Translations under genes and position numbers: made by a program
Source: Pontibacter burrus
GTDB taxonomy: Bacteria; Bacteroidota; Bacteroidia; Cytophagales; Hymenobacteraceae
Assembly: GCF_010686685.1 (NCBI RefSeq)
Contig: NZ_JAAGWD010000003.1
Location: forward strand, 186,001-250,000
Direction: 5' to 3'
DNA: 64,000 nucleotides
Notes under the pieces: generated by a model
What the model was told of the DNA's origin: nothing
Databases searched by the model: none
Seen by the model: only the letters and a program-made list of their open reading frames with translations
In this document: positions 1 to 64,000 of the stretch, in pieces
How the letters are laid out: every line of letters starts with the position of its first letter
Position numbering within the stretch: position 1 is the first letter of the stretch

Positions 1-1
1 A

Positions 2-688
2 ACCGACAAGGAAGGCTCCAGCTTATACTTTGCCAGTACAAACGGGCGCAACGGTTTTACAAATGAGAAAGTGATCGATACCCAACTCTGCCAATGCTGC
101 CGCACGGATCTGTATGTAGATAATGAACAGCAATTGCACGTGGCGTACCGCGGCATCCTCAACGACAGCATCCGCGACATGATGCACCTGGTATCATTAG
201 ACGGAGGTAAAACATTCTCAGGACCAGAGCGCATCAGCGCTGATAACTGGGTAATTGATGGTTGTCCGCATACTGGCCCGGCTATGACCTCGAATAAGTT
301 TGGAATGCACTATGCCTGGTTTACGATGGGCGGTGGAAGCGGCGTGTACTATAGCCAAAAAGAGCCCGGCAAAACCTTCACTCCCCGCGAAACTATAAGC
401 AATGCACCGGCAGCCCGGCACCCACAACTCAGCACGTTCAATAATGGAAAACTGGCTATAGTCTGGGACGAACGAGGCGGCAGCGACAAGAAAAGCAACT
501 ACATTGGGTTACAGATCCGCAGCGAGAACGGAGCCCACCTGAGAACCGCACAGCTTACAGCAGCCAATGGCAATGCAGTGTACCCGGTTATCACAACTAT
601 AAAAGACAAGGAGCTGCTGGTAGCTTATACAGTTAAGAAAGATAATGGCAATGAAGTGTGGTGGCAACTGGTAAAACCTGAGATATAG
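2..688 (+). CDS. Sialidase/BNR-repeat family protein, C-terminal part
   Basis: The reading frame is open to the left edge of the window, so the start lies outside and only the last 228 residues are seen. An Asp-box-like motif, SLDGGKTFSG, is visible near the middle of the visible part, and a second weaker copy, YSQKEPGKTFT, follows; such repeats form blades of sialidase-type beta-propellers. A CQCC cysteine cluster precedes the first Asp-box. Related Bacteroidota proteins are annotated as exo-alpha-sialidase or sialidase-family proteins, but the propeller is also used for other ligands, so no substrate is claimed. No partner gene is visible upstream. Confidence 0.7.
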   Translation, partial: TDKEGSSLYFASTNGRNGFTNEKVIDTQLCQCCRTDLYVDNEQQLHVAYRGILNDSIRDMMHLVSLDGGKTFSGPERISADNWVIDGCPHTGPAMTSNKFGMHYAWFTMGGGSGVYYSQKEPGKTFTPRETISNAPAARHPQLSTFNNGKLAIVWDERGGSDKKSNYIGLQIRSENGAHLRTAQLTAANGNAVYPVITTIKDKELLVAYTVKKDNGNEVWWQLVKPEI

Positions 689-712
689 ACTATTGTTCTA
701 TTGTTACATGAA

Positions 713-770
713 TTGCTGGCGCGAGCCGTTTGCTAGCGCGAGCCGTTTGCTGGCGCGAGCGTGCCGCTCG
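713..770. repeat. Short tandem repeat, 17-nt unit, ending in a hairpin
   Basis: The unit TTTGCTGGCGCGAGCCG is present about three times in a row at a 17-base period (713-728, 729-745, 746-760), with one A/G difference between copies. The last copy changes into a GAGCGTGCCGCTC hairpin. It lies just after the stop of the sialidase-like gene. Whether it works as a terminator cannot be told, since no T-run follows. Confidence 0.75.
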
Positions 771-1227
771 TGTCTCATTATGGTGTAGAGTCTCCTGACT
801 CAACTGGCCTGGAATGACAAGATTGCGTTAAGCGTTTACTATAGTTTGTAAGCAGTTCGTTCTATAGTCAGCTATAGTTGCAACCCGACACAAGCAGTTC
901 GTGCTATAGTTGCTGTTGATCCTGGGAGCTCTACTGGCCAATAGTTTTATAGTTGACTTTGGTGCGCTCACGGCCGCGGGGCCCCGTCTTCGGGCATCGC
1001 GCGGTGTACATTTCTTTTGCTCGTTCCTCGCAATGCCTGACGCCACCAGAAATCTACAAGGCGCTCAACCCAAAGACTGAGATCACTCGATAGCTACCAC
1101 TATAGTTTGATGAATGGCTATAGTTGCTTGGGTTTTCCGTGGTTGTTGTTCCATGGGCAGGCTGCGCCTGCCTGTTCGTGGTTAGTAACTATAGTACGAT
1201 AGCGCAAACTATAGCAGCAGCATAAAG

Positions 1228-1254
1228 TCCCCCTTTGAAGGGGGCAGGGGGATG
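1228..1254. repeat. C/G-tract intergenic element, copy 1
   Basis: A run of C, a short TTTGAA spacer and a run of G are followed by a second G-tract (CAGGGGGATG). The inverted C and G runs can pair. Three related copies are found at 1304-1333, 47272-47297 and 47355-47382, all in spacers. Confidence 0.65.
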
Positions 1255-1303
1255 ACTAACGCTAACTATAGAACTATAATTCCAACTATAGTAATTGCAG
1301 CAA

Positions 1304-1333
1304 CTCCCCTCTTGGGAGGGGTAGGGGTGGGTT
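1304..1333. repeat. C/G-tract intergenic element, copy 2
   Basis: Starts with CTCCCCTCTTGGGAGGGG, an inverted repeat, followed by TAGGGGTGGGTT. It has the same architecture as the copy at 1228-1254 and the inverted pair near 47.3 kb. Confidence 0.65.
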
Positions 1334-1434
1334 AATTGGCAACTATAGAACTACAGCTCAAACTACAGGCAATGACCCAGTCCCAGCACGGAAAAAAGCC
1401 TCACTGATAATCTGTAACAAACTATAATCAACAA

Positions 1435-2034
1435 CTAACAATCAACAATTAGCGATTCAGGCACCATGGCCTCTGTCAGATCTTCAGCTTCAATGACACC
1501 ACCCGAAGGGAGATCAGCTAAGAGTAAATTTCCGATACGCACACGTACCAAGCGCAGTGTAGGAAAACCGACGGCGGCGGTCATTTTGCGCACCTGCCTG
1601 TTTTTGCCTTCTGTAACTGTAATGGAAACCCAACTGGTAGGGCCATGGCGGTCGTCTCGGATCTTACGGCTGCGCGGAGGAAAACCAGGAGCCTGCTCCA
1701 ACCGGAAAGCGGAACATGGCAGTGTTCTATAGTTTACGCCATTTATCCCTATATCAACGCCCTGCTGTAGTTGTAAGATGGCTTCGTCGGTTATCAGGCC
1801 ATCTACCTGGGCATAGTATTCTTTTTCTACATGTTTGCTGCGTACCTGCTCGCTTACCTTGCCATTTGTTGTGAGCAGCAGCAGGCCTTCGCTGTCTTCG
1901 TCCAGGCGGCCAATAGCCATAGTTCCATCCGGAAAATCATGTAGTTCGCCCAGCAGCTTTTTCTTTTTGTGCTCGCAGACAAACTGACTCAGGTAACCAT
2001 AAGGCTTATGAACTATAAAATGGCGGTGTTGCAT
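1435..2034 (-). CDS. rluE: 23S rRNA pseudouridine synthase, RluE/RsuA type
   Basis: A 199-residue RsuA/RluB/E/F-family pseudouridine synthase, which isomerises specific uridines of ribosomal RNA in the cytosol. The catalytic motif GRLDEDSEGLLLL is at residues 42-54, with the catalytic aspartate at D45, and the conserved EGKNRQVRKM segment is at 142-151. There is no N-terminal S4 domain and the length is short, which fits the RluE subfamily rather than RsuA or RluB. The RluE assignment rests on this length and on recall of the family, so RluF-like substrate use cannot be excluded. The gene stands alone, 33 bases downstream of the amidohydrolase gene on the same strand. Confidence 0.85.
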   Translation of the reverse strand: MQHRHFIVHKPYGYLSQFVCEHKKKKLLGELHDFPDGTMAIGRLDEDSEGLLLLTTNGKVSEQVRSKHVEKEYYAQVDGLITDEAILQLQQGVDIGINGVNYRTLPCSAFRLEQAPGFPPRSRKIRDDRHGPTSWVSITVTEGKNRQVRKMTAAVGFPTLRLVRVRIGNLLLADLPSGGVIEAEDLTEAMVPESLIVDC

Positions 2035-2067
2035 AATCGGGAACTATAAAGGCGCAAGTTACGCATT

Positions 2068-3549
2068 TTATAGTTGTGGCTTTCGCAGCATACGTCCGGC
2101 CCGCTCACCGATAAAATCTTCACGCTCTTTAACAATTTTGCCATTCACGATCACGTACCTGAACCCGCTGGATAGCTGCATCGGGTTTTCGTAAGTGGCG
2201 TTCTCTTTTATCTCAGTTGGGTCAAAAAGCAGCAGGTCGGCTTTGTAACCGGGCTTAATCAGGCCACGATCTGGAATACCGATCGTTTCGGCGGTCAGGC
2301 CAGTCATTTTACGGATGCCTTCTTCTAATGGAAAGAGCTGCTTTTTCAATACAAAGGTTTGAATCATTTTGGCAAAAGAGCCGAAGCTACGCGGATGATT
2401 CATAAATGGGCTTCCATCGGTGCAGAGCATGGTGTACGGGTATTTCAGCAAAGCATCCTGCAAGGCTTCATCCATAATAAAATACGCACCAAAAGCTCCG
2501 TAAGGGCCAATATCCTCCATCAGTACATCCTCAAAAGGTTTATTTAGCTCAGTTGCCAGCTGGCCTAAAGTTTTTCCTTTAAATGGACCTGTTCCTATCA
2601 GCGTCGCTTCGGGACCATTGCGCTGTTCTATTTTATCTTTCAGGTATTGTCTTAACTCTTCGCCACGGGTTGTTTTCACTTCCTCGTAATTGTGAGGCAG
2701 TTTAGCCCAGTCCGGAAACAGAATTTCGATGGAAGTGTAGCTGGCAGTGTAGGGGTAGAAATCTGCTGTTGCCTTTATGCCATTGGCTCGTGCCTCGTCC
2801 AGTAAGCGGCAGATCTCTTCGGCGCGATCGGTGCCTTTGCCATAAACCACTTTTATGTGCGAAATCTGAACAGGGCAGTATTTACCCTGAGAGAGCAGTT
2901 CTTCGATGGCCGGAACTATAGTTGCATCGTTTTCGCTGCGCATGTGGCTCATGATCATGCCGCCGCGCGCGCCTACCAGTTGGGCCAGCCTGTCTAGCTC
3001 CGGCGTTTTACAGTTAAAGCCGGGGTTATACTCCAGTCCGGTGGTCATGCCAAAACAGCCCAGGTCCAGCGCTTCGTGCAGCAGCTGCTCCATTTGCGTC
3101 ATATCCTGTTCTGCGGGCTCTGTTTTATATTTGGCACCCGTCTGCATCCGGATGGTATTATGGCCGGCGAACATCACGATGTTCACGCCCGGCGTAAGCG
3201 CATCCACGCGGTTCATCCAGCTGCCCAGGGGCTCGCCCGAACTATAGCTATCTTCACTCAGGTCGGGGCTGAAGCCATCCTGACCCAAACATATGGTTGT
3301 AACTCCCATCGACAGGAAATTTTCGAAAGCCGGGGTTTTAAAAGGCTCACCGTGGGCATGCGCATCTATAAAACCCGGTGTCAGTATCAGGCCTTCGCCG
3401 TTAATGATCTTTTTGGCAGCATACGAGGCCGCATTGTGTTTCCCGATCAGGCAAATTTCACCATCCTTTACCCATACATCGGCCAGGTAGGGCGTGTGTC
3501 CGGTTCCATCATAAAGTGTTGCACCGGTTATCAGCAGATCGTAGGTCAT
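2068..3549 (-). CDS. N-acyl-D-amino-acid deacylase family amidohydrolase
   Basis: A 493-residue amidohydrolase-superfamily enzyme of the D-aminoacylase group, expected to remove acyl groups from N-acyl-D-amino acids. Visible metal-site features are the HAH pair at H64/H66, a cysteine at C87 in TTICLGQDG (D-aminoacylases use a Cys ligand here), H202 in SHMRSE, H231 in QISHIK, and a late aspartate in LCTDGSPF. The C-terminus carries the usual small beta domain (GYKADLLLFD). No signal peptide is seen, so the enzyme is probably cytosolic. A full AACTATAGTT copy lies in the gene at 2914. The precise substrate is unknown. Confidence 0.85.
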   Translation of the reverse strand: MTYDLLITGATLYDGTGHTPYLADVWVKDGEICLIGKHNAASYAAKKIINGEGLILTPGFIDAHAHGEPFKTPAFENFLSMGVTTICLGQDGFSPDLSEDSYSSGEPLGSWMNRVDALTPGVNIVMFAGHNTIRMQTGAKYKTEPAEQDMTQMEQLLHEALDLGCFGMTTGLEYNPGFNCKTPELDRLAQLVGARGGMIMSHMRSENDATIVPAIEELLSQGKYCPVQISHIKVVYGKGTDRAEEICRLLDEARANGIKATADFYPYTASYTSIEILFPDWAKLPHNYEEVKTTRGEELRQYLKDKIEQRNGPEATLIGTGPFKGKTLGQLATELNKPFEDVLMEDIGPYGAFGAYFIMDEALQDALLKYPYTMLCTDGSPFMNHPRSFGSFAKMIQTFVLKKQLFPLEEGIRKMTGLTAETIGIPDRGLIKPGYKADLLLFDPTEIKENATYENPMQLSSGFRYVIVNGKIVKEREDFIGERAGRMLRKPQL

Positions 3550-3618
3550 TTGTTTTGGCTTGTAATGTGTAAGGGTTTACGAACTTACTGATTTTATAAA
3601 AGCAAACTATAGAAGAGG

Positions 3619-4113
3619 TCACTTTTCAAGTTCTTTCAGCAGGTCTTCCAGGTCCAGGCGCTCGGTAAACATATTAACGCCGCCATCAGCAGTTCTTGGC
3701 CATTGGTCGCGGGGGCGGTCCCAGTATAGTTCCAGTCCGTTTTGGTCCGGGTCGTTCAGGTAAATGGCCTCCGATACGCCGTGGTCTGAGGCGCCGGTAA
3801 GCGGATAATTGGCTTCTATCAGGCGTTTAACGATAGCTGCCAGGTCTTTTCGGGTAGGGTAGAGGATAGCCGCATGAAAAAGTCCGGCTGTGTTGCGTGG
3901 TGCCGGACCGCCCCCTTTGCTGTACCAGGTATTCAGGCCGATATGATGGTGATAGCCGCCGGCAGATACAAAGGCTGCATCGTGGCCGTACATCTGCATC
4001 AGTTCAAAGCCAAGTAAGCCGGTGTAAAACTCCAGGGCACGGTCCAGGTCCGATACTTTTAAATGCACATGCCCGATACAGGTTTTTGCAGGTACTTTAT
4101 AGTTGTCTTCCAT
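3619..4113 (-). CDS. VOC-family (glyoxalase/dioxygenase fold) protein
   Basis: A 164-residue vicinal-oxygen-chelate protein. It begins with IGHVHLKVSDLDRALEFYTG at about residue 13 and ends with a second half containing the DPDQNGLELYWDRP motif, so both beta-alpha-beta-beta-beta modules are present. Such proteins bind a metal through His/Glu residues and act as glyoxalases, dioxygenases or resistance proteins. The single-subunit length and the HHHIGLNTW segment resemble the N-terminal half of catechol 2,3-dioxygenase-like proteins. It is transcribed towards the amidohydrolase gene, 69 bases away, and may share its transcript. The substrate is not predictable. Confidence 0.8.
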   Translation of the reverse strand: MEDNYKVPAKTCIGHVHLKVSDLDRALEFYTGLLGFELMQMYGHDAAFVSAGGYHHHIGLNTWYSKGGGPAPRNTAGLFHAAILYPTRKDLAAIVKRLIEANYPLTGASDHGVSEAIYLNDPDQNGLELYWDRPRDQWPRTADGGVNMFTERLDLEDLLKELEK

Positions 4114-4182
4114 AGTGTATATATACTTCTTTTGGCTCCTGAAAGATTAAACTATAGCACGGGTTCTGCGTTGCAAGGTAGC

Positions 4183-4740
4183 ATGGCAGAAATGAAGTTA
4201 TTTATGGTATTGCTGGGTTGCCGGCCCAAAGGCCGGAACACCGAGCAGCACGATGTGTTTTTCGGTATTGGAGCAGCTATAAAAGACCTGGTGCCACAGT
4301 TTAAAGCTTTCTGGCCCGGTGCCGGCACCATGCACGTAGATGCCTGGCGCGCGGTAACTATAGTTGACAACTATAGCATAGCAGTTGTGCCAGCAAGAGA
4401 TGCAGGACCGAAACAAGAACAGCAGTTGTTTTTCCTGAACCTGGGAGGTTATAAAGAAGACGCGTTTGAGGAGTTTCATTACAAAATGCTGGTGGTGGCG
4501 CAGGATAAAAACGAAGCCATCAGGCAGGCAAAGCGAACCGCATTTTACAAACACACCGGCATACCGGACGCACCATCCCATATCGACGATAAATTTGGCG
4601 TGGATGTGGACGAGATGCACGAAGTAAAGGAAATTCTGACACCCGAACTTACGGCACAATTCAGCATTCGCATCAGCCCTGCGAGCACTGAAATGACCGA
4701 TAAATTACACCTCGGATATTTTCCGTTTCATAAACTATAA
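4183..4740 (+). CDS. DUF1543 domain protein
   Basis: A 185-residue cytosolic protein. The N-terminal segment KLFMVLLGCRPKGRNTEQHD is typical of DUF1543 proteins, which are found in many Proteobacteria and Bacteroidota and have no known function. Two homologous halves seem present, one around the GCRPKGRNTEQHD segment and one around LVVAQDKNEAIRQAKRTAFY. The frame stays open upstream to 4063, but that part overlaps the VOC gene on the other strand, so I chose the ATG at 4183; an ATG at 4192 is equally possible. The stop TAA sits in a partial copy of the iterated motif (AAACTATAA). Confidence 0.75.
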   Translation: MAEMKLFMVLLGCRPKGRNTEQHDVFFGIGAAIKDLVPQFKAFWPGAGTMHVDAWRAVTIVDNYSIAVVPARDAGPKQEQQLFFLNLGGYKEDAFEEFHYKMLVVAQDKNEAIRQAKRTAFYKHTGIPDAPSHIDDKFGVDVDEMHEVKEILTPELTAQFSIRISPASTEMTDKLHLGYFPFHKL

Positions 4741-4835
4741 GCTTAACTTGATTGCCGTAAACATACTTGCCTAAAAGCTGTTAAAGTGTGTGTTACCAGC
4801 CCCGAAGCGGGATTTAATAACAAACAAGCACCCCG

Positions 4836-5918
4836 ATGAAACTATACATCCCAATTGTTTCCCTGTTATTTATAGTTACAGCCTGTGGCAGCAAACAGGA
4901 AAAAATACAGCCTACTGTTGAGAACATTTCTGAATCGGTATATGCATCGGGAGTAATTAAAAGCCTGAACCAGCACCAGGTGTTCCCGACGGTGAGCGGC
5001 ACAATACAGCAATTGCTTGTAACAGAAGGTGATATGGTAAAAAAAGGCTCTCCGCTGCTGAGACTGGAAAACGAGGCCGCCCAACTTAATACCGAAAGCG
5101 CCCGCATTGCCGCCGATTATGCCCGCGTAAGCTCTAACCAGGATAAACTGAATGAGCTGCGCGAAAACATAGACCTGGCCCGTAGCCGCAAGCACAACGA
5201 TTCACTGTTACTTGTGCGGCAGCGCAACCTGTGGCAAAACAAAATTGGTACCCGCGTAGAACTGGAGCAGCGCGAACTGGCCTACAAAAACTCAGAAACC
5301 GCCTACCGCTCAGCTATACTGCGCTACAACGACCTTAGAAAACAGCTGGACCTGAATGCCCGGCAAGCGGAGAAAAACCTGGAGATAAGCCAGACCATGA
5401 CCGCAGACTATACCGTGCGCAGCGAGACCGATGGAAAAGTGTATAGTGTGCTGAAGGAAGTAGGAGAGCTGGTAGGACCGCAAACACCGGTAGCTATAGT
5501 TGGTGATGCCAACAGTTTTATAGTAGAACTGCAGGTAGATGAGTACGACATTGTACGTGTAAAACCAGGCCAGCGCGTGCTCCTGAACATGGACAGCTAT
5601 AGAGGCCAGGTATTTGAAGCCGAAGTGTCCAAGATAAATCCGGCCATGAACGAGCGTACACGGTCATTTACAGTAGAAGCCCGCTTCACTAAAAGTCCGC
5701 CTGAACTATTCCCCAACCTCACTACTGAAGCTAACATTGTCATCCAGACAAAGCAGAACGCCCTGACCATACCGCGCGACTATTTAGTGGACCAGAACTA
5801 TGTGCTGACGGAAAATGACGAACGTAAAAAGGTAAAAACAGGCCTGATGGATTACAGCAAAGTGGAGATACTGGGAGGACTGACGAAAGACGATGTGATC
5901 GTAAAACCGGCGCAATGA
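4836..5918 (+). CDS. Lipoprotein efflux adaptor (HlyD/MFP family)
   Basis: A 360-residue periplasmic adaptor subunit. The N-terminal signal ends in a lipobox (IVTACG, lipid-anchored Cys at residue 17). The order is beta-barrel/lipoyl half (GTIQQLLVTEGDMVKKGSPLL near residue 50), an alpha-helical hairpin (about 75-185), the second lipoyl half (TDGKVYSVLKEVGELV), then a beta-barrel domain. Adaptors of this type join an inner-membrane pump to an outer-membrane channel. It is the first gene of a three-gene unit with the permease and ATPase that follow; its last four bases overlap the permease start. No TolC-like gene is present in the window. Confidence 0.88.
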   Translation: MKLYIPIVSLLFIVTACGSKQEKIQPTVENISESVYASGVIKSLNQHQVFPTVSGTIQQLLVTEGDMVKKGSPLLRLENEAAQLNTESARIAADYARVSSNQDKLNELRENIDLARSRKHNDSLLLVRQRNLWQNKIGTRVELEQRELAYKNSETAYRSAILRYNDLRKQLDLNARQAEKNLEISQTMTADYTVRSETDGKVYSVLKEVGELVGPQTPVAIVGDANSFIVELQVDEYDIVRVKPGQRVLLNMDSYRGQVFEAEVSKINPAMNERTRSFTVEARFTKSPPELFPNLTTEANIVIQTKQNALTIPRDYLVDQNYVLTENDERKKVKTGLMDYSKVEILGGLTKDDVIVKPAQ

Positions 5919-7168
5919 AAGGGAAACTGATCTTCGGGATTGCAAAGTCGCTGTTGCTGGCCCGATGGCGGCAAACGTTGGTGGCGGCAGTGGGCGTTAC
6001 CTTCAGTATTGCCATGTTCATTACGCTGCTCAGTTTCATGAACGGCCTTAACGACCTGCTGGACGGACTGATCCTGAACCGTACGCCCCATGTGCGTCTG
6101 TACAATGAGATCAAACCAAACAAAAATCAGCCTGTAAACGCAGCGTTAAAGGATTCCTATAACTTCATCAGTTCTGTAAAAGCAGGCATTACCCGGCAGG
6201 AGATCTATAACAGCGGGCCTGTGCTGCAAACTGTGAAAAACGACCCGCGTGTGCTGGGCGTAACGCCAAGGCTCTCGACACAGGTGTTTTTCAACGAAGG
6301 AACGATAGATATTACCGGCCTGATAAACGGCATTGATGTGGAGCAGGAGATGCGGCTCTTTAACTTCGGAGATTATGTAACAGCCGGCTCGGCAATGGAT
6401 GCTGAAAACGTAGCCAACAGCATTATTCTGGGCAAAGGCCTGGCGGAGATTCTGGTAGCGGATGTTGGTGATGTGGTGCAGGTGACTACAGCGCAGGGCG
6501 AACGTTTTTCTTTAAAAGTGGTCGGGTATTTCCAGTCGGGCATACAGGAATACGACAAGGTGCAGTGTTACGCCTCCATAGCCACTACGCAAAAGCTGCT
6601 AGGCAAACCCGCCAACTATGTTACTGACATACAGGTAAAGCTCTACGACCTGGACATGGCGCCAGCTGTGGCCAAAGAGTACGCAAAGGTATTTAATGTG
6701 GATGCGGAAGACATACAGACAGCCAATGCCCAGTTCGATACAGGCAGCAGCATCCGCACGCTGATCTCGTATGCCGTAGGCGTAACCTTACTTATAGTTG
6801 CCGGCTTCGGTATCTTCAATATCCTGAACATGATGATCTATGAGAAAATGGACTCGATTGCCATTTTAAAAGCTACCGGTTTTTCAGGTGGCGATGTGAA
6901 CCGGATCTTTTTAGTGATAGCCCTGAGCATTGGTTTTTTTGGTGGCGCGGTAGGTTTGGTGTTCGGGTTTATCTTTTCCGTTATCATCGATAACATTCCG
7001 TTTAACACAGCGGCTCTGCCAACTATAAAAACTTACCCCATCAACTATAGCCCGATCTTTTATATGATAGGCGGCACCTTTGCGCTGATCACAACTTATT
7101 TTGCTGGTTATTTTCCGGCACGCAAAGCAAGCAGGGTAGACCCTGTTGAGATCATCAGAGGAAAATAG
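5915..7168 (+). CDS. ABC transporter permease, FtsX/MacB/LolC type
   Basis: A 417-residue inner-membrane permease with one N-terminal membrane segment (about 20-45, LVAAVGVTFSIAMFITLLSF), a large periplasmic domain (about 50-275), and three C-terminal membrane segments, ending with the FAGYFPARKASRVDPVEIIRGK motif typical of MacB/FtsX-like permeases. Proteins of this class use ATP to move lipoproteins, peptides or drugs across the periplasm by a mechanical stroke rather than by classic transport. It starts inside the stop region of the adaptor gene (ATGA overlap), so translation is probably coupled. The substrate is not known. Confidence 0.88.
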   Translation: MKGKLIFGIAKSLLLARWRQTLVAAVGVTFSIAMFITLLSFMNGLNDLLDGLILNRTPHVRLYNEIKPNKNQPVNAALKDSYNFISSVKAGITRQEIYNSGPVLQTVKNDPRVLGVTPRLSTQVFFNEGTIDITGLINGIDVEQEMRLFNFGDYVTAGSAMDAENVANSIILGKGLAEILVADVGDVVQVTTAQGERFSLKVVGYFQSGIQEYDKVQCYASIATTQKLLGKPANYVTDIQVKLYDLDMAPAVAKEYAKVFNVDAEDIQTANAQFDTGSSIRTLISYAVGVTLLIVAGFGIFNILNMMIYEKMDSIAILKATGFSGGDVNRIFLVIALSIGFFGGAVGLVFGFIFSVIIDNIPFNTAALPTIKTYPINYSPIFYMIGGTFALITTYFAGYFPARKASRVDPVEIIRGK

Positions 7169-7248
7169 AGAGCTATAGTTATTTAATATAAGCCAACTAT
7201 AGTTTAGCTGTTAGAAGCCCGAAACTATAGTATTTAGGAAGTGTAACC

Positions 7249-7929
7249 ATGCCAGAAACGATACTAGAAGCCAGGCACATTAATAAATCCTTTCACGACC
7301 CGGTCACCGTGCAGGTGCTGCACGACATTACTTTCTCTGTAAACAAGGGAGAGTTCGTATCAGTGATCGGTAAATCGGGCTGTGGTAAATCTACGCTGCT
7401 TTATATTTTGTCTACAATGGATACCGACTATAACGGCGAGCTGCTGATTGACCAGGAAGTGATGACCGGCAGAAAAGACGTGGAGCTGGCCGCTATCCGC
7501 AACGAGAAGATCGGTTTCGTGTTCCAGTTTCATTACTTGTTGAATGAGTTTACGGTACTCCGCAACGTGATGCTGCCCGGGCTGAGACTGGCGCGCTATA
7601 GTGCCCAAGAAGTAGAACACCGCGCTATGGAGCGCCTGAAGATGTTGGGCATTGATCATCTGGCCGACAAGGCAGCCTACCGGGTATCAGGCGGAGAGAA
7701 GCAGCGCGTAGCTATTGCCCGTGCCCTCATCAACGACCCGCACATTATTATGGGCGACGAACCCACCGGCAACCTGGACATGCGCAACAGCGAAATGGTA
7801 TTCGAGATTTTTAAAGAACTGGCCGAAGTACATAATCAAACGCTGCTCATTGTAACTCACGACCCAGGCTTTGCAGAACGTTCCGGTAGGATTATAGAAA
7901 TGGAAGATGGGCGGATTATCAGAATGTAG
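7249..7929 (+). CDS. ABC transporter ATP-binding protein, LolD/MacB type
   Basis: A 226-residue nucleotide-binding subunit with Walker [10 protein letters not shown] at 41-49, Q-loop at Q93 ([18 protein letters not shown]), signature [15 protein letters not shown] at 146-160, Walker B IIMGDEP at 166-172 and the switch histidine in IVTHDPGF. It powers the permease encoded upstream. The 80-base gap to that permease is unusual for the operon and contains three near-adjacent copies of the iterated motif (ctatagtt at 7173, a full copy at 7195, aactatagta near 7222), so the ATPase could be expressed separately or attenuated. Confidence 0.9.
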
Positions 7930-7965
7930 GATTGGTTTGCTATATTGTTCCTGTAACTAAAACCG

Positions 7966-8478
7966 ATGAGAACAGCCTTTATACTTCTTATCTGCTTTTG
8001 GGTCGTAGGCCCTTGCCTCGCTCAGAAACTAACCTATAAGCAATTGATGCATTTCTCAACTGCAGACAAAGGCGCTATCGGTAAAAAGCTGAATAAAAGG
8101 AACTGGAGTTTTCAATCAGATAATGAGCCTGAAACTTCTCTACTTGGTAGAACAATATGGGCATATGGTGTAACCGCTGAAAGAGCCGAAGCATGGTGTG
8201 TACTTTATTACAGCGATACTACGCCTAACCGTATACTATATAATTTTGGTGGTGAGCAAATCAACAGAAAGTTGCTTCGCAAAATCAGGAGCAGATCTAG
8301 TGCGGTGATTGCTGAAGGAAATGCATTACCACGAGTAGAGAATGTACATCGCTTTACTGATTATGCTGATGACAAATATGTTTATCGCTATATCATTTAC
8401 AATCAGTCCGGGTGGTATGGGGTTAAGATTTTCGGTAAATCAGATTATGAGCTTGCCAGTAGAAACGGTAGGCTATAG
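7966..8478 (+). CDS. Predicted secreted protein of unknown function
   Basis: A 170-residue protein with a clear N-terminal signal (MRTAFILLICFWVVGPCLAQ, cut expected after residue 19). The mature part is mixed alpha/beta with a PETSLLGRTIWAYG segment, and I recognise no family. It lies 36 bases after the ABC ATPase and may be part of that operon. Its stop codon TAG is the TAG of a CTATAG motif copy (8473-8478), and the same palindrome supplies the stop of the convergent gene. Confidence 0.65.
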   Translation: MRTAFILLICFWVVGPCLAQKLTYKQLMHFSTADKGAIGKKLNKRNWSFQSDNEPETSLLGRTIWAYGVTAERAEAWCVLYYSDTTPNRILYNFGGEQINRKLLRKIRSRSSAVIAEGNALPRVENVHRFTDYADDKYVYRYIIYNQSGWYGVKIFGKSDYELASRNGRL

Positions 8479-9015
8479 TTTGGTATTCACTGCTTCAGCA
8501 TTTTTCAGGCGGCACAGTTCTTCCTCAATGGCAGGGCTAAGCACCAGAATCAGGTGTTCAGCAAATGCGGGGTTCTGCAGGGGTTTCTCATCCATCAGCG
8601 CGATCAGGCCTACCGGCTCACTGTTTTCTGCCAGTAGTATGCTGCCCAGGTAGCTTTCTTTGTTCAGGTCTACCAGCTCCTTGTCTTCCGGAAAAGTACT
8701 CGCAACATTAATCGGATAATAACAAAAGCGCTGGATAAAGACTGCATCGCAGGGAGTACCGACTAAACTATAGGTATAATTATCGAGCGGCTGATTATCT
8801 TTTAAAAACACACAGGTATCAACTTCACCTTTCTGGTTTGCCAAAGTACCAATGATAACGTACCTGGTTCCTGTATGCTTAGAGATAAAAGCTGCAGCCT
8901 CGGTTAGAAAATTATCGGAGCGTTCCTGCGGAGATAAGGAAATAGCTTACTCTAGCAGCTGTCTTTCAACTACGGTAGGTTCATATTGCCAGTAATGAAT
9001 AAACCGGTACTCCAT
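8473..9015 (-). pseudogene. GAF-domain sensor gene interrupted by an in-frame stop
   Basis: Reading the minus strand from the ATG at 9013-9015 gives MEYRFIHYWQYEPTVVERQLLE, then TAA at 8947-8949, then in the same frame AISLSPQERSDNFLTEAAAF and on through a GAF-like domain (VIIGTL, CDAVFIQRFCYYPINVASTF, FPEDKELVDL, SYLGSILL) to the stop at 8473. Only one base change (for example AAA or GAA to TAA) is needed to explain the break. Restart at a TTG at 8844 or upstream would give a 123-residue truncated product. GAF domains bind small ligands in signalling proteins, but no output domain remains. Sequencing error is an alternative. Confidence 0.65.
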
Positions 9016-9103
9016 GGTACTAATATAATAATTATTATATCACAACCATGTTCAGGTTACTATAAGTTCTGGAGAATATGTAAAAAGCTGTGAACCAGCG
9101 GTT

Positions 9104-9343
9104 TTAGCGTGTAGAGTACCTTCTTTTAATAGGGGTGAGTAACTGTTCCAGACCGTTCAGTTTTATTTCGTAACAAGTAGCGAGCATCATGCCCAGGCGA
9201 CCTGGCGGAAAGCCTTCCCGCTGGAACCACTCCAGGTACGATACCGGAAGATCACAGATACGTGTGCCTTTATACCTGCCAAAAGGCATTGGTGTACTTA
9301 CCAGGTCGGTTAGTAGTTTAGCGTCGGGGCCGAACTGTTCCAT
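9104..9343 (-). CDS. DUF3820 family small protein
   Basis: A 79-residue cytosolic protein. The motif MPFGRYKGTRICDLPVSYL followed by EWFQREGFPPGRLG and the tail YEIKLNGLEQLLTPIK is characteristic of DUF3820, a small family once described as putative quorum-sensing-regulated virulence factor but biochemically uncharacterised. The length is usual for the family. The gene stands alone, and its promoter would lie in the AT-rich spacer before the divergent histidine kinase gene. Confidence 0.8.
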   Translation of the reverse strand: MEQFGPDAKLLTDLVSTPMPFGRYKGTRICDLPVSYLEWFQREGFPPGRLGMMLATCYEIKLNGLEQLLTPIKRRYSTR

Positions 9344-9599
9344 ATGATTTCAGAAACCACAAAGGTAAGCCAGTAGCAAAGTGCCTGCAACAACAGCGGC
9401 TAAAAACTTTAAACCATAGCTACAGCAAACTATAGCCACAGCACGCGCTTTTCGTCACATCTTTTAAAGGGTTCATCACATTTAGTTTAGTTTGCCGGCG
9501 CTGCACTGTAATGTTGTATCAGTCGGCAGGTAAATATGCATTCTACTACTGCTGACATTCGGAGAAAAGAAGATATTTTTAACGTTTAGTTGATAAACC

Positions 9600-11111
9600 A
9601 TGTACCTCACAAGCAATTTCGAACTTAAACCGGCCAGCCTTAAAAAAGTGGAGTTCTGGGGCGCAACAACGGCCCTGGTATTTGCACTCTTCGCCCTGTC
9701 GGTAGGGGCCAGCCCCAACCAGTACCTTTTCCGGCACAACGGGGTGGTCTATAACTATTACGAAAACTACTTCTGGCCGCAACTGATCAGGTTTGTGGTG
9801 TACTACCTTGCTTTCCTCATCACCAACTCTACTATTATCCCGGACCTGATGCAGCGGCATAAAGTCTGGCTGAATGCGTTTTTGCTGCTCATAACTTTTG
9901 TGGCAGTCGGGCTTATAACCGGCATTCTCGATACCTATACCAAAGCGTATGTTTTCCCGGATTATTATACAGAAAAGCATGCCTATAATGTCATATTTCA
10001 GCAGGCCTTTCACCATACCTTCTGGTTGCTGCTCATGCTCGTGTTTTATACCGTTATCAAACACCTGGGCCTTTACCTGCTAGCTAATTCCAACAGCATT
10101 CAGGCCCGTTACCGCCTGGTTACGCCGGAAACTTTAATGGCTTTTGTCATCTGGATGGTCAGTGTGTTTTTACTGCTGGTGATAAACGTCAGCGACGAAT
10201 TTCCTATAGTTTGGGGTGCCATCTCTTTGTGTGCCATTGCAGTTTACTCCCTTTCTTTTTCGGTGCTGATACCCAGAATGCTGACTAAAAAGAAGCCTTT
10301 TCTGTATTACCTGCTCAGTATGGCCGGAGTTTTTGCCCTGGCTTTTGTGCCTGTTGGGTTAATATTGATGCCAGTTACCCAGCACGCGGAGTTTGCGCTT
10401 AGCTTAAGCGCCTTCAACAGCTTTTTCCAGGTGCTTATAGTTACGCCGGCGGTTTGGCTACTGTTTAAGCGTCAGCAAAAAGGCAACGAAGAGGTTTTTG
10501 TTCTGAAGAAAGAGCTCGGTACAACCAACGCCAACCTGGATTTTCTGCGATCCCAGATCAACCCGCACTTTTTGTTCAACGCCCTGAATACGCTGTATGG
10601 AACTGCCCTGCAGGAAAACAGCGAACGTACGGCACAGGGCATCCAAATGCTTGGCGATATGATGCGCTTTATGTTGCACGAGAATCTGCAGCAAAAGATC
10701 CTGCTTTCCCGCGAGATCGAATACCTGCGCAACTACATCGACCTTCAAAAACTACGCACTTCCGATTCTCCGGTCATCTCCATCGAAACCAAAATAGAGG
10801 AGGTGCTGGATAACAAAATGATTGCCCCGATGCTGTTGATTCCTTTCGTGGAAAATGCATTCAAGCATGGCATCAGCCTGAAGAACCGCTCCTGGATACG
10901 AATAACCCTGCATTGCGTAGAGAACGAGCTGCTTTTTGACGTATACAACAGCAAACACCCTAAGCAGGAGCAGGATACCGAAAAAGATCATTCAGGCGTT
11001 GGGCTGCAAAATGTAAAACAGCGCCTGGGGCTGCTGTACCCGAACAAGCACGAACTGATCATAAGAGAAACAGCTGAAGAATATTTTGTGCATCTTACAG
11101 TGCAACTATAA
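9600..11111 (+). CDS. Sensor histidine kinase, LytS/YpdA family (His_kinase PF06580)
   Basis: A 503-residue membrane kinase. The N-terminal 300 residues hold about eight hydrophobic segments. The kinase core follows, with the phospho-acceptor region RSQINPHFLFNALNTLYG (NPHFLFN about 321-327), the N-box FVENAFKHG near 417-425 and the G-box GVGLQNVKQRLGL near 466. It senses an unknown signal and phosphorylates the LytTR regulator encoded 36 bases downstream. The stop TAA is part of a CAACTATAA motif remnant. Confidence 0.9.
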   Translation: MYLTSNFELKPASLKKVEFWGATTALVFALFALSVGASPNQYLFRHNGVVYNYYENYFWPQLIRFVVYYLAFLITNSTIIPDLMQRHKVWLNAFLLLITFVAVGLITGILDTYTKAYVFPDYYTEKHAYNVIFQQAFHHTFWLLLMLVFYTVIKHLGLYLLANSNSIQARYRLVTPETLMAFVIWMVSVFLLLVINVSDEFPIVWGAISLCAIAVYSLSFSVLIPRMLTKKKPFLYYLLSMAGVFALAFVPVGLILMPVTQHAEFALSLSAFNSFFQVLIVTPAVWLLFKRQQKGNEEVFVLKKELGTTNANLDFLRSQINPHFLFNALNTLYGTALQENSERTAQGIQMLGDMMRFMLHENLQQKILLSREIEYLRNYIDLQKLRTSDSPVISIETKIEEVLDNKMIAPMLLIPFVENAFKHGISLKNRSWIRITLHCVENELLFDVYNSKHPKQEQDTEKDHSGVGLQNVKQRLGLLYPNKHELIIRETAEEYFVHLTVQL

Positions 11112-11147
11112 AAAGCAGCTGATAAACTATAAACCCAGGCCCCAACC

Positions 11148-11828
11148 ATGAAAGCAATTGCGATAGACGATGAACCACTAGCCTTGCAGGTAGTACGTTC
11201 CCATGCTGCTAAAGTCCCTTTTCTGGAATTAAAGGCCTGTTTTACAAATGCTTTCGAGGCACTGGAATACCTGCAGAAAGAGCCTGTAGATCTGCTGTTT
11301 ATCGATATAAAAATGCCGGATATAACCGGCTTAGAGTTTGTGGCCAGCCTGCAGAAGAAGCCGATGGTTGTGTTTACAACAGCCTATACAGAACATGCTG
11401 TAACCAGTTTCGAGCTTGATGCGCTTGATTACCTGCTGAAACCGTTTTCGCTGGCACGTTTTATTAAGGCCTGCAACAAAGCGCAGGAACTGTTGCTACT
11501 GCGTAGCCAAGGCGCACCGACTCCGGTTAAGGGCCATTTGTTTCTGAAAACCGGTTATGAGCAGGTAAAAGTATATTTTGAGGACATCCTGTACATGGAA
11601 GGTGCTGGCAACTATGTGACTTTTGTGCTGGAAGATAAAAAACTATTGTCGCGGATGACCATGAGTGAGATGCTGGAACTGCTGCCACCCGATATGTTTG
11701 TGCGTGTACACCGCTCTTATGTAGTGGCCAAAAACAAGATCGAGAAGATAGAGCGGCACCAGGTAAGCATTAAAGGAAGACAGGTACCAGTAGGGGCATC
11801 GTTTATGCAGCAACTGCAGGTAAACTGA
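11148..11828 (+). CDS. Response regulator, LytTR DNA-binding type
   Basis: A 226-residue response regulator with a receiver domain (acidic pair DDE at about 7-9, phospho-acceptor D53 in LLFIDIKMPD, switch lysine in LLKPFSLARF) and a C-terminal LytTR domain (about 125-226, GHLFLKTGYEQVKVYFEDIL, MTMSEMLELLPPDMFVRVHRS). It forms a pair with the upstream kinase and should bind direct repeats in target promoters. No target is visible from the sequence. Confidence 0.92.
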   Translation: MKAIAIDDEPLALQVVRSHAAKVPFLELKACFTNAFEALEYLQKEPVDLLFIDIKMPDITGLEFVASLQKKPMVVFTTAYTEHAVTSFELDALDYLLKPFSLARFIKACNKAQELLLLRSQGAPTPVKGHLFLKTGYEQVKVYFEDILYMEGAGNYVTFVLEDKKLLSRMTMSEMLELLPPDMFVRVHRSYVVAKNKIEKIERHQVSIKGRQVPVGASFMQQLQVN

Positions 11829-11857
11829 TTAAGATTTAAAGTTTAGCTAAAACTAAG

Positions 11858-11885
11858 GTATCTGCTATCTGGCAGATGCTTTTGT
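11858..11885 (+). terminator. Probable rho-independent terminator of the LytTR operon
   Basis: ATCTGC (11860-11865) pairs with GCAGAT (11872-11877) around a six-base loop, extended by one GC and one GT pair, and is followed by GCTTTTGTTT. It lies 30 bases after the response regulator stop and before the convergent DUF4142 gene. Confidence 0.6.
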
Positions 11886-11901
11886 TTACAGGTATTTCGA
11901 A

Positions 11902-12453
11902 TTATCCTTCGCTTAGCTGAGTTCGGAGTTTTCGGGCCATTTCCAGGTGAGCCTGCAAAGTAGGCAGTGTATTTTTTGCAAAGTCTCGGAAAGCCTGGTG
12001 CTCCAGCTCGTTGGATGCTTTTTCGAACAGGGTAATAGCCTGCTGATGTGCTTCTAGCTGCACAGCTACAAAATCCAGATCAAAATCTCCTCCAGCCTTG
12101 CTCTCCAGCCGTGTCAGGATGGCCTGCTTGTCCTGTGGCAGGGTTTGGCGGCTAGGCAATGGCACGTTTACACTGTTTTGATGTGCAAGCGTCATAAGTG
12201 TTTGGCTTGTCTCTGTGTGGTCATCTATCAGGTTTTCGCCAAAAGTCACTACTTCGGGTGTGGTAGAGTTAGCTGTAGCTAGCTTCCCTGCTTCTATTTC
12301 AAATACATCGCTGGCTGCCGCCTGCTGCACAAATTCAGCTGTCGTCATTCGGGCGACGGGTACATCGTCGTCATCCTCTTCACAGGCAGTAACTGCTACT
12401 ACCGATACCAGCAGCGCCAATAATCTCCAGCTTTTCATTACAATCGTTTTCAT
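11902..12453 (-). CDS. DUF4142 lipoprotein
   Basis: A 183-residue protein with a signal peptide and lipobox (VAVTACE, Cys at residue 24), followed by an acidic run EEDDDD. The body matches DUF4142: FVQQAAASDVFEIEAGKLA, VVTFGENLIDDHTETSQTL, and the C-terminal four-helix region ending LQAHLEMARKL. DUF4142 proteins have a ferritin-like helical fold and are common in soil bacteria, but their function is unknown. A start at M6 (12438) is also possible. A second DUF4142 gene lies at 21470-22018. Confidence 0.85.
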   Translation of the reverse strand: MKTIVMKSWRLLALLVSVVAVTACEEDDDDVPVARMTTAEFVQQAAASDVFEIEAGKLATANSTTPEVVTFGENLIDDHTETSQTLMTLAHQNSVNVPLPSRQTLPQDKQAILTRLESKAGGDFDLDFVAVQLEAHQQAITLFEKASNELEHQAFRDFAKNTLPTLQAHLEMARKLRTQLSEG

Positions 12454-12902
12454 AGGCTTGGTATAAGTTATAGTTTGTTATAGTACCTTTTTCATCAGAT
12501 TTAAACCTGAATCCTGTTGGGTGTAACTGCACTTTTAGTAGGTTACTTTATTATGAGCTCAACCACCGGCAACCTTTCATACGGTAATCCTTTTGCTGTG
12601 TTTTCCGGATTTTGGTGCTTCTATACTTTAAAATATAGTAATTAAAGCATGTTTGATCTGCTGAAACAATCTCTTCAGGCCTTCAGGTGTTAAAATAGTA
12701 AATAGAACTATACTTATACCGCGGGTTAAGTGAAATTGTATTGCCAGGCTTTTAAGAATTGAGGTGGCAAAGAGTAATACTAAACAGTTATTTTACTTTT
12801 ATAAGTTAGTCTGGCAAAAGAACTAAAACCATCCCGAATTTGTAGCCACAGAAATACAGCAGCTATAGTTGGTAAACTATAGTTTGAGATGAAATTTTAT
12901 AG
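12454..12902. other. Gene-free AT-rich spacer between divergent genes
   Basis: No gene or family signature is visible. The spacer between the divergent DUF4142 and beta-propeller lipoprotein genes must hold their promoters. It contains motif copies near its right end (ctatagtt at 12863 and a full copy at 12875), the latter about 25 bases before the lipoprotein start. Confidence 0.6.
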
Positions 12903-12908
12903 TTGTAC

Positions 12909-13772
12909 ATGAGAGGAAGGGGAGTGGTGTTTGGCCTGATAGTAATAGGCGTTTTTCTGGCTGGGTGCCAAAAAGAAGAGGAAGCTTTAACGGCAGCCCA
13001 TTTCAAACCGACACCCAAAAGCATTGTGCTAACAACTGCCATCGACGAAGTATCGGGCATAGCAGACAGCAAAATTAATCCGGGGCACTTGTGGGTGCAT
13101 GAAGACAGCGGTAACCCTGCCGCTATTTACTTGCTGAACCATAATGGCGAACTTGTGAAAACGATAAAGCTTGATGGTACGGTAAACCGCGACTGGGAAG
13201 ACATAGTGCTTGCAGGTAATTACCTGTACATAGCCGACACAGGCGACAACAACCGGAAATATGCTACCAGCACCATCTATAAATTTAAGGAACCAACAAT
13301 TAATACTGATGTGGTGCAGCAGATCGAAACTATAAGGTTCCGGTACCCGGATGGCCCACACGATACAGAAGCGCTATTGGTAGATCCCGTTTCAGAAGCA
13401 ATTTACCTGATCACAAAGAGCGACAAACCTGCCCAGATCTACAAACTGGAGCAACAAAACCAGCAGCATGGGAAGCTACAAATGGCGGAGCTGGTTGGTA
13501 CACTAAACCATAGCAACATTGTAAGCGCAGCAATGTCTGAAAACGGGCGTTCTATCATAATTAAAACCTACAGTGGCTTATTTGTTTACCACCGCGAAGC
13601 ACAGCAAACTATAGCCGATGCCCTCCAAAACCCGTACACCAAACTACCCTACAAAACCGAACCGCAGGGCGAGGCAGTATGTTTTTCGACCTCCGGAAAC
13701 GGCTACTATACCCTTAGCGAAAAAGCCTTTGCCAGCACAACCAGTCTCCATTATTACAGCTTCAGTTTTTAG
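12909..13772 (+). CDS. Beta-propeller lipoprotein, SdiA-regulated-like
   Basis: A 287-residue lipoprotein (lipobox FLAGC, Cys at residue 20, followed by QKEEE). The body shows repeated strands with short acidic turns, such as ISGIAD-like SGIADSKINPGHLWVHEDSG, DWEDIVLAGNYLYIADTGDN and DTEALLVDPVSEAIYLITKS, as in NHL/SdiA-regulated propellers. The start chosen is the ATG at 12909; a TTG two codons earlier is less likely. A gene of similar build follows at 19185. It stands alone, and its ligand is unknown. Confidence 0.7.
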   Translation: MRGRGVVFGLIVIGVFLAGCQKEEEALTAAHFKPTPKSIVLTTAIDEVSGIADSKINPGHLWVHEDSGNPAAIYLLNHNGELVKTIKLDGTVNRDWEDIVLAGNYLYIADTGDNNRKYATSTIYKFKEPTINTDVVQQIETIRFRYPDGPHDTEALLVDPVSEAIYLITKSDKPAQIYKLEQQNQQHGKLQMAELVGTLNHSNIVSAAMSENGRSIIIKTYSGLFVYHREAQQTIADALQNPYTKLPYKTEPQGEAVCFSTSGNGYYTLSEKAFASTTSLHYYSFSF

Positions 13773-14004
13773 CGTATTAATCAGCAAACTATAGTTGTGG
13801 CTGCAACCAGGCTTGAAACGATAGCCTGATGTAAGACATGACTTAGTACAACAACTATCTTATAGTTTAGAAGCGTATAGGTTTGTTAACCAAAGTATTT
13901 TAAAGCGGTTTAAGTAATAGCAGGACCTTTATAGTTTATAACTGGTGTACCTGATATCACAAATATTTATTTTCACGAATATAATCCCTTAATTTAGGGC
14001 CTGT

Positions 14005-14400
14005 ATGAGTAAAAAGAATTCAGTATTGTATGGAATTGCCGCCGCCAGGTGCCCAAGGTGCCGTGAGGGGGAGATGTTTACAGGTGCCCTGTATTCGGCC
14101 AAGTTTGCAGATATGCACAAACAATGTCCCTGCTGCGGACAATGGTACGAGCCAGAGCCGGGCTTTTATTACGGAGCCATGTATGTAAGCTTTGCCATTA
14201 ACGTGGCGATTTTTCTGGTGTCGTTGTTTATCCTGTACCAGTTTGTGGAAGAGGTAACAATGGCCATGATGATAGGCGTGGTGGCTGTTGTAGTTATTGG
14301 CTTGCTGCCGGTAATTTACAGGCTATCGCGGGTGCTCTGGATTTATATGTTTGTGCGCTACGAAGGCCCCTGCAGCGATATTCCAAAACTGAATAAATAA
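14005..14400 (+). CDS. DUF983 membrane protein
   Basis: A 131-residue protein with two CxxC pairs (CPRC at 16-19 and CPCC at 41-44) that should bind zinc, then the conserved EPGFYYGAMYVS segment and two membrane segments (about 60-80 and 85-105). DUF983 proteins occur widely in Bacteroidota and alphaproteobacteria, and some sit near cytochrome-oxidase or envelope genes, but the role is unknown. The gene is convergent with mreB, with a terminator between. Confidence 0.85.
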   Translation: MSKKNSVLYGIAAARCPRCREGEMFTGALYSAKFADMHKQCPCCGQWYEPEPGFYYGAMYVSFAINVAIFLVSLFILYQFVEEVTMAMMIGVVAVVVIGLLPVIYRLSRVLWIYMFVRYEGPCSDIPKLNK

Positions 14401-14403
14401 TAA

Positions 14404-14429
14404 AAAAGCCGGGCATTTACCCGGCTTTT
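14404..14429. terminator. Bidirectional rho-independent terminator
   Basis: AAAAGCCGGG (14404-14413) and CCCGGCTTTT (14420-14429) form a perfect ten-base stem around the loop CATTTA. A-run and T-run on the two sides let it act on both strands. It separates the convergent DUF983 and mreB genes. Confidence 0.9.
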
Positions 14430-14486
14430 ACTTTAATACGCTAACAGAAGCAACGCAAACTATAGTTTATAGTCCTGCAACTATAG

Positions 14487-15509
14487 TTATCGCATCAGGA
14501 ATCTGAAGTTATCGAGGTTGCGCAATGCTGTAGCGGTACCCTGCACCACCGAATGAAGCGGCGTTTCTACAACGTGTATCGGCAACCTGGTGCGTTTGGC
14601 CAGGCGACGGTCCAGGCCACGTAGCAAGGCGCCACCACCGGTTAAGTAAATACCCGACTGGTGAATATCCGAAGACAGTTCCGGTGGTGTAAGTTCCAGG
14701 GTCATCAGGATCGCATCCTCAATTTTGGTCAGCGATTTATCCAGGCAGGCGGCAATGTCCTTGTAGTTCACTTTTACCTGTTTAGGCAGCCCGTTCATCA
14801 GGTTGCGGCCTTTCACTGCATAGTCTTCCGGCGGATCGGCCAGTTCATCTATCGCTGCGCCAACTTCCAATTTAATTTTTTCTGCAGTACGCGCACCAAT
14901 CAGCATGCTGTGCTCTTTACGGATGTACTGTATAATATCCTCATCAAAGTTATTACCTGCCACACGTACCGACTGCGAACAAACGATACCGCTCAGAGCG
15001 ATAACCGCAATTTCAGTCGTGCCACCACCAATATCAATGATCATGTGCCCGGTTGGTTCCTGTACGTCCAGGCCAATGCCAATGGCTGCTGCAACAGGCT
15101 CATGTATCAGGTACACTTCTTTTGCACCGGCAATTACTGTAGAGTCACGTATGGCTCTTTTCTCTACTTCGGTTATGCCGGCAGGCACGCAAACTACCAT
15201 CCGGTATGAAGGTGACAGACTGAACCGGCCCTTTTTGGCTAGTTTCAGCATGCTTTTGATCATGTGCTCTGCCGCATGGAAATCAGCGATCACGCCATTT
15301 TTCAGTGGCTTCACGATCCGGATATTCTCATGCTCTCTGCCGGACATACGCTCGGCTTCACGACCAATAGCTACTACTTCGCCGGTGGTATAGTTAAAAG
15401 CAATGATAGATGGCTCATCCACAATTACATTGTTTTCCTGCATCACCAGAAAATTGGCCGTCCCGATGTCTATCGCAATGTCTTGTGTAAGTAATTTTAA
15501 AAAACTCAT
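14487..15509 (-). CDS. mreB: Rod shape-determining protein MreB
   Basis: A 340-residue actin-like protein of normal MreB length. Visible sites are the phosphate-1 loop DIGTANFLV at about 12-20, the segment PSIIAFN, PAGITEVEKRAIRDS, the phosphate-2 loop IDIGGGTTEIAVIALSG and the adenosine motif YLTGGGALLRGLD. MreB filaments lie under the inner membrane and guide elongation-phase peptidoglycan synthesis. No mreC/mreD genes follow here, so this copy may be a stand-alone or second paralog. Two full AACTATAGTT copies (14458, 14479) lie directly after its stop. Confidence 0.92.
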   Translation of the reverse strand: MSFLKLLTQDIAIDIGTANFLVMQENNVIVDEPSIIAFNYTTGEVVAIGREAERMSGREHENIRIVKPLKNGVIADFHAAEHMIKSMLKLAKKGRFSLSPSYRMVVCVPAGITEVEKRAIRDSTVIAGAKEVYLIHEPVAAAIGIGLDVQEPTGHMIIDIGGGTTEIAVIALSGIVCSQSVRVAGNNFDEDIIQYIRKEHSMLIGARTAEKIKLEVGAAIDELADPPEDYAVKGRNLMNGLPKQVKVNYKDIAACLDKSLTKIEDAILMTLELTPPELSSDIHQSGIYLTGGGALLRGLDRRLAKRTRLPIHVVETPLHSVVQGTATALRNLDNFRFLMR

Positions 15510-16049
15510 GTGTTAGCGTATACTTTGGTGCTCCTGCCACAGCCGGGAGCCCTGTGTTTTTATTCCTGATGGTTTTGTAGTGGCTGCCTGTAATGCGGCA
15601 GGTGTTGGTGTTCTACCTGTAAAAGTTCAGTATGCAGCAGAATCTATAGTATGACAACATCTGCCGTGGCCGGAGTTCCGGCCCGCTGCTGAAAATCTTT
15701 AGGCGATGATAAAAAGTTAAGGCAGTAACCAATCAGCTCATCACTTAACGATACGTGATGAGAGGCTGCTACAAAACCTGTAAGCGGCTTTAGTGAAAAG
15801 AAAAATATGGAGTTGCGTGGTATCAAAAACAACCTTCGGGTTTACTTTTCAAAGTACGCGATTGCGGGGCTAAATTGCAACTTTAAGTGCCTGAACCAGG
15901 CTATAGTTGCCATGTTTTTAGTGAACGGCTCGCAACTATAAAATCCGGACTGGTACATAGTGAAAAAGCTATGCAACTGCTGCCGGCCGTCTAAGCCGAG
16001 GTTCCGGTGTTTGTGCCGGTGCGTATGGTATAGTTACCAGATGGCTTTG
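15510..16049. other. Gene-free spacer upstream of mreB
   Basis: The spacer contains the mreB promoter region and several partial iterated-motif copies. A 62-codon minus-strand open frame at 15644-15832 has no family signature and no clear leader, so I do not call it a gene. Confidence 0.55.
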
Positions 16050-16376
16050 TTAGCTGAGGTCATTTATTTTTGCGGCAACTATAAAGTCGTTTTCAGATAA
16101 ACCGTTGATAGCATGGGTATAAAGCGTAACGATTACTTTGCCCCACGAAATGTACAGGTCCGGGTGATGACCTTCTTCTTCAGCAATTTCAGCTACGCGG
16201 TTTGCAAAATCCATGGCAGCGCTAAAGTCCGGGAAAGTAAATTCGCGCCGGATCATTTTGCCGTCAACCACATCCCACTTGGTTTTTAACTGGCTTGTAT
16301 AGTTTTCGATGTTAGCTCCTTCTATAGCCGGTATGCCGCCCTCGCAGGGCACACATTTTTTTTCTGCTAGCTCCAT
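16050..16376 (-). CDS. Pterin-4a-carbinolamine dehydratase
   Basis: A 108-residue enzyme that dehydrates 4a-hydroxytetrahydrobiopterin, recycling the pterin cofactor of aromatic amino-acid hydroxylases; the same fold serves as a regulator (DCoH) elsewhere. The signature EEEGHHPDLYISWGKV (about 67-82) with the paired histidines, followed by TLYTHAINGLSENDF, is diagnostic. The length is normal. A cysteine pair near the N-terminus (CVPC, 8-11) is common in bacterial members. No phenylalanine hydroxylase gene is present in the window. Confidence 0.92.
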   Translation of the reverse strand: MELAEKKCVPCEGGIPAIEGANIENYTSQLKTKWDVVDGKMIRREFTFPDFSAAMDFANRVAEIAEEEGHHPDLYISWGKVIVTLYTHAINGLSENDFIVAAKINDLS

Positions 16377-16572
16377 TTGTTAAAAATAAAGTCTGTTTTT
16401 GATGCCTGAGAAAGCCCCAGAGTATTAGGTACGTATAAGTTTCCGGTTTAATGTAAATTAGCCGGTTTATGAACTCAAAATTCTGTTAAATGCAAACTGC
16501 TGCGCTAAACTGCGTAAGCCTGACTACTGTATTCCAGAATGCTTACAGATTCAAACTATAGTTTTATGCTAC

Positions 16573-17250
16573 ATGAAAATACTGGTTGTAGAAGATGAAC
16601 CCGGCATGCTGGACAATATGGTCCGGTCGCTTGAAGAAGAAAAATATGTAGTGGAAACTGCGGCAACGTATGAGGCCGCCACCGAAAAGATACACCTTTA
16701 CAAGTACGACTGTATTTTGCTGGATATCGGGTTGCCGGACGGGAATGGCCTTACTTTGCTGGAAGAACTTAAAAAGCAGGATGCAACGCTGGGCGTAATT
16801 ATAGTTTCGGCCAAAAACGCGGTAGACGATAAAGTGGCCGGCCTGAACCTGGGTGCTGATGATTATTTGCCCAAGCCTTTCCATATGGCAGAGCTGCATG
16901 CGCGGGTTAAATCGGTGCTTCGCCGCCGCAAATTTGAAGGTAACCGCCTGCTGGAGCTCAATAACCTGACCGTAGATCCCGACGAGCGCACCGTTTGCGT
17001 TAATGACGTGCAGCTGGCACTTAACCGGAAGGAATACGACATTCTGCTGTATTTTCTATCAAACCGGAACCGGCTGGTGAGCAAAACAGCCCTGGGAGAG
17101 CACGTTTGGGGCGACCAGATAGACGAAGCAGATAGCTTTGATTTCATTTACTCCCAGATCAAGAACCTGCGCAAAAAACTGAAAGAGCATGGTGCCCAAC
17201 TCGAGATACAGGCCATTTATGGCATCGGGTACAAGGTACAGGCCACATGA
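16573..17250 (+). CDS. OmpR-family response regulator
   Basis: A 225-residue response regulator with a receiver domain (VVEDEP at 5-10, phospho-acceptor D51 in CILLDIGLPD, switch lysine in DDYLPKPF) and a C-terminal winged helix (about 127-224, LNNLTVDPDERTVCVND, LNRKEYDILLYFL, YGIGYKV). It overlaps the downstream kinase gene by four bases (ATGA). A full AACTATAGTT copy (16554) ends ten bases before its start. Confidence 0.92.
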   Translation: MKILVVEDEPGMLDNMVRSLEEEKYVVETAATYEAATEKIHLYKYDCILLDIGLPDGNGLTLLEELKKQDATLGVIIVSAKNAVDDKVAGLNLGADDYLPKPFHMAELHARVKSVLRRRKFEGNRLLELNNLTVDPDERTVCVNDVQLALNRKEYDILLYFLSNRNRLVSKTALGEHVWGDQIDEADSFDFIYSQIKNLRKKLKEHGAQLEIQAIYGIGYKVQAT

Positions 17251-18536
17251 AACTTCTGAATCACACTATTTCGTACCTGGCGGGCATCCTGTTCATACTG
17301 ATCACAGGTTGGGCGGTATTGCTGTACTATAACCTGCTCGACGAGATTTACGACAGCCTGGATGACGGCCTCGCCAACTATAAACTGCTCATCATGCAAC
17401 GGGCAGAACAGGATAGCACCATTCTGCAGCGCCATAATTTCGGGGAATTTAATTACGCCATTAAGCCTATTTCCGGGCCGCAAGTGTATACCTATACCGA
17501 TGTATACGCCGATACGTTGATGTTTATGGAAAACGAGCAGGAGTTTGAGCCCGTGCGTATGCTTAAAACAGTATTCCGGAACGGCGATAACTTTTATGAG
17601 CTGCGCGTGATCAACACCATGGTAGAGACCGATGACCTGATCGCGGACCTACTGGTTTCTATAATTTGGTTATACCTGGGTTTGCTGGCAAGTATACTGG
17701 TGCTCAATAATTTCCTGCTCCGCAAAACCTGGCAGCCATTTTACAGGCTCATTCAGCAGCTTAAAATGTTCCGGCTCGAAAAACAGGAGCCCATCCGCTA
17801 CGGAAAAACCAATGTGCAGGAATTCAGGGATCTGAACGAAGCGGTCGAAAAGCTGATCCGCAACAGCACCAATACCTACCTGAGTCAGAAACAGTTTATC
17901 GAGAACGCATCGCATGAACTGCAAACACCACTGGCTATCAGCCTGAACAAACTGGAGTTGCTGGTAGAGGAAAATAACCTGAACGAAGAGCAGCTGCGTT
18001 TGCTGTCCGGGGCGATCGGGAACCTGGAACGTATGGCCCGGCTGAATAAATCGTTGCTGCTGCTTTCTAAAATTGAGAACAGGCAGTTTATAACGGAAGA
18101 AGAGGTGGACATAAACCAGCTTCTGAAAACGCTGCTCGAAGATTTTGAAGAACAGGCTGCTTTTAAAGATGTGAGCGTAACCCTGAAAGAAGATGGTGAG
18201 TGTCGCGCACAGATGAACCCCGACCTGGCAACTGTACTTGTAACCAACCTGCTGAAAAATGCTATCGTGCATAACTACCAGGGCGGAGCAGTGCAGGTAA
18301 CAGTGCAACCAGGAAAAGTTATAGTTGCCAATACCTCTAAAGAAGAAGCACTGGACGAAAAACTGCTGTTTTCCAGGTTTCAGCAGGGCAGTCAGGTAGA
18401 TGGCGGCTCAGGTCTGGGCTTGCCTATAGTTAAGGCCATCGCAGATCTTTACAACTATGCGGTTGAATATAACTATACCGGTATGCAGCAGTTTAGTATT
18501 GTGTTTAGGGCGCCTGCTAAAAAAGGGGAATATTAA
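17247..18536 (+). CDS. Sensor histidine kinase, EnvZ/OmpR-type partner
   Basis: A 429-residue kinase with two membrane segments (about 8-30 and 134-155) flanking a periplasmic sensor domain of about 100 residues. The phospho-acceptor H-box is FIENASHELQTPLAISLNKLELL (His about 223). The N-box is LLKNAIVHNYQGG and the G-box is GSGLGLPIVKAIADLY. It partners the regulator encoded just upstream. The gene downstream encodes a PepSY-like periplasmic protein, a common neighbour and likely target of such pairs. Confidence 0.9.
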   Translation: MKLLNHTISYLAGILFILITGWAVLLYYNLLDEIYDSLDDGLANYKLLIMQRAEQDSTILQRHNFGEFNYAIKPISGPQVYTYTDVYADTLMFMENEQEFEPVRMLKTVFRNGDNFYELRVINTMVETDDLIADLLVSIIWLYLGLLASILVLNNFLLRKTWQPFYRLIQQLKMFRLEKQEPIRYGKTNVQEFRDLNEAVEKLIRNSTNTYLSQKQFIENASHELQTPLAISLNKLELLVEENNLNEEQLRLLSGAIGNLERMARLNKSLLLLSKIENRQFITEEEVDINQLLKTLLEDFEEQAAFKDVSVTLKEDGECRAQMNPDLATVLVTNLLKNAIVHNYQGGAVQVTVQPGKVIVANTSKEEALDEKLLFSRFQQGSQVDGGSGLGLPIVKAIADLYNYAVEYNYTGMQQFSIVFRAPAKKGEY

Positions 18537-18633
18537 TTATTTTATTGATTTTCTGTTATATTCCCAATTGTTTCCAGATTCGGGCTATAGTTTAGTGGTG
18601 AAATTAATTGTAGTACAAAAAACTGATTACACT

Positions 18634-19095
18634 ATGAAGTTAATGACCATGTCTTTTCTTGCAGCCTCGTTCTTTTCGCTATCGACGCTGCCTTTCATCG
18701 ATCAAGACCAGGATATTCCGCAAAGCGAAGTGCCATCTGTAGTACTGAATGCTTTGAGCAGTGCTTACCCGAATGCTGCCAGTGTGGAATGGGAAAAAGT
18801 GAAAGATATTTATGAAGCTGAATTCGATATCGACACAAAAGAATATACCGTGCAGCTGAGCGCAACCGGAACGATACTGCAAACCAAGCAGGACCTGGGC
18901 GACACTGAACTGCCGGAAGCTGTAAAATCTGCTATTGCAGCCAACTATAAGAACTATAAACTGGACGATGCAGACCTGCTGGAAAAAGATGGCAGACAAT
19001 ATTACCAGGTAGAGCTGGACGGCCGCCTGAAAGATAAAAAACTGGTGCTGGATGCAGCCGGCAAAGAGCAAAATAACGTTTCTTACTGGGATTAA
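18634..19095 (+). CDS. PepSY-like domain periplasmic protein
   Basis: A 153-residue protein with an N-terminal signal (MKLMTMSFLAASFFSLSTLP). It has two PepSY-like repeats of the PF11396 type: PSVVLNALSSAYPNAASVEWEK with YEAEFDIDTKEYTVQLSATG, and LPEAVKSAIAANYKNYKLDDA with YYQVELDGRLKDKKLVLDAAG. Such proteins are exported and thought to be inhibitors or sensors. The frame stays open upstream to 18457, overlapping the kinase, so I use the ATG at 18634. It is about 100 bases after the kinase stop, with a ctatagtttag copy between. Confidence 0.85.
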   Translation: MKLMTMSFLAASFFSLSTLPFIDQDQDIPQSEVPSVVLNALSSAYPNAASVEWEKVKDIYEAEFDIDTKEYTVQLSATGTILQTKQDLGDTELPEAVKSAIAANYKNYKLDDADLLEKDGRQYYQVELDGRLKDKKLVLDAAGKEQNNVSYWD

Positions 19096-19184
19096 TAAAA
19101 CATTGTATTAAGCCACATATAGTTAGTTTGTACCGGGCCCGGGCCTGGTGCAAATTATCTTATAACCCTAATCCTGAAACAACT

Positions 19185-20063
19185 ATGAAAACAACAACAT
19201 TAAAAGCACTCTCTCTTACAATTTTACTCGCCTCCGGATTAACCGCCTGTGAGGCTTACTCGTCTGAAAAAGCCAGTGCCGCTACTACAGAAACCGGTAC
19301 AGATGTTTTGGCAAAAGCCGCCGCCCAATGGCAGCTGCCGGCCGAATTGCGCGAAGTATCCGGTATTGCCTTGCTGGATGACAACCTGATGGCCTGTGTG
19401 CAGGATGAAGAAGGTGCTATATTCCTGTATGACCTGCAGCAGCAAGCTATAAAAGAGAAAATTCCGTTTGCAGGCCCTGGCGACTATGAAGGCATTGTGG
19501 TTGATGGTAGTACTGCCTATATTCTGCGCAGCGATGGTGCTATTTTTGAAGTAAATGACTTCAGGAGCGGTAATCCTGTTGCTACCGAATATGCCTCTGC
19601 GCTTGCCGCTACCCAAAACACCGAAGGCCTTGCGTTAGATAAAGCCAACAACCGCCTGCTGATTGCCTGTAAAGGATATGATGAACAACTGGGCGATGTA
19701 AAAGGCATTTATGCATTTGCGCTGGATAGCAAAACCATGCAGACCTCTCCGGTTATTAAAGTGCCGCTTGCCCAGGAACAGTTACAAAATGTTAAAAGCA
19801 AAAACAGCAAGTACGATGTGTTGCAGCCTTCGTCTTTGGAAGTGCACCCGCAAACCGGTGAGCTGTACATGCTGGATGCCGTGAACAACAGGCTTTATAC
19901 CTTAAATGAACAGGGAGAACTCCTGAAAATGGTTGAGCTGGATAAGAAGCTTTTCAGGCAGGCAGAGGGCATTACCTTTGGCAGCAACGGAGAAATGTAC
20001 ATCGCCAGCGAGGGCAGTAAAAAGGGTAGGGGCGTTATCATAAAATACTCTAAAGGCTTGTAG
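19185..20063 (+). CDS. SdiA-regulated domain lipoprotein
   Basis: A 292-residue lipoprotein (lipobox LTACE, Cys about residue 22) with a six-bladed propeller-like body: LREVSGIALLDDNLMACVQDEE, DYEGIVVDGSTAYILRSDG, NTEGLALDKANNRLLIACKG, QPSSLEVHPQTGELYMLDAV, QAEGITFGSNGEMYIASEG. These blades match the SdiA-regulated family (PF06977), whose members have no settled function. The start is the ATG at 19185. A promoter-leading spacer of 89 bases separates it from the PepSY gene. The neighbouring phosphatase gene follows 26 bases after its stop and may be co-transcribed. Confidence 0.8.
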   Translation: MKTTTLKALSLTILLASGLTACEAYSSEKASAATTETGTDVLAKAAAQWQLPAELREVSGIALLDDNLMACVQDEEGAIFLYDLQQQAIKEKIPFAGPGDYEGIVVDGSTAYILRSDGAIFEVNDFRSGNPVATEYASALAATQNTEGLALDKANNRLLIACKGYDEQLGDVKGIYAFALDSKTMQTSPVIKVPLAQEQLQNVKSKNSKYDVLQPSSLEVHPQTGELYMLDAVNNRLYTLNEQGELLKMVELDKKLFRQAEGITFGSNGEMYIASEGSKKGRGVIIKYSKGL

Positions 20064-20089
20064 TTTATCCTGTCAGCACTGCTTAAACT

Positions 20090-21118
20090 ATGGGTTTTTA
20101 CAGATTTTTATTTTGCTGCATATTGTGCCTGGGCTGTACAACTATAGCCTGGCCACAACACGCAACAAATACTATAACAATTGCTTTCGGATCCTGCAAC
20201 GACCAGTTTAAAGCACAGCCACTCTGGGATGATGTTATAGCTGCAAAGCCGGACCTGTGGGTTTGGCTGGGCGATAATATTTACGCCGATACCGACGACA
20301 TGCAGCAGATGCAACGCTACTACCGGCACCAACTACAGCACCCTGGCTACAAACAACTACTGCAAACCTGCCCCGTAACCGGAACCTGGGACGACCACGA
20401 CTATGCCGGCGATAATGCAGACAAGCATTTTCCGCACAAGAAAGTAAGCCAGCAGCTTTTCCTTGATTTTATGCATGTGCCAGATGATGCGCCTGTACGC
20501 AGCCAGGAAGGTATTTACCGAAGCTTTGATCTGGAAAAAGCTGGCCGTAAAGTTAAAATTCTGCTGTTAGACGACGTGTACCATCGTGACCCGCTGAGGG
20601 ATGTGCTGGGCTTGTACCTGCCAAACAACAAAGGCGATGTGCTGGGCGAAGCGCAATGGCAATGGCTCGAAAGAGAATTAACGAACAGCGATGCCGATAT
20701 TCACATCATTGCCAGCGGCCTGCAGGTGTTACCAACCAGCAGCAGCTTTACCAATTGGTCCGCTTTTCCGGTTGCACGGCGGCGGTTGCTTAACCTGATT
20801 CATCAAACCGATCCGGCTGTGCCGATCATTATTTCCGGCGACCGGCACGTAGGAGAGTTATCTAAAATGGAATTTCCGGATCGCCCGTACCCGCTCTATG
20901 AGATTACTTCCAGCGGCATGACGCACTACCGCGAAGCCAAAAGAGCGGGTAACAGGCACCGGATTGGTGAACAGGTAGGAGCACTTAATTTCGGTGTTCT
21001 GCAGATAAGCTGGACTAATAACTCCCCAACTATAACCATGCAGGTCAGAGGAGACAATGGCAAGCTATACCTGCAGCAAACTCATCATTATTACAGCGAC
21101 TCAACCACACAACGGTAG
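20090..21118 (+). CDS. Alkaline phosphatase D (PhoD)-like metallophosphatase
   Basis: A 342-residue exported protein with a signal peptide (MGFYRFLFCCILCLGCTTIA). The metal-site motifs are FGSCND, DLWVWLGDNIYAD, VTGTWDDHDYAGDNAD, and a late ISGDRHVGELSKM, matching the PhoD-like phosphatase/phosphodiesterase group. PhoD enzymes are calcium/iron-dependent and hydrolyse phosphodiesters and monoesters outside the cell. It follows the SdiA-regulated-type lipoprotein gene by 26 bases, and both products are likely exported. Confidence 0.9.
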   Translation: MGFYRFLFCCILCLGCTTIAWPQHATNTITIAFGSCNDQFKAQPLWDDVIAAKPDLWVWLGDNIYADTDDMQQMQRYYRHQLQHPGYKQLLQTCPVTGTWDDHDYAGDNADKHFPHKKVSQQLFLDFMHVPDDAPVRSQEGIYRSFDLEKAGRKVKILLLDDVYHRDPLRDVLGLYLPNNKGDVLGEAQWQWLERELTNSDADIHIIASGLQVLPTSSSFTNWSAFPVARRRLLNLIHQTDPAVPIIISGDRHVGELSKMEFPDRPYPLYEITSSGMTHYREAKRAGNRHRIGEQVGALNFGVLQISWTNNSPTITMQVRGDNGKLYLQQTHHYYSDSTTQR

Positions 21119-21128
21119 GCAGAATCTT

Positions 21129-21473
21129 TTACTTAACTATAATCTTCCCCTTCATAACCGGGTGAAAACTGCAGTAATACGAGGCACTTTTTGTTGCCAC
21201 CACTTTCCAGGACTGCCCGGAAGCCAGGGCGGGTGATTTCCATGACTTGCCGGTGGTTTCAGTCGCATCGTGTCTGAGTACATCTTTATTTACAAAAACT
21301 ACTGTATCCCCTTTATTAACGGTTAGCTCTGCCGGGTTAAATTTCATCTGCTTTATTTCCACAACATGTGTTTGGGGTTTAGCTATGGGCGCAGTAGTAA
21401 AGTTAACCGGCAGGTAAAGGATGATACCGGCCAGGAATACAACTATGGGAAATATCGTTTTTGCAGTCCTCAT
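21129..21473 (-). CDS. Cupredoxin (plastocyanin-like) protein
   Basis: A 114-residue blue-copper-type protein with a signal-anchor at residues 1-25. Copper ligands fit H68 (VLRHDAT), C101, H104 and M107 (YYCSFHPVMKG). It may carry electrons in the periplasm. Its start overlaps the end of the DUF4142 gene by four bases, so the two are co-translated. The convergent PhoD-like gene ends only ten bases away. Confidence 0.85.
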   Translation of the reverse strand: MRTAKTIFPIVVFLAGIILYLPVNFTTAPIAKPQTHVVEIKQMKFNPAELTVNKGDTVVFVNKDVLRHDATETTGKSWKSPALASGQSWKVVATKSASYYCSFHPVMKGKIIVK

Positions 21474-22018
21474 TTACCACTGAATTGTTTCTGTACCATC
21501 TGGGCGTGTTCCAGGTGCGCGTTCAAGGCCGGAACTATACTTTGGAGCAGGGCTTTTAATTCTGCATTTTCCGATTCCGGAATCAGCAAACCTTCCACTG
21601 CCGAAATTACAGCTTTATGGTAGGCTACTTCATTGTCAATATATGCTTTGTCAAACGCTCTGCCGGATTTTGTACGCAGTGTTTTCATGGTTTTATCGGC
21701 ATCGGAAAGTAACTGTTTGCTTACGGCATTGTCTTTTGGCGTAACGCCTAGTTTTGTGACAAGCGCAACAGCCTGGTCTATTACAGCTTTGTGGTCGCTG
21801 GCCATAGTTTCGGCAAATTTCAGTACATCGGCGTTTTTAGATTTCTCTTTTGCAAGCTTTGCATAATTAATGTCGATCTGGTTAGCGACTACAGCTACCG
21901 ACGCCACTTCAGCATCTGATAAGGTGGGTTTTTCCTGCGCAAAAGCAGGCAGATGAAACATGCTGATGCAAAAAACGATACTTGCAGCCCAGCCGGTTAA
22001 TGATTTGAATGTTTTCAT
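21470..22018 (-). CDS. DUF4142 secreted protein, second copy
   Basis: A 182-residue protein with a signal peptide (MKTFKSLTGWAASIVFCISM, cleavage near FAQE). The body matches DUF4142: LSDAEVASVAVVANQIDINYA, FAETMASDHKAVIDQAVAL, FDKAYIDNEVAYHKAVISAV, and the tail LNAHLEHAQMVQKQF. It differs from the copy at 11902 by lacking the acidic lipobox follow-on. It is co-transcribed with a cupredoxin, which hints at a periplasmic redox or metal role, though none is proven. Confidence 0.85.
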   Translation of the reverse strand: MKTFKSLTGWAASIVFCISMFHLPAFAQEKPTLSDAEVASVAVVANQIDINYAKLAKEKSKNADVLKFAETMASDHKAVIDQAVALVTKLGVTPKDNAVSKQLLSDADKTMKTLRTKSGRAFDKAYIDNEVAYHKAVISAVEGLLIPESENAELKALLQSIVPALNAHLEHAQMVQKQFSGK

Positions 22019-22105
22019 AGTTTCAGTTTTTGAAGTGATTTTAGTAATTAGATGAAGTTATAGTTGATCGGTTACAACTTATTCGCTTTTTATAAAACAA
22101 GCCAT

Positions 22106-22576
22106 TTAACTATAGAACATGCCCAGAATGCCACCATACACCAGATGACTCAGCAGCGTAACGAGCGGGGTTCCGGTTCCATAGTTTAGTGCCATAAATC
22201 CGGCCGGCTGAAGTTGCCGCGTAGGAGTAGGCCCCTGGTAAGGGCGTGCCATCCGGGGGTGAATAAAATTGAGCACCTGCAGCCCGACGGTTAAAACCGC
22301 CGCACCGTGCACCAGACCTATAATTGCTCCAAACCACCAGGTTGCCAGCCCTGTGTTCTCAAAAGTGACCCCATAGATCAGGGCGAAAAGCCAGCCCATC
22401 ACCAGGTGAGCCATAAAACCAATCCAGGGGGCATTATTCCGGTTAGATGTAAAAACGGTGCCAAGCATAAAAGGCAGGTCGATGCGTGTGAGGCCCAGTG
22501 GCCTGGAAGCCGCCATCAGCGTGGTAAGCACCAGCGTAGCGGCAAAGCCCCACAATATCAGATCGGAGATGTTCAT
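22106..22576 (-). CDS. Small membrane protein of unknown function
   Basis: A 156-residue protein with about four hydrophobic segments (ILWGFAATLVLTTLM, FMAHLVMGWLFALIYGVT, WFGAIIGLVHGAAVLTVGL, PLVTLLSHLVYGGILGMFY). I recognise no family with certainty. Its first four bases overlap the GH15 gene (ATGA), so it is translated with that enzyme. Its stop and the preceding codons TAT AGT are an ACTATAGTTAA copy of the iterated motif. Confidence 0.6.
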   Translation of the reverse strand: MNISDLILWGFAATLVLTTLMAASRPLGLTRIDLPFMLGTVFTSNRNNAPWIGFMAHLVMGWLFALIYGVTFENTGLATWWFGAIIGLVHGAAVLTVGLQVLNFIHPRMARPYQGPTPTRQLQPAGFMALNYGTGTPLVTLLSHLVYGGILGMFYS

Positions 22577-24387
22577 GCGTTTACAGTGGTTTGCTTGTAG
22601 ACTTCATTTATAGCCAGTGCCGCACTGATGAGCCCGATGTGCGAGAAGCCCTGTGGGTAATTGCCCAGCAGCTCATGTGTGTGCGGATTTATCTCTTCAG
22701 ACAATAGGCCGTTATAGCTGGCGTGCTGCAGGGTGGTTTCAAAAATATGCATAGCTTTTTCCAGTTCTCCAGCCCGGGCCAGGTTTTCGGCCAGCCAGAA
22801 ATTACAGATCACAAAAGCGCCTTCATCCCCAGTAAGCCCGTCTGTTATGCTGCGGTAGCGGTAAAGCAGGTCGTTTTCGGATAAGCGTTCTATAATCAGG
22901 CGGGTTGTGCCAAGCATGCGCGGCGATGCAGCGTTGCAGTAACCGGACAGTGAAAGCGTAAGCAGGCTGGCATCTACCATGTCACCGCTTAGTTCGTGGG
23001 TGTATGAGTCGATGGTAGTGTTGTACCCCTGCTGTTCTATAGTTGCCTGTATGGCAGCTCTTACCTGCCTGTACTTTTCCAATGACACATCTTTCCAGCT
23101 ATAGTTTTCTGCCAGTTTTATGAGCCGGTCCAGCCCGACCCAGGCCATTACCAAAGAGTGCGTATGCCGAACTATAGACGAGCGTATTTCCCAGATGCCG
23201 TTGTCGGGCTGGTGCCATAGTTTGCAGATAATGTTGCCGAGTCCCAGCGCAAATTTTTGGGTGGCTCTGTCCGGAGCCTCAAAAGGAGCATAGACATAAA
23301 TAGCATCCAGTACTTCGCCGTACACATCCAGCTGAAACTGCTTGTCTGCGCCATTTCCTATCCGTACAGGTTTCGAATTTCGGTAGCCACGCAGCCAGTC
23401 CAGGGTTTTCTCTTTTAGCGTAGCATGGCCAAACACGGAATAAACCACCTGTAGTTTTGGCTGCGTAAGCCGGGTGGCGTGCAGAATCCAGTTCAGGTAA
23501 GCATTTGCCTCGTTTCTGAAACCGAGCTTTACCAGTGCCCTCACCGTAAAAGACGCATCTCGGAGCCAGCAGTACCGGTAATCCCAGTTTCGTCCGCCGC
23601 CTTCCGATTCTGGAAGCGATGTGGTTGGTGCCGCAACTATAGCCCCGGATGGCGCATGTGAGAGCAGTTTCAGGGTGAGGGCGCTCCGTTTTATCTGTTC
23701 CAGGTAAAGCCCGCTATAGTTACAATCCGCAATCCAGTGTTGCCAGAACGTTACCGTTTGCCGCATCCGGTACCAGCCCGTTTGTTTTAGCTCTGGTATT
23801 ATGGCCGGGCTCTGGCTGGAATATGCTAACGCGAAAAGTACGCGCTTTCCGGCATGTACGGTAAAAGTAGCAGTAACCCTGGTTTCGTTAACCATAAGCT
23901 GTTCCGGGGGCAGGGTGGTGTGCAGGCTGTAGATATTTTCCTTCCAGGTGCACTGTATGCCCAGCTGCCTATAGTTCTTAAGTTTTGGAGGCAGCTTGCC
24001 ATAATAGAGGCGGGGAACATACTCAAGTTGCATGGTAACTGAACCGGAAACCCCTTCCACACAGCGCAGAATTTCATGATCAGGTTGCAGCGCTATGGTT
24101 TTCTGCTCTTCTGTTTGCGCGGTAAATGCATCCAGTAATTTTACGGTTCCCTGCTCAGTCTCGAACACGATCTCTGAAACATTTGTGTCGGGCAGGTAGC
24201 GTTGCTCTGAACTATAGTTTCCGATAGGTCGGATGGTAAAATGCCCGCCTTTCTCCTCGTCAAGCAAGGCGGCAAACAGTGCGGGAGAATCAAATTCAGG
24301 CAGGCAACACCAGTCTATTGAGCCGCTTTTGCATACAAGGGCGGCGGCCCGCGAATTACCGATCAATGTATAATTCCTGAGTATCAT
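22573..24387 (-). CDS. Glycoside hydrolase family 15 protein
   Basis: A 604-residue glucoamylase/trehalase-type enzyme (GH15). After a beta-sandwich N-domain (about 1-240), the (alpha/alpha)6 barrel starts with the hallmark RNWDYRYCWLRDASFTVRAL near residues 262-281, and a second conserved piece TGDEGAFVICNFW lies near 510-522. The general acid/base is a glutamate in one of these loops, not assigned here. No signal peptide is seen, so it is probably cytosolic; trehalose, starch breakdown products or related oligosaccharides are possible substrates. A full AACTATAGTT copy (24210) lies within the gene. Confidence 0.88.
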   Translation of the reverse strand: MILRNYTLIGNSRAAALVCKSGSIDWCCLPEFDSPALFAALLDEEKGGHFTIRPIGNYSSEQRYLPDTNVSEIVFETEQGTVKLLDAFTAQTEEQKTIALQPDHEILRCVEGVSGSVTMQLEYVPRLYYGKLPPKLKNYRQLGIQCTWKENIYSLHTTLPPEQLMVNETRVTATFTVHAGKRVLFALAYSSQSPAIIPELKQTGWYRMRQTVTFWQHWIADCNYSGLYLEQIKRSALTLKLLSHAPSGAIVAAPTTSLPESEGGGRNWDYRYCWLRDASFTVRALVKLGFRNEANAYLNWILHATRLTQPKLQVVYSVFGHATLKEKTLDWLRGYRNSKPVRIGNGADKQFQLDVYGEVLDAIYVYAPFEAPDRATQKFALGLGNIICKLWHQPDNGIWEIRSSIVRHTHSLVMAWVGLDRLIKLAENYSWKDVSLEKYRQVRAAIQATIEQQGYNTTIDSYTHELSGDMVDASLLTLSLSGYCNAASPRMLGTTRLIIERLSENDLLYRYRSITDGLTGDEGAFVICNFWLAENLARAGELEKAMHIFETTLQHASYNGLLSEEINPHTHELLGNYPQGFSHIGLISAALAINEVYKQTTVNA

Positions 24388-24702
24388 ATCCGGAAGTAGT
24401 CTGTGCTATAGTTGCCAGCAACTATCCTGTTAGATGCAGAGCAGGTTATTAGCGTTACAAATCCGGAACTATAGTTAGCCGCGCACGCTTCTATTGTATG
24501 TAGCTTTGTCGGTGCCCGATTTATAGTTCAGTAAAAAATCTGCTATTCCTTGCCTCTCTGTTATGTACTGCTATGGCTTAGATTTTCGGGCTGCCTTATG
24601 CTAACGCAGGTTAAATGCATGAACTATAGTTAAGCAGGCCGCAATAACCGGGGCGCTTTACTGCGTTATAATAAATCCGCCAAATTTGGTATCTTTGTTT
24701 AC
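24388..24702. other. Gene-free spacer with two full motif copies
   Basis: This spacer between divergent genes holds full AACTATAGTT copies at 24467 and 24622 and no gene. A -7 type promoter box lies at its right end (listed separately). Confidence 0.7.
24690..24697 (+). promoter_or_regulatory. Bacteroidota-type -7 promoter box TATCTTTG
   Basis: TATCTTTG matches the TAnnTTTG box used by the primary sigma factor of Bacteroidota. It ends only five bases before the ATG of the secreted protein gene at 24703, so the transcript would start at or next to the start codon (leaderless), unless translation begins further inside. I see no clear TTG element 19-21 bases further upstream, so confidence is limited. 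Confidence 0.5.
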
Positions 24703-25071
24703 ATGGCATCTTTCCATAAATATCTTTTTGTTTTACTGGCTACTGTGCTTCCGTTTGTTTGCGCAGTAGATAGATGTGCTATTCCAGTTCCGGTACATGA
24801 GAAAACAAGCAGCTTTGAGCCAAACCGGAACAGCTATGCGAAGAACAACCTAACCAAGTTTGTAACCCAGGATGCAGAGGCCGGCCTGAACAGCCTCACA
24901 CCTTCAACATACGGGCAGTATAGAGAGCGAGCCGACCTTTTTGTCATTAGCTTTTTTACGCTGGAAGTCCGGCTGCAACATGCGGTTTCGCACTACATTT
25001 TATTTTCTAAAAATATTGCGCTCAGCTTAACCAGCCGCGATATTATCTTTCCTTTCCAGTATTTCTGGTAA
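24703..25071 (+). CDS. Small secreted protein of unknown function
   Basis: A 122-residue protein with a signal peptide (MASFHKYLFVLLATVLPFVCA). The body has no repeats, metal motifs or membrane segments. It ends in the aromatic tail RDIIFPFQYFW, which resembles small hypothetical proteins of other Bacteroidota in my recollection. No function is suggested. Confidence 0.55.
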   Translation: MASFHKYLFVLLATVLPFVCAVDRCAIPVPVHEKTSSFEPNRNSYAKNNLTKFVTQDAEAGLNSLTPSTYGQYRERADLFVISFFTLEVRLQHAVSHYILFSKNIALSLTSRDIIFPFQYFW

Positions 25072-25184
25072 ACAATCTTCCTGTTTAAATAAGGGCAAAA
25101 CATACTGCTCATCCTTTATTATCCTGGTAACCCGGCAACACGACCGGGCTGCCTTGCATTGCTTTATATTTAAATTAAACGAAG

Positions 25185-25697
25185 ATGAAATCACAGGAAA
25201 TCCTGATTGCTATAGTTGCCCTTTGCCTGGTAACTATCCCTTTTATTATTGTAAGACTACGCAACAAGCGGAAATCGAATCATATCTTAAACAGCCTTTC
25301 AGAAATTGACGGGCAGCAATTAAACATCAGCCAGTACGACCACTGGAACCAACGTTTTGCCATTGGCATCGACACTACCCAAAATAAACTGGCCTACCTG
25401 AAGCAACAGGAAAACGGGGACAGAAAAGTGGTTGTTGACCTGAACCAGGTGGAGAAAAGCACCTTATCGAGCCTGTATAATGACACGAATAATAACCGGA
25501 TTTTTGAACACATCGCAATAGAACTGGCTTTTAAAGGCGCGAAAAGCCCCGCACAGATGCTGGAGTTCTATAGTTCAAGAGAGAGTTTTACGCTGGACCT
25601 GGAGCTTGTGCTTGCACAAAAATGGGTAGATATTATTAACGCACATGCAGTCGGAAATTTAAAGGGCCAGTCAGTTGCCGAACCGACGAAGGTTTAA
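25185..25697 (+). CDS. Membrane-anchored protein of unknown function
   Basis: A 170-residue protein with one N-terminal membrane segment (about 5-25, ILIAIVALCLVTIPFIIV) and a cytosolic remainder with a YDHWNQRFAIGIDTTQNKLAYL segment, probably a beta-rich domain with a C-terminal helix. I recall similar hypothetical proteins in Bacteroidota but no described function. A terminator follows 42 bases after its stop. Confidence 0.6.
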   Translation: MKSQEILIAIVALCLVTIPFIIVRLRNKRKSNHILNSLSEIDGQQLNISQYDHWNQRFAIGIDTTQNKLAYLKQQENGDRKVVVDLNQVEKSTLSSLYNDTNNNRIFEHIAIELAFKGAKSPAQMLEFYSSRESFTLDLELVLAQKWVDIINAHAVGNLKGQSVAEPTKV

Positions 25698-26116
25698 ATT
25701 AACTGCCACTACTACTACAAGGTTATGTATGTATAAAGAACGGGATTATGTCCCGTTTTTTTGTTTTCAGGGTATGCCGAAAAAAATAAAGGCTCCCAGG
25801 GTAAGGAGCCTTTACGGTTATCTATAACTAAAGGGTAGAAAAGAGGCTTAGTGTACTTTGCAGAAGGCGTAAGGGTGAAAGTTAGCTGCTGACCTTTCTG
25901 CTTTCAGCAGGTTTTTCCATTATGAAATAATACTCTTTATACGTTTAATCTGCAATGCGTTATATCTATATATTAGGTTTTTATAGCATTCTGTAAAGAA
26001 TATGTTTGGATGCATCAAGTTTCTTTCTTAAAAGGCCAACTATAGCCACCAGCCATAAACTATTTGACTCTTTAAAGTGTCTTTATCTAGTTAGCTTAAA
26101 GGTATTTACAACACTT
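25698..26116. other. Gene-free spacer with two hairpins
   Basis: The spacer holds a clear terminator (25739-25762) and a second hairpin at 25787-25814 (AAAGGCTCC ... GGAGCCTTT). The second is followed by a T-rich tract only on the minus strand, where no gene is visible to terminate, so a small antisense or non-coding transcript from about 25815-25990 is possible but unproven. The STAS-like gene begins after it; a partial motif copy (aactatagcc) lies at 26039. Confidence 0.5.
25739..25762 (+). terminator. Rho-independent terminator
   Basis: AACGGGA (25739-25745) pairs with TCCCGTT (25751-25757) around TTATG, followed by a run of T. It ends the transcript of the membrane-anchored protein gene at 25185. 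Confidence 0.9.
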
Positions 26117-26524
26117 ATGATATTATTAGAAAACAGCTTATTTAAACTTCATTATAACCCGGTTACTGATATTCTGGAAGCAACCTACCCTGATTTTTAT
26201 GATTTCCTTTTCACGGAAATTAAGGACCATATGGATAAAATGGTAGAGATTATCCATAACTATGATATTAAGCGTGTACTGCTTAACCTGACCAGTTCCA
26301 TTCTATCCGTTAACCACGAGCAGAACCTCGCATTATCTTCCCAGTTACTGCTAGGAATAGAGAAAACAAGAGTTGAAAAGCTGGCACGACTCGAAGCTGA
26401 GAATGATGCCGGAGAAACAAGCATGTACTATAGTATAGAACACCTGCTGCGAACTGAGAATCCACCGTTCCAGGTTAAGGTTTTCAGCACCCGGGACGAA
26501 GCCCTGAACTGGCTCAAAGATTAA
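26117..26524 (+). CDS. STAS/SpoIIAA-like protein, copy 1
   Basis: A 135-residue cytosolic protein. It starts FKLHYNPVTDILEATYPDFYDF, continues with a long helix and the strand segment IKRVLLNLTSSILSV, and ends VFSTRDEALNWLKD, an alpha/beta layout like SpoIIAA/STAS-fold regulators. The strand-turn-helix order, the KRVLLNL strand and the final EALNWL match the protein at 37234, so the two are probably paralogs. The start at 26117 was chosen because the longer frame from 26006 has an atypical hydrophobic lead. The function is unknown. Confidence 0.6.
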   Translation: MILLENSLFKLHYNPVTDILEATYPDFYDFLFTEIKDHMDKMVEIIHNYDIKRVLLNLTSSILSVNHEQNLALSSQLLLGIEKTRVEKLARLEAENDAGETSMYYSIEHLLRTENPPFQVKVFSTRDEALNWLKD

Positions 26525-26571
26525 ATGCAGGCTGGTGCTGAGGCGCCAGGTTAAAGCATAAAGTGCAGCAG

Positions 26572-27411
26572 CTATAGTTGGTTGGCTGCTGCCTCTGGTG
26601 CCCCATTTATGCGGGCTTTTTTTGTGCCTGTTAAGTTGCGGTACGAGATGGCCAGTACCAAAAGTACCAACAGCGCTACCCCAGGCCAGGCCACCGTTAT
26701 TATCTGCTGACTTTCAGCTAACCCTGAATCCAGTTGCTTTAGAATAATGCCATAAAGTGCCCATATGCCTACCAGTCCCACAAACGGATTGCTCCGGACG
26801 AGCACCACATAGCCTACGATAAGCGTAGCAACAATTACCATAATTACGGCCCAGGTACCATCTGTAAGGCCAAACCCATCCCAGTTAAGCCCCACTAACA
26901 CAGCACTGATATTGGCCACAGTGGCAATAATGATCCAGCCAAAATATAAGCTAAGAGGAACATACGTCAGCCAGCGCGATGCAGGAGGCCGGGTAGCATC
27001 ATAAATTTGTAACCGAAGCTGCATAGCAAGTAACGTAGCCAGCTGAATCAGCATCAGTACAACCGAGAGTATCAGCCCCTCATAAACCCAGGCAAGGGTC
27101 CAGGCTGCAGTGGCCAGGTTATTAATGATAAAAAGGTAACCCAGTTGCAGCAGGTCTGTGTTAGCCTGGTGATGTGGCGTTGCTTTAAAGGCTTTTACCA
27201 GGTGGTAAATACAAAAGACAAGTAAGGCAATATAAATCAGTCCCCAGATCGAAAAAGTGACTCCCGCAGGTGTAAAGAGCGCCGGATACTTAGCAGAAAC
27301 ACTGCCAATGGTCTGGTTATTAAACAACTTTAGTTGCGTGAGCTGAGACAGTGTTAAATGCAACAGAAAGGAGATGGCATTCAGGATGGCAAGCGTTTTA
27401 ATATTTCTCAT
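26572..27411 (-). CDS. TspO/MBR-like tryptophan-rich sensory protein
   Basis: A 279-residue membrane protein with seven to eight hydrophobic segments. The segment PALFTPAGVTFSIWGLIYIALLVF matches the conserved part of TspO/MBR-like (peripheral benzodiazepine receptor) proteins in the expanded bacterial form. TspO proteins bind tetrapyrroles and take part in stress signalling, but the longer bacterial relatives are not characterised. The N-terminus has a single segment before the conserved region. Confidence 0.75.
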   Translation of the reverse strand: MRNIKTLAILNAISFLLHLTLSQLTQLKLFNNQTIGSVSAKYPALFTPAGVTFSIWGLIYIALLVFCIYHLVKAFKATPHHQANTDLLQLGYLFIINNLATAAWTLAWVYEGLILSVVLMLIQLATLLAMQLRLQIYDATRPPASRWLTYVPLSLYFGWIIIATVANISAVLVGLNWDGFGLTDGTWAVIMVIVATLIVGYVVLVRSNPFVGLVGIWALYGIILKQLDSGLAESQQIITVAWPGVALLVLLVLAISYRNLTGTKKARINGAPEAAANQL

Positions 27412-27526
27412 AGTTACAAAGTGCAGTGGTTTATAGTACGCAACTATAGTTTAACTGGTAATAACTAAGAACTTGATTTTATGTTGGAAAAACGCAGGGT
27501 TTTGTAACTATACACTATTGCATAAT

Positions 27527-27560
27527 AAAAAAGGCCTGTACCCGAAAGCACAAGCCTTTT
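27527..27560. terminator. Rho-independent terminator
   Basis: AAAAGGC (about 27529-27535) and GCCTTTT (27554-27560) pair, with inner TGT/ACA pairing, around a short loop. A-run and T-run lie on either side, so it can work in both directions; it best fits the end of the minus-strand lipoprotein gene at 27584. Confidence 0.75.
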
Positions 27561-27583
27561 ATTACATCTGTTATACCAATCCA

Positions 27584-28417
27584 TTAATTACCGCCAGTTG
27601 GGCGATCAGTTTGGGTACCAGTTCCAGTGCCGGTTTTATTCCGGTTGGTGTTATTGTTTTGGTTATTATTCTGATTATTATTTAGTTGATTATTATTGTT
27701 ATTGTTCAGGTTGCTGTTCGTGCCCCCTGGGTTCATTTTGTTCATGTCAGTATTGCGGTTCATGTCAGTATTGTTGAACTGCATGCTATTGTACTTATTG
27801 CGGTTTTGCTCATACTGGCGATACTGTTGTGGCGTAAGCACCGCTTTTAGTTCACTTTCAGTGGTCTTGTCTATAGTTGCTCTGTCGGTAGTTGTTTTAG
27901 GCTGTGTGCCTATACCTGTAACATCTGTATCCCGGGCACTTGTGCTGCTTTTGTTTGTGTTGGTTTTCGTATTATTCCGTGCTGTTTCGGTAGTATTACC
28001 AGTCGTTTCGTTTGTACGGCCCCCCATCCGTTGTGTCGCGCTTAAAGATGTGCCTTGTTCCAGTTCGCCTATCTGTCTATTTCGCTCATAGTATATTTTG
28101 GTTACTTTGGCAGCGGTTTTGTCATCTAGTTTCAGATCTCGCGCTATCTGGTCTGATATCATCTGGGCGTGTTGCTGATAGGATGCGTCTCTGGTAGCAT
28201 CATCCATGGTAGTGCCGGTAGTGCCTGTAGTTGTGCTTGCCGAACCAGCCATTTCTGCTGTTTCAGACTTCTTAAATTCACCAGACATGCCGGTGTCTGT
28301 TGTTTCTGTTGTGTTAGTGTCAGAAACTTCTGCTGTTGTACCTCTATTTTTATCTGATGAACAGGCTGATAACATAATTGCACTCACAAGCCCGATCGAA
28401 TACATTACCTTCTTCAT
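27584..28417 (-). CDS. Asn/Thr-rich lipoprotein with a Spy-like core
   Basis: A 277-residue lipoprotein (lipobox MLSACS, Cys at residue 19). A helical core carries ISDQIARDLKLDDKTAAKVTK ... YYERNRQIGEL and, far downstream, ELKAVLTPQQYRQYEQNRNKY, an arrangement like Spy/CpxP-type metal or stress proteins. It is interrupted and followed by low-complexity Thr/Asn/Gln stretches; the last 55 residues are almost all Asn, Gln, Thr, Gly. The homopolymeric Asn codons mean this tract may vary in length between strains. Confidence 0.7.
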   Translation of the reverse strand: MKKVMYSIGLVSAIMLSACSSDKNRGTTAEVSDTNTTETTDTGMSGEFKKSETAEMAGSASTTTGTTGTTMDDATRDASYQQHAQMISDQIARDLKLDDKTAAKVTKIYYERNRQIGELEQGTSLSATQRMGGRTNETTGNTTETARNNTKTNTNKSSTSARDTDVTGIGTQPKTTTDRATIDKTTESELKAVLTPQQYRQYEQNRNKYNSMQFNNTDMNRNTDMNKMNPGGTNSNLNNNNNNQLNNNQNNNQNNNTNRNKTGTGTGTQTDRPTGGN

Positions 28418-28864
28418 AGTTAAACCATTTAAGTTAAACGTATTATTTTGCTGACTAAAATAGTATTAAACTAATTCAGGTCATGCTGTATGTTTACGGC
28501 GGTGAACCAGAGTGGTTCACAAAAGAGTACATTATTTAGTGAAGGGGTTTAAACCTAATATGTTGATTTAAACAGATTTTAATATTTTAATACTGTAATT
28601 TCTGACCGGTGTATTCAGATTGTGATGCTATTCAGAGGCTTGTGATTAAACATGTGAAATATAAAAATATTTAGGTGTGGGTTGCCTGCGAGGCTTGTTG
28701 CCAATACCTGATTTTTAAGTAAATAAGCTGCTGACTATAGTTTATAAGATACAGGAACACTGTAATATTGGCCCATTTAAAACAAAGCCTTTAACCAGCA
28801 GGTTAATACATCTGTAATTAAAGTGAACTATTAATATAACTCCAGAAGTAAACCCAATAACAAC
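28418..28864. other. Gene-free AT-rich spacer between divergent genes
   Basis: No gene. It must hold the promoters of the lipoprotein gene (minus) and the aldo/keto reductase gene (plus). A weak motif copy (actatagttt) is at 28734. A direct promoter assignment is not supported. Confidence 0.55.
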
Positions 28865-29815
28865 ATGGATAAAAGAAGATTAGGAAATACAGAACTATAC
28901 ACGGCACCCATCGTTTTTGGCGGCAACGTTTTAGGCTGGACCCTGAACGAAAAGGAGTCTTTTGCAATACTGGATGAGTTTGTAGAACTGGGCTTTAATA
29001 CCATTGATACGGCAAATGCCTATTCGACCTGGGTTCCCGGAAACAGCGGCGGTGAGTCCGAAACGATCATCGGGAAGTGGATGAAGGCGCGCGGACATAA
29101 AGACAATATTACCGTGATCACGAAAGTGGGCTCTGATATGGGGCAGGGGCACAAAGATATTTCGGCAAAGCATATTCTGGAAGCAGCTGAAGATTCGCTG
29201 AGAAGGCTGCAGACAGAGCAGATAGACCTGTACCTAACCCATTGGGATGATGACGTGACACCTATTGAAGAAACCCTGGGCGCTTATCAAAAGCTGATTG
29301 ATGCGGGTAAGGTGCGCTACATTGGGGCTTCCAACTTATCGCCCGAGCGTTTGCAGGCGTCGCTGGATGCCAGCCGCCAGAAGGGCCTGCCGCGCTACGA
29401 AGTGTTTCAGCCGGAATACAACCTGTATGCCCGCAAAGGATTTGAGCAGGGAGTAGGACCGATCTGTAAAACTGAAGGGCTTGGCGTGATTACATACTAC
29501 TCTTTGGCAAGCGGCTTTTTAAGCGGCAAGTACAGAAGCAAAGCAGACCTGAGCAAAAGTGTACGTGGTGGCGGGGTAGAGAAATACCTTGACGAAAGAG
29601 GCCTGCGTATTCTGGATGCATTGGATAAGCAGGCTGATAAATACCAGATTTCGCAGGCTGGTGTAGCGCTTGCCTGGCTCGTGAATAATCCGGCCGTAAC
29701 AGCACCTATTGCCAGCGCTACCAAAAGCAGCCACCTGAAAGCCTTCTCTGAAGCAGTGCAGGTAAAACTTAGCCAGGACGATATGGAACTGCTGACAACA
29801 GCTTCGGCTTACTAA
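28865..29815 (+). CDS. Aldo/keto reductase
   Basis: A 316-residue AKR-superfamily oxidoreductase, using NADPH to reduce aldehydes or ketones in the cytosol. It has the usual barrel start (RRLGNTELYTAPIVFGGNVLGW), a catalytic region with the D-Y-K-H set of the family (FNTIDTANAYSTW for Asp and Tyr, TVITKVGSD for Lys, DLYLTHWDDD for His) and the final cofactor-binding part (VTAPIASATKSSHLKAF). The barrel is of normal length. The substrate is not predicted; the neighbours give no hint. Confidence 0.92.
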   Translation: MDKRRLGNTELYTAPIVFGGNVLGWTLNEKESFAILDEFVELGFNTIDTANAYSTWVPGNSGGESETIIGKWMKARGHKDNITVITKVGSDMGQGHKDISAKHILEAAEDSLRRLQTEQIDLYLTHWDDDVTPIEETLGAYQKLIDAGKVRYIGASNLSPERLQASLDASRQKGLPRYEVFQPEYNLYARKGFEQGVGPICKTEGLGVITYYSLASGFLSGKYRSKADLSKSVRGGGVEKYLDERGLRILDALDKQADKYQISQAGVALAWLVNNPAVTAPIASATKSSHLKAFSEAVQVKLSQDDMELLTTASAY

Positions 29816-30124
29816 AGCAACTATAGCTTCACTTTTCCCGGGTGCAGGATGTAGATTTCGTAAGTAACATTTGTACTGTTATTCTCTTTGGTCTAACTAT
29901 AGTTTGATTGAGGATGACCAGGTTTTAAGTTGTGACCTGCGAAGTCTACGTCCTGCACTTAGGCAGGGGAAGAGGCCCTGCAATAAGGAAGTCCTGTGAC
30001 TAAGTCCGGAGACGAAAGATCCGTTTTTAAATCTATCTGCTACTTTTATAGTATAAAGTTTTAGGCCAGCACAAATGCTGTTTTGTGCTTTAGCCTGAGT
30101 CACTATAGAACTAAACTGCCTGCC
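29816..30124. other. Gene-free spacer with an imperfect inverted repeat
   Basis: A 19-base segment, GTGCAGGATGTAGATTTCG (29842-29860), and its near reverse complement, CGAAGTCTACGTCCTGCAC (29940-29958, 17 of 19 matching), flank about 79 bases that include a full AACTATAGTT copy at 29895. This could be a small inverted-repeat element or a stem of a structured RNA. No gene is called. Confidence 0.55.
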
Positions 30125-30922
30125 ATGCCGTCCATCATCCTACACCCTAAACTGGCGCCCTTCGAGGCAAACCTTACAGGCAAGATACCGCATGCCATGG
30201 AGGCAGACTTTAAACGCGCATTCCAAACCTTGCTGAGCCACATGACTACGAACTATAGTTTAGAGCATGTGAAGAACAAGTTGCACAGCTTTCTCGAGTG
30301 TGTTTATTATGATAAGTATTCTATAGATGGTCGAGATGGTAATTGCCTGACAATTCAGGCCGGAAAGGATGCTGAAAGCAATACTGCAGTGCTGTTGAAA
30401 GTTGCAGAACCAACAAACTATAGTTTAACTCCTGAACCAAACATCCAAAACTGTAAGGCGCTACACGAGCTTGTTTTGGCGTTTTTAGCGGAGCGGTCTG
30501 TCAGTGAAATTCACCTGAAGAAACTGATCATTACCACTGGTCACGAGTGGTGTGTGTTTGATGCTCTTGACTTTGAACGTTTAATTTTAAGCAACAAACA
30601 ACTATTACTGGATTTTAAAAACCGGAAAACAGGTAGCTTGTCAAAGGAGAGTGACAGCTACTTCATTAACACATCCATAGCGCCTTACCTTAAGAGCCTA
30701 CCTTCAGATGCCCTTCCTTTTATCTACATCAACCTGAAAGATTATTATCAGGCTATTCAGCAAGACAAAACAGCAGCTGATGATATTCTACTGATGGTAT
30801 TCCACGTACTTTCGCCTGAATTTAATTTTTATAGTTTTACTGAGGAGGACAATTCCGGGGAATACAACAGCCCGGTTTGTTACGAGCACCTTAACGGCAT
30901 GCGCGAAGGGTTTGAACTATAG
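30125..30922 (+). CDS. Orphan N-terminal module of a type IIG restriction enzyme (DUF7149-like), degenerate
   Basis: A 265-residue protein whose parts match, in order, the N-terminal module of Eco57I-type restriction-modification enzymes from memory: a helical lead (10-57); LTIQAGKDAESNTAVLLKVA (76-94), where the nuclease has the D...E-x-K site; KKLIITTGHEWCVFDALDFE (132-151), corresponding to the LIITNIYEWFIFDA region; PFIYINLKDYYQAI (198-211); and HVLSPEFNFYSFTE with a final YEHLNGMREG. The methyltransferase half is absent. The E-A-K motif reads K-V-A, so nuclease activity should be lost. The stop TAG is supplied by a full AACTATAGTT copy. A domesticated remnant is likely; the ATG at 30125 is chosen over 30083. 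Confidence 0.7.
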   Translation: MPSIILHPKLAPFEANLTGKIPHAMEADFKRAFQTLLSHMTTNYSLEHVKNKLHSFLECVYYDKYSIDGRDGNCLTIQAGKDAESNTAVLLKVAEPTNYSLTPEPNIQNCKALHELVLAFLAERSVSEIHLKKLIITTGHEWCVFDALDFERLILSNKQLLLDFKNRKTGSLSKESDSYFINTSIAPYLKSLPSDALPFIYINLKDYYQAIQQDKTAADDILLMVFHVLSPEFNFYSFTEEDNSGEYNSPVCYEHLNGMREGFEL

Positions 30923-31013
30923 TTTCTAAATATTCTATAGTTAAAGCAAACTATAGGTGTCATAAACATACCACCTAACCGGGCATTTGTATTAAGTTAA
31001 AAAATCGTAGCGC

Positions 31014-31892
31014 TTACTTCCTGATTGCTTCCTCAGAGTACACCAGCCACAGCGGTATATTAATATCTGAATTATACACTTCGGTTGAAACACTTCCCAG
31101 GCCTAATGCGGGAAACGCATTGTTGCCTCTCAGGCCAAGTATAAGCAGGTCGTGGTGGCCTTTTTCCAACTGCATGCCAATGCGCTCTGCTATAGTTTTG
31201 TTAGCCGCACGGACCAGGGTATAAGGTACATCGGCTATTTCCGGATGCCGCTTTCGCAGGTCGGTAAATTTCCCGTTTACTACTTCCACCGCTTTATTTA
31301 CAGCCTCTTCTTCTGAAATGAGTGGGAAAAATTGCGAGGGCAACCGGTATACATGCATAATTTCCAGCTGCAATCCCAACAAGTCCGATAACGCTTTGCC
31401 AAGCCGGAGTGCATATACCGAAGTATCTGAAAAGTCGATAGGCACAAGTACTTTCCGGACGTTGAAGCTGACCGTTTCAGGACATACAAGCACGCTGCAG
31501 GGTAGTATGCGAAGAAGTTTGGTTCCTTGTGCGCCGGAGCGTTTACGACCAACTGTTTTACCTAATAACGCCAGCTTGATACGATATCGCCTTACCAGGT
31601 CGGCCAGTATTACTTCGGTGTTAGGCTCCTGGCTTACCAGTATTTCGTAATCAGCTGCGTTGCAGAACTGCTCAGACACAATGTCTGCGATGTTGGCTTC
31701 TACCTCTTCGCTGAGGTCCAGGTCTCCTAGCATTTCCCTGAAGTCATCTGCCAGCTCATAGAGTTTGATATTATGCACAAAGTACACCTTCCGGACCTGA
31801 AGTCGCTCGCAGACGGACCGGGAAAAGGCAATGAGTTTCTCATCGAGGTCGCTCAGGTCGAGGCAAACCATCATGGCATCTATTGTAATCAT
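31014..31892 (-). CDS. Universal stress protein, two UspA domains
   Basis: A 292-residue protein with tandem UspA folds, one in 1-140 and one from about 145 (VRKVLVPIDFSDTSVYALRLG). The second domain ends with the ATP-binding pattern GLRGNNAFPALGLGSVSTEV, while the first lacks a clear G-x2-G-x9-G motif, so only the second is expected to bind nucleotide. It overlaps the preceding transporter gene by four bases (ATGA), so the two are co-translated and the protein may regulate that transporter. Confidence 0.88.
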   Translation of the reverse strand: MITIDAMMVCLDLSDLDEKLIAFSRSVCERLQVRKVYFVHNIKLYELADDFREMLGDLDLSEEVEANIADIVSEQFCNAADYEILVSQEPNTEVILADLVRRYRIKLALLGKTVGRKRSGAQGTKLLRILPCSVLVCPETVSFNVRKVLVPIDFSDTSVYALRLGKALSDLLGLQLEIMHVYRLPSQFFPLISEEEAVNKAVEVVNGKFTDLRKRHPEIADVPYTLVRAANKTIAERIGMQLEKGHHDLLILGLRGNNAFPALGLGSVSTEVYNSDINIPLWLVYSEEAIRK

Positions 31893-33553
31893 AGCGTGTC
31901 AGTGTTAGGTAATTCAGGATTATCTTGACTGGCTCCGGTTGTTTTGGCACCTTGTTTCTGGGCGCGACGGGCCAGCATTTCGGCTACCAATTGCTGGTAA
32001 GCCTTGCGCTGCTGTGCTTTGCCAAGTTTAGCTTCTTCTTCAGCCTCTTCGTGCAGGCCCAGGAATAAACTATAGCACATCAGCAGGAGGATAATGGCAA
32101 AAGGTAAACCGGTAATGATAACTGCCGCTTGTAGTGCCTGCAAACCTCCGCCCAGCAACAGCACAGCTGCAATGGCCCCGCCACCAAGTGCCCAGAACAA
32201 ACGGATCGCAACAGATGGATCACGTTTGCCTCCGGAAGTTAGGCTAACCACCACCAACGAGCCGGAGTCAGCGGAGGTAACGAAGAAGCAGGCCACCAGA
32301 ATAATTCCAATTACATTAAGAACGATCGAAAATGGCATCTGCTCAAAGAACACAAACAAAGCTGTAGACATATCCGATGCCACGGCGTTCGCAATAGTAG
32401 GGTCGCCAGCCAGTGTTGCGCGCAGGGCAGTACTGCCGAAAGCCGTCATCCACAGGAAGCACAACAGGGAAGGAGCGATGAGTACACCCAGTATAAATTC
32501 TTTTATCGTTCTTCCTTTGGATACTCTCGCAATAAAGATACCTACAAATGGAGCCCATGAGATCCACCAGGCCCAGTAAAAAACGGTCCAGGAGCCTTGC
32601 CAGTTCCGGGTACTATAAGCTTCGTTCCAGAAAGAAAGTTGCAGGAAATTGCCGATGTAAGAGCCGGTGTTCTGCACATAGGAGCCAAGGATAAATACGG
32701 TCGGGCCCAGCACCATCACAGCGAGAAGTATAAACAGGGCAATGCGGATGTTCCATTCACTCAAAATACGCACGCCCCTTTCTACGCCGCTTATAACAGA
32801 AATAGTCGCAATGCCCGTAATCACAATGATAAGTATGATCTGGGTAGTGATATTATTTACAATGGCAGGAAACACATGGTTCAGACCTGCTGCTACCTGT
32901 TGTACTCCCAGGCCCAGCGAGGTTGCTAGCCCAAAAAGCGTTGCGATTACGGCCAGGATGTCGATCACATGCCCGGCAATACCATGAATGCGCTCTCCCA
33001 GGAAAGGATAAAAGGCTGATCGTACCGTTAGAGGCAGCTGCTGGTTGTAGGTAAAGTATGCCAGCGCCAGGGCCATCAAGCCATAAATTGCCCATGCATG
33101 CAGACCCCAATGCAGAAAAGTGAAGTTCATGGCTTGGCGGGCTGCAGCTGGCGTGCCGGGCTCTCCGAGTGGAGGTGTCTGGAAGTGATTTATGGGCTCA
33201 GCGATACTCCAGAACAGCAAGCCAATGCCCATACCTGTACTGAACAACATGGCAAACCAGGCCGGAGTGCTGAACTCAGGCTTAGCGTCCCGGCCTCCCA
33301 ATCTTATCTTACCATACTTACTGAAGGCCATATAAAGGCAATAAGCCACGAAGATGTTTACACTGAGTATGAACAGCCAACCCATGTTAGCAGTAATAGC
33401 GGCCTGGGAACTGCTAAAAAACTCTTCCGCACCCTTCCTGAAAATAAGCACCAGGGAAATACTTACTACCACAATCACGATGGAAGACCAGAACACGGGG
33501 CCATTTACATCTAATCCGAGCGATTTTTTTGTAGTACTACCTGTTTTGCTCAT
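31889..33553 (-). CDS. BCCT-family osmolyte transporter
   Basis: A 554-residue inner-membrane transporter of the betaine/carnitine/choline family with 12 expected membrane segments. The signature WAWWISWAPFVGIFIARVSKG is near residues 326-346, with GMGIGLLFWSIAEP earlier. The C-terminal tail (about 505-554) is charged (EEAEEEAKLGKAQQRK, EMLARRAQKQG), like osmo-sensing BCCT tails. These carriers import glycine betaine or related solutes with Na+ or H+. A universal stress protein gene follows in the same operon. Confidence 0.9.
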   Translation of the reverse strand: MSKTGSTTKKSLGLDVNGPVFWSSIVIVVVSISLVLIFRKGAEEFFSSSQAAITANMGWLFILSVNIFVAYCLYMAFSKYGKIRLGGRDAKPEFSTPAWFAMLFSTGMGIGLLFWSIAEPINHFQTPPLGEPGTPAAARQAMNFTFLHWGLHAWAIYGLMALALAYFTYNQQLPLTVRSAFYPFLGERIHGIAGHVIDILAVIATLFGLATSLGLGVQQVAAGLNHVFPAIVNNITTQIILIIVITGIATISVISGVERGVRILSEWNIRIALFILLAVMVLGPTVFILGSYVQNTGSYIGNFLQLSFWNEAYSTRNWQGSWTVFYWAWWISWAPFVGIFIARVSKGRTIKEFILGVLIAPSLLCFLWMTAFGSTALRATLAGDPTIANAVASDMSTALFVFFEQMPFSIVLNVIGIILVACFFVTSADSGSLVVVSLTSGGKRDPSVAIRLFWALGGGAIAAVLLLGGGLQALQAAVIITGLPFAIILLLMCYSLFLGLHEEAEEEAKLGKAQQRKAYQQLVAEMLARRAQKQGAKTTGASQDNPELPNTDTL

Positions 33554-33786
33554 ACATGCTTTATTTGAAGGTTAGAAGAGTACCTCATGGCTTAGCTGCT
33601 AATCATATCTTGTTATAACTACTCTTTTAAGCAAGGGCATGTTTTCAATAAGCATAAATGAATAAATTCAGTTTTACACTAGCAGCCCTCTAATGTTCGA
33701 AAACAAGCTTAGCGATCTGTTTACCTCAACTATAGTTTAATATTCAATCTTTTGTATATTTAGCTATCCCAACTAATCCTTTTATA

Positions 33787-36700
33787 ATGAGATTGAAAAA
33801 ACTCTTTCACCTGACAGCCTTTGGTGCGCTGCTGCTAGTGCCCGAGATGGGTATGGCCCAGGGTACACGCCTGCTGCGGCAACCCACCTTAAGCGAAAAA
33901 CATGTTGCATTTGTTTATGCCAACGACCTCTGGATAGCAGACCGCAAAGCCGGAGCTACCGACCTGGGGCAGGCGCGTCGCCTGACTTCTAATGAAGGGG
34001 CCGAAACCAACCCGCACTTCTCTCCGGATGGCAAATGGATCGCGTTTACGGCACAGTATGACGGGAATACCGACGTTTACCTCATACCAACGGAAGGCGG
34101 GCAACCGCAGCGGCTTACCTGGCACCCTTACAGCGATGAGGTAACAGGCTGGGCTCCTGATGGACAGTCTGTGATCTTTGTCTCTTCCAGAGAAGGTTTC
34201 CCTACGGCTAACTCTAAGTTTTATAAGGTATCTGTAAAAGGCGGTATGCCGGAGGCGCTCAAAATACCACAGGCAAGTAAAGGCAGTCTCTCGCCAGACG
34301 GAAACTACATGGCCTATCAGCCGATCAACTTCTGGGATGCAGAGTGGCGAAACTACCGCGGCGGACAGGCACAGCCCATCTGGATTGTGGACATGAAAGA
34401 TTACTCTTTGAAACTTACACCACAGGCAAACCAGGAGCGGCACACAGATCCGGTATGGCTCGACGGTATAGTTTACTTTATCTCTGAGCGTGATTTTACC
34501 AGCAACATCTGGTCTTATAACCCGAAGAACAACGAAGTAAAACAGCATACTTTTCATAAGCAGTTTGATGTAAAAAGTGTTGATGCTGCAGCCGGTATGC
34601 TGGTATATGAGCAGGGCGGATACCTGCACCTGCTTAACCCCAAAACAAACGACACAAAACAGCTGACTATAGAAGTGAAAGGTGATTTCCATTGGGCGCG
34701 TGAACGCTGGATGGACGTTCCTGCAAATCGTCTTTCCAATGCATCGCTGAGCCCGACCGGGAAAAGAGCTGTGTTTGAGCACCGTGGCGAAATATTTACT
34801 GTACCGAAAGAAGCCGGAGACTGGCGAAACATTACCCGCTCTACCGGTGCCGCAGACCGCTACCCGGCCTGGTCACCTGACGGTAAAAAGATTGCCTGGT
34901 TCTCTGATGCCAGCGGCGAATACAAGCTCATGATCGGTGATCAGGATGGCCTGACTAAACCCCGCGCGATAGATATCCCGAATCCGACTTTCTTTTTCAG
35001 ACCGGAGTGGTCGCCGAACAGCCGCTACATTGCCTTTACCGATACAGACTATAATCTGTGGTATGTGGAGGTAAGCAGTGGCAAGATCAGGAAAGCTGAT
35101 ACGGAAGGCTACGCGCATCCTAACCGCACCATGACGCCGGTTTGGTCGCCGGACAGTAAGTGGATTGCCTATACCCGTTTGCTGGAAAATCAGTTTAAAG
35201 CTGTGAAGGTGCACAACGTGGAAACAAACCAGACCCTGCAACTCACCGATAGAATGGCAGATGCTATTTCACCGGTTTGGGATGAGAGCGGCAAATACCT
35301 GTACTTCCTTGCCAGCACAAACTTTGGCCTGAACACAGGATGGCTGGACATGAGCAGCTACGACAGACCGGTTACAAGAAGTCTGTACATGATGGTACTG
35401 GCAAAAGATACGCCTTCTCCTTTATTGCCGCGCAGCGACGAAGAAAGTGCCACGGAGCAGAAAGAGGAGCAGGTAGGCAAAGCACAGCAGAAAAAGCCGG
35501 CAACCAAAAAGAATGACAACAAGAAGCAGGCCGATGAAAAGGTAGAGAAACCTGCCGTACAGGTGCGCATCGATATGGATGGCCTGGACCAGCGCATTAT
35601 CCCGATTGATGTGCCTGCCCGTAACTATACGGCCCTGCTTACCGGCCCCGAAGGGCACGTGTTTTACCTGGAAAGCATACCAAATGCATCCGGAGAAACG
35701 CTGCATAAATACAGCCTGAAAGACCAGAAACCGACCGAATTTATAACGCAGGTAAACGAAGCCACTGTTTCTTTCGACCGCAAAAACATGCTTTACCGTA
35801 GCGGCAGTAACTGGCATATAGTTGGCACTACCGGTGCTGCGCCAAAAGCGGGAGATGGCAGGCTGAAATTAACGGACCTGAAGGTGAAAGTTGAGCCGAT
35901 GGCTGAATGGAAACAGATCTTTAAGGAAGGCTGGCGCTATCAGCGTGATTTCCTGTATGTGAACAACGTGCACGGTGCACCATGGGATAAAATTTACCAG
36001 TGGTACAGCCCGTGGGTAGATCATGTGCGTCACCGTTCAGAACTGCATTACATCATCGATATCCTGGGTGGCGAAGTATCTGTAGGGCATTCCTACACTT
36101 CTGGTGGTGATTTCCCGGATATTACTACAGTGCCAATTGGCCTTTTAGGTGCTGACTATGAAGAGCATAATGGCTATTACCGTATCAGCCGCATTTACGA
36201 TGGCGAAGCCTGGAACCCGGATTTACGTGCACCGCTGCGAGCGCCAGGGCTTAATGTAAAGCAGGGAGACTATATCCTGGCAGTGAACGGAGTAGACGTA
36301 AAGGCTCCGGAAAACATCTACAAGTACTTTGAGGCCACGGCAGGTAAGCAAACTGTGTTGCGCATCAACAGCAAGCCAACTATGGAAGGCTCTCGCCTGG
36401 TTACAGTGGTGCCAACAAATAATGAAAGCGGCCTGCGCAGAATAGCCTGGGTAGAAGGCAACCGCCGCAAGGTAGATCAGCTCTCGGGTGGCAAATTGGC
36501 TTATGTATATGTGCCGAACACCAGCCAGCAGGGCTATACCTCTTTTAACCGCTACTACTTTGGGCAGCAGGATAAAAAAGGTGCCGTAATTGATGAGCGC
36601 AACAACGGAGGCGGATCTGCAGCAGATTATATGGTAGACATCATGAACCGCGATCTGCACGGTTACTTCAACAGCAAAGTAGGCGACCACCGTCCATTCA

Positions 36701-37149
36701 CTACACCTATGTCCGGTATCTGGGGGCCTAAAGTGATGATCATAAACGAAATGGCCGGCTCGGGTGGCGACTTACTGCCATACCTGTTCCGCAAAATGGA
36801 GATCGGGCCGCTGGTAGGCACCAGAACCTGGGGCGGACTGGTAGGGACCTGGGACACACCAGCGTTCATTGATGGCGGCCGTATGGTAGCTCCACGCGGC
36901 GGCTTTGTGGATGCACAGGGCGAATGGGCTGTAGAAGGAGATGGCGTAGCGCCTGACATCGAGGTAATGAACAAGCCTGCCGATGTAATTGCAGGGCGCG
37001 ACCCGCAGCTGGAACGTGCCGTAGAGGAAGCCCTGAATCTGCTGAAGACAAATGAGGTGCAACTGAAGCCAGAACCTGCTCCACCTGTGCGCTGGAAACG
37101 CCCGGATGGATGGGAAAAGGAAACTGAAAAAAGCACCAAAGTGCAGTAA
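33787..37149 (+). CDS. Tricorn-type S41 protease
   Basis: A 1120-residue exported protease (signal peptide MRLKKLFHLTAFGALLLVPEMGMAQ). Order: two WD/beta-propeller domains (repeated SPDGKW, SPDGKKIAWFSD and SPDSKWIAYTR blades, about 45-530), a Lys/Glu-rich linker (about 550-595), a tricorn core segment (WRYQRDFLYVNNVHGAPWDKI), a PDZ domain (about 800-890) and an S41 domain with the catalytic serine at about S992 in NEMAGSGGDLLPYLFRKM. It should degrade peptides in the periplasm, probably releasing small peptides for other aminopeptidases. Close in gene order are other peptidases of this window (M24B, S9), which supports a peptide-feeding lifestyle. It ends in a strong terminator. Confidence 0.9.
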   Translation: MRLKKLFHLTAFGALLLVPEMGMAQGTRLLRQPTLSEKHVAFVYANDLWIADRKAGATDLGQARRLTSNEGAETNPHFSPDGKWIAFTAQYDGNTDVYLIPTEGGQPQRLTWHPYSDEVTGWAPDGQSVIFVSSREGFPTANSKFYKVSVKGGMPEALKIPQASKGSLSPDGNYMAYQPINFWDAEWRNYRGGQAQPIWIVDMKDYSLKLTPQANQERHTDPVWLDGIVYFISERDFTSNIWSYNPKNNEVKQHTFHKQFDVKSVDAAAGMLVYEQGGYLHLLNPKTNDTKQLTIEVKGDFHWARERWMDVPANRLSNASLSPTGKRAVFEHRGEIFTVPKEAGDWRNITRSTGAADRYPAWSPDGKKIAWFSDASGEYKLMIGDQDGLTKPRAIDIPNPTFFFRPEWSPNSRYIAFTDTDYNLWYVEVSSGKIRKADTEGYAHPNRTMTPVWSPDSKWIAYTRLLENQFKAVKVHNVETNQTLQLTDRMADAISPVWDESGKYLYFLASTNFGLNTGWLDMSSYDRPVTRSLYMMVLAKDTPSPLLPRSDEESATEQKEEQVGKAQQKKPATKKNDNKKQADEKVEKPAVQVRIDMDGLDQRIIPIDVPARNYTALLTGPEGHVFYLESIPNASGETLHKYSLKDQKPTEFITQVNEATVSFDRKNMLYRSGSNWHIVGTTGAAPKAGDGRLKLTDLKVKVEPMAEWKQIFKEGWRYQRDFLYVNNVHGAPWDKIYQWYSPWVDHVRHRSELHYIIDILGGEVSVGHSYTSGGDFPDITTVPIGLLGADYEEHNGYYRISRIYDGEAWNPDLRAPLRAPGLNVKQGDYILAVNGVDVKAPENIYKYFEATAGKQTVLRINSKPTMEGSRLVTVVPTNNESGLRRIAWVEGNRRKVDQLSGGKLAYVYVPNTSQQGYTSFNRYYFGQQDKKGAVIDERNNGGGSAADYMVDIMNRDLHGYFNSKVGDHRPFTTPMSGIWGPKVMIINEMAGSGGDLLPYLFRKMEIGPLVGTRTWGGLVGTWDTPAFIDGGRMVAPRGGFVDAQGEWAVEGDGVAPDIEVMNKPADVIAGRDPQLERAVEEALNLLKTNEVQLKPEPAPPVRWKRPDGWEKETEKSTKVQ

Positions 37150-37154
37150 AAAGC

Positions 37155-37188
37155 AAAAGAGACCGGATTTATTCGGTCTCTTTTTTAT
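37155..37188 (+). terminator. Rho-independent terminator of the tricorn protease gene
   Basis: AAAAGAGACCG (37155-37165) pairs with CGGTCTCTTTT (37174-37184) around GATTTATT, continuing in a T-run. It starts six bases after the stop codon. Confidence 0.92.
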
Positions 37189-37233
37189 TAACTTCTTCAG
37201 CAAACTATAAACTATAGCTTACTCACCAGTTTA

Positions 37234-37644
37234 TTACTCTTCGGTTAGCCAATCATAAGCTTCCTGCCAGGAAGGGAACATACGCACGGCAATGGGGATA
37301 GGTACAGCTGCTTTTATTTCTTCGTACATGGTCTGTATTTTATTTTCTCGTTTGGGATCATCAGTTCCTACGCGGGCTACTCGCTGCAACGAAGTCTGTA
37401 ATAAACCAACCGTAAGTTGGGCCACCGTAAACTTATATTCACCAATCGCCAGGTCTAATGTGTTTCGCCTGAAATCGAGCAAGAGCCTCGAAATATTGTA
37501 TTCCTTGATATAGGCAGCAATAGACCTGAACGCGCTGCGCACATCATCCGCATTATAATCCCGTTCTTCCTGCAACGATGTTACAAGCACGTCGTCGTCA
37601 GGGATGTAATCAAGTTGAATGATATGGTCGCTGTATAAGATCAT
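37234..37644 (-). CDS. STAS/SpoIIAA-like protein, copy 2
   Basis: A 136-residue cytosolic protein: HIIQLDYIPDDDVLVTSLQE (strands), a helix AFRSIAAYIKEY, strand NISRLLLDFRRNTLDLAI, and the C-terminal VRMFPSWQEAYDWLTEE. The fold pattern and the tail (EAYDWL against EALNWL) match the protein at 26117, suggesting paralogs. STAS-like proteins can be anti-sigma antagonists, but no kinase or sigma gene is visible near. It lies between the tricorn protease and an AraC regulator. Confidence 0.6.
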   Translation of the reverse strand: MILYSDHIIQLDYIPDDDVLVTSLQEERDYNADDVRSAFRSIAAYIKEYNISRLLLDFRRNTLDLAIGEYKFTVAQLTVGLLQTSLQRVARVGTDDPKRENKIQTMYEEIKAAVPIPIAVRMFPSWQEAYDWLTEE

Positions 37645-37873
37645 TTGGGTAGAAGCAGATGAATGCAGTGCGCAAATTAATATTTTCTCTGATACGACAA
37701 TGTAATTGATGCAGGCAGCGGAATGAGTTTTGTGATATTATAGTTTAAGCAATACAGCTATAGTTTAAAAAGGCGAAATTAGCGCCAGTTACTGGTTACA
37801 ACTATAGTTGCTAAGAGCAGGAATACAAAACTTTTCAAAATACCGCTCTGTTACTTTTGCTAAGCCCCGTGAT

Positions 37874-38704
37874 ATGCATGTAAACGAAACTTTATTACAA
37901 CTACAGGAACTGTCTTGTCAGTCGTATAAACAACCGCTGGTTTCGGAGTATTATAATATCTTTCTTCTGGAAGGCAGCGGAGCCATCAGTATCGATTTTG
38001 TAGAGTATACTTATAGTGGTAAAATTGCGCTCTTCACTTCGCCTTACCAGTACATAACTATAGCCAGTGATACAGACCTGCCTATCCGCCAGCTTGCCTT
38101 TCATGGCGATTTCTACTGCATCGAATATCACAAACAGGAAGTAGCCTGCAATGGCCTGCTTTTCAACAATATCTACAAACAGCCCTTTATACCGCTATTC
38201 GATAACGAATTAGATGCGATCTTCGACAAGATCAGAAGTGAGACCGCTTTAAATCAGCCTTATTCCGAGCCCATACTCAGAACGTACCTGCAATTGATTC
38301 TGGCCATCGGCAGTCGTATAAAAAGGCAGCAACAGGATCTGGTTACTACGCTGCCACCACAGCCAATCGAACAATTCCGGGAGCTGTTGGAACTACATTT
38401 TATTACCCACCGCAGCGCCGACTTTTATGCTGCTGAACTAGCAATGGCCCCGGGTACCTTTGCAAAAAAGTGTAAAAAGTATTTTGGTAAATCGCCCTTG
38501 CAATTGCTGCAGGAGCGGGTGGTGCTGGAAGCCAAAAAGCAATTACACCTTACACACAAAAGTGTAAAAGAGGTAGCTGCTGTACTTAATTTTTCCGATG
38601 AACACTACTTCAGCCGTTTCTTTAAAAAGCATACCGGCGTATCGCCAACTGTTTTCCGCGAGAAGGTTGGCATCTCTATCGTGGCTGATTTGTCCATGAG
38701 ATAG
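37874..38704 (+). CDS. AraC-family transcriptional regulator
   Basis: A 276-residue regulator with an N-terminal sensing domain (about 1-165) and a C-terminal AraC DNA-binding pair of HTH units (about 180-265: SADFYAAELAMAPGTFAKKCKKYFGKSP and VKEVAAVLNFSDEHYFSRFFKKHTGVSPTVFR). The DUF417 membrane-protein gene follows on the same strand, 49 bases on, and is a likely target. The frame is open back to a TTG at 37808; I chose the ATG at 37874. A full AACTATAGTT copy ends at 37809. Confidence 0.85.
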   Translation: MHVNETLLQLQELSCQSYKQPLVSEYYNIFLLEGSGAISIDFVEYTYSGKIALFTSPYQYITIASDTDLPIRQLAFHGDFYCIEYHKQEVACNGLLFNNIYKQPFIPLFDNELDAIFDKIRSETALNQPYSEPILRTYLQLILAIGSRIKRQQQDLVTTLPPQPIEQFRELLELHFITHRSADFYAAELAMAPGTFAKKCKKYFGKSPLQLLQERVVLEAKKQLHLTHKSVKEVAAVLNFSDEHYFSRFFKKHTGVSPTVFREKVGISIVADLSMR

Positions 38705-38753
38705 CCGGATCTGTCCATGTTGCGGGGCTTAAGCAGACCGTAGTTTTGTAACT

Positions 38754-39332
38754 ATGAAAGATACATTCCAAAACCTGCTTCACACCTTAGCAGAATCTCT
38801 GCGTTACTTCATTCATCTTATCCGGATTTCAATTTTTATAGTGATGGCCTGGATCGGCGGTCTGAAGGCGTTTCAGTACGAGGCAGATGGCATTGTGCCG
38901 TTTGTGGCGAACAGTCCGTTCATGAGTTTCTTCTATACCAAAGAGGCTCCTGAATATGCCCAGTATAAGAACAAGGAAGGGGAGGTAGTGCCCAAAAACA
39001 TAGCCTGGCACCAGGAGAATGGCACTTACATTTTCTCGTATGCATTGGGTGCCGTTATTATCATCATTGGCATTTTAACGTTGCTGGGTATCTTTAATGC
39101 CAGCATCGGATTGTTTGGCGGTTTGCTAACCTTCGGAATGTCGCTGGTTACGTTGTCATTCCTGATCACAACGCCAGAGGTATATGTGCCCAATCTGGGT
39201 GGTCCTGACTATGGATTTCCTTATTTGTCGGGTGCAGGTAGGCTGGTGCTGAAAGATGTGATTATGCTGGCTGCAGGACTTATAGTTGCTTCAGATTCGG
39301 CTACAAGGTTGCTAAAGGAAAAACGTGCTTAA
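38754..39332 (+). CDS. DUF417 (YkgB-type) membrane protein
   Basis: A 192-residue protein with about four hydrophobic segments: FIVMAWIGGLKAFQYEA and VPFVANSPFMSFFY at the start, the ALGAVIIIIGILTLLG region, then YGFPYLSGAGRLVLKDVIML and an end segment. This matches the YkgB/DUF417 family of inner-membrane proteins, whose members are often induced by disinfectant or oxidant stress; the function is unknown. It lies right after the AraC regulator and its stop overlaps the stop of the convergent DUF1697 gene. Confidence 0.85.
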   Translation: MKDTFQNLLHTLAESLRYFIHLIRISIFIVMAWIGGLKAFQYEADGIVPFVANSPFMSFFYTKEAPEYAQYKNKEGEVVPKNIAWHQENGTYIFSYALGAVIIIIGILTLLGIFNASIGLFGGLLTFGMSLVTLSFLITTPEVYVPNLGGPDYGFPYLSGAGRLVLKDVIMLAAGLIVASDSATRLLKEKRA

Positions 39333-39889
39333 CTTAATTGTTTGCTAACAGTTTCCGCAATACGTACTATTGTATTCCAGTTTCTGGTCGTCATGTTTTT
39401 CCCGTAGAGCTGCTCTAGTGCATCCATGCCTTTTGGTGTTTTCGTTACAGAAAGATCCAGCACAGTACAGATCATTTTATTGCATACATGCAGTATCCGG
39501 AAAGAACCGTCAATTGAAGTCCATGGAAGATCCAGTTTCACTTCTGGGGCATCTTTCAGGAAAGAAACATAAAGCCGGGTATCGTTGGTTATAATAATGT
39601 CTTTGAAAGGTTCCAGGTCGATCAATTCCAGGATCGCTTCATGCGTTCGGATTAAGACAGGCACCGGAAAACCGAAGACTTGTTGCAGATGAGAGCCAAT
39701 CTGTTCTTCCAATTCGTATTCATTGCCTGTAGCAGCATCGAAGATGACGTTACCTGAATTTAGAAGTGTGGTGATATTTGCAAAGCCAAGTGCAGTCATT
39801 TCTTTCTTCAGGTCGGCCATTGGAAGTTTATGCTTGCCGCCTACATTTATGCCGCGTAGCAGGGCAACATATCTGGTTCTACTACTCAT
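39329..39889 (-). CDS. DUF1697 protein
   Basis: A 186-residue cytosolic protein starting TRYVALLRGINVGGKHKLPM, the hallmark of DUF1697, with the LNSGNVIFDAATGNEYELEE segment at residue about 43 and the C-terminal DALEQLYGKNMTTRNWNTI. The family is widespread and structurally known as an alpha/beta domain without an assigned activity. Its stop overlaps that of the convergent DUF417 gene by four bases. Confidence 0.9.
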   Translation of the reverse strand: MSSRTRYVALLRGINVGGKHKLPMADLKKEMTALGFANITTLLNSGNVIFDAATGNEYELEEQIGSHLQQVFGFPVPVLIRTHEAILELIDLEPFKDIIITNDTRLYVSFLKDAPEVKLDLPWTSIDGSFRILHVCNKMICTVLDLSVTKTPKGMDALEQLYGKNMTTRNWNTIVRIAETVSKQLS

Positions 39890-40132
39890 CTTTATTGGAA
39901 TTAGATTTCACAAGTATAGGCAGGAATTATGATGTTGCAATGCCACTGAACTATAAACTATAGCTGAGTTTCAGCCCTTGTGTTTTCCGCGTATCTATAG
40001 TTGTTATGCATCTTTAGAAGGGTACTCTAAACTATAGCTTTTATAGTTCTTGAAGTCATTTCTATACAAACTATAGTTGCTCATGTTCCTGCACATAGTC
40101 AGTTCCTGAGCAACTATAGTTTGTGTTATAGT

Positions 40133-41503
40133 TTACAATGCCTGTTGTCTTATAGCCTCCACTTCAGTTATAGTTTTAGGTAGTGGCTCACCTAATATTC
40201 GGCTGCCGGACTCAGTTATTACCAGATCATCCTCAATGCGGATGCCACCAAAATCACGATAAGTGTCCAGCATTTCAAAATTGATGAATTGCTGCGCTAC
40301 TTTGTCGTTGCGGCGCATGTCGATCAACTCCGGAATAATGTAGATGCCCGGCTCCACCGTCAGCACAAAGCCCGGTTCTAGTGCTCGGCCCAGGCGCAGC
40401 GACTTCAGCCCAAATTCGGTGCTCTTACGCAGTTCCGGAGTATAACCCACGTATTGCTCGCCCAGGTTTTCCATATCGTGCACGTCCATGCCCATCATGT
40501 GGCCCAGGCCGCACTGGAAAAACATGGTATGCGCGCCGGCCTGCACAGCTTCATCAGTATCCCCGTGCATCAGTCCTACTTGTTTCAGTCCGTCTGTTAG
40601 TTTGCGGCAGGCCAGCAGATGCACATCTTTATACAACATACCTGGCTTCAGGGCAGCCATGGCCGCTTCGTGTGTATCCAATACTACCTGGTATAATTCG
40701 CGCTGGCGCTCCGTAAATGTTGGCCCAACTGGGAACGTACGGGTCATGTCGCCGGCGTAGCCTGCTGCCGTTTGGATACCAGCATCGAGCAGGAGCATAT
40801 CGTTTGCCTTCAGGGTATTGCCGCGGTAGTGGTTATGCAGGATCTGACCCTGCGTGGTGCAAATTACCGGGAAGGAGAGGAGGTTGCCTGTTGCTTCCGC
40901 ATAACGAATCGCTTCGGAGGCTACTTCATGTTCTTTCATGCCTTCACGGGCAAACTGCATTACGCTGCGGTGCATGCGCGAGGTAAACGTTACCGCCTTT
41001 TCAATCTCCTGTATTTCTGCTTCAGATTTAATAGAGCGTTGCGCAACTATAGTTTCTATCAGTGGTAAACTTGGTTCTAAAACAGTTTTTCCGGTCCAGG
41101 CCTGAAGTTTAAGTTGGTGCTCCGGTCGGTAAGGTGGCAGATAATGCAGGTTATTTGCTCCAGCCAGGTAGTCAGCTATTTTCCCGTTTGGCATTACGTT
41201 ATGTACACCTACCTGTTCGGCAAGAGAGGCCAGGCTAGGCAACGGGCCTGTCCAAACCACATCATCTATACTTTGTTCCGGCCCGAAAAGAATTACTTCA
41301 TCGCGGTCTATGTCTATGACTCCCGTCAGGTCAGCAAGGTCCAGCCCGAAATAGTAACGGAAAGTACTGTCCTGGTAAAAAGGATACCAGTTGTCTTTAT
41401 AGTTCATACCGGCCTCCTCGTTGCCCAGGAGCAGTACAAGTCCTCCGCCAAGTTGTTGCTTCAGTTGCTGGCGTCGTTGTGTATAAGTAGTTGCATCAAA
41501 CAT
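40133..41503 (-). CDS. Xaa-Pro aminopeptidase (M24B)
   Basis: A 456-residue metallopeptidase that removes an N-terminal residue ahead of proline. After an N-domain (about 1-170), the creatinase-fold half holds the metal ligands: two Asp in LLDAGIQTAAGYAGDMTRTFP, His in CGLGHMMGMDVHD, Glu in VEPGIYIIPE and Glu in IRIEDDLVITE. No signal peptide is seen. It lies downstream of and co-oriented with an AraC regulator that faces the hydroxyproline operon, which suggests release of proline or hydroxyproline from imported peptides. A full AACTATAGTT copy (41045) lies in the gene. Confidence 0.9.
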   Translation of the reverse strand: MFDATTYTQRRQQLKQQLGGGLVLLLGNEEAGMNYKDNWYPFYQDSTFRYYFGLDLADLTGVIDIDRDEVILFGPEQSIDDVVWTGPLPSLASLAEQVGVHNVMPNGKIADYLAGANNLHYLPPYRPEHQLKLQAWTGKTVLEPSLPLIETIVAQRSIKSEAEIQEIEKAVTFTSRMHRSVMQFAREGMKEHEVASEAIRYAEATGNLLSFPVICTTQGQILHNHYRGNTLKANDMLLLDAGIQTAAGYAGDMTRTFPVGPTFTERQRELYQVVLDTHEAAMAALKPGMLYKDVHLLACRKLTDGLKQVGLMHGDTDEAVQAGAHTMFFQCGLGHMMGMDVHDMENLGEQYVGYTPELRKSTEFGLKSLRLGRALEPGFVLTVEPGIYIIPELIDMRRNDKVAQQFINFEMLDTYRDFGGIRIEDDLVITESGSRILGEPLPKTITEVEAIRQQAL

Positions 41504-41524
41504 ATGAGTTGTGTCAGATTAGGT

Positions 41525-42400
41525 TTATACTTTATTTATAGTTGTCTGTCGGCGGAACTCGCGGGGGGTACTGCCAATGGTTTTGATAAACACACGGTTA
41601 AAATGCGACAGGTTTGAAAACCCGCAGGTAAAAGCAATGCTGGCTATAGTTTGGTCAGAGTGCAGCAGTGCCTGGCAAGCGTTGCTTACACGCAGTTCGT
41701 TCAAAAAAGTAACCAGTGTTTTGCGGGTACGATCTTTAAAAAAACGGCAGAAGGCTTCGCGGCTCATATTGGCAACCGAGGCAACTTCTTCCAGGCTGAG
41801 CTGCCGGTGACTTTCTGCTACCAGAAACTGTAGTACCTGCTCCATGCGTTTGCCTTCACGCTCACTCAGGTTCTGCATCTGGTCGGCCAGGTTTAGGCGT
41901 TGCAGCGTGGCCTTGTGCATCAGTACATCAACCAGGTGCAATGAGCCCACTACTTTTTCCAGCTTGTTTTTGTATTGTAGTTGCTGTACCTGTGCTATAA
42001 ACTCGTTCCTGCCTTCTACAAGCACCCGGTAGCAACCATTCAGGTGCTCAAAAAAACCTTTTACTTCCTGCAGCTCTTCAGATGCCCAGAACTCTTTTCC
42101 AAAGGCGCGCAGGTCAAAGAACACAATAATACTATGGCTTTGCTTGCCTTCCTCCGGTTGGTAATACACATCATCGCTTCTGAACACATGAGGTACGTTC
42201 TGGGCCAACAGGAAAATATCGCCAGGCCCGAAGCGGCCGATATAGTCACCCACGATCAGCTTTCCTTCGCCTTCCAGAATACAGCTCAACTGTACTTCGG
42301 GGTGCTGGTGCAGTTTATCATAGAAGTAAGGCTGGCAATCCACCTGGTAGCGGATAAGCTCTCTGCTTGGCTTTGGTATTTTGAATGGGATCACCTTCAT
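41525..42400 (-). CDS. AraC-family regulator with cupin sensor domain
   Basis: A 291-residue regulator with an N-terminal cupin (about 15-110, HQHPEVQLSCILEGEGKLIVGD with metal-type His) and a C-terminal AraC HTH pair (about 185-285, LSLEEVASVANMSREAFCRFF and DQTIASIAFTCGFSNLSHFNRVF). It is divergent from the hydroxyproline operon start, 137 bases away, and co-directional with the M24B peptidase. It is therefore the likely local regulator, perhaps sensing hydroxyproline or a breakdown product; that is inference. Confidence 0.87.
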   Translation of the reverse strand: MKVIPFKIPKPSRELIRYQVDCQPYFYDKLHQHPEVQLSCILEGEGKLIVGDYIGRFGPGDIFLLAQNVPHVFRSDDVYYQPEEGKQSHSIIVFFDLRAFGKEFWASEELQEVKGFFEHLNGCYRVLVEGRNEFIAQVQQLQYKNKLEKVVGSLHLVDVLMHKATLQRLNLADQMQNLSEREGKRMEQVLQFLVAESHRQLSLEEVASVANMSREAFCRFFKDRTRKTLVTFLNELRVSNACQALLHSDQTIASIAFTCGFSNLSHFNRVFIKTIGSTPREFRRQTTINKV

Positions 42401-42536
42401 GCTGGTACCATCTTAGCTAATATCTGTATCACTTGCAAAATATAAGTCAATAAAGTATTAGCTCTTACTAATCCTGTACAGGATTTTGCGATTCGTGGCA
42501 CTTACCTTTGAAATAGAACCAAAACCCTTTTTTATT

Positions 42537-43460
42537 ATGATTAACTGGAACGGCGTATTCCCGGCACTTACCACAAAATTCCATGCGGACGGTAGCCTTG
42601 ACTTCGATACCTTCTTTAAGAACGTAGACGCACAGCTTGAAGCAGGAGTGGATGGCATCATCCTGGGTGGTACCCTGGGGGAGGCCAGCGTATTGCGCAC
42701 AGACGAGAAGCAGGAACTTACCCGCAGAGCGATCGCGTATGTGGCAGGCAAAGTGCCGGTGGTGATGAACATTGCTGAAGGTGCTACACATGAAGCAGTA
42801 CAGCGCGCCCGCGAAGCAGAAGAAATGGGTGCAGACGGCCTGATGCTGTTACCTCCCATGCGCTACTATTCAGACCACCGCGAGACGGTCGCCTTCTTTA
42901 AAGCTGTAGCAGAAAGCACCTCACTACCTATTATGGTTTACAACAACCCGGTAGACTATAAGCGGAACATTACCCTGGAAATGTTTGATGAGCTGATCGT
43001 GCATGATAACATCCAAGCAGTAAAGGAATCAACGCGCGACCTGACCAACGTGACGCGCATGCTTAACCGTTATGGCGACCGCATTAAAATTCTTTGCGGG
43101 GTAGATACCCTGGCTCTGGAGAGCTTATTCATGGGCTCGCATGGTTGGGTAGCTGGCCTGGTGTGCGCTTTCCCGAAAGAGTCGATGGCGATGTTTAAAC
43201 TGGCCAAAGCCGGAAGAGCACAGGAAGCACTGGAGATCTATCGCTGGTTTATGCCATTGCTGGAACTGGACATTCATCCGAAACTGGTACAGTACATTAA
43301 GATGGCCGAGCAGATGGAAGGTATCGGCAGCGAGCATGTGCGTGCTCCGCGTTTACCGCTGATTGGCGAGGAGCGTGAAATGGTGATTGCTTCCATTAAG
43401 AAGGGAATTGAAACAAGGCCGCAGCTGCCTGATTTTAAAGATGGAGCCTATGCATTATAA
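42537..43460 (+). CDS. DHDPS-family lyase, probable Pyr4H2C deaminase of hydroxyproline catabolism
   Basis: A 307-residue dihydrodipicolinate synthase-family enzyme. The barrel begins NWNGVFPALTTKFHADGSLD and holds the GGTLGEASVL loop, the active-site tyrosine in MVYNNP (Y135) and the Schiff-base lysine in NIQAVKESTRDL (K163). In the bacterial hydroxyproline pathway a member of this family converts delta1-pyrroline-4-hydroxy-2-carboxylate into ketoglutarate semialdehyde with loss of ammonia. The three neighbouring genes support this role. The start is the ATG at 42537; a longer frame from 42486 lacks family similarity. Confidence 0.82.
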   Translation: MINWNGVFPALTTKFHADGSLDFDTFFKNVDAQLEAGVDGIILGGTLGEASVLRTDEKQELTRRAIAYVAGKVPVVMNIAEGATHEAVQRAREAEEMGADGLMLLPPMRYYSDHRETVAFFKAVAESTSLPIMVYNNPVDYKRNITLEMFDELIVHDNIQAVKESTRDLTNVTRMLNRYGDRIKILCGVDTLALESLFMGSHGWVAGLVCAFPKESMAMFKLAKAGRAQEALEIYRWFMPLLELDIHPKLVQYIKMAEQMEGIGSEHVRAPRLPLIGEEREMVIASIKKGIETRPQLPDFKDGAYAL

Positions 43461-44904
43461 TGAAGCCTTAACGAACGCTGCGCAGGCGTTTGAAATATAT
43501 AAGAAAACCTCCCCAGCGCAGCGCGCGCAACTGCTGCGAGGTATAGCTGAGGCCATTGAGGCGCTGGGAGATGAACTGTTGGAAATTGCCAGCCGGGAGA
43601 GCAATCTCCCGTTGGCCCGTCTCACAGGCGAGCGAGGGCGCACCTGCAACCAGCTTCGCCTTTTCGCCGATCTGGTAGAAGAAGGCTCCTGGGTAGAAGC
43701 AACTATAGATACTGCCCTGCCTGGCCGCCAGCCTTTGCCACGCCCCGATCTGCGCCGCATGCTGGTGCCGCTCGGGCCTGTAGTGGTGTTTGGTGCGAGC
43801 AACTTTCCGCTGGCCTTTTCCACCGCTGGCGGCGATTCGGCTTCCGCGCTGGCTGCCGGCTGTACGGTGGTCTACAAAGAGCATCCGGGCCATCCGCAAA
43901 CTTCGCAACTTGTACATAAAGCCATCACCGAGGCGCTTCAAAAGAATGGACTTCCTAAGAATGTGTTTCAGCATGAGAGCGGCGGCGTGGAAGTGGGGCA
44001 GGAGCTGGTGACGCATCCGGCAACAAAGGCGGTTGCTTTCACAGGATCCTATCAGGGCGGAAAAGCCATTTTTGACCTGGCCATGCAGCGTGAGGTACCT
44101 ATTCCGGTTTATGCCGAGATGGGCAGCACCAACCCGGTCTTTATCCTTCCTGAGAAGCTGAAAGAGAATACAACTGAACTGGCACATCAGGCGGCGGCAT
44201 CGGTATTGTTAGGATCTGGGCAATTTTGTACCTGTCCGGGCTTGCTTTTTGTGCCGGAGTTGGATGCAACGGATGCGTTTTTAGAGACGCTTGAAGCAGA
44301 GCTTGCCACTGCCGCGCCCGCTAAAATGCTGCACGACGGCATTGCCGGTAATTACTACAAGGGGCTCGAGAAGCTCCTGAAAGCGGAGGGGGTACAGGCT
44401 ATCGTTCAGCAGGAGACGGATGTGTTGGAAGGACGAGCCGCGCTTGCAAGCACGCATGTAACGCAGTGGCTCCAGAGTCCGGCTTTGCAGGAAGAGATCT
44501 TCGGACCATTTACGCTGGTGGTTACCTACAAAAGTAAAGAAGAGTTACTTGCCGCAGCCAAGGCGCTGAAAGGTCAACTCACCTGCACAATTTGGGGTAC
44601 AGACCACGAACAAGAACTACAGCAGAAACTGACCGATGTGCTGCGCGATAAGTGCGGACGTCTGCTATACTCCGGCGTGCCAACTGGTGTGGAGGTTAGT
44701 CATGCTATGACGCACGGCGGACCTTTCCCGGCTACTACCGACAGCCGAAGTACCTCCGTAGGTACTTATGCCATCAAACGTTTTGCACGGCCGGTTACGT
44801 TTCAGTCGGCTCCGCAGGCACTGTTGCCAGTAGCGTTGCAGGACGAGAACCGCAGCGGACTGTGGCGCACCATCAACGGAAAACTTTCCCGAAGCAGCCT
44901 ATAA
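43441..44904 (+). CDS. Aldehyde dehydrogenase, probable ketoglutarate semialdehyde dehydrogenase
   Basis: A 487-residue NAD(P)-dependent dehydrogenase of the aldehyde dehydrogenase fold. The catalytic cysteine is C263 in GSGQFCTCPG and the base glutamate E226 in YAEMGSTNPVF; the region VVFGASNFPLAFSTAGGDSASALAAGC is the start of the Rossmann-type domain. In the pathway it oxidises ketoglutarate semialdehyde to 2-oxoglutarate. The start overlaps the end of the lyase gene by about 20 bases (ATG at 43441; 43450 also possible), so translation is likely coupled. Confidence 0.85.
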   Translation: MEPMHYNEALTNAAQAFEIYKKTSPAQRAQLLRGIAEAIEALGDELLEIASRESNLPLARLTGERGRTCNQLRLFADLVEEGSWVEATIDTALPGRQPLPRPDLRRMLVPLGPVVVFGASNFPLAFSTAGGDSASALAAGCTVVYKEHPGHPQTSQLVHKAITEALQKNGLPKNVFQHESGGVEVGQELVTHPATKAVAFTGSYQGGKAIFDLAMQREVPIPVYAEMGSTNPVFILPEKLKENTTELAHQAAASVLLGSGQFCTCPGLLFVPELDATDAFLETLEAELATAAPAKMLHDGIAGNYYKGLEKLLKAEGVQAIVQQETDVLEGRAALASTHVTQWLQSPALQEEIFGPFTLVVTYKSKEELLAAAKALKGQLTCTIWGTDHEQELQQKLTDVLRDKCGRLLYSGVPTGVEVSHAMTHGGPFPATTDSRSTSVGTYAIKRFARPVTFQSAPQALLPVALQDENRSGLWRTINGKLSRSSL

Positions 44905-44912
44905 ATAAATTT

Positions 44913-45914
44913 ATGGCAAGAAAAACATTCTTTTGCATCGATGCCCATACCTGCGGCAACCCGGTGCGCCTGGTGGCAAGCGGCGGCCCAGTGCTGCAGG
45001 GCCATAACATGAGCGAAAAGCGCCTGCACTTCCTCCGGGAGTACGACTGGATCCGTAAAGGACTGATGTTTGAGCCCCGCGGCCACGATATGATGTCTGG
45101 CAGCATACTGTACCCACCGCATGACCCGGAAAACGATGTGGCCGTGCTTTACATCGAAACCAGCGGCTGCCTGCCCATGTGCGGACATGGCACCATTGGT
45201 ACCGTAACTATAGCATTGGAAGAAGGTCTAATCAAACCCAAAACACCCGGTCAGCTGCGCCTCGAAACTCCTGCCGGACTGGTACGCGTGCAGTACACAC
45301 AGGAAGGAAACAAAGTGAAATCGGTGAAGCTGACAAATGTACCGGCCTACCTTGATTCTGAAGACCTGACGGTAGAATGCCCGGAACTCGGTACACTGAA
45401 AGTGGATGTGGCCTATGGGGGTAATTTTTACGCCATCGTGGACCCGCAGGAGAACTTTACAGGAATAGAAAATTATACTGCTGACAAACTCATTTCCTGG
45501 AGCCGTGTGTTGCGCCAGCGCCTGAACGAACAGTATAGTTTCGTGCACCCCGATAACCCGGCTATCAAAGGTCTTTCGCACATTCTCTGGACTGGACAAC
45601 CGCTGGCTGCCACTTCCACGGCCCGTAATGCTGTTTTCTACGGCGATAAGGCCATCGACCGCTCGCCTTGTGGCACAGGTACCTCGGCACGCATGGCGCA
45701 ATGGTACGCTAAAGGTAAGCTGAAACCGGGACAAAAGTTCATCCACGAAAGCATCATCGGCTCAATCTTTACCGGCACCATCGAAGAAGAGACAACCGTT
45801 GCTGGCAAGCCGGCAATTTACCCCGGTATTGAAGGCTGGGCCATTGTTACGGGGCACAATACCATCTTTTTTGATGATGAAGATCCTTATGTTCACGGCT
45901 TCCAGGTTATTTAA
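44913..45914 (+). CDS. Proline racemase / 4-hydroxyproline 2-epimerase
   Basis: A 333-residue enzyme with the two catalytic cysteines of the family: C90 in LPMCGHGTIG and C253 in DRSPCGTGTSA. Having both cysteines fits racemase/epimerase activity; trans-3-hydroxyproline dehydratases have a different residue at the second site. In this gene set it should turn trans-4-hydroxy-L-proline into cis-4-hydroxy-D-proline. The start ATG at 44913 lies eight bases after the dehydrogenase stop; the frame extends further up to 44862 but overlaps that gene. Confidence 0.85.
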   Translation: MARKTFFCIDAHTCGNPVRLVASGGPVLQGHNMSEKRLHFLREYDWIRKGLMFEPRGHDMMSGSILYPPHDPENDVAVLYIETSGCLPMCGHGTIGTVTIALEEGLIKPKTPGQLRLETPAGLVRVQYTQEGNKVKSVKLTNVPAYLDSEDLTVECPELGTLKVDVAYGGNFYAIVDPQENFTGIENYTADKLISWSRVLRQRLNEQYSFVHPDNPAIKGLSHILWTGQPLAATSTARNAVFYGDKAIDRSPCGTGTSARMAQWYAKGKLKPGQKFIHESIIGSIFTGTIEEETTVAGKPAIYPGIEGWAIVTGHNTIFFDDEDPYVHGFQVI

Positions 45915-45916
45915 AT

Positions 45917-47164
45917 ATGAGTAAGGTAACTATAATCGGTGGGGGAATTGTAGGCTTATTTACGGCCTATTATCTCTCAGAAGAAGGTTTTGAGGTGTCG
46001 CTGCTCGACCAGGGCGACATGCAGCAGGGTTGCTCAACTGGCAATGCCGGTATGATCGTGCCCAGCCATATTGTACCGCTGGCTTCTCCGGGTATGATCA
46101 GCAAAGGACTGAAGTGGATGTTTTCCGCTACCAGTCCTTTTTACATTCATCCCCGGCTGGATAGACGCTTGCTGCAGTGGTGCCTGCACTTTTACAAAGC
46201 ATCTACCAAACAGCATGTGGAGCACAGCATTCCTCACCTGAAAAACCTCAGCCTGCTGAGTAAAAGTCTGTACCTGGATTTCGCAGCACAGCACCCTGAG
46301 TCGCAGATCGGGTTAAAAGAGCAGGGACTGTTGATGCTGTACAAAACTCCGGAAATGGAGCATGAGGAAACGGAAATGGCACAGCTGGCAACCTTGCATG
46401 GACTGGAAGCAAATGTGCTATCACAAAAGGAAGTACAGCAGCTTGAGCCAGACGTAGAGCTGAACGTACGCGGCGCAGTACATTTTACCGGCGATGCCCA
46501 CCTGGACCCTGCACAATTGCATTTGTATTTAAAGAATTACCTGGTAGGTAAGGGTGTGCAGATTGTACCGCTGGCTCAGGTCATAAAGTTTGACCAGACA
46601 GGCGAACGCATTACAAAAGTTATTACCAACAAAGGCGAGTTTACCTGCGATAAGCTTATAGTTTGCGCTGGTGCCTGGTCTGGTCAGCTTGCTGGTAAGC
46701 TTGGTATTTATCTGCCTATGTTGTCGGGCAAAGGCTATAGTTTTATGCAGCAGAACCAACCTGCACTTCAGGTGCCGGCCATACTTTGCGAGCGTAAAGT
46801 AGCTGTAACTCCTTTTGGCGAGCAGGTTCGTTTTGGTGGTACCATGGAGATAACCGGCACCAATCAAACTATAAACCAGCAGCGGGTGCGTGGCATTTTC
46901 GATTCAATTTCAAACTACTATGCCAACTTCAGCCCGACTTTCCCAAAGCCTGACAAAATATGGAGTGGTTTACGACCCTGCTCGCCGGACGGCTTACCTT
47001 ATATCGGCGCGACACAGAGTTGGAGTAACGTATACTTTGGTACAGGCCATAGCATGATGGGCGTGAGCCTGGCACCGGCAACGGGGAAAATTCTGGCCGA
47101 ACAGCTGCTAGATAAAAAAGCTCAGCTGTTAACCGATGCCTTTTCACCGGACAGGTATAATTGA
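45917..47164 (+). CDS. FAD-dependent D-amino-acid oxidoreductase, probable D-hydroxyproline dehydrogenase
   Basis: A 415-residue DadA/glycine-oxidase-like flavoprotein. The FAD site GGGIVGLFTAYYLSEEGFEV is at about 8-27, and the tail GTGHSMMGVSLAPATGKILAEQLL closes the fold. In the pathway it oxidises cis-4-hydroxy-D-proline to delta1-pyrroline-4-hydroxy-2-carboxylate. It is the last gene of the operon, beginning two bases after the epimerase stop. A T-run-bearing hairpin follows (47165-47198). Confidence 0.83.
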   Translation: MSKVTIIGGGIVGLFTAYYLSEEGFEVSLLDQGDMQQGCSTGNAGMIVPSHIVPLASPGMISKGLKWMFSATSPFYIHPRLDRRLLQWCLHFYKASTKQHVEHSIPHLKNLSLLSKSLYLDFAAQHPESQIGLKEQGLLMLYKTPEMEHEETEMAQLATLHGLEANVLSQKEVQQLEPDVELNVRGAVHFTGDAHLDPAQLHLYLKNYLVGKGVQIVPLAQVIKFDQTGERITKVITNKGEFTCDKLIVCAGAWSGQLAGKLGIYLPMLSGKGYSFMQQNQPALQVPAILCERKVAVTPFGEQVRFGGTMEITGTNQTINQQRVRGIFDSISNYYANFSPTFPKPDKIWSGLRPCSPDGLPYIGATQSWSNVYFGTGHSMMGVSLAPATGKILAEQLLDKKAQLLTDAFSPDRYN

Positions 47165-47198
47165 GTAGTTTAAAAAGAAGTGCTGGCTACTTTTTTTC
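47165..47198 (+). terminator. Possible terminator of the hydroxyproline operon
   Basis: AAAAAGAAGT (about 47172-47181) can pair with ACTTTTTTTC (about 47189-47198) with one mismatch, giving a T-run at the end. It directly follows the operon stop. Confidence 0.45.
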
Positions 47199-47271
47199 TA
47201 TTGTTGCTGTCGCTGTTCCGGACATCCGTGTTCAGAATTAGAGGTAGGGCCTAGTTGTTTTCTCAGTACTA

Positions 47272-47297
47272 TCCCCTTGAGGGGATTATAGGGGTGT
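47272..47297. repeat. C/G-tract intergenic element, copy 3
   Basis: TCCCCTTGAGGGGA followed by TTATAGGGGTGT. Its reverse complement, with small changes, is found at 47355-47382, so the two form an inverted pair about 60 bases apart. Confidence 0.65.
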
Positions 47298-47354
47298 AAA
47301 TTCGATACTCAGATGTCAATTTTCAGCTGTTTTGTGATTCACCTGCTTCAGTTA

Positions 47355-47382
47355 ACACCCCTCTGCGCTCCCCTCAAGGGGA
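47355..47382. repeat. C/G-tract intergenic element, copy 4 (inverted)
   Basis: ACACCCCTCTGCGC followed by TCCCCTCAAGGGGA. In reverse complement it matches copy 3 in the core CCCCTTGAGGGG and in AGGGGTGT. Confidence 0.65.
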
Positions 47383-47419
47383 GAATTTCTTGGAACGAAG
47401 CTCCCCTGCCAGCATAGGG

Positions 47420-47443
47420 CTTTCGGACATGGAGGTCCGAAAG
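47420..47443. repeat. Perfect short hairpin
   Basis: CTTTCGGAC (47420-47428) and GTCCGAAAG (47435-47443) form a nine-base stem around ATGGAG. There is no clear T-run, so a simple terminator is not certain; it is near the C/G-tract pair. Confidence 0.6.
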
Positions 47444-47458
47444 AGCACCTTACACAAA

Positions 47459-47486
47459 AAAGGAGCTGCCTTTAGGTAGCTCCTTT
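47459..47486. terminator. Rho-independent terminator
   Basis: AAAGGAGCT (47459-47467) pairs with AGCTCCTTT (47478-47486), with inner GCC/GGT pairing, and A-/T-runs lie outside. It fits the end of the minus-strand MBL hydrolase gene. Confidence 0.85.
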
Positions 47487-47529
47487 CCTAAGATAAGTTA
47501 AACAGCTGCCAGTCGGGCAGTTGCGCTCT

Positions 47530-48390
47530 TTATTCCTTGCCGTCTACAAACTTGCCATGGTCAGGTATGGCAATGGTGTCGAACTCAGCGACTAGTTTGC
47601 TGAGGCCTTTAGCCAGTGCTTCACCTTCCATGTAGGTACCATGTCCTGGGATAATGACCTGCGGATGTAAGGCTTCCAGTTTGCGTACCGAATCCCAGGC
47701 GGCTTGCCAGTCGGTGGTAAGGTAGCGGGGCGGTCCCTGTATTTCCTCTTTCTGAACGAGCACCCGGTACATGGAGTCCTGTTTTACAGTGATCACGGCA
47801 TCACCTGAGATCAGAACGCCATCCTGCTCACGGAAGAATGCTACGTGCCCCGGCGAATGCCCCGGCGTGTGCAGCCAGACCCAGCCTGGCATGTGTGGTA
47901 CTGAGCCGTCTTCTGGTAAAGGCAGTAAGTTAGCCCCGCTAATATTAATGGGCTCGTGCGGATAAATAGATGAAATTTTGGCCAGCATACCACCTTCTAC
48001 CGTAGTGTCAGGTTCGGGATAAGCCTGTTGTCCGGTAAGGAACGGGAACTCCAGCGGGTGTGCGTAAACGGGTACATTGCCCCATGCTTCTAACAGACCA
48101 ACCAGACTGCCGACATGGTCGAAGTGCCCGTGCGTTAGTATGATAGCGGCTGGTTTCTGGAATTCGCCAAAACGGTTTTCAAAAACCTGTTTTATTTCGG
48201 AAGCGCTTTTAGGCATACCGGCATCTATCAGCACCCAGTCTTCACCGGCAGGGTTACCGAATAGTACAAAGTTGACTATCTGGTTGGTGTAGTAATAAAC
48301 ATCGGGACGCACCTCATGGCCTGTACCACTGGATACTGACGTCATGGGTATAAACTTATTATCGTCGCTTTGCTGCATGTTTGAATCCAT
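47530..48390 (-). CDS. MBL-fold metallohydrolase
   Basis: A 286-residue metallo-beta-lactamase-fold hydrolase of the glyoxalase II/RNase Z-like cytosolic kind. The metal motif ILTHGHFDHVG has H87, H89, D91 and H92; downstream ligands appear in LHTPGHSPGHV, LISGDAV and IIPGHG. The chosen start is the ATG at 48390, because the upstream extension lacks family similarity. The substrate is unknown; the location after the hydroxyproline operon is probably chance. Confidence 0.88.
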   Translation of the reverse strand: MDSNMQQSDDNKFIPMTSVSSGTGHEVRPDVYYYTNQIVNFVLFGNPAGEDWVLIDAGMPKSASEIKQVFENRFGEFQKPAAIILTHGHFDHVGSLVGLLEAWGNVPVYAHPLEFPFLTGQQAYPEPDTTVEGGMLAKISSIYPHEPINISGANLLPLPEDGSVPHMPGWVWLHTPGHSPGHVAFFREQDGVLISGDAVITVKQDSMYRVLVQKEEIQGPPRYLTTDWQAAWDSVRKLEALHPQVIIPGHGTYMEGEALAKGLSKLVAEFDTIAIPDHGKFVDGKE

Positions 48391-48795
48391 AGTATGTGTA
48401 GTAAAAAGTTCAGTTCTAGAGCTAACGACCCTACAAAGCATTAGTTACTTTGGAGGCCCAAGAGGAACTAGCTATTCTGTTCTGTAAAAGCAATGCAGCG
48501 ATGCAAGTACTGATTATAAACTATAGCCAAGCAATTACACAAAAGTGCAGGGCAAAGTCATAGTTCAGATGAGAGCTACCATCTATAGTTTGAAGAGATT
48601 ACAGGGAAGGAATTTCCTGGAGGCTATAGTCTGGCTCTTTATTGTATGCACAATTACCAATTAAAGTGTAAATTTCTAGTTCTGAGCGTTGACAAGCTAT
48701 TGAGCTATAGTTTGCTGCTGAACTATAATTGGCCAGCGAACATAATCTCATTTTTTTAAGACAACATAATTGCTTCTAACTATAACTACTCTGGT
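48391..48795. other. Gene-free spacer with several motif copies
   Basis: The spacer between the MBL gene and the first S9 peptidase gene holds partial iterated-motif copies (aaactatagcc near 48519, ctatagtttg near 48585 and near 48705) and no gene or clear promoter. Confidence 0.6.
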
Positions 48796-51000
48796 ATGTA
48801 CCAACTAAAACTACGAACCTTTTTGCTGCAGCTGTTGCTGCTTTTCATTTTTACAGTTACCACATTTGCACAGGGCAACCGAAACCGCCAATGGCTGAAA
48901 GCTGGTAACGCCTACCTGCAGGCCGAACAAGGGCAACTTATAAAGTATAGTTTACCTGACGGGGCTTCCACTGGTTTCCTGGAGAAAGCAGCCTTGGTGC
49001 CAGCCGGTAAAACCGAACCTTTAAGTATCCGCAACTTCGCCTTATCTGCAGATGAAAAGAAAGTGCTGATCTACACCAATACCAAGAAAGTCTGGCGTTA
49101 CGATACCCGTGGCGATTACTGGGTGTATGACCTTCAGAGCAAAAAGTTAAGCCAGATAGGAGCCGGTAGGCCTGAGTCGTCGCTGATGTTTGCCAAATTC
49201 TCGCCTGATGGCAGTAAGGTAGCATACGTTAGCGAACACAATATTTTTGTAGATGACCTGCAGAGCGGAAAGCAAACACAGCTAACTAAAGACGGCACCC
49301 GCAAGCTCATTAACGGTACTTTTGACTGGGCTTATGAAGAAGAGTTCTCTGCCCGCGACGGCTTCCGCTGGAGCCCCGACAGCAAACGAATTGCCTACTG
49401 GCAGCTGGATGCCACACAGGTAAAAGACTACATCATGTTCGACATGCTGGATGGTGTGTACGCAAAGGTAATTCCGGTAGAGTACCCGGTGGCCGGAGAA
49501 GCTCCATCGCCTTATAAAATTGGCGTAGTAGACATAACCGGTGCGGCAACCCGCTGGATGGAAATTCCCGGAGACCCACGCAATACCTATTTGCCCCGAA
49601 TGGAATGGGCTGCTTCTGCCGACGAACTGATCGTACAGCAGCTGAACCGCAAGCAAAACGAAAGCATACTGTACTTATGCAATGCAGCCAACGGCAAAAC
49701 CAGACAGATTTACAAAGAACAGGATGATGCCTGGATCGATATCTTGCCTAGCTGGGACAATTCTTATAGTTACGGGGGCTGGGATTGGCTGAATGGTGGC
49801 AAGGAATTTTTATGGGCGAGCGAGAAAGACGGCTGGAGGCACCTCTACCGCGTTAGCCGCGACGGTAAGAAAGAGCACCTGATAACCAAAGGGAATTATG
49901 ATGTGATGGAGATTGCCGGTATCGATGAAAAAGAAGGCTACGTTTACTTTATGGCTTCGCCGGACAACGCTACGCAGCAATACCTTTACCGCACCCGCCT
50001 GAATGGAAAAGGCAAAGCAGAACGGCTTACACCGGCCTCACAGCCAGGCACACACAACTATAGTTTATCACCGAATGCAAAGTTTGCACAGCACCGTTTT
50101 TCTAACCACTATACCAAGCCGGTAAGCGAGTGGGTAACCTTACCAAACCACAAAGCTGTAAACGGGGAGAGTCCGGTTGAGAAAGTACTGGCAATTTCAA
50201 ACAAAGCTAACAGCGGTGTAGAGTTCCTCAAGATTAAAACAGCTGAAGGCGTAGAGATGGATGCCTGGATGGCTAAGCCTGCCAACTTCGATGCGAAGAA
50301 AAAATACCCGATTGTGTTTTATGTGTACACTGAGCCAGCAGGTCAGACCGTGACCGACACATACGGGACTGGTATGAATTACCTGTACAATGGCGACATG
50401 GCTGAAGATGGCTATATCTATGTGTCGGTAGACAACCGGGGTACACCTGCTCCGAAAGGCAGAAGCTGGCGCAAGAGCATTTACCGCAAAGTAGGCCAGC
50501 TGAACATTGCCGATCAGGCTGCTGCTGCCCGTGAACTTCTGAAGCTGCCATATGTAGATGCATCGCGTGTAGCGGTGTGGGGCTGGAGTGGTGGCGGTTC
50601 CGCCACGCTTAACCTGCTATTCCAGCATCCGGACATCTATAAAACTGGTATATCGGTAGCGGCTGTAGCAAACCAGCTTACTTACGACAACATTTACCAG
50701 GAGCGCTACATGGGGCTGCCACAGGAGAATCGTGAAGACTTTGTGAAAGGCTCACCAATTACTTATGCCAAAAACCTGCAGGGCAACCTACTCTATATTC
50801 ACGGCACCGGCGACGATAATGTGCATTATAACAATGCTGAACAGCTGGTAAATGAGCTGATCAAACACAACAAGCAGTTTCAGTTTATGCCTTACCCGAA
50901 CCGCTCGCACAGCATCTCGGAAGGGGAAGGAACCGGAGAGCATCTGTCTACCCTGTTCACAAATTACCTGAGACAGTACTGCCCGCCCGGTGGTCGATAA
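48796..51000 (+). CDS. S9 peptidase, dipeptidyl peptidase IV type
   Basis: A 734-residue exported serine peptidase (signal peptide MYQLKLRTFLLQLLLLFIFT). An N-terminal beta-propeller with FDWAYEEEFSARDGFRWSPD (DPP IV-like Glu pair, about 180) precedes an alpha/beta-hydrolase domain. The catalytic serine is S598 in GWSGGGSATLNLLF; Asp and His are in GTGDDNVH and PYPNRSHSIS. It should release X-Pro or X-Ala dipeptides from peptides outside the inner membrane. A full AACTATAGTT copy (50056) lies in the gene. A second S9 gene follows, with a terminator between. Confidence 0.9.
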   Translation: MYQLKLRTFLLQLLLLFIFTVTTFAQGNRNRQWLKAGNAYLQAEQGQLIKYSLPDGASTGFLEKAALVPAGKTEPLSIRNFALSADEKKVLIYTNTKKVWRYDTRGDYWVYDLQSKKLSQIGAGRPESSLMFAKFSPDGSKVAYVSEHNIFVDDLQSGKQTQLTKDGTRKLINGTFDWAYEEEFSARDGFRWSPDSKRIAYWQLDATQVKDYIMFDMLDGVYAKVIPVEYPVAGEAPSPYKIGVVDITGAATRWMEIPGDPRNTYLPRMEWAASADELIVQQLNRKQNESILYLCNAANGKTRQIYKEQDDAWIDILPSWDNSYSYGGWDWLNGGKEFLWASEKDGWRHLYRVSRDGKKEHLITKGNYDVMEIAGIDEKEGYVYFMASPDNATQQYLYRTRLNGKGKAERLTPASQPGTHNYSLSPNAKFAQHRFSNHYTKPVSEWVTLPNHKAVNGESPVEKVLAISNKANSGVEFLKIKTAEGVEMDAWMAKPANFDAKKKYPIVFYVYTEPAGQTVTDTYGTGMNYLYNGDMAEDGYIYVSVDNRGTPAPKGRSWRKSIYRKVGQLNIADQAAAARELLKLPYVDASRVAVWGWSGGGSATLNLLFQHPDIYKTGISVAAVANQLTYDNIYQERYMGLPQENREDFVKGSPITYAKNLQGNLLYIHGTGDDNVHYNNAEQLVNELIKHNKQFQFMPYPNRSHSISEGEGTGEHLSTLFTNYLRQYCPPGGR

Positions 51001-51012
51001 AATTCCTTTATC

Positions 51013-51064
51013 TACGGGCACAGGCTGTGAGTTACAAACACAACCTGTGCCCGTAAAACTATTT
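51013..51064 (+). terminator. Strong hairpin after the first S9 peptidase gene
   Basis: TACGGGCACAGG (51013-51024) pairs perfectly with CCTGTGCCCGTA (51044-51055), with an inner TGTG/CACA extension. The T-run after it is weak (ACTATTTT), so it may be a terminator or transcript-stabilising hairpin. Confidence 0.7.
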
Positions 51065-51282
51065 TGCATCAGGCATTTCAGCATTCGCTAATCAGCTATA
51101 GTTTGAGACAAACTATAGGCATCAACAGAGAAAATCAGAACTATAGTTTAGTCAATGAGCTGCCTGTTTTCCTGGATTTGATGCTCAGGTAGATCAATAT
51201 AGTATCAGTAAATGCCAATATCGCAGGTGTATCGCGTGTTTTATAGCTGTAGATTGACCGTACAACTATAACATGATACTCG

Positions 51283-53592
51283 ATGTCCTCTCTTGCCCCA
51301 GCAAATAACAGCTTAGTTCCTGTTAAATTCCTGACTCGTTCCGCACTGCTTTTATTTATCGCCTTCCTCTTAATCCCGGACTTTGTACGGGGGCAAGGCT
51401 CAAAAGAAGATTACAAAAGAGCCTACGCATTGCCAGAGAAAATTAAAGGCAAAATGTGGTATGCGCCTACTAGTTTTAACTGGCTAGAGAAGGAAGCAAA
51501 ATTCTGGTACATGCACCAGACGCCGCGCGGGAAAGAGTTTGTACTGGTTGATGCAGATAGAAAAAACCGTAAGCCGCTCTTTCAGCAGGAAAAGCTGGCG
51601 AAGTTGCTGCAGTCAGCCTCCGGAAAGCAGGTAGCACCTTATGATCTGCCATTCTCAACTGTTACGGTGCTGCCTGGTGCAAAAGAGGTGGAGTTTGTGT
51701 TCGATGGCAAAGTGTGGGGCTACACACTAAGTTCAAATCAATTAAAGGAGAAACGAGCTGCTGAAGTACGCGAGTCAGGTACCTGGAACTGGCGCTTTAA
51801 CAGCGAAGCCGAAGGAAAATCAGTACGCTCGCCAGACAAGAAATGGGAGGCGCTGACCAAAGGCTACAACGTTTTTATCCGTAGTACAACAAATCCGAAG
51901 GAAGAGTACCAGCTAAGTTACGACGGAACAGAAACAGATTACTACTCGGCTAATATTGCCTGGTCTCCGGATTCGAAAAAACTGGCTACCAACAAAGTAC
52001 GGCCAGGCCGCGAGCACCTGATCTATTTTGTTGAGGCAGCCCCGGCCGACCAACTACAGCCTAAACTCCATTCGCGCAACTATCTGAAGCCAGGCGATGC
52101 CGTTCCGCAGCGTAAGCCACAGCTGTTCTTAGTCGATTCCAGAAAGCAGATAGAGGTAGATGCTGCTACTATTACAGACCAGTACCATTTGACAAACCCC
52201 GTATGGCGTAAGGATAGCCGTGCTTTTACGGTAGAGTATAATCAGCGTGGGCACCAGGTATATAATGTACTGGAAATAGATGCACAAAACGGTAATGTGC
52301 GAAATGTAATCGAAGAAAGCAGCAAGACCTTTATTCACTATAGTGGCAAGTATTTCCGTTATGATGTGGCTGACGGGAAAGAAGTTATCTGGATGTCGGA
52401 GCGTGATGGCTGGAACCACTTATACCTGTTCGATGGTGCTACCGGAAAGGTAAAGAACCAGATTACAAAAGGGGAGTGGGTAGTACGCCGTGTAGTGCAG
52501 GTGGATGAGGCAAAGCGTAAGATCATTTTTGAAGGCAATGGCCGTGAGGCAGACCAGGACCCGTACCTGGTGCAATACTATAGCATCAATTTTGATGGCA
52601 GTGGGTTAACTACACTTACCAGCGAGAATGCGTACCACCGCGGCACTTTCTCTTCAGACTATAAATACTTTGTAGATACTTATTCGAGAGTAGACCTGCC
52701 GCCTGTTACTGTGCTGCGAAACACCGCTGATGGCAGTGTATTGATGGAACTGGAAAAGGGGGATGTCACCGAGTTGCTGAAAACAGGCTGGCAAGCACCT
52801 GAAGTTTTCTCGGCTAAAGGGCGTGATGGCAAAACAGATATCTGGGGTGTGATCATCCGGCCATCCAACTTCGACCCAACCAAAAAATACCCGGTAATTG
52901 AGCACATCTATGCTGGTCCGCATAATTCTTTTGTGCCGAAAACCTATAACCCCGCAGCAAGCCTGATGCACGAGGTTGCCGAACTAGGTTTTATAGTTGT
53001 GCAGATAGATGGTATGGGGACCTCGAACCGTTCTAAGGCTTTCCATGATGTAGCCTGGAAAAACTTGAAAGATGCCGGTTTCCTGGATCGTATTCCCTGG
53101 ATAAAGCATGCTGCTGAAAAGTACACTTACATGGACACCACGCGTGTGGGCATTTTCGGTATGTCGGCTGGCGGACAGAGCTCCATGGGTGCCCTGTTAT
53201 TCCATCCGGAGTTTTATAAAGTAGCAGTATCCTCAGTAGGTTGCCACGATAACCGCATGGATAAAATATGGTGGAATGAGCAATGGATGGGCAAACTGGG
53301 ACCACACTATGCAGACTGCTCAAACGTAGTAAATGCGCATAAACTACAAGGTAAGCTGCTGCTGGTTGCAGGCGAACTGGACGATAACGTTGACCCTGCT
53401 TCTACAACACAGGTGGTAGATGCACTAATAAAAGCCAATAAAAACTTCGATTACCTGATGGTGCCTGGTATGGCTCACGGCACAGGTGGCGATTTTGGTG
53501 AGCGCAAACGCCGCGACTTTTTTGTAAAGCACCTGCTGGGTGTTGACCCACCGGAGTGGGAGAGTATGCAAAACACAGCTGCAGTGCAGTAG
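51283..53592 (+). CDS. S9 peptidase, prolyl oligopeptidase/DPP IV family
   Basis: A 769-residue exported serine peptidase with a signal (RSALLLFIAFLLIPDFVRGQG, about 20-40). The N-terminal propeller has WSPDSKKLATNK and similar blades. The hydrolase domain has the nucleophile S628 in FGMSAGGQSSMGALLFHPEF, Asp in AGELDDNVDP and His in PGMAHGTGG. It lies 282 bases after the first S9 gene and is likely a parallel enzyme for proline-containing peptides, together with the M24B peptidase and hydroxyproline operon upstream. Confidence 0.88.
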   Translation: MSSLAPANNSLVPVKFLTRSALLLFIAFLLIPDFVRGQGSKEDYKRAYALPEKIKGKMWYAPTSFNWLEKEAKFWYMHQTPRGKEFVLVDADRKNRKPLFQQEKLAKLLQSASGKQVAPYDLPFSTVTVLPGAKEVEFVFDGKVWGYTLSSNQLKEKRAAEVRESGTWNWRFNSEAEGKSVRSPDKKWEALTKGYNVFIRSTTNPKEEYQLSYDGTETDYYSANIAWSPDSKKLATNKVRPGREHLIYFVEAAPADQLQPKLHSRNYLKPGDAVPQRKPQLFLVDSRKQIEVDAATITDQYHLTNPVWRKDSRAFTVEYNQRGHQVYNVLEIDAQNGNVRNVIEESSKTFIHYSGKYFRYDVADGKEVIWMSERDGWNHLYLFDGATGKVKNQITKGEWVVRRVVQVDEAKRKIIFEGNGREADQDPYLVQYYSINFDGSGLTTLTSENAYHRGTFSSDYKYFVDTYSRVDLPPVTVLRNTADGSVLMELEKGDVTELLKTGWQAPEVFSAKGRDGKTDIWGVIIRPSNFDPTKKYPVIEHIYAGPHNSFVPKTYNPAASLMHEVAELGFIVVQIDGMGTSNRSKAFHDVAWKNLKDAGFLDRIPWIKHAAEKYTYMDTTRVGIFGMSAGGQSSMGALLFHPEFYKVAVSSVGCHDNRMDKIWWNEQWMGKLGPHYADCSNVVNAHKLQGKLLLVAGELDDNVDPASTTQVVDALIKANKNFDYLMVPGMAHGTGGDFGERKRRDFFVKHLLGVDPPEWESMQNTAAVQ

Positions 53593-53728
53593 ACTATAGT
53601 TTGGGTTGAGTTGGTTAAGCGCTATAGTTTGTTTGTAGTGATTGCTTGTTTCTTCTGTTAAAAAGGATTTGGGCTGGAGACAGTTTGGCTAAAGGTCGGC
53701 TGGCTTTTGTAGTCTTATTTATGCTTAT

Positions 53729-53788
53729 TAATTTAGGGTGCTTCAACTATAGTTTTCTTTTAAACTATAGTTGAAGCACCCTAAATTA
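53729..53788. repeat. Perfect 27-bp inverted repeat with AACTATAGTT in both arms
   Basis: The left arm (53729-53755) and right arm (53762-53788) are exact reverse complements over 27 bases, with a six-base loop (TCTTTT). Each arm holds TTAGGGTGCTTC next to a full AACTATAGTT copy (53745 and 53763). It ends 13 bases before the start of the DUF4256 gene and 137 bases after the S9 gene stop, so it could control that gene or be a small element of its own. Confidence 0.9.
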
Positions 53789-53801
53789 TACCCTCACAAC
53801 T

Positions 53802-54365
53802 ATGGGAAATAAGAAAGAACTTTCTGCAGATTTAGCAGCCGAATTACTGGGCGTTTTGAAGCTCCGTTTTGAGAAAAACATGAAGCGGCATCAGGGTTTG
53901 GAGTGGTCTGAAGTACAGGCAAGGCTGGAAGCAAATCCGAGTAAACTATGGTCGTTGAACGAAATGGAGAGGACTGGCGGAGAACCGGATGTGATAGGCC
54001 TGGACCAGACTACAGGCGAATACCTCTTTTCTGATTGTGCAGCAGAAAGCCCAAAAGGGCGCAGAAGCGTTTGCTACGACCGCGAAGCGCTGGATGCACG
54101 CAAGGAACATAAACCTGAAAATAGTGCGCTTGATATGGCCGCAGCCATGGGCATCGAGTTATTATCTGAAGAACAGTACAGGGAATTGCAGCAACTCGGT
54201 AATTTCGATATGAAAACGTCGAGTTGGATAAAAACACCTGCAGACATAAGAAAGCTGGGAGGTGCCTTATTCGCTGACTTCCGGTACGGGCACGTTTTTG
54301 TGTATCATAACGGGGCACAATCCTACTATGCCGCCCGCGCTTTCCGTGGCCTGCTTAAAGTTTAA
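53802..54365 (+). CDS. DUF4256 protein
   Basis: A 187-residue cytosolic protein. The conserved pieces are LLGVLKLRFEKNMKRHQGLEW, LWSLNEMERTGGEPDVIG, FSDCAAESPKGRRSVCYDREA and WIKTPADIRKLGGALFADFRYG, which match the DUF4256 family; the function is unknown. Its start is only 13 bases after the large inverted repeat, so a hairpin in the mRNA leader would be close to the ribosome binding site. Confidence 0.9.
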   Translation: MGNKKELSADLAAELLGVLKLRFEKNMKRHQGLEWSEVQARLEANPSKLWSLNEMERTGGEPDVIGLDQTTGEYLFSDCAAESPKGRRSVCYDREALDARKEHKPENSALDMAAAMGIELLSEEQYRELQQLGNFDMKTSSWIKTPADIRKLGGALFADFRYGHVFVYHNGAQSYYAARAFRGLLKV

Positions 54366-54465
54366 ATACCTCAACTAGGCTATAGTAGAAGTGATGTGAT
54401 TGAAACTTGTTTTTTCAATATCCGACAGGTAGATCAGAAATGAAATTGAAGGCTTTTGTGGGGAT

Positions 54466-55107
54466 TTACTCAGTTGAGTCTGTTTTGTTATTCCCAGGTA
54501 CAGGCAGGTTCCAATGATAGTGCAGGGCTAATATTCGTAGGGTAAAACACACCGATAATGCCACGATAGCTACCCAATCTGTAGATATCCAATCCACGTA
54601 ATGTCCTGATACAACTATTATTGCCCCGATAAGCGCTGCTAATGCGTATATCTCTTTCTCCAGTATAACAGGAACGCGGTTGAGCAGAATATCGCGGATC
54701 ACGCCACCGCCTACAGCTGTTGTAATACCTAAGAGCACGGCTACCTCTCCGTTATGGCCATAATGCAACGCTTTTTCGGCACCTGTTACTGCAAATAAGG
54801 ACAAACCAATGGCATCAAAGAAAAGCACTGGGCGGTTAAGCCGCTGCACAAGCGGGTAGAAGTGAATGGTTAAAGCTGCAGCAATCAGGGCTACTACCAG
54901 GTACTGCCAGTTTGTTAAACCAGCGGGGGGAATGGCTCCAATACAAACATCACGGATAATACCGCCGCCGCAGGCAACCACAAATGCGATAGCGCAAATG
55001 CCGAATATATCGAGGTTACGTCTTCTGGCGGCTGTCGCACCGCTTATGGCAAAGGCAAACGTACCTGCCAGCTCAAGAAAATAAAACAGCGAATGTAGTT
55101 CTTCCAT
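54466..55107 (-). CDS. Trimeric intracellular cation (TRIC)-type channel protein
   Basis: A 213-residue membrane protein with about seven membrane segments. Two repeats show the family signature GGGIIRDVCIG and GGGVIRDILLN, so this is the TRIC/UPF0126 (YicG) group. Prokaryotic members conduct potassium or other cations. Its start lies 18 bases downstream of the M20 stop, and it seems to be the last gene of the minus-strand group. Confidence 0.9.
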   Translation of the reverse strand: MEELHSLFYFLELAGTFAFAISGATAARRRNLDIFGICAIAFVVACGGGIIRDVCIGAIPPAGLTNWQYLVVALIAAALTIHFYPLVQRLNRPVLFFDAIGLSLFAVTGAEKALHYGHNGEVAVLLGITTAVGGGVIRDILLNRVPVILEKEIYALAALIGAIIVVSGHYVDWISTDWVAIVALSVCFTLRILALHYHWNLPVPGNNKTDSTE

Positions 55108-55125
55108 CCTGATAACCCGACCAGG

Positions 55126-56391
55126 TTATTCGAGCCAGGCTGCGGCAGCTGTCATCATAGCTTGCAGACCGGTTTTTAAGGTCGGGTGTAGTACAGGCGC
55201 AAATTTAGGTGAATGATTGCTGGGTATAGCGTTTACCCGGTTATTTATTTTAGCTTCTCTGTATATTTCAGGATCGGTACCTCCAACAAACCAGAAAACA
55301 TAGGGCGTTTTCCAGTTTCGTCCGAAAATACTGAAGTCTTCGCTCGCAGAAGCAGGCTTGGTTTCAAATGATCTGTCGCCAAACTGAGCGCCAAAAGCAG
55401 CAGCCACCCTTGCGGTAGCGTTGGCATCATTTTCTGTTAGTGGGTAACTCACCAGTTCGGTAAACTCAGGCCCTCTTGGCGCATTGGAAGCTTCACATTC
55501 CGCACAACAAATCCGTTTAACAGCCGACAGAATATGATCCTTCACTTTATCATTGAACGTGCGGATATTGAGTTTAAGTGTGGCATCCTCCGGAATGATA
55601 TTTTCTTTGGTGCCGGCCTGCAGCGCGCCTACAGTTAGTACTGCATTTTCAATAGGAGCCACCTCACGCGAGATAATGGTTTGCAGGCGCATGGTGGTAG
55701 CGGCCGCCATCACTACCGGATCAATGGAATTGTGCGGCTGAGAGCCGTGCGACCCACGCCCGAATAGCTTTACTTTCAGACTATTACCTGCAGACAAGAT
55801 AATGCCGCTTTTATACCCCACTGTACCAGCTTCCCCTACCATAACGTGCTGGCCTAAGATGATATCTGGTCTTGGAAAACGATCCACCATGCCATCGTCT
55901 ATCATACTTTGGGCACCACGTCCTACTTCTTCGCCGGGCTGGAAAACAGCCATCAGCGTACCTTTCCATAGCTCTCTGTGTTCTGAAAACAGCTTGGCAG
56001 CCCCCATAAGCCAGGTTACATGCAGGTCGTGTCCGCACACGTGCGATACGCCTACCTCAGTTCCTTCTTCGTCTCTGGCTATTTTGGTGCTTGCATAAGG
56101 AAGGCCTGTATCTTCTGTAACAGGTAGTGCATCCATGTCTGCCCGAAGCATGACAACAGGACCGTTCCCATTCTTTAAAATGCCTACCACACCGGTTACC
56201 CCAATACCTGTCGAAACTTCAAACTGATGGCTGGCCAGGTAATCTGCTGCGATCTGGGCTGTCCGGAATTCCTGCATTGATAGCTCCGGATTCTGATGAA
56301 TGTCTTTGTAAATGGCCTCAAGTTCCGGGAGCAGCTGATCTATAAAGCTATCCATTTTATCGTTGAAGGCTTTGATTTGGGGGATCTCCAT
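55126..56391 (-). CDS. M20-family amidohydrolase (hippurate hydrolase-like)
   Basis: A 421-residue metal-dependent hydrolase. The metal-site parts are MLRADMDALPV, CGHDLHVTWLMGAAKL, VFQPGEEVGRGAQSMIDDG, ILGQHVM and the final FWFVGGTDP/PSNHSPKFAP pieces. Relatives cleave N-acylated amino acids, hippurate or indole-acetyl amino acids. An exchange domain (about 190-300) separates the two metal-site halves. It lies 36 bases downstream of the MFS transporter gene and may be co-transcribed. The true substrate is unknown. Confidence 0.9.
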   Translation of the reverse strand: MEIPQIKAFNDKMDSFIDQLLPELEAIYKDIHQNPELSMQEFRTAQIAADYLASHQFEVSTGIGVTGVVGILKNGNGPVVMLRADMDALPVTEDTGLPYASTKIARDEEGTEVGVSHVCGHDLHVTWLMGAAKLFSEHRELWKGTLMAVFQPGEEVGRGAQSMIDDGMVDRFPRPDIILGQHVMVGEAGTVGYKSGIILSAGNSLKVKLFGRGSHGSQPHNSIDPVVMAAATTMRLQTIISREVAPIENAVLTVGALQAGTKENIIPEDATLKLNIRTFNDKVKDHILSAVKRICCAECEASNAPRGPEFTELVSYPLTENDANATARVAAAFGAQFGDRSFETKPASASEDFSIFGRNWKTPYVFWFVGGTDPEIYREAKINNRVNAIPSNHSPKFAPVLHPTLKTGLQAMMTAAAAWLE

Positions 56392-56427
56392 AACTATAGT
56401 CTTGAATCAGATTTGAGTATACTTGTG

Positions 56428-57894
56428 TTATTCAATTGCTTCTTTTGGCTTGCCTTTCGGTATAGTTGCCATAATGGCGATGATAGCGACCACGATCATG
56501 AATACATTAAAAAGGAGCCCCATACCGGCAGCGAATCGTGCAGTTACGTTATCCGTTCTGCCCAGAAAAAGATCTGCCATAGGCGGAATGCCTTCCATCT
56601 CGCTCAGGCCGTAGAAGATGGCCGCTGATATGGCAACACCAAACGCAGCGCCCAACGACGAGGCCATTTTATAAATACCGGACGCAGAGCCGGCCTTATT
56701 GCCCGGAACGTTACTTAAAGCTGCGTCAGTAGAAGGAGTGGCATAAAAGCCAAGTCCAATGCCAAACAAGGTAAAGCCTATAAAGGAAGCGATGATGTAT
56801 TGCCCGGCCAGCAAAAAGGTAAGGCTTGTGAGCAAAATACCTACACCTGTTATAAAACAGCCCATCAGCATCGGTTTTCTGGGGCCCATTTTCTGCAGGA
56901 GTTTTTCACCTACACGTATGGTGCTCAGTACCGCTACCAGATAACCAACCGTAACCAGACCGGATTCTAACGAAGACAGGCCGGCTTCAGCCTGTACGAG
57001 TGCCAGCGATACCAGTAAGGTTCCGGCAGCACCGTTGAGCAGGAAATTGGAAAGCGTTGCACCTGAGAATGTCTGGTTGTTAAAAAGCGACAGGTCAACA
57101 AATCCGTTTTCACTGCGTTTTTCGATCCTTATAAAGATGATGGCAGCAATAACAAAGATGGCAATGCCGACAAGTACGGCAGGGCTCACCCAGCCAAGGC
57201 TGGCACCTTGACCGATAACGATGTTAATGGCCAGCATAGCGATAATAAAAGTGATGAGTCCAGACCAGTCAAATGACTTATGCTCTGTCTCTGTTGATTT
57301 GCTTTCCGGGGTGCCTCTGATCAGTAAATAGCTTATAACTGCTACAACTATAGACATTACAAAAATCCAGCGCCAACCCATAGTAGAGGCTACTAAACCC
57401 CCGAATAAGGAGCAGAGGCCTGAGCCGCCCCACGAGCCGATGGACCAGAAACTAAGTGCCCGCTGCCTTGCTTTTCCTTCGTAATAAGCTTTCATAAGGG
57501 CCAGCGTAGCAGGCATAATGCATGCTGCCGATAGCCCCTGCAGAATGCGGCCAGCCAAAAGAAACACTGCAGTGCCTGAAGGGGAAATTACGATCAGAAA
57601 AGAGCCGATGATGTTAAGTAACAAGCCAACGTACGTCAGTTTAACCCGACCCACCCGGTCAGCTAAGCCACCTGCTACAACTATAAAAATACCGGAGAAA
57701 AGTGCTGTAATACTAACGGCAAGGTTGTTCAGGTTGTGACTGATGTTCAGGTCTTCCTGCATTGCCGGTGCAATGTTCAGGGTTGTTTGTGCAAAGAGCC
57801 AGAAGGTAATAACAGCTAAAACAATACCTAGTATAAGCTTGTCGGTGCCCTGGTAGTTTGCAGTAGTGGCCTGGGTTTGATGAATAGAAGCCAT
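56428..57894 (-). CDS. MFS transporter, DHA2 (14-segment) type
   Basis: A 488-residue inner-membrane transporter with the 14-segment pattern of drug:H+ antiporters. Motif A-like GGLADRVGRVKLTYVG (loop 2-3) and a motif C-like GSWGGSGLCSLFGGLVAS are seen. It is likely an exporter of toxic small molecules. It is followed by the M20 hydrolase and preceded by a flavin reductase gene on the same strand. Confidence 0.88.
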   Translation of the reverse strand: MASIHQTQATTANYQGTDKLILGIVLAVITFWLFAQTTLNIAPAMQEDLNISHNLNNLAVSITALFSGIFIVVAGGLADRVGRVKLTYVGLLLNIIGSFLIVISPSGTAVFLLAGRILQGLSAACIMPATLALMKAYYEGKARQRALSFWSIGSWGGSGLCSLFGGLVASTMGWRWIFVMSIVVAVISYLLIRGTPESKSTETEHKSFDWSGLITFIIAMLAINIVIGQGASLGWVSPAVLVGIAIFVIAAIIFIRIEKRSENGFVDLSLFNNQTFSGATLSNFLLNGAAGTLLVSLALVQAEAGLSSLESGLVTVGYLVAVLSTIRVGEKLLQKMGPRKPMLMGCFITGVGILLTSLTFLLAGQYIIASFIGFTLFGIGLGFYATPSTDAALSNVPGNKAGSASGIYKMASSLGAAFGVAISAAIFYGLSEMEGIPPMADLFLGRTDNVTARFAAGMGLLFNVFMIVVAIIAIMATIPKGKPKEAIE

Positions 57895-57959
57895 ACGTAC
57901 AAGTTTGTTTACTACTTAAACGTAAATGGCTTTAAAACAATAGCGTAAAAGGCAATTTA

Positions 57960-58631
57960 TTATTCGATCAATTCTACTCGTTCTGTCGCTTTGTCTGTTT
58001 TTTCTCCCAAAAACTCTACCCAGGCTTTTTTGATGCAAGGATAGTGTTTGGATGCTTCTACCAGGTTCATGAATCCAACTATGTTGTCTTCAAATCTTTT
58101 GGCCAGGGTTTCATCTTTTATATTCCCTTTTTCATCGAGGGCCTGATGCGCTGATGCCAACGAAAACATATCCGGGTAAACTCGTGTACCAAGGTGCTCC
58201 AGCGGAATTCTCAACGACCAAAGTCCACGGTTACCGCCTGCCATAGAAGGGGATGCAGACATTAGAAGGGCATGGTGCTGGTTAAATGGTTGCGGACGAA
58301 AACGGGAAGTCCAGTCGATCAGGTTCTTGATTACTCCAGGCATGGAGCCGTTATATTCCGGTGAAGCGATGATGAAAGCATCGTTTGCCAGTATGCGTTT
58401 CTTAAAGGCCTCAGCCCCTTCGGGATGGTAGTTATCTACTTCCAGGTCCTGGTTAAAGCTGGGGCAATCAAACTCTTCCATACTGGCAAATTCTACTGCT
58501 CCGCCATTCTTCCGGATCACTTCTGCCGCCAGGCTGGCCAGTCGCGTGTTGAGCGAGTCCTTTCTCAGGGAAGCTGAAAAAACAAGAAAGCTGGTATGGC
58601 CTTGCTTATTCTGGGTATGCTGTTCTTCCAT
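57960..58631 (-). CDS. NAD(P)H-dependent FMN reductase / quinone reductase-like
   Basis: A 223-residue flavodoxin-fold oxidoreductase. FMN-binding pieces are SASLRKDSLNTRLAS at about 19-33 and SPEYNGSMPGVIKNLIDWTSR at about 90-110. The family reduces FMN, quinones or azo dyes. The ATG at 58631 (MEEQHTQNKQG) is chosen; the upstream extension is hydrophobic and lacks family similarity. The MFS exporter follows 65 bases later, which supports a detoxification role. Confidence 0.85.
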   Translation of the reverse strand: MEEQHTQNKQGHTSFLVFSASLRKDSLNTRLASLAAEVIRKNGGAVEFASMEEFDCPSFNQDLEVDNYHPEGAEAFKKRILANDAFIIASPEYNGSMPGVIKNLIDWTSRFRPQPFNQHHALLMSASPSMAGGNRGLWSLRIPLEHLGTRVYPDMFSLASAHQALDEKGNIKDETLAKRFEDNIVGFMNLVEASKHYPCIKKAWVEFLGEKTDKATERVELIE

Positions 58632-59187
58632 CAGATATCTATTATTAAGGTTGCTTACATAGCTATACGGTAGCAGTACGCAGAACGGGCAAAGGCTACA
58701 GTTTATAGTTGTGATGACCACCAATACTTCTGTTTGAAAAGATAGCGAGAGGCTATGCATTAGGTGCACACCGCTCAGAACTATAGCACTACTGATAACT
58801 TCTCCTGAAGTGAGGAGGAACTGTTAAAGCAAGAAACTATAGTTCTGGATTTGATGAAATGAGCAATCTTATAGTTTACGCCAGCACTATTACTTATAGA
58901 ATCTGTTGGCGAATTAGCTGTTGCGGGACTTTCGGTAAAGAAGCAAAGCCAGCTATAGTACGTTCAGAAGCTCTTATTAAACTATAGCTTGTCGTAACCA
59001 ATTAACTGCTCTGCAATCTAAAATTATATGCCAGTTGAAGTAACTGTTAATGAAACGGCCAATTACTGAAGTTGATGCTTTTAAGCTAAATAGTTTGCAG
59101 CGAGTTGATTATAAGGGAATAGTGAGGGCTGATTTCAGCAAGTGCTTTAGGTAGTTGAACAAATGCTGAAACATTTCCGTTAATTAT

Positions 59188-59211
59188 ATGTATATACATT
59201 AAATGTATGTA
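59188..59211. promoter_or_regulatory. Palindromic operator-like element upstream of yceI
   Basis: ATGTATATACAT (59188-59199) is a perfect 12-base palindrome. Overlapping it, TATATACATT and AATGTATGTA (59191-59200 and 59202-59211) form ten-base arms with one mismatch. The element lies directly before a TAAATTTG -7 box, in the position for a repressor. A MarR-type factor is a guess based on palindrome shape. Confidence 0.55.
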
Positions 59212-59214
59212 CAG

Positions 59215-59222
59215 TAAATTTG
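59215..59222 (+). promoter_or_regulatory. Bacteroidota-type -7 box TAAATTTG
   Basis: TAAATTTG matches TAnnTTTG and lies 53 bases upstream of the yceI-like start. The preceding 20 bases are the palindromic operator. No clear -33 TTG is seen at the expected spacing, so this promoter might need an activator. Confidence 0.5.
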
Positions 59223-59274
59223 AAAACGATTTGCTGAACAAGATAATAATAACAACTATAACCAGAAAATAACC

Positions 59275-59811
59275 ATGAAAGCTATAAAATGGGTAGCAGA
59301 CCCGATGCACAGTGAAGTACAATTTAAGGTAAAACACCTGATGATCACGACAGTAACAGGATACTTTAAAAACTTTAATATAGAAGCAGTCACATCAGAT
59401 GATGCATTCACGAGAGCTGAGCGCATTGTTTTTACCGCCGATGTAAACTCCATCAGTACAAACAATGAGCAACGCGATGCGCACCTGAAGTCGGCAGACT
59501 TTTTTGATGGCGAGAAGCATAAAGAAATACGTTTCGAAGCCAAAAGTTATGAGAATGTAGGAGGCGACGACTATTTATTACACGGCGACCTGACCATACG
59601 GGATGTGACCAGGCCGGTAACAGTGGGAGTAGAGCTTGGCGGTATAGTTGTAGACCCTTACGGACAGACAAAAGCCGGTTTTACAGTAGATGGCAAACTG
59701 AGCCGTAAAGATTTTGGCCTCACCTGGAATGCCGTAACCGAAGCCGGAAGCGTAGTAGTAAGTGACGAGATCAGGTTGCAGGCTGAAGTACAGCTTGTAA
59801 AGCAGTTATAA
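59275..59811 (+). CDS. YceI-family lipid-binding protein
   Basis: A 178-residue YceI-like protein (lipocalin-like beta-barrel that binds isoprenoid or amphiphilic ligands). Conserved parts are WVADPMHSEVQFKVKHLMIT, GYFKNFN, VTSDDAF, FDGEKHKEIRFEAKSY, GDLTIRDVTRPVTVGVE and GFTVDGKLSRKDFGL. There is no signal peptide, so this is the cytosolic version. It is the first gene of a plus-strand run with a ring-cleaving dioxygenase. Confidence 0.92.
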   Translation: MKAIKWVADPMHSEVQFKVKHLMITTVTGYFKNFNIEAVTSDDAFTRAERIVFTADVNSISTNNEQRDAHLKSADFFDGEKHKEIRFEAKSYENVGGDDYLLHGDLTIRDVTRPVTVGVELGGIVVDPYGQTKAGFTVDGKLSRKDFGLTWNAVTEAGSVVVSDEIRLQAEVQLVKQL

Positions 59812-59866
59812 GCTAAGGAGCCCTGTTTAAATACTTTAATTCAATAATCATTATCATAAGAAAATC

Positions 59867-60802
59867 ATGGAAACTAAGATATCAGGACTGCACCACATCA
59901 CAGCTATTGCCGGAATGGCCAAGCAAAATCTGGATTTTTATACCAAAGTGTTGGGGCTTCGCTTACTCAAAAAAACGGTAAACTTTGATGACCCGGGCAC
60001 TTATCATTTCTATTTCGGGGATGAGAAAGGCAGCGCCGGCACCATCCTTACATTCTTCCCGCACGAAGGTGCACGTAGGGGCAGTGCTGGCACCGGCACG
60101 GCTACCAATATTGCCTACGCCGTACCGGAAGGCAGCTTCGATTTCTGGATCGACCGTTTCGAAAAGCACAACGTGATCTACAACAAACCATCCGAAAAGT
60201 TTGGCGAAAAGTATCTGACCTTCCTCGATCCGGACGGATTGAAGCTGGAACTGGTGATTCCGAAAAACACTGATAACCGCAAGCCTTGGGAAACCGATGA
60301 AGTGAAAGCAGCTGTGGCTACCAAAGGCTTCCACGGTGTAACACTGACACTTCAGAATAAGGAGAAGACAGCCAGGATTCTGACTGATATTTTCGGCTAT
60401 AGTTTCGAGGAGCAGAGCGGCAATCGCTATCGCTATACAACGGATGCGGTGGATACAGCCAACATCATTGACCTGGTAGAACTGCCGAACGAGGCGCGCG
60501 GCATTGGCGGAGCTGGTACCAATCACCACATCGCTTTCCGGGTGAAGAACGAAGACGAGCTGATGCAGTTCCATGACAAGATTGCCGGCCTTGGCTATAA
60601 CATTACCAATAAGATAGACCGCAATTATTTCTATTCGCTTTACTTCCGGGAGCCGGGTGGCGTGCTGTTCGAGATCGCTACCGATAATCCGGGCTTTGGC
60701 ATTGATGAGCCATGGGATAAACTTGGAAGTGCTCTACTGTTGCCGCCACAATACGAGGCACGCAGAGCCGAGATTGAAGCCGTGCTACCTAAAGTTGACT
60801 GA
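59867..60802 (+). CDS. Ring-cleaving dioxygenase, VOC family
   Basis: A 311-residue two-domain VOC protein. Domain 1 (about 7-140) begins GLHHITAIAGMAKQNLDFYTKV with a metal His; domain 2 (about 150-280) begins KGFHGVTLTLQNKEKTARI and has NHHIAFRVKNEDE. It resembles the MhqA/MhqO-type proteins that are induced by quinones, and chlorohydroquinone dioxygenases. It follows the yceI gene by 55 bases and lies before a cupin and a carboxylesterase gene. Confidence 0.88.
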   Translation: METKISGLHHITAIAGMAKQNLDFYTKVLGLRLLKKTVNFDDPGTYHFYFGDEKGSAGTILTFFPHEGARRGSAGTGTATNIAYAVPEGSFDFWIDRFEKHNVIYNKPSEKFGEKYLTFLDPDGLKLELVIPKNTDNRKPWETDEVKAAVATKGFHGVTLTLQNKEKTARILTDIFGYSFEEQSGNRYRYTTDAVDTANIIDLVELPNEARGIGGAGTNHHIAFRVKNEDELMQFHDKIAGLGYNITNKIDRNYFYSLYFREPGGVLFEIATDNPGFGIDEPWDKLGSALLLPPQYEARRAEIEAVLPKVD

Positions 60803-60842
60803 ACCTGAAACTATAGTTTCATCATCATTAAATACGAGGACT

Positions 60843-61202
60843 ATGGACGCTTACGCCATCACAAGAATATACGCCGACGAGAACGGTGACAGTCGCTTCG
60901 AGGATATCTCGAGGCAGCTGGAATCGGAAGGTGAGATAGGTTTTTTGTCGGAGCCCGAAGAGGTTGAAAGTATTATTTTCCGGAAGGTAAAGCCTACGTA
61001 CGACTACGATTATCATAATGCTCCGGAAAGACAATACCTTTTTCTGTTGGATGGTGGCGTTGAGATTGAAACCTCGTTAGGCGAAAAGCGGCAATTTGAA
61101 ACCGGGGAGGTGCTGCTGCTGGAGGATACAACCGGCAAAGGACATAAAACCCGTAACCTGAAGCCCGAAACGCGCAGCTCCGTTTTCGTGACACTTAAGT
61201 GA
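60843..61202 (+). CDS. Cupin-like protein
   Basis: A 119-residue protein with the cupin pattern near the C-terminus (APERQYLFLLDGGVEIETS, then FETGEVLLLEDTTGKGHKT). The usual cupin-1 HxH metal site is not clear; a single His ends the second motif. It lies 40 bases after the dioxygenase gene and could be a non-catalytic ligand-binding protein. A full AACTATAGTT copy (60809) lies between them. The ATG at 60843 is chosen; a longer frame overlaps the dioxygenase gene. Confidence 0.75.
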   Translation: MDAYAITRIYADENGDSRFEDISRQLESEGEIGFLSEPEEVESIIFRKVKPTYDYDYHNAPERQYLFLLDGGVEIETSLGEKRQFETGEVLLLEDTTGKGHKTRNLKPETRSSVFVTLK

Positions 61203-61236
61203 GGCACCATTGCCAAAGCTTATAAATGAAAGTAAT

Positions 61237-61872
61237 ATGTATACACATAAGAATAACGTGATAACGCAAGGCAAGCCCTTGTCTGAAACTGGTAAAGCCT
61301 TAATACTGGTACATGGCCGTGGGGCTACTGCCCAAAGTATACTTGACCTGGCTAATTATCTGCCGGTACAGGACTTTACACTATATGCTCCGCAGGCTAC
61401 TAATAACAGCTGGTATCCGTATAGTTTTATGGCACCCGAAGAACAGAACCAGCCTGCGCTGGATTCCGCTTTAGCTTTATTAGACGAAGTAGTCAAAAGT
61501 ACATTGAGCCAGGGAGTTAAGAGCGAAGATGTATACTTAGGCGGTTTCTCGCAGGGGGCTTGTCTTACCTCAGAGTACGCTACCCGAAATGCCAGAAAGT
61601 ATGGTGGCCTGTTGCTCTTTACTGGTGGCCTGGTCGGGCAGCAGTTGGTTGCGGACCGGTATAAAGGTGACTTTGCAGGCACTCCAGTGCTCATCAGCAC
61701 CGGCGACCCGGACCCGCATGTGCCCGTAAGCAGAGTAGATGAAACAGCAGAGTTGATGGAAAAACTGGGCGCTATAGTTACCAAAAAGATCTATCCCGGC
61801 CGGCCACACACTATCCTGCAGGAAGAGCTGGACCTGGCCGGGAAAATTCTGTCATCAGCTGATAAAGGATAA
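61237..61872 (+). CDS. Carboxylesterase/phospholipase-like alpha/beta hydrolase
   Basis: A 211-residue hydrolase of the LysoPL/carboxylesterase group, with oxyanion region ALILVHGRGATAQSILDLA, the nucleophile serine in GGFSQGACLTSEYA, Asp in LISTGDPDPHVPVSRV and His in GRPHTIL. It resembles MhqD-type hydrolases. The ATG at 61237 is chosen over an upstream TTG. The dioxygenase, cupin and hydrolase would work on aromatic or quinone derivatives, though substrates are unknown. Confidence 0.88.
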   Translation: MYTHKNNVITQGKPLSETGKALILVHGRGATAQSILDLANYLPVQDFTLYAPQATNNSWYPYSFMAPEEQNQPALDSALALLDEVVKSTLSQGVKSEDVYLGGFSQGACLTSEYATRNARKYGGLLLFTGGLVGQQLVADRYKGDFAGTPVLISTGDPDPHVPVSRVDETAELMEKLGAIVTKKIYPGRPHTILQEELDLAGKILSSADKG

Positions 61873-61876
61873 GCAC

Positions 61877-62173
61877 ATGGATATTGAAGTAAAGGATAAT
61901 CCGGCCCAAAGCAGGTTTGAGACAACTATAGATGGGCATACCGCCATGATCGAGTATAAACTACAGCCTGGTGTTATAACTGTTTTACATACCGAGGTGC
62001 CGAAAGAACTGGAAGGCCGCGGCATCGCCGGCACCATGACAAAATTTGCGCTGGAACATATCCGTGCCAAGGGGTTAGCGCTAATTCCCTTATGTCCTTA
62101 TATGCGCGCCTATCTCAAGAAGCATCCCGAGTATAATGACCTGGTAAGAGACGGAACTGTTAAGAATGTATAA
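61877..62173 (+). CDS. GNAT-like small N-acetyltransferase
   Basis: A 98-residue protein of the Gcn5-like, YidJ-type (PF14542) acetyltransferases. The acetyl-CoA loop is in LEGRGIAGTMTKFALE with the KGLALIPLCPYMRAYLKKHPE tail. It starts four bases after the hydrolase stop, hence co-transcribed. The target is unknown. Confidence 0.88.
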   Translation: MDIEVKDNPAQSRFETTIDGHTAMIEYKLQPGVITVLHTEVPKELEGRGIAGTMTKFALEHIRAKGLALIPLCPYMRAYLKKHPEYNDLVRDGTVKNV

Positions 62174-62185
62174 ACTATACGCACT

Positions 62186-63145
62186 GTGCTTTACCACATA
62201 GATTTTAAAGGCGAAAAAGTGGTTCCTGTCGGTGAGGGGCAGACTATATTGCAGGCATCACTGGCAGCCGGTATTCCGCACTATCATGCATGTGGAGGTA
62301 AAGGACAATGCACAACTTGCCGGGTATTGGTACTGCAAGGACAGGAACAGATAACTCCGCCTACCAGCTATGAGCGTGTTATTAAAAATGTAAAGAAGTT
62401 TCCGGATAACGTACGGCTAGCCTGCCAGTCTAAGGTGAATGGGGAAGGGGTAAAAGTACAGCGACTGATACGGGATGAAACTGACCGCTACATTTTTATT
62501 AATGACTCAGAAGCCAGCACAACGCGGGTAATGGGCGAGCGGCGCAAGCTGGCACTTTTCTTTATCGATATCCGCAACTTTACACCGTTTATCGAAGCAA
62601 ATTTACCTTTCGATGTAATACATATCATGCGCAGGATTTTTGCAATCTTCCGGAATGCAATTACCCAATATAACGGCGAAATTATAGAAACTGCCGGCGA
62701 CGGACTTTATGCCGTATTCGGACTTAACAGCAAAATCAAACAGGCTACCGAGTCGGCAGTGCTGGCTGGCTTAAAAATACTTTCTGACCTGAGAATCTTT
62801 AACAATACCTACATGCGCCCTTATTTTAACCACACTTTTGAGGTTGGGATAGGCGTGCATGTGGGTAAAGTAATTGTTGGTAACGTAGGCATTGGCTTAA
62901 GCAATAACATGACAGTAATGGGATATCCGGTAAACGTAGCAGCCAGGCTTCAGGCAGCTACCAGAGAACTGGATAATAGTTTTGTGATCTCTGATCTGGC
63001 TTACCGACTTCTTAAAAATCCACCTTATTCTATGGGCTGTGGTTATCTTACCCTGAAAGGTGTGAGTAATGCCTACGAAGTAAAACTGATCGGTAAACCT
63101 TATGAGACAAAACAGGCAACTATAATTACAGAATCCGGCTCATAG
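62186..63145 (+). CDS. 2Fe-2S ferredoxin domain fused to an adenylate/guanylate cyclase
   Basis: A 319-residue two-domain protein. Residues 1-100 form a plant-type ferredoxin domain, with cluster cysteines in HACGGKGQCTTC and a distal RLACQSK. Residues about 120-300 are a class III nucleotidyl cyclase: FFIDIRNFTPFIE (metal Asp), GEIIETAGDGLYAVFG, VGKVIVGNVGIGLSNNMTVM and GYPVNVAARLQAAT. The cyclase should make cAMP or cGMP in response to redox or iron-sulfur state. The start is a GTG at 62186, 12 bases after the GNAT stop, so it is likely in the same transcript. Similar fusions occur in other bacteria. Confidence 0.88.
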   Translation: MLYHIDFKGEKVVPVGEGQTILQASLAAGIPHYHACGGKGQCTTCRVLVLQGQEQITPPTSYERVIKNVKKFPDNVRLACQSKVNGEGVKVQRLIRDETDRYIFINDSEASTTRVMGERRKLALFFIDIRNFTPFIEANLPFDVIHIMRRIFAIFRNAITQYNGEIIETAGDGLYAVFGLNSKIKQATESAVLAGLKILSDLRIFNNTYMRPYFNHTFEVGIGVHVGKVIVGNVGIGLSNNMTVMGYPVNVAARLQAATRELDNSFVISDLAYRLLKNPPYSMGCGYLTLKGVSNAYEVKLIGKPYETKQATIITESGS

Positions 63146-63335
63146 TATAAGTATCGTTAAAATAATAAAGTCAGCTGTTTATAGTTTTACAGTGAGCTTT
63201 AACTTGATCAGCAACTATAGTTCAAGGTCTTAAACTATAGCTGAAATTACCAGTCTACATACAATATTATGAATTGCTTAGATGCTTAAAAACGGTTCAA
63301 AGATAGGTGTTTCGTAAATGCTATTGGGGCCTCTC

Positions 63336-63707
63336 TTACTTATTCAGAAACCTGTAAAAAATAACACCGCCTGTTGCGTAGAGCACAGCATCCAGGAAGT
63401 CACCGGTATAGCGGGGCATAAATTGGGGGAAGAAAACCTCGAATGCCAGCGAAAAATACAGCACCGTAAAAGCTACGTGATAGGAGGAGAGACGAACCCG
63501 TTGGCCGTAGAAGAACCGTAGTACAAATAAGGTGGCCGTGAGCACCAGCGGCAGGCAAAGTAAATCGTCCAGGTAGTGTTGTACCCACAAGGGCCGGGGT
63601 AAAGCCAGCCAACGCCAGCCACAATGACCCATGTACACCACAGCCAGCGCCCAGAATAGTGGACTAAGGGTGTTCCAACTTAGCCGGCCAGCAAAGCGAT
63701 CAACCAC
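63336..63707 (-). CDS. Membrane protein, magnesium citrate secondary transporter-like
   Basis: A 123-residue protein (from a GTG at 63707) with three to four hydrophobic segments, TLSPLFWALAVVYMG, YLDDLLCLPLVLTATLFVLRFF, SSYHVAFTVLYFSLAFEVFFP and FLDAVLYATGGVIFYRF. I recall small Bacteroidota proteins of this kind labelled magnesium citrate secondary transporter, though the label is weak. The frame is open further to 63782, but the overlap with the zinc-ribbon gene makes that start unlikely. The real start could also be internal. Confidence 0.55.
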   Translation of the reverse strand: MVDRFAGRLSWNTLSPLFWALAVVYMGHCGWRWLALPRPLWVQHYLDDLLCLPLVLTATLFVLRFFYGQRVRLSSYHVAFTVLYFSLAFEVFFPQFMPRYTGDFLDAVLYATGGVIFYRFLNK

Positions 63708-63976
63708 AGAATAAAAGAGATAATGGACACAAAGGCGACCTGAAACCCCAGCCCTATTCGTTTGAAGAACTTGATAATCCAATGGTCATCAGGATTAATC
63801 TGTATGAATTCCATAGAGAAACGCCCACTATCTTCTTTACTTCGTTCTTCCCGCGCCTGCTGGCGTGCAAGAGCTACCGGATCAAGTATACTTTGGCAAT
63901 GCTCGCAGCGATCGGCCGGGTTTTGGGTCCAGCGGGACCATTGACCACAGTTAGGACATTTTCTACTAGCGTTCAT
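63680..63976 (-). CDS. Zinc-ribbon membrane protein
   Basis: A 98-residue protein with a zinc-ribbon (CPNCGQWSRW and RCEHCQSI; cysteines at 8, 11, 23, 26), a charged linker and one hydrophobic segment at the end (about 75-97). The function is unknown. It overlaps the membrane-protein gene that follows by about 28 bases, suggesting one transcript. Confidence 0.75.
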   Translation of the reverse strand: MNASRKCPNCGQWSRWTQNPADRCEHCQSILDPVALARQQAREERSKEDSGRFSMEFIQINPDDHWIIKFFKRIGLGFQVAFVSIISFILWLIALLAG

Positions 63977-64000
63977 AGAGATTCAGATAAAGCTTTTCCG

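What the first reader, a model, noticed from the sequence alone, without database searches (positions are those of the whole stretch)
1..64000. A ten-base palindrome, AACTATAGTT, saturates the window like a HIP1-type element
I counted by eye 28 full copies and far more partial ones (ACTATAG, CTATAGTT), where a random sequence of this composition would have about 0.1 full copies. Copies occur in spacers and in genes, on both strands equally because it is a palindrome, with no host gene or element around them. The nearest parallel is HIP1 (GCGATCGC) of cyanobacteria. Possible roles (methylation site, replication or nucleoid binding, recombination site, mismatch-repair bias) are guesses. The non-palindromic half (TATAGTT) is also common, so the true core may be AACTATA.
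Basis: partly seen in the sequence, partly recalled or inferred. Interest (0 to 1): 0.85.

Follow-up and report, generated by a model that had tools for sequence, protein, structure and literature searches.

The report
Genome-wide DNA watermark with species dialects
A short DNA word is repeated thousands of times across this bacterium's chromosome, its relatives carry the same word with a different spelling, and the pattern resembles the tags some bacteria use to recognise their own kind's DNA.

Summary
The window holds exactly 28 AACTATAGTT. The genome, a Pontibacter (Bacteroidota), holds 1300, against 9 for the reversed control. The palindrome is not the unit. The unit is a sharp, asymmetric 8-mer, AACTATAG. 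Other Pontibacter carry the same element with another 5' triplet: AGGTATAG or AAGTATAA. Of 50 genomes, 39 show a clear AAC, AGG or AAG dialect, 4 are weak or odd and 7 show none. On a MutS tree, AGG and AAC follow clades and AAG looks ancestral. Three genomes hold two dialects at once, as if switching. Sites are 3 to 6 times denser in spacers than in genes, have no orientation bias, survive better than control 8-mers between species, and are nearly missing from the one prophage examined. The closest analogue is DNA-uptake-sequence dialects, but no full type IV pilus ATPase was found. The HIP1-style methyltransferase link failed for the two families searched. An uptake tag is my best, unproven explanation; the receptor is unknown.

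The parts
2914..2923 (.). AACTATAGTT, in a called gene
4356..4365 (.). AACTATAGTT, in a called gene
7195..7204 (.). AACTATAGTT, spacer
12875..12884 (.). AACTATAGTT, spacer
13787..13796 (.). AACTATAGTT, spacer
14458..14467 (.). AACTATAGTT, spacer
14479..14488 (.). AACTATAGTT, spacer, touching the 3' end of a called gene
16554..16563 (.). AACTATAGTT, spacer
24210..24219 (.). AACTATAGTT, in a called gene
24467..24476 (.). AACTATAGTT, spacer
24622..24631 (.). AACTATAGTT, spacer
27442..27451 (.). AACTATAGTT, spacer
29895..29904 (.). AACTATAGTT, spacer
30251..30260 (.). AACTATAGTT, in a called gene
30416..30425 (.). AACTATAGTT, in a called gene
30915..30924 (.). AACTATAGTT, at the 3' end of a called gene
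33728..33737 (.). AACTATAGTT, spacer
37800..37809 (.). AACTATAGTT, spacer
40069..40078 (.). AACTATAGTT, spacer, in a cluster
40112..40121 (.). AACTATAGTT, spacer, in a cluster
41045..41054 (.). AACTATAGTT, in a called gene; the same column carries an AAC site in G018, G048 and G054
50056..50065 (.). AACTATAGTT, in a called gene; same column: AAC in G018, G048, G054, AAG in G021 and G012
51139..51148 (.). AACTATAGTT, spacer
53745..53754 (.). AACTATAGTT, spacer
53763..53772 (.). AACTATAGTT, spacer
58835..58844 (.). AACTATAGTT, spacer
60809..60818 (.). AACTATAGTT, spacer
63213..63222 (.). AACTATAGTT, spacer
39952..40169 (.). spacer cluster of 11 half-sites AACTATA/TATAGTT, both orientations
1101..1423 (.). 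spacer cluster of 9 half-sites; similar spacings in three other clusters, so probably part of a dispersed repeat

Best explanation
The element is an asymmetric 8-bp word, NNN-TATA-R, that this Pontibacter lineage spells AACTATAG. SHOWN: it is hyperabundant genome-wide; its 5' triplet differs between clades (AAC, AGG, AAG) round a constant TATA; it is kept better than control words and is several times denser in spacers than in genes; it has no orientation bias and is nearly missing from the one prophage examined. INFERRED: it is a self-recognition tag for DNA, like an uptake sequence. A cell-surface or periplasmic DNA receptor prefers fragments bearing the tag, and recombination of such fragments into the chromosome spreads and renews tags by molecular drive. 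When the receptor's specificity shifts, the genome is slowly rewritten in the new dialect; G045 and G061, with two dialects each, look like genomes in mid-switch. The full palindrome arises because, in the AAC dialect, two opposite copies can share one TATA core. The receptor is not identified, and it is not part of a type IV pilus of the Neisseria kind if the absence of pilus ATPases is real.
For: Abundance: 1300 palindromes; AACTATAG 814 in 464 kb against 74 by an order-3 model. Dialects: in samples of 17-484 kb one NNNTATA word leads clearly in 39 of 50 Pontibacter. Whole genomes: AGGTATAG 2823-5222 in 12 AGG genomes, 833 or fewer in the other 38; AACTATAGTT 1087-1477 in 5 genomes, 104-330 in three mixed ones, 0-28 in the other 42. 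AGG and AAC follow species clades, as the abstract of PMC3630211 says of Neisseriaceae DUS dialects, where one genome also holds two dialects in nearly equal numbers (abstract and one results section read). Two dialects together in G045, G061 and G063. Maintenance: the site is intact in the relative more often than permuted 8-mers in the same alignments in 15 of 15 comparisons. Placement: spacers 3-6 times the density of genes in three dialects; no orientation bias, 565 F against 551 R. A 27-kb prophage has 0.3 half-sites per kb against 2.9 for the sample. A Bacteroidota species, Riemerella columbina, is reported to take up its own DNA preferentially (PMC7965970, passages).
Against: No uptake or competence of Pontibacter appeared in the papers listed by my searches, lists that were capped. 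Only short partial matches to the pilus/secretion ATPase family were found in 50 genomes, so the known tag-reading machinery seems missing. ComEC is present in 50 of 50, whole in all 7 genomes without the motif, and carries a stop in two genomes that do have a dialect, G009 and G022. The ComEC tree groups by dialect, but so does MutS, so this singles out nothing. PMC1939737 says uptake sequences are not biased to places downstream of genes (passage), whereas here convergent spacers are densest in AAC and AGG species. Any long-lived chromosome-wide binding protein would leave much the same picture. Sites are over-clustered (20% of gaps under 50 bp, 12% expected), partly because of repeats.
Confidence: 0.42

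Rival explanations
1. The motif is the binding site of an abundant chromosome-associated protein (nucleoid organiser, segregation or replication factor) whose specificity drifts between clades; sites are kept by selection on chromosome packaging.
For: Dispersed at roughly one half-site per 350 bp with no orientation bias, densest in spacers, kept better than control words; partly palindromic sites in the AAC dialect suit a dimer.
Against: Changing the site of a structural protein would need thousands of sites to change together; two dialects side by side in G045, G061 and G063, and seven motif-less genomes lying among motif-bearing ones in the ComEC tree, suit a tolerant process better. No candidate protein was found here, and none was searched for.
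Confidence: 0.25
2. HIP1-type element: an orphan methyltransferase marks the word and a biased mismatch-repair ratchet creates and keeps copies, as Elhai proposed for cyanobacterial HIPs.
For: Hyperabundance, replacement of one word by another in related genomes, and maintenance resemble HIP1 and alternate HIPs (PMC4390886, abstract and section 3.5 read).
Against: At E 1e-6 PF01555 is absent from G000, G018, G045, G048 and G054, and present in 30 of 50 overall; PF02086 in 13 of 50, one of G000's two copies lying in a prophage. The word is asymmetric and AT-rich. Near-matches reached by transitions are 1.0-3.3-fold, as decay products might be, though some transversions are also raised. PF00145, PF02384 and PF07669 were not searched genus-wide.
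Confidence: 0.17
3. The motif is a regulatory or promoter element, or a transcription terminator.
For: Spacer enrichment and, in AAC and AGG species, highest density between convergent genes; a few inverted pairs exist (10 FR and 16 RF pairs with loops up to 14 bases in 484 kb).
Against: Divergent, promoter-bearing spacers have the lowest density in G000, the other AAC genomes and AAG, and equal the tandem ones in AGG. No orientation relative to genes in tandem spacers (133 against 127). About 40-fold excess inside called genes under a codon model (322 observed, 7.7 expected, repeats not masked). The spelling changes between relatives.
Confidence: 0.06
4. Artefact of a dispersed repeat or mobile element family carrying the word.
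For: 185 of 860 AACTATAG in the sample lie in sequence that recurs elsewhere in it, and several clusters share spacings.
Against: 675 of 860 lie in unique sequence with an 11-fold excess over order 3, and flanks beyond the word carry no consensus.
Confidence: 0.02

Closest known systems
DNA uptake sequence (DUS) dialects of Neisseriaceae
   Same: Thousands of copies, different spellings round a shared core, two dialects in one genome in one case, dialects consistent with the phylogeny (PMC3630211, abstract and one section).
   Different: 8-mer with a TATA core, in Bacteroidota; no full pilus ATPase found in 50 genomes, so no ComP-like pilus reader is expected; uptake untested.
Uptake signal sequences (USS) of Pasteurellaceae
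   Same: Short word, more in non-coding DNA than expected and without orientation bias round the chromosome (so PMC1939737, passages); two spellings sharing one half (recalled).
   Different: As for DUS; also no A/T-rich flanking segments here (that USS have them is recalled), and a convergent-spacer excess.
HIP1 and alternate HIPs of cyanobacteria
   Same: Genome-wide iterated short word, replaced by another word in some relatives (PMC4390886).
   Different: HIPs are GC-rich palindromes tied to cognate methyltransferases; this is an AT-rich asymmetric word with no common methyltransferase in the two families searched.
CTAGGCCAC of four genomes in genus g18 of the same family (found here)
   Same: Hyperabundant short word limited to a few species, 1290-2235 copies on both strands.
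   Different: Unrelated letters; of two inverted pairs seen in one 20-kb sample, one is flanked by T-runs, like a terminator (L202).

Membership tests
DNA uptake sequence (DUS/USS) | Hundreds to thousands of copies, far above Markov expectation | tested here: met
DNA uptake sequence (DUS/USS) | Clade-specific dialects round a conserved core | tested here: met
   TATA core constant, triplet AAC/AGG/AAG; AGG and AAC follow clades, AAG is paraphyletic
DNA uptake sequence (DUS/USS) | More frequent in non-coding DNA, no orientation bias | tested here: met
DNA uptake sequence (DUS/USS) | Type IV pilus uptake machinery (pilus ATPase) | tested here: not met
   PF00437: only matches of 38-66 of 370 positions in 50 genomes, 3 of 50 just over the cut-off; at most 31 candidates per genome were scored. 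Pilins themselves not searched
DNA uptake sequence (DUS/USS) | The word raises uptake or transformation of DNA carrying it | not testable with these tools
   needs a transformation assay
HIP1 / alternate HIP | Iterated palindromic word | tested here: not met
   core is asymmetric; palindromes hold 262 of 814 AACTATAG in G000; in G044 AGGTATACCT 7 against AGGTATAG 81
HIP1 / alternate HIP | Cognate DNA methyltransferase present with the word | tested here: inconclusive
   PF01555 and PF02086 do not follow the motif; PF00145, PF02384 and PF07669 not searched genus-wide
HIP1 / alternate HIP | Word is methylated in the cell | not testable with these tools
   no long-read modification data
Dispersed repeat / mobile element | Conserved sequence beyond the word | tested here: not met
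   flank information near zero; 675 of 860 AACTATAG in unique DNA

The most novel reading that the evidence does not exclude
Bacteroidota of the genus Pontibacter practise self-specific DNA uptake with tag dialects but without type IV pili, using an unknown receptor. Several genomes are caught in the middle of a dialect switch, and the same kind of system has arisen with an unrelated word in a second genus of the family.
Probability: 0.3. Interest if true: 0.9.

Novelty: new variant of a known kind. Interest (0 to 1): 0.74.

Why it matters
Uptake-sequence dialects are known from Neisseriaceae, read there by the pilin ComP, and from Pasteurellaceae, where a pilin is predicted as reader (PMC3868556 and PMC12616744, abstracts in search listings). 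The role of HIP1 in cyanobacteria is still a matter of models (PMC4390886). A third, independent lineage with dialects, mixed genomes and motif-less relatives would be a new natural experiment. It lets one ask what creates such watermarks, how a change of specificity rewrites a genome, and whether they limit gene exchange between species. It may also mark foreign DNA in these genomes, since the one prophage examined nearly lacks the word. No paper listed by my searches reports, in its title or abstract start, such a motif in Pontibacter or its family; several lists were capped and only an open-access library was searched.

Tried and rejected
1. ComEC as the specificity gene. Its tree groups by dialect, and against the 734-aa window gene this looked like decisive discordance; I wrote so in a note. 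A MutS tree of 30 chosen genomes then showed that the dialect groups are simply species clades; it is the 734-aa gene whose identities disagree with MutS. I withdrew the claim (note). 2. Type IV pilus ATPases: only short partial matches. 3. Methyltransferases PF01555 and PF02086: no match to the motif's distribution. 4. Promoter or terminator role: disfavoured by placement and lack of orientation. 5. Dispersed repeats as the cause: refuted by masking. 6. Helical phasing of neighbouring sites: no clear 10-11 bp period that I would claim. 8. Unmasked convergent-spacer density in G000 (9.3 per kb) fell to 6.1 once repeats were masked; I use the latter. The other dialect sets were not masked.
Full report
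What was claimed and what is there. The window contains exactly 28 AACTATAGTT. Base composition predicts about 0.08 (my arithmetic) and an order-3 Markov model 0.75. The whole genome G000 (4,314,171 bases, 29 contigs) contains 1300, against 9 for the word read backwards. So the excess is real and not local.

Whose genome it is. The species of G000 itself was not named by any search.

The unit is an 8-mer. In 464 kb of G000 the top 8-mer is AACTATAG, 814 copies on both strands against 74 expected at order 3. Only 262 of these 814 belong to the 131 palindromes. Aligned flanks show a sharp core AACTATA followed by G (0.61) or A (0.24), weak preference for one or two bases on each side and nothing beyond. 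The palindrome is therefore best read as two opposite copies sharing one TATA. It is still commoner than chance: 32% of AACTATAG are followed by TT.

Repeats are not the cause. With all sequence that recurs elsewhere in the 484-kb sample masked (22,869 bases), 675 of 860 AACTATAG and 118 of 139 palindromes remain, an 11-fold excess for the 8-mer. One-base neighbours reached by transitions are 1.0-3.3-fold (positions 1-7), as decay products might be. Some transversions are raised too, among them AAGTATAG at 2.4-fold, and others fall to 0.3-fold.

Dialects. I held 17 to 484 kb from each of the 50 Pontibacter genomes (plus 5-kb loci for G061 and G063) and ranked the 64 words NNNTATA in each. AACTATA leads strongly in 6 genomes (G000, G018, G047, G048, G054, G061), AGGTATA in 12 and AAGTATA in 21. 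Four are weak or odd: G007 (AAGTATA and AACTATA, both weak), G002 (weak AACTATA), G059 (GGGTATA/CGGTATA) and G057 (TATATA-rich words). Seven (G024, G041, G046, G053, G055, G056, G058) show no convincing excess. Whole-genome counts agree: AGGTATAG 2823-5222 in the 12 AGG genomes and at most 833 in the other 38; AACTATAGTT 1087-1477 in five AAC genomes, 330, 232 and 104 in G061, G045 and G063, and 0-28 in the other 42. AAGTATAA was not counted in whole genomes. In the 154 searched genomes of five other genera of the family AACTATAGTT occurs 0-8 times. In 20-kb samples of 20 of them, and in the loci of 10 kb or more among L033-L107, such a word heads the list only in Pontibacter.

History. In a MutS protein tree of 30 chosen genomes, the 7 AGG genomes form one clade (100/100) and the 6 AAC genomes plus G045 another (99/99); AAG lies on both sides of the midpoint root and looks ancestral. 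Only one of the seven motif-less genomes (G046) is in that tree; in the ComEC tree all seven lie among motif-bearing ones. Inside the AAC clade the old word is still visible: AAG against AAC per 100 kb is 225/155 in G045, 152/212 in G061, 115/355 in G047, and 22-50 against 288-342 in G054, G048, G018 and G000. I read this as one switch at different stages. G063, outside that clade, is also mixed (303/88). In an alignment of window region 40139-51000 across 13 genomes (G049 was dropped, too short), six AAC sites are shared by G000, G018, G048 and G054 and no other genome (41048, 41398, 43704, 45209, 45931, 46870). Some columns carry different dialects in different species (43542, 44527, 48946, 50059, 50866). 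The match is imperfect: at 43542 G000 has AGG and G044 AAG, and at 50866 G048 and G054 have AAG. In the open spacers, sites are mostly not in shared columns.

Maintenance. In 15 directed comparisons over 11 species pairs of like dialect, the site found in one genome is intact in the other in 31-85% of cases, against 15-66% for 150 permuted 8-mers in the same alignments; the motif is ahead in 15 of 15. Examples: G018 to G000, 24 of 42 against 24 of 108; G005 to G050, 23 of 28 against 45 of 102. Reciprocal comparisons are not independent, and the G000-to-other rows include repeats.

Where the copies sit. With repeats masked in G000, density is 4.33 per kb in spacers and 0.94 in genes. Unmasked, four other AAC species give 6.46 and 1.16, AGG 2.28 and 0.72, AAG (without G045 and G007) 2.41 and 0.58. 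Convergent, tandem and divergent spacers have 6.1, 4.3 and 4.0 per kb in G000, 11.2, 6.2 and 4.1 in the other AAC, 7.7, 1.6 and 1.6 in AGG, and 2.7, 3.0 and 0.75 in AAG. There is no orientation bias relative to the strand (565 against 551) or, in tandem spacers, to genes (133 against 127). Inside called genes the word is about 40 times above a codon model (322 against 7.7, repeats not masked). My gene calls are simple and spacers may include unrecognised genes.

Foreign DNA. A 27-kb stretch of contig C11 (102,630-129,659) has 8 half-sites, 0.3 per kb against 2.9 per kb over the sample. It encodes a terminase-like protein, DnaB, two DNA methyltransferases (PF00145, PF02086), a PDDEXK protein and a phage integrase (8 of 10 proteins scanned had a Pfam match), so I read it as a prophage. 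Three other gaps of 3-4 kb (one in C11, two in C24) were not examined.

Machinery. Type IV pilus or type II secretion ATPases (PF00437): only matches of 38-66 of 370 positions in 50 genomes, 3 barely over the cut-off. ComEC (PF03772): one per genome in 50 of 50, broken by a stop in G009 and G022, a shorter frame in G018, and whole in all 7 motif-less genomes. Its tree groups by dialect, but MutS does too, so it is not evidence for ComEC as reader. Methyltransferase families PF01555 (30 of 50, not G000) and PF02086 (13 of 50) do not follow the motif at E 1e-6.

Interpretation. Hyperabundance, dialects with a common core, coexistence of two dialects, spacer preference and lack of orientation are together what is described for DNA uptake sequences (PMC3630211; PMC1939737, passages). 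The convergent-spacer excess in two dialects is not. HIP1 shares hyperabundance and replacement by another word, but its methyltransferase link was not found in the two families searched (PMC4390886). A chromosome-binding protein remains a serious rival. I therefore say 'works like an uptake tag' at 0.42 and do not file it as a DUS, because the pilus machinery test failed and uptake itself cannot be tested here.

A second case. CTAGGCCAC occurs 1290-2235 times on both strands in 4 of the 120 g18 genomes (G097, G099, G185, G193) and at most 122 in the others. In that sample one inverted pair is followed by T-runs read either way, and another is not. Unrelated letters, same habit.

Literature. 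I searched the held open-access library for the words themselves, for Pontibacter with transformation, competence and motif, for HIP1-type palindromes and for uptake-sequence dialects with Bacteroidetes. The word AACTATAGTT hit 33 papers, of which the 20 listed are all malaria-related by title; AACTATAG as a whole word hit none. No listed title or abstract start reports this motif; several lists were capped. Papers were read only in the parts named above.

Noticed in passing
L202 (G099:C1:180001-200000), e.g. around 15507-15545: A second, unrelated hyperabundant word (TAGGCCAC) in four genomes of genus g18 of the same family; one inverted pair there is flanked by T-runs and looks like an intrinsic terminator.
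   Followed up: partly
L136/L137 (G000:C11:102630-129659): Prophage with terminase-like, DnaB, integrase, PDDEXK and two DNA methyltransferase genes; G+C 0.50 against 0.47, almost free of the motif.
   Followed up: partly
window 40139-51000: This stretch and its 734-aa gene are about as close in DNA to G044, G021 and G012 (best pieces 81-83%) as to, or slightly closer than to, the motif clade mates G018, G048 and G054 (78-82%), against the MutS tree; it may have been exchanged between clades.
   Followed up: partly
window 1101-1423; L142:10802-11061; L145:15378-15672; L259:19718-19983: Clusters of half-sites with recurring spacings (8, 12, 20, 57 bp), the window one next to GC-rich words that recur in spacers.
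   Followed up: partly
ComEC loci L264 (G009), L268 (G022), L219 (G018): ComEC carries an internal stop in two genomes and has a shorter frame in a third, while it is whole in all seven motif-less genomes.
   Followed up: no
L184, L251 (G057); L186, L253 (G059): Two genomes with other TATA-centred words in excess (TATATA-rich; GGGTATA/CGGTATA): possible further dialects.
   Followed up: no
ComEC tree against MutS tree: ComEC mostly evolves several to twenty times faster than MutS in this genus, for example 0.45 against 0.048 on the stem of the AAC clade (roots by midpoint only; the AGG stem, 0.11 against 0.082, is an exception).
   Followed up: no
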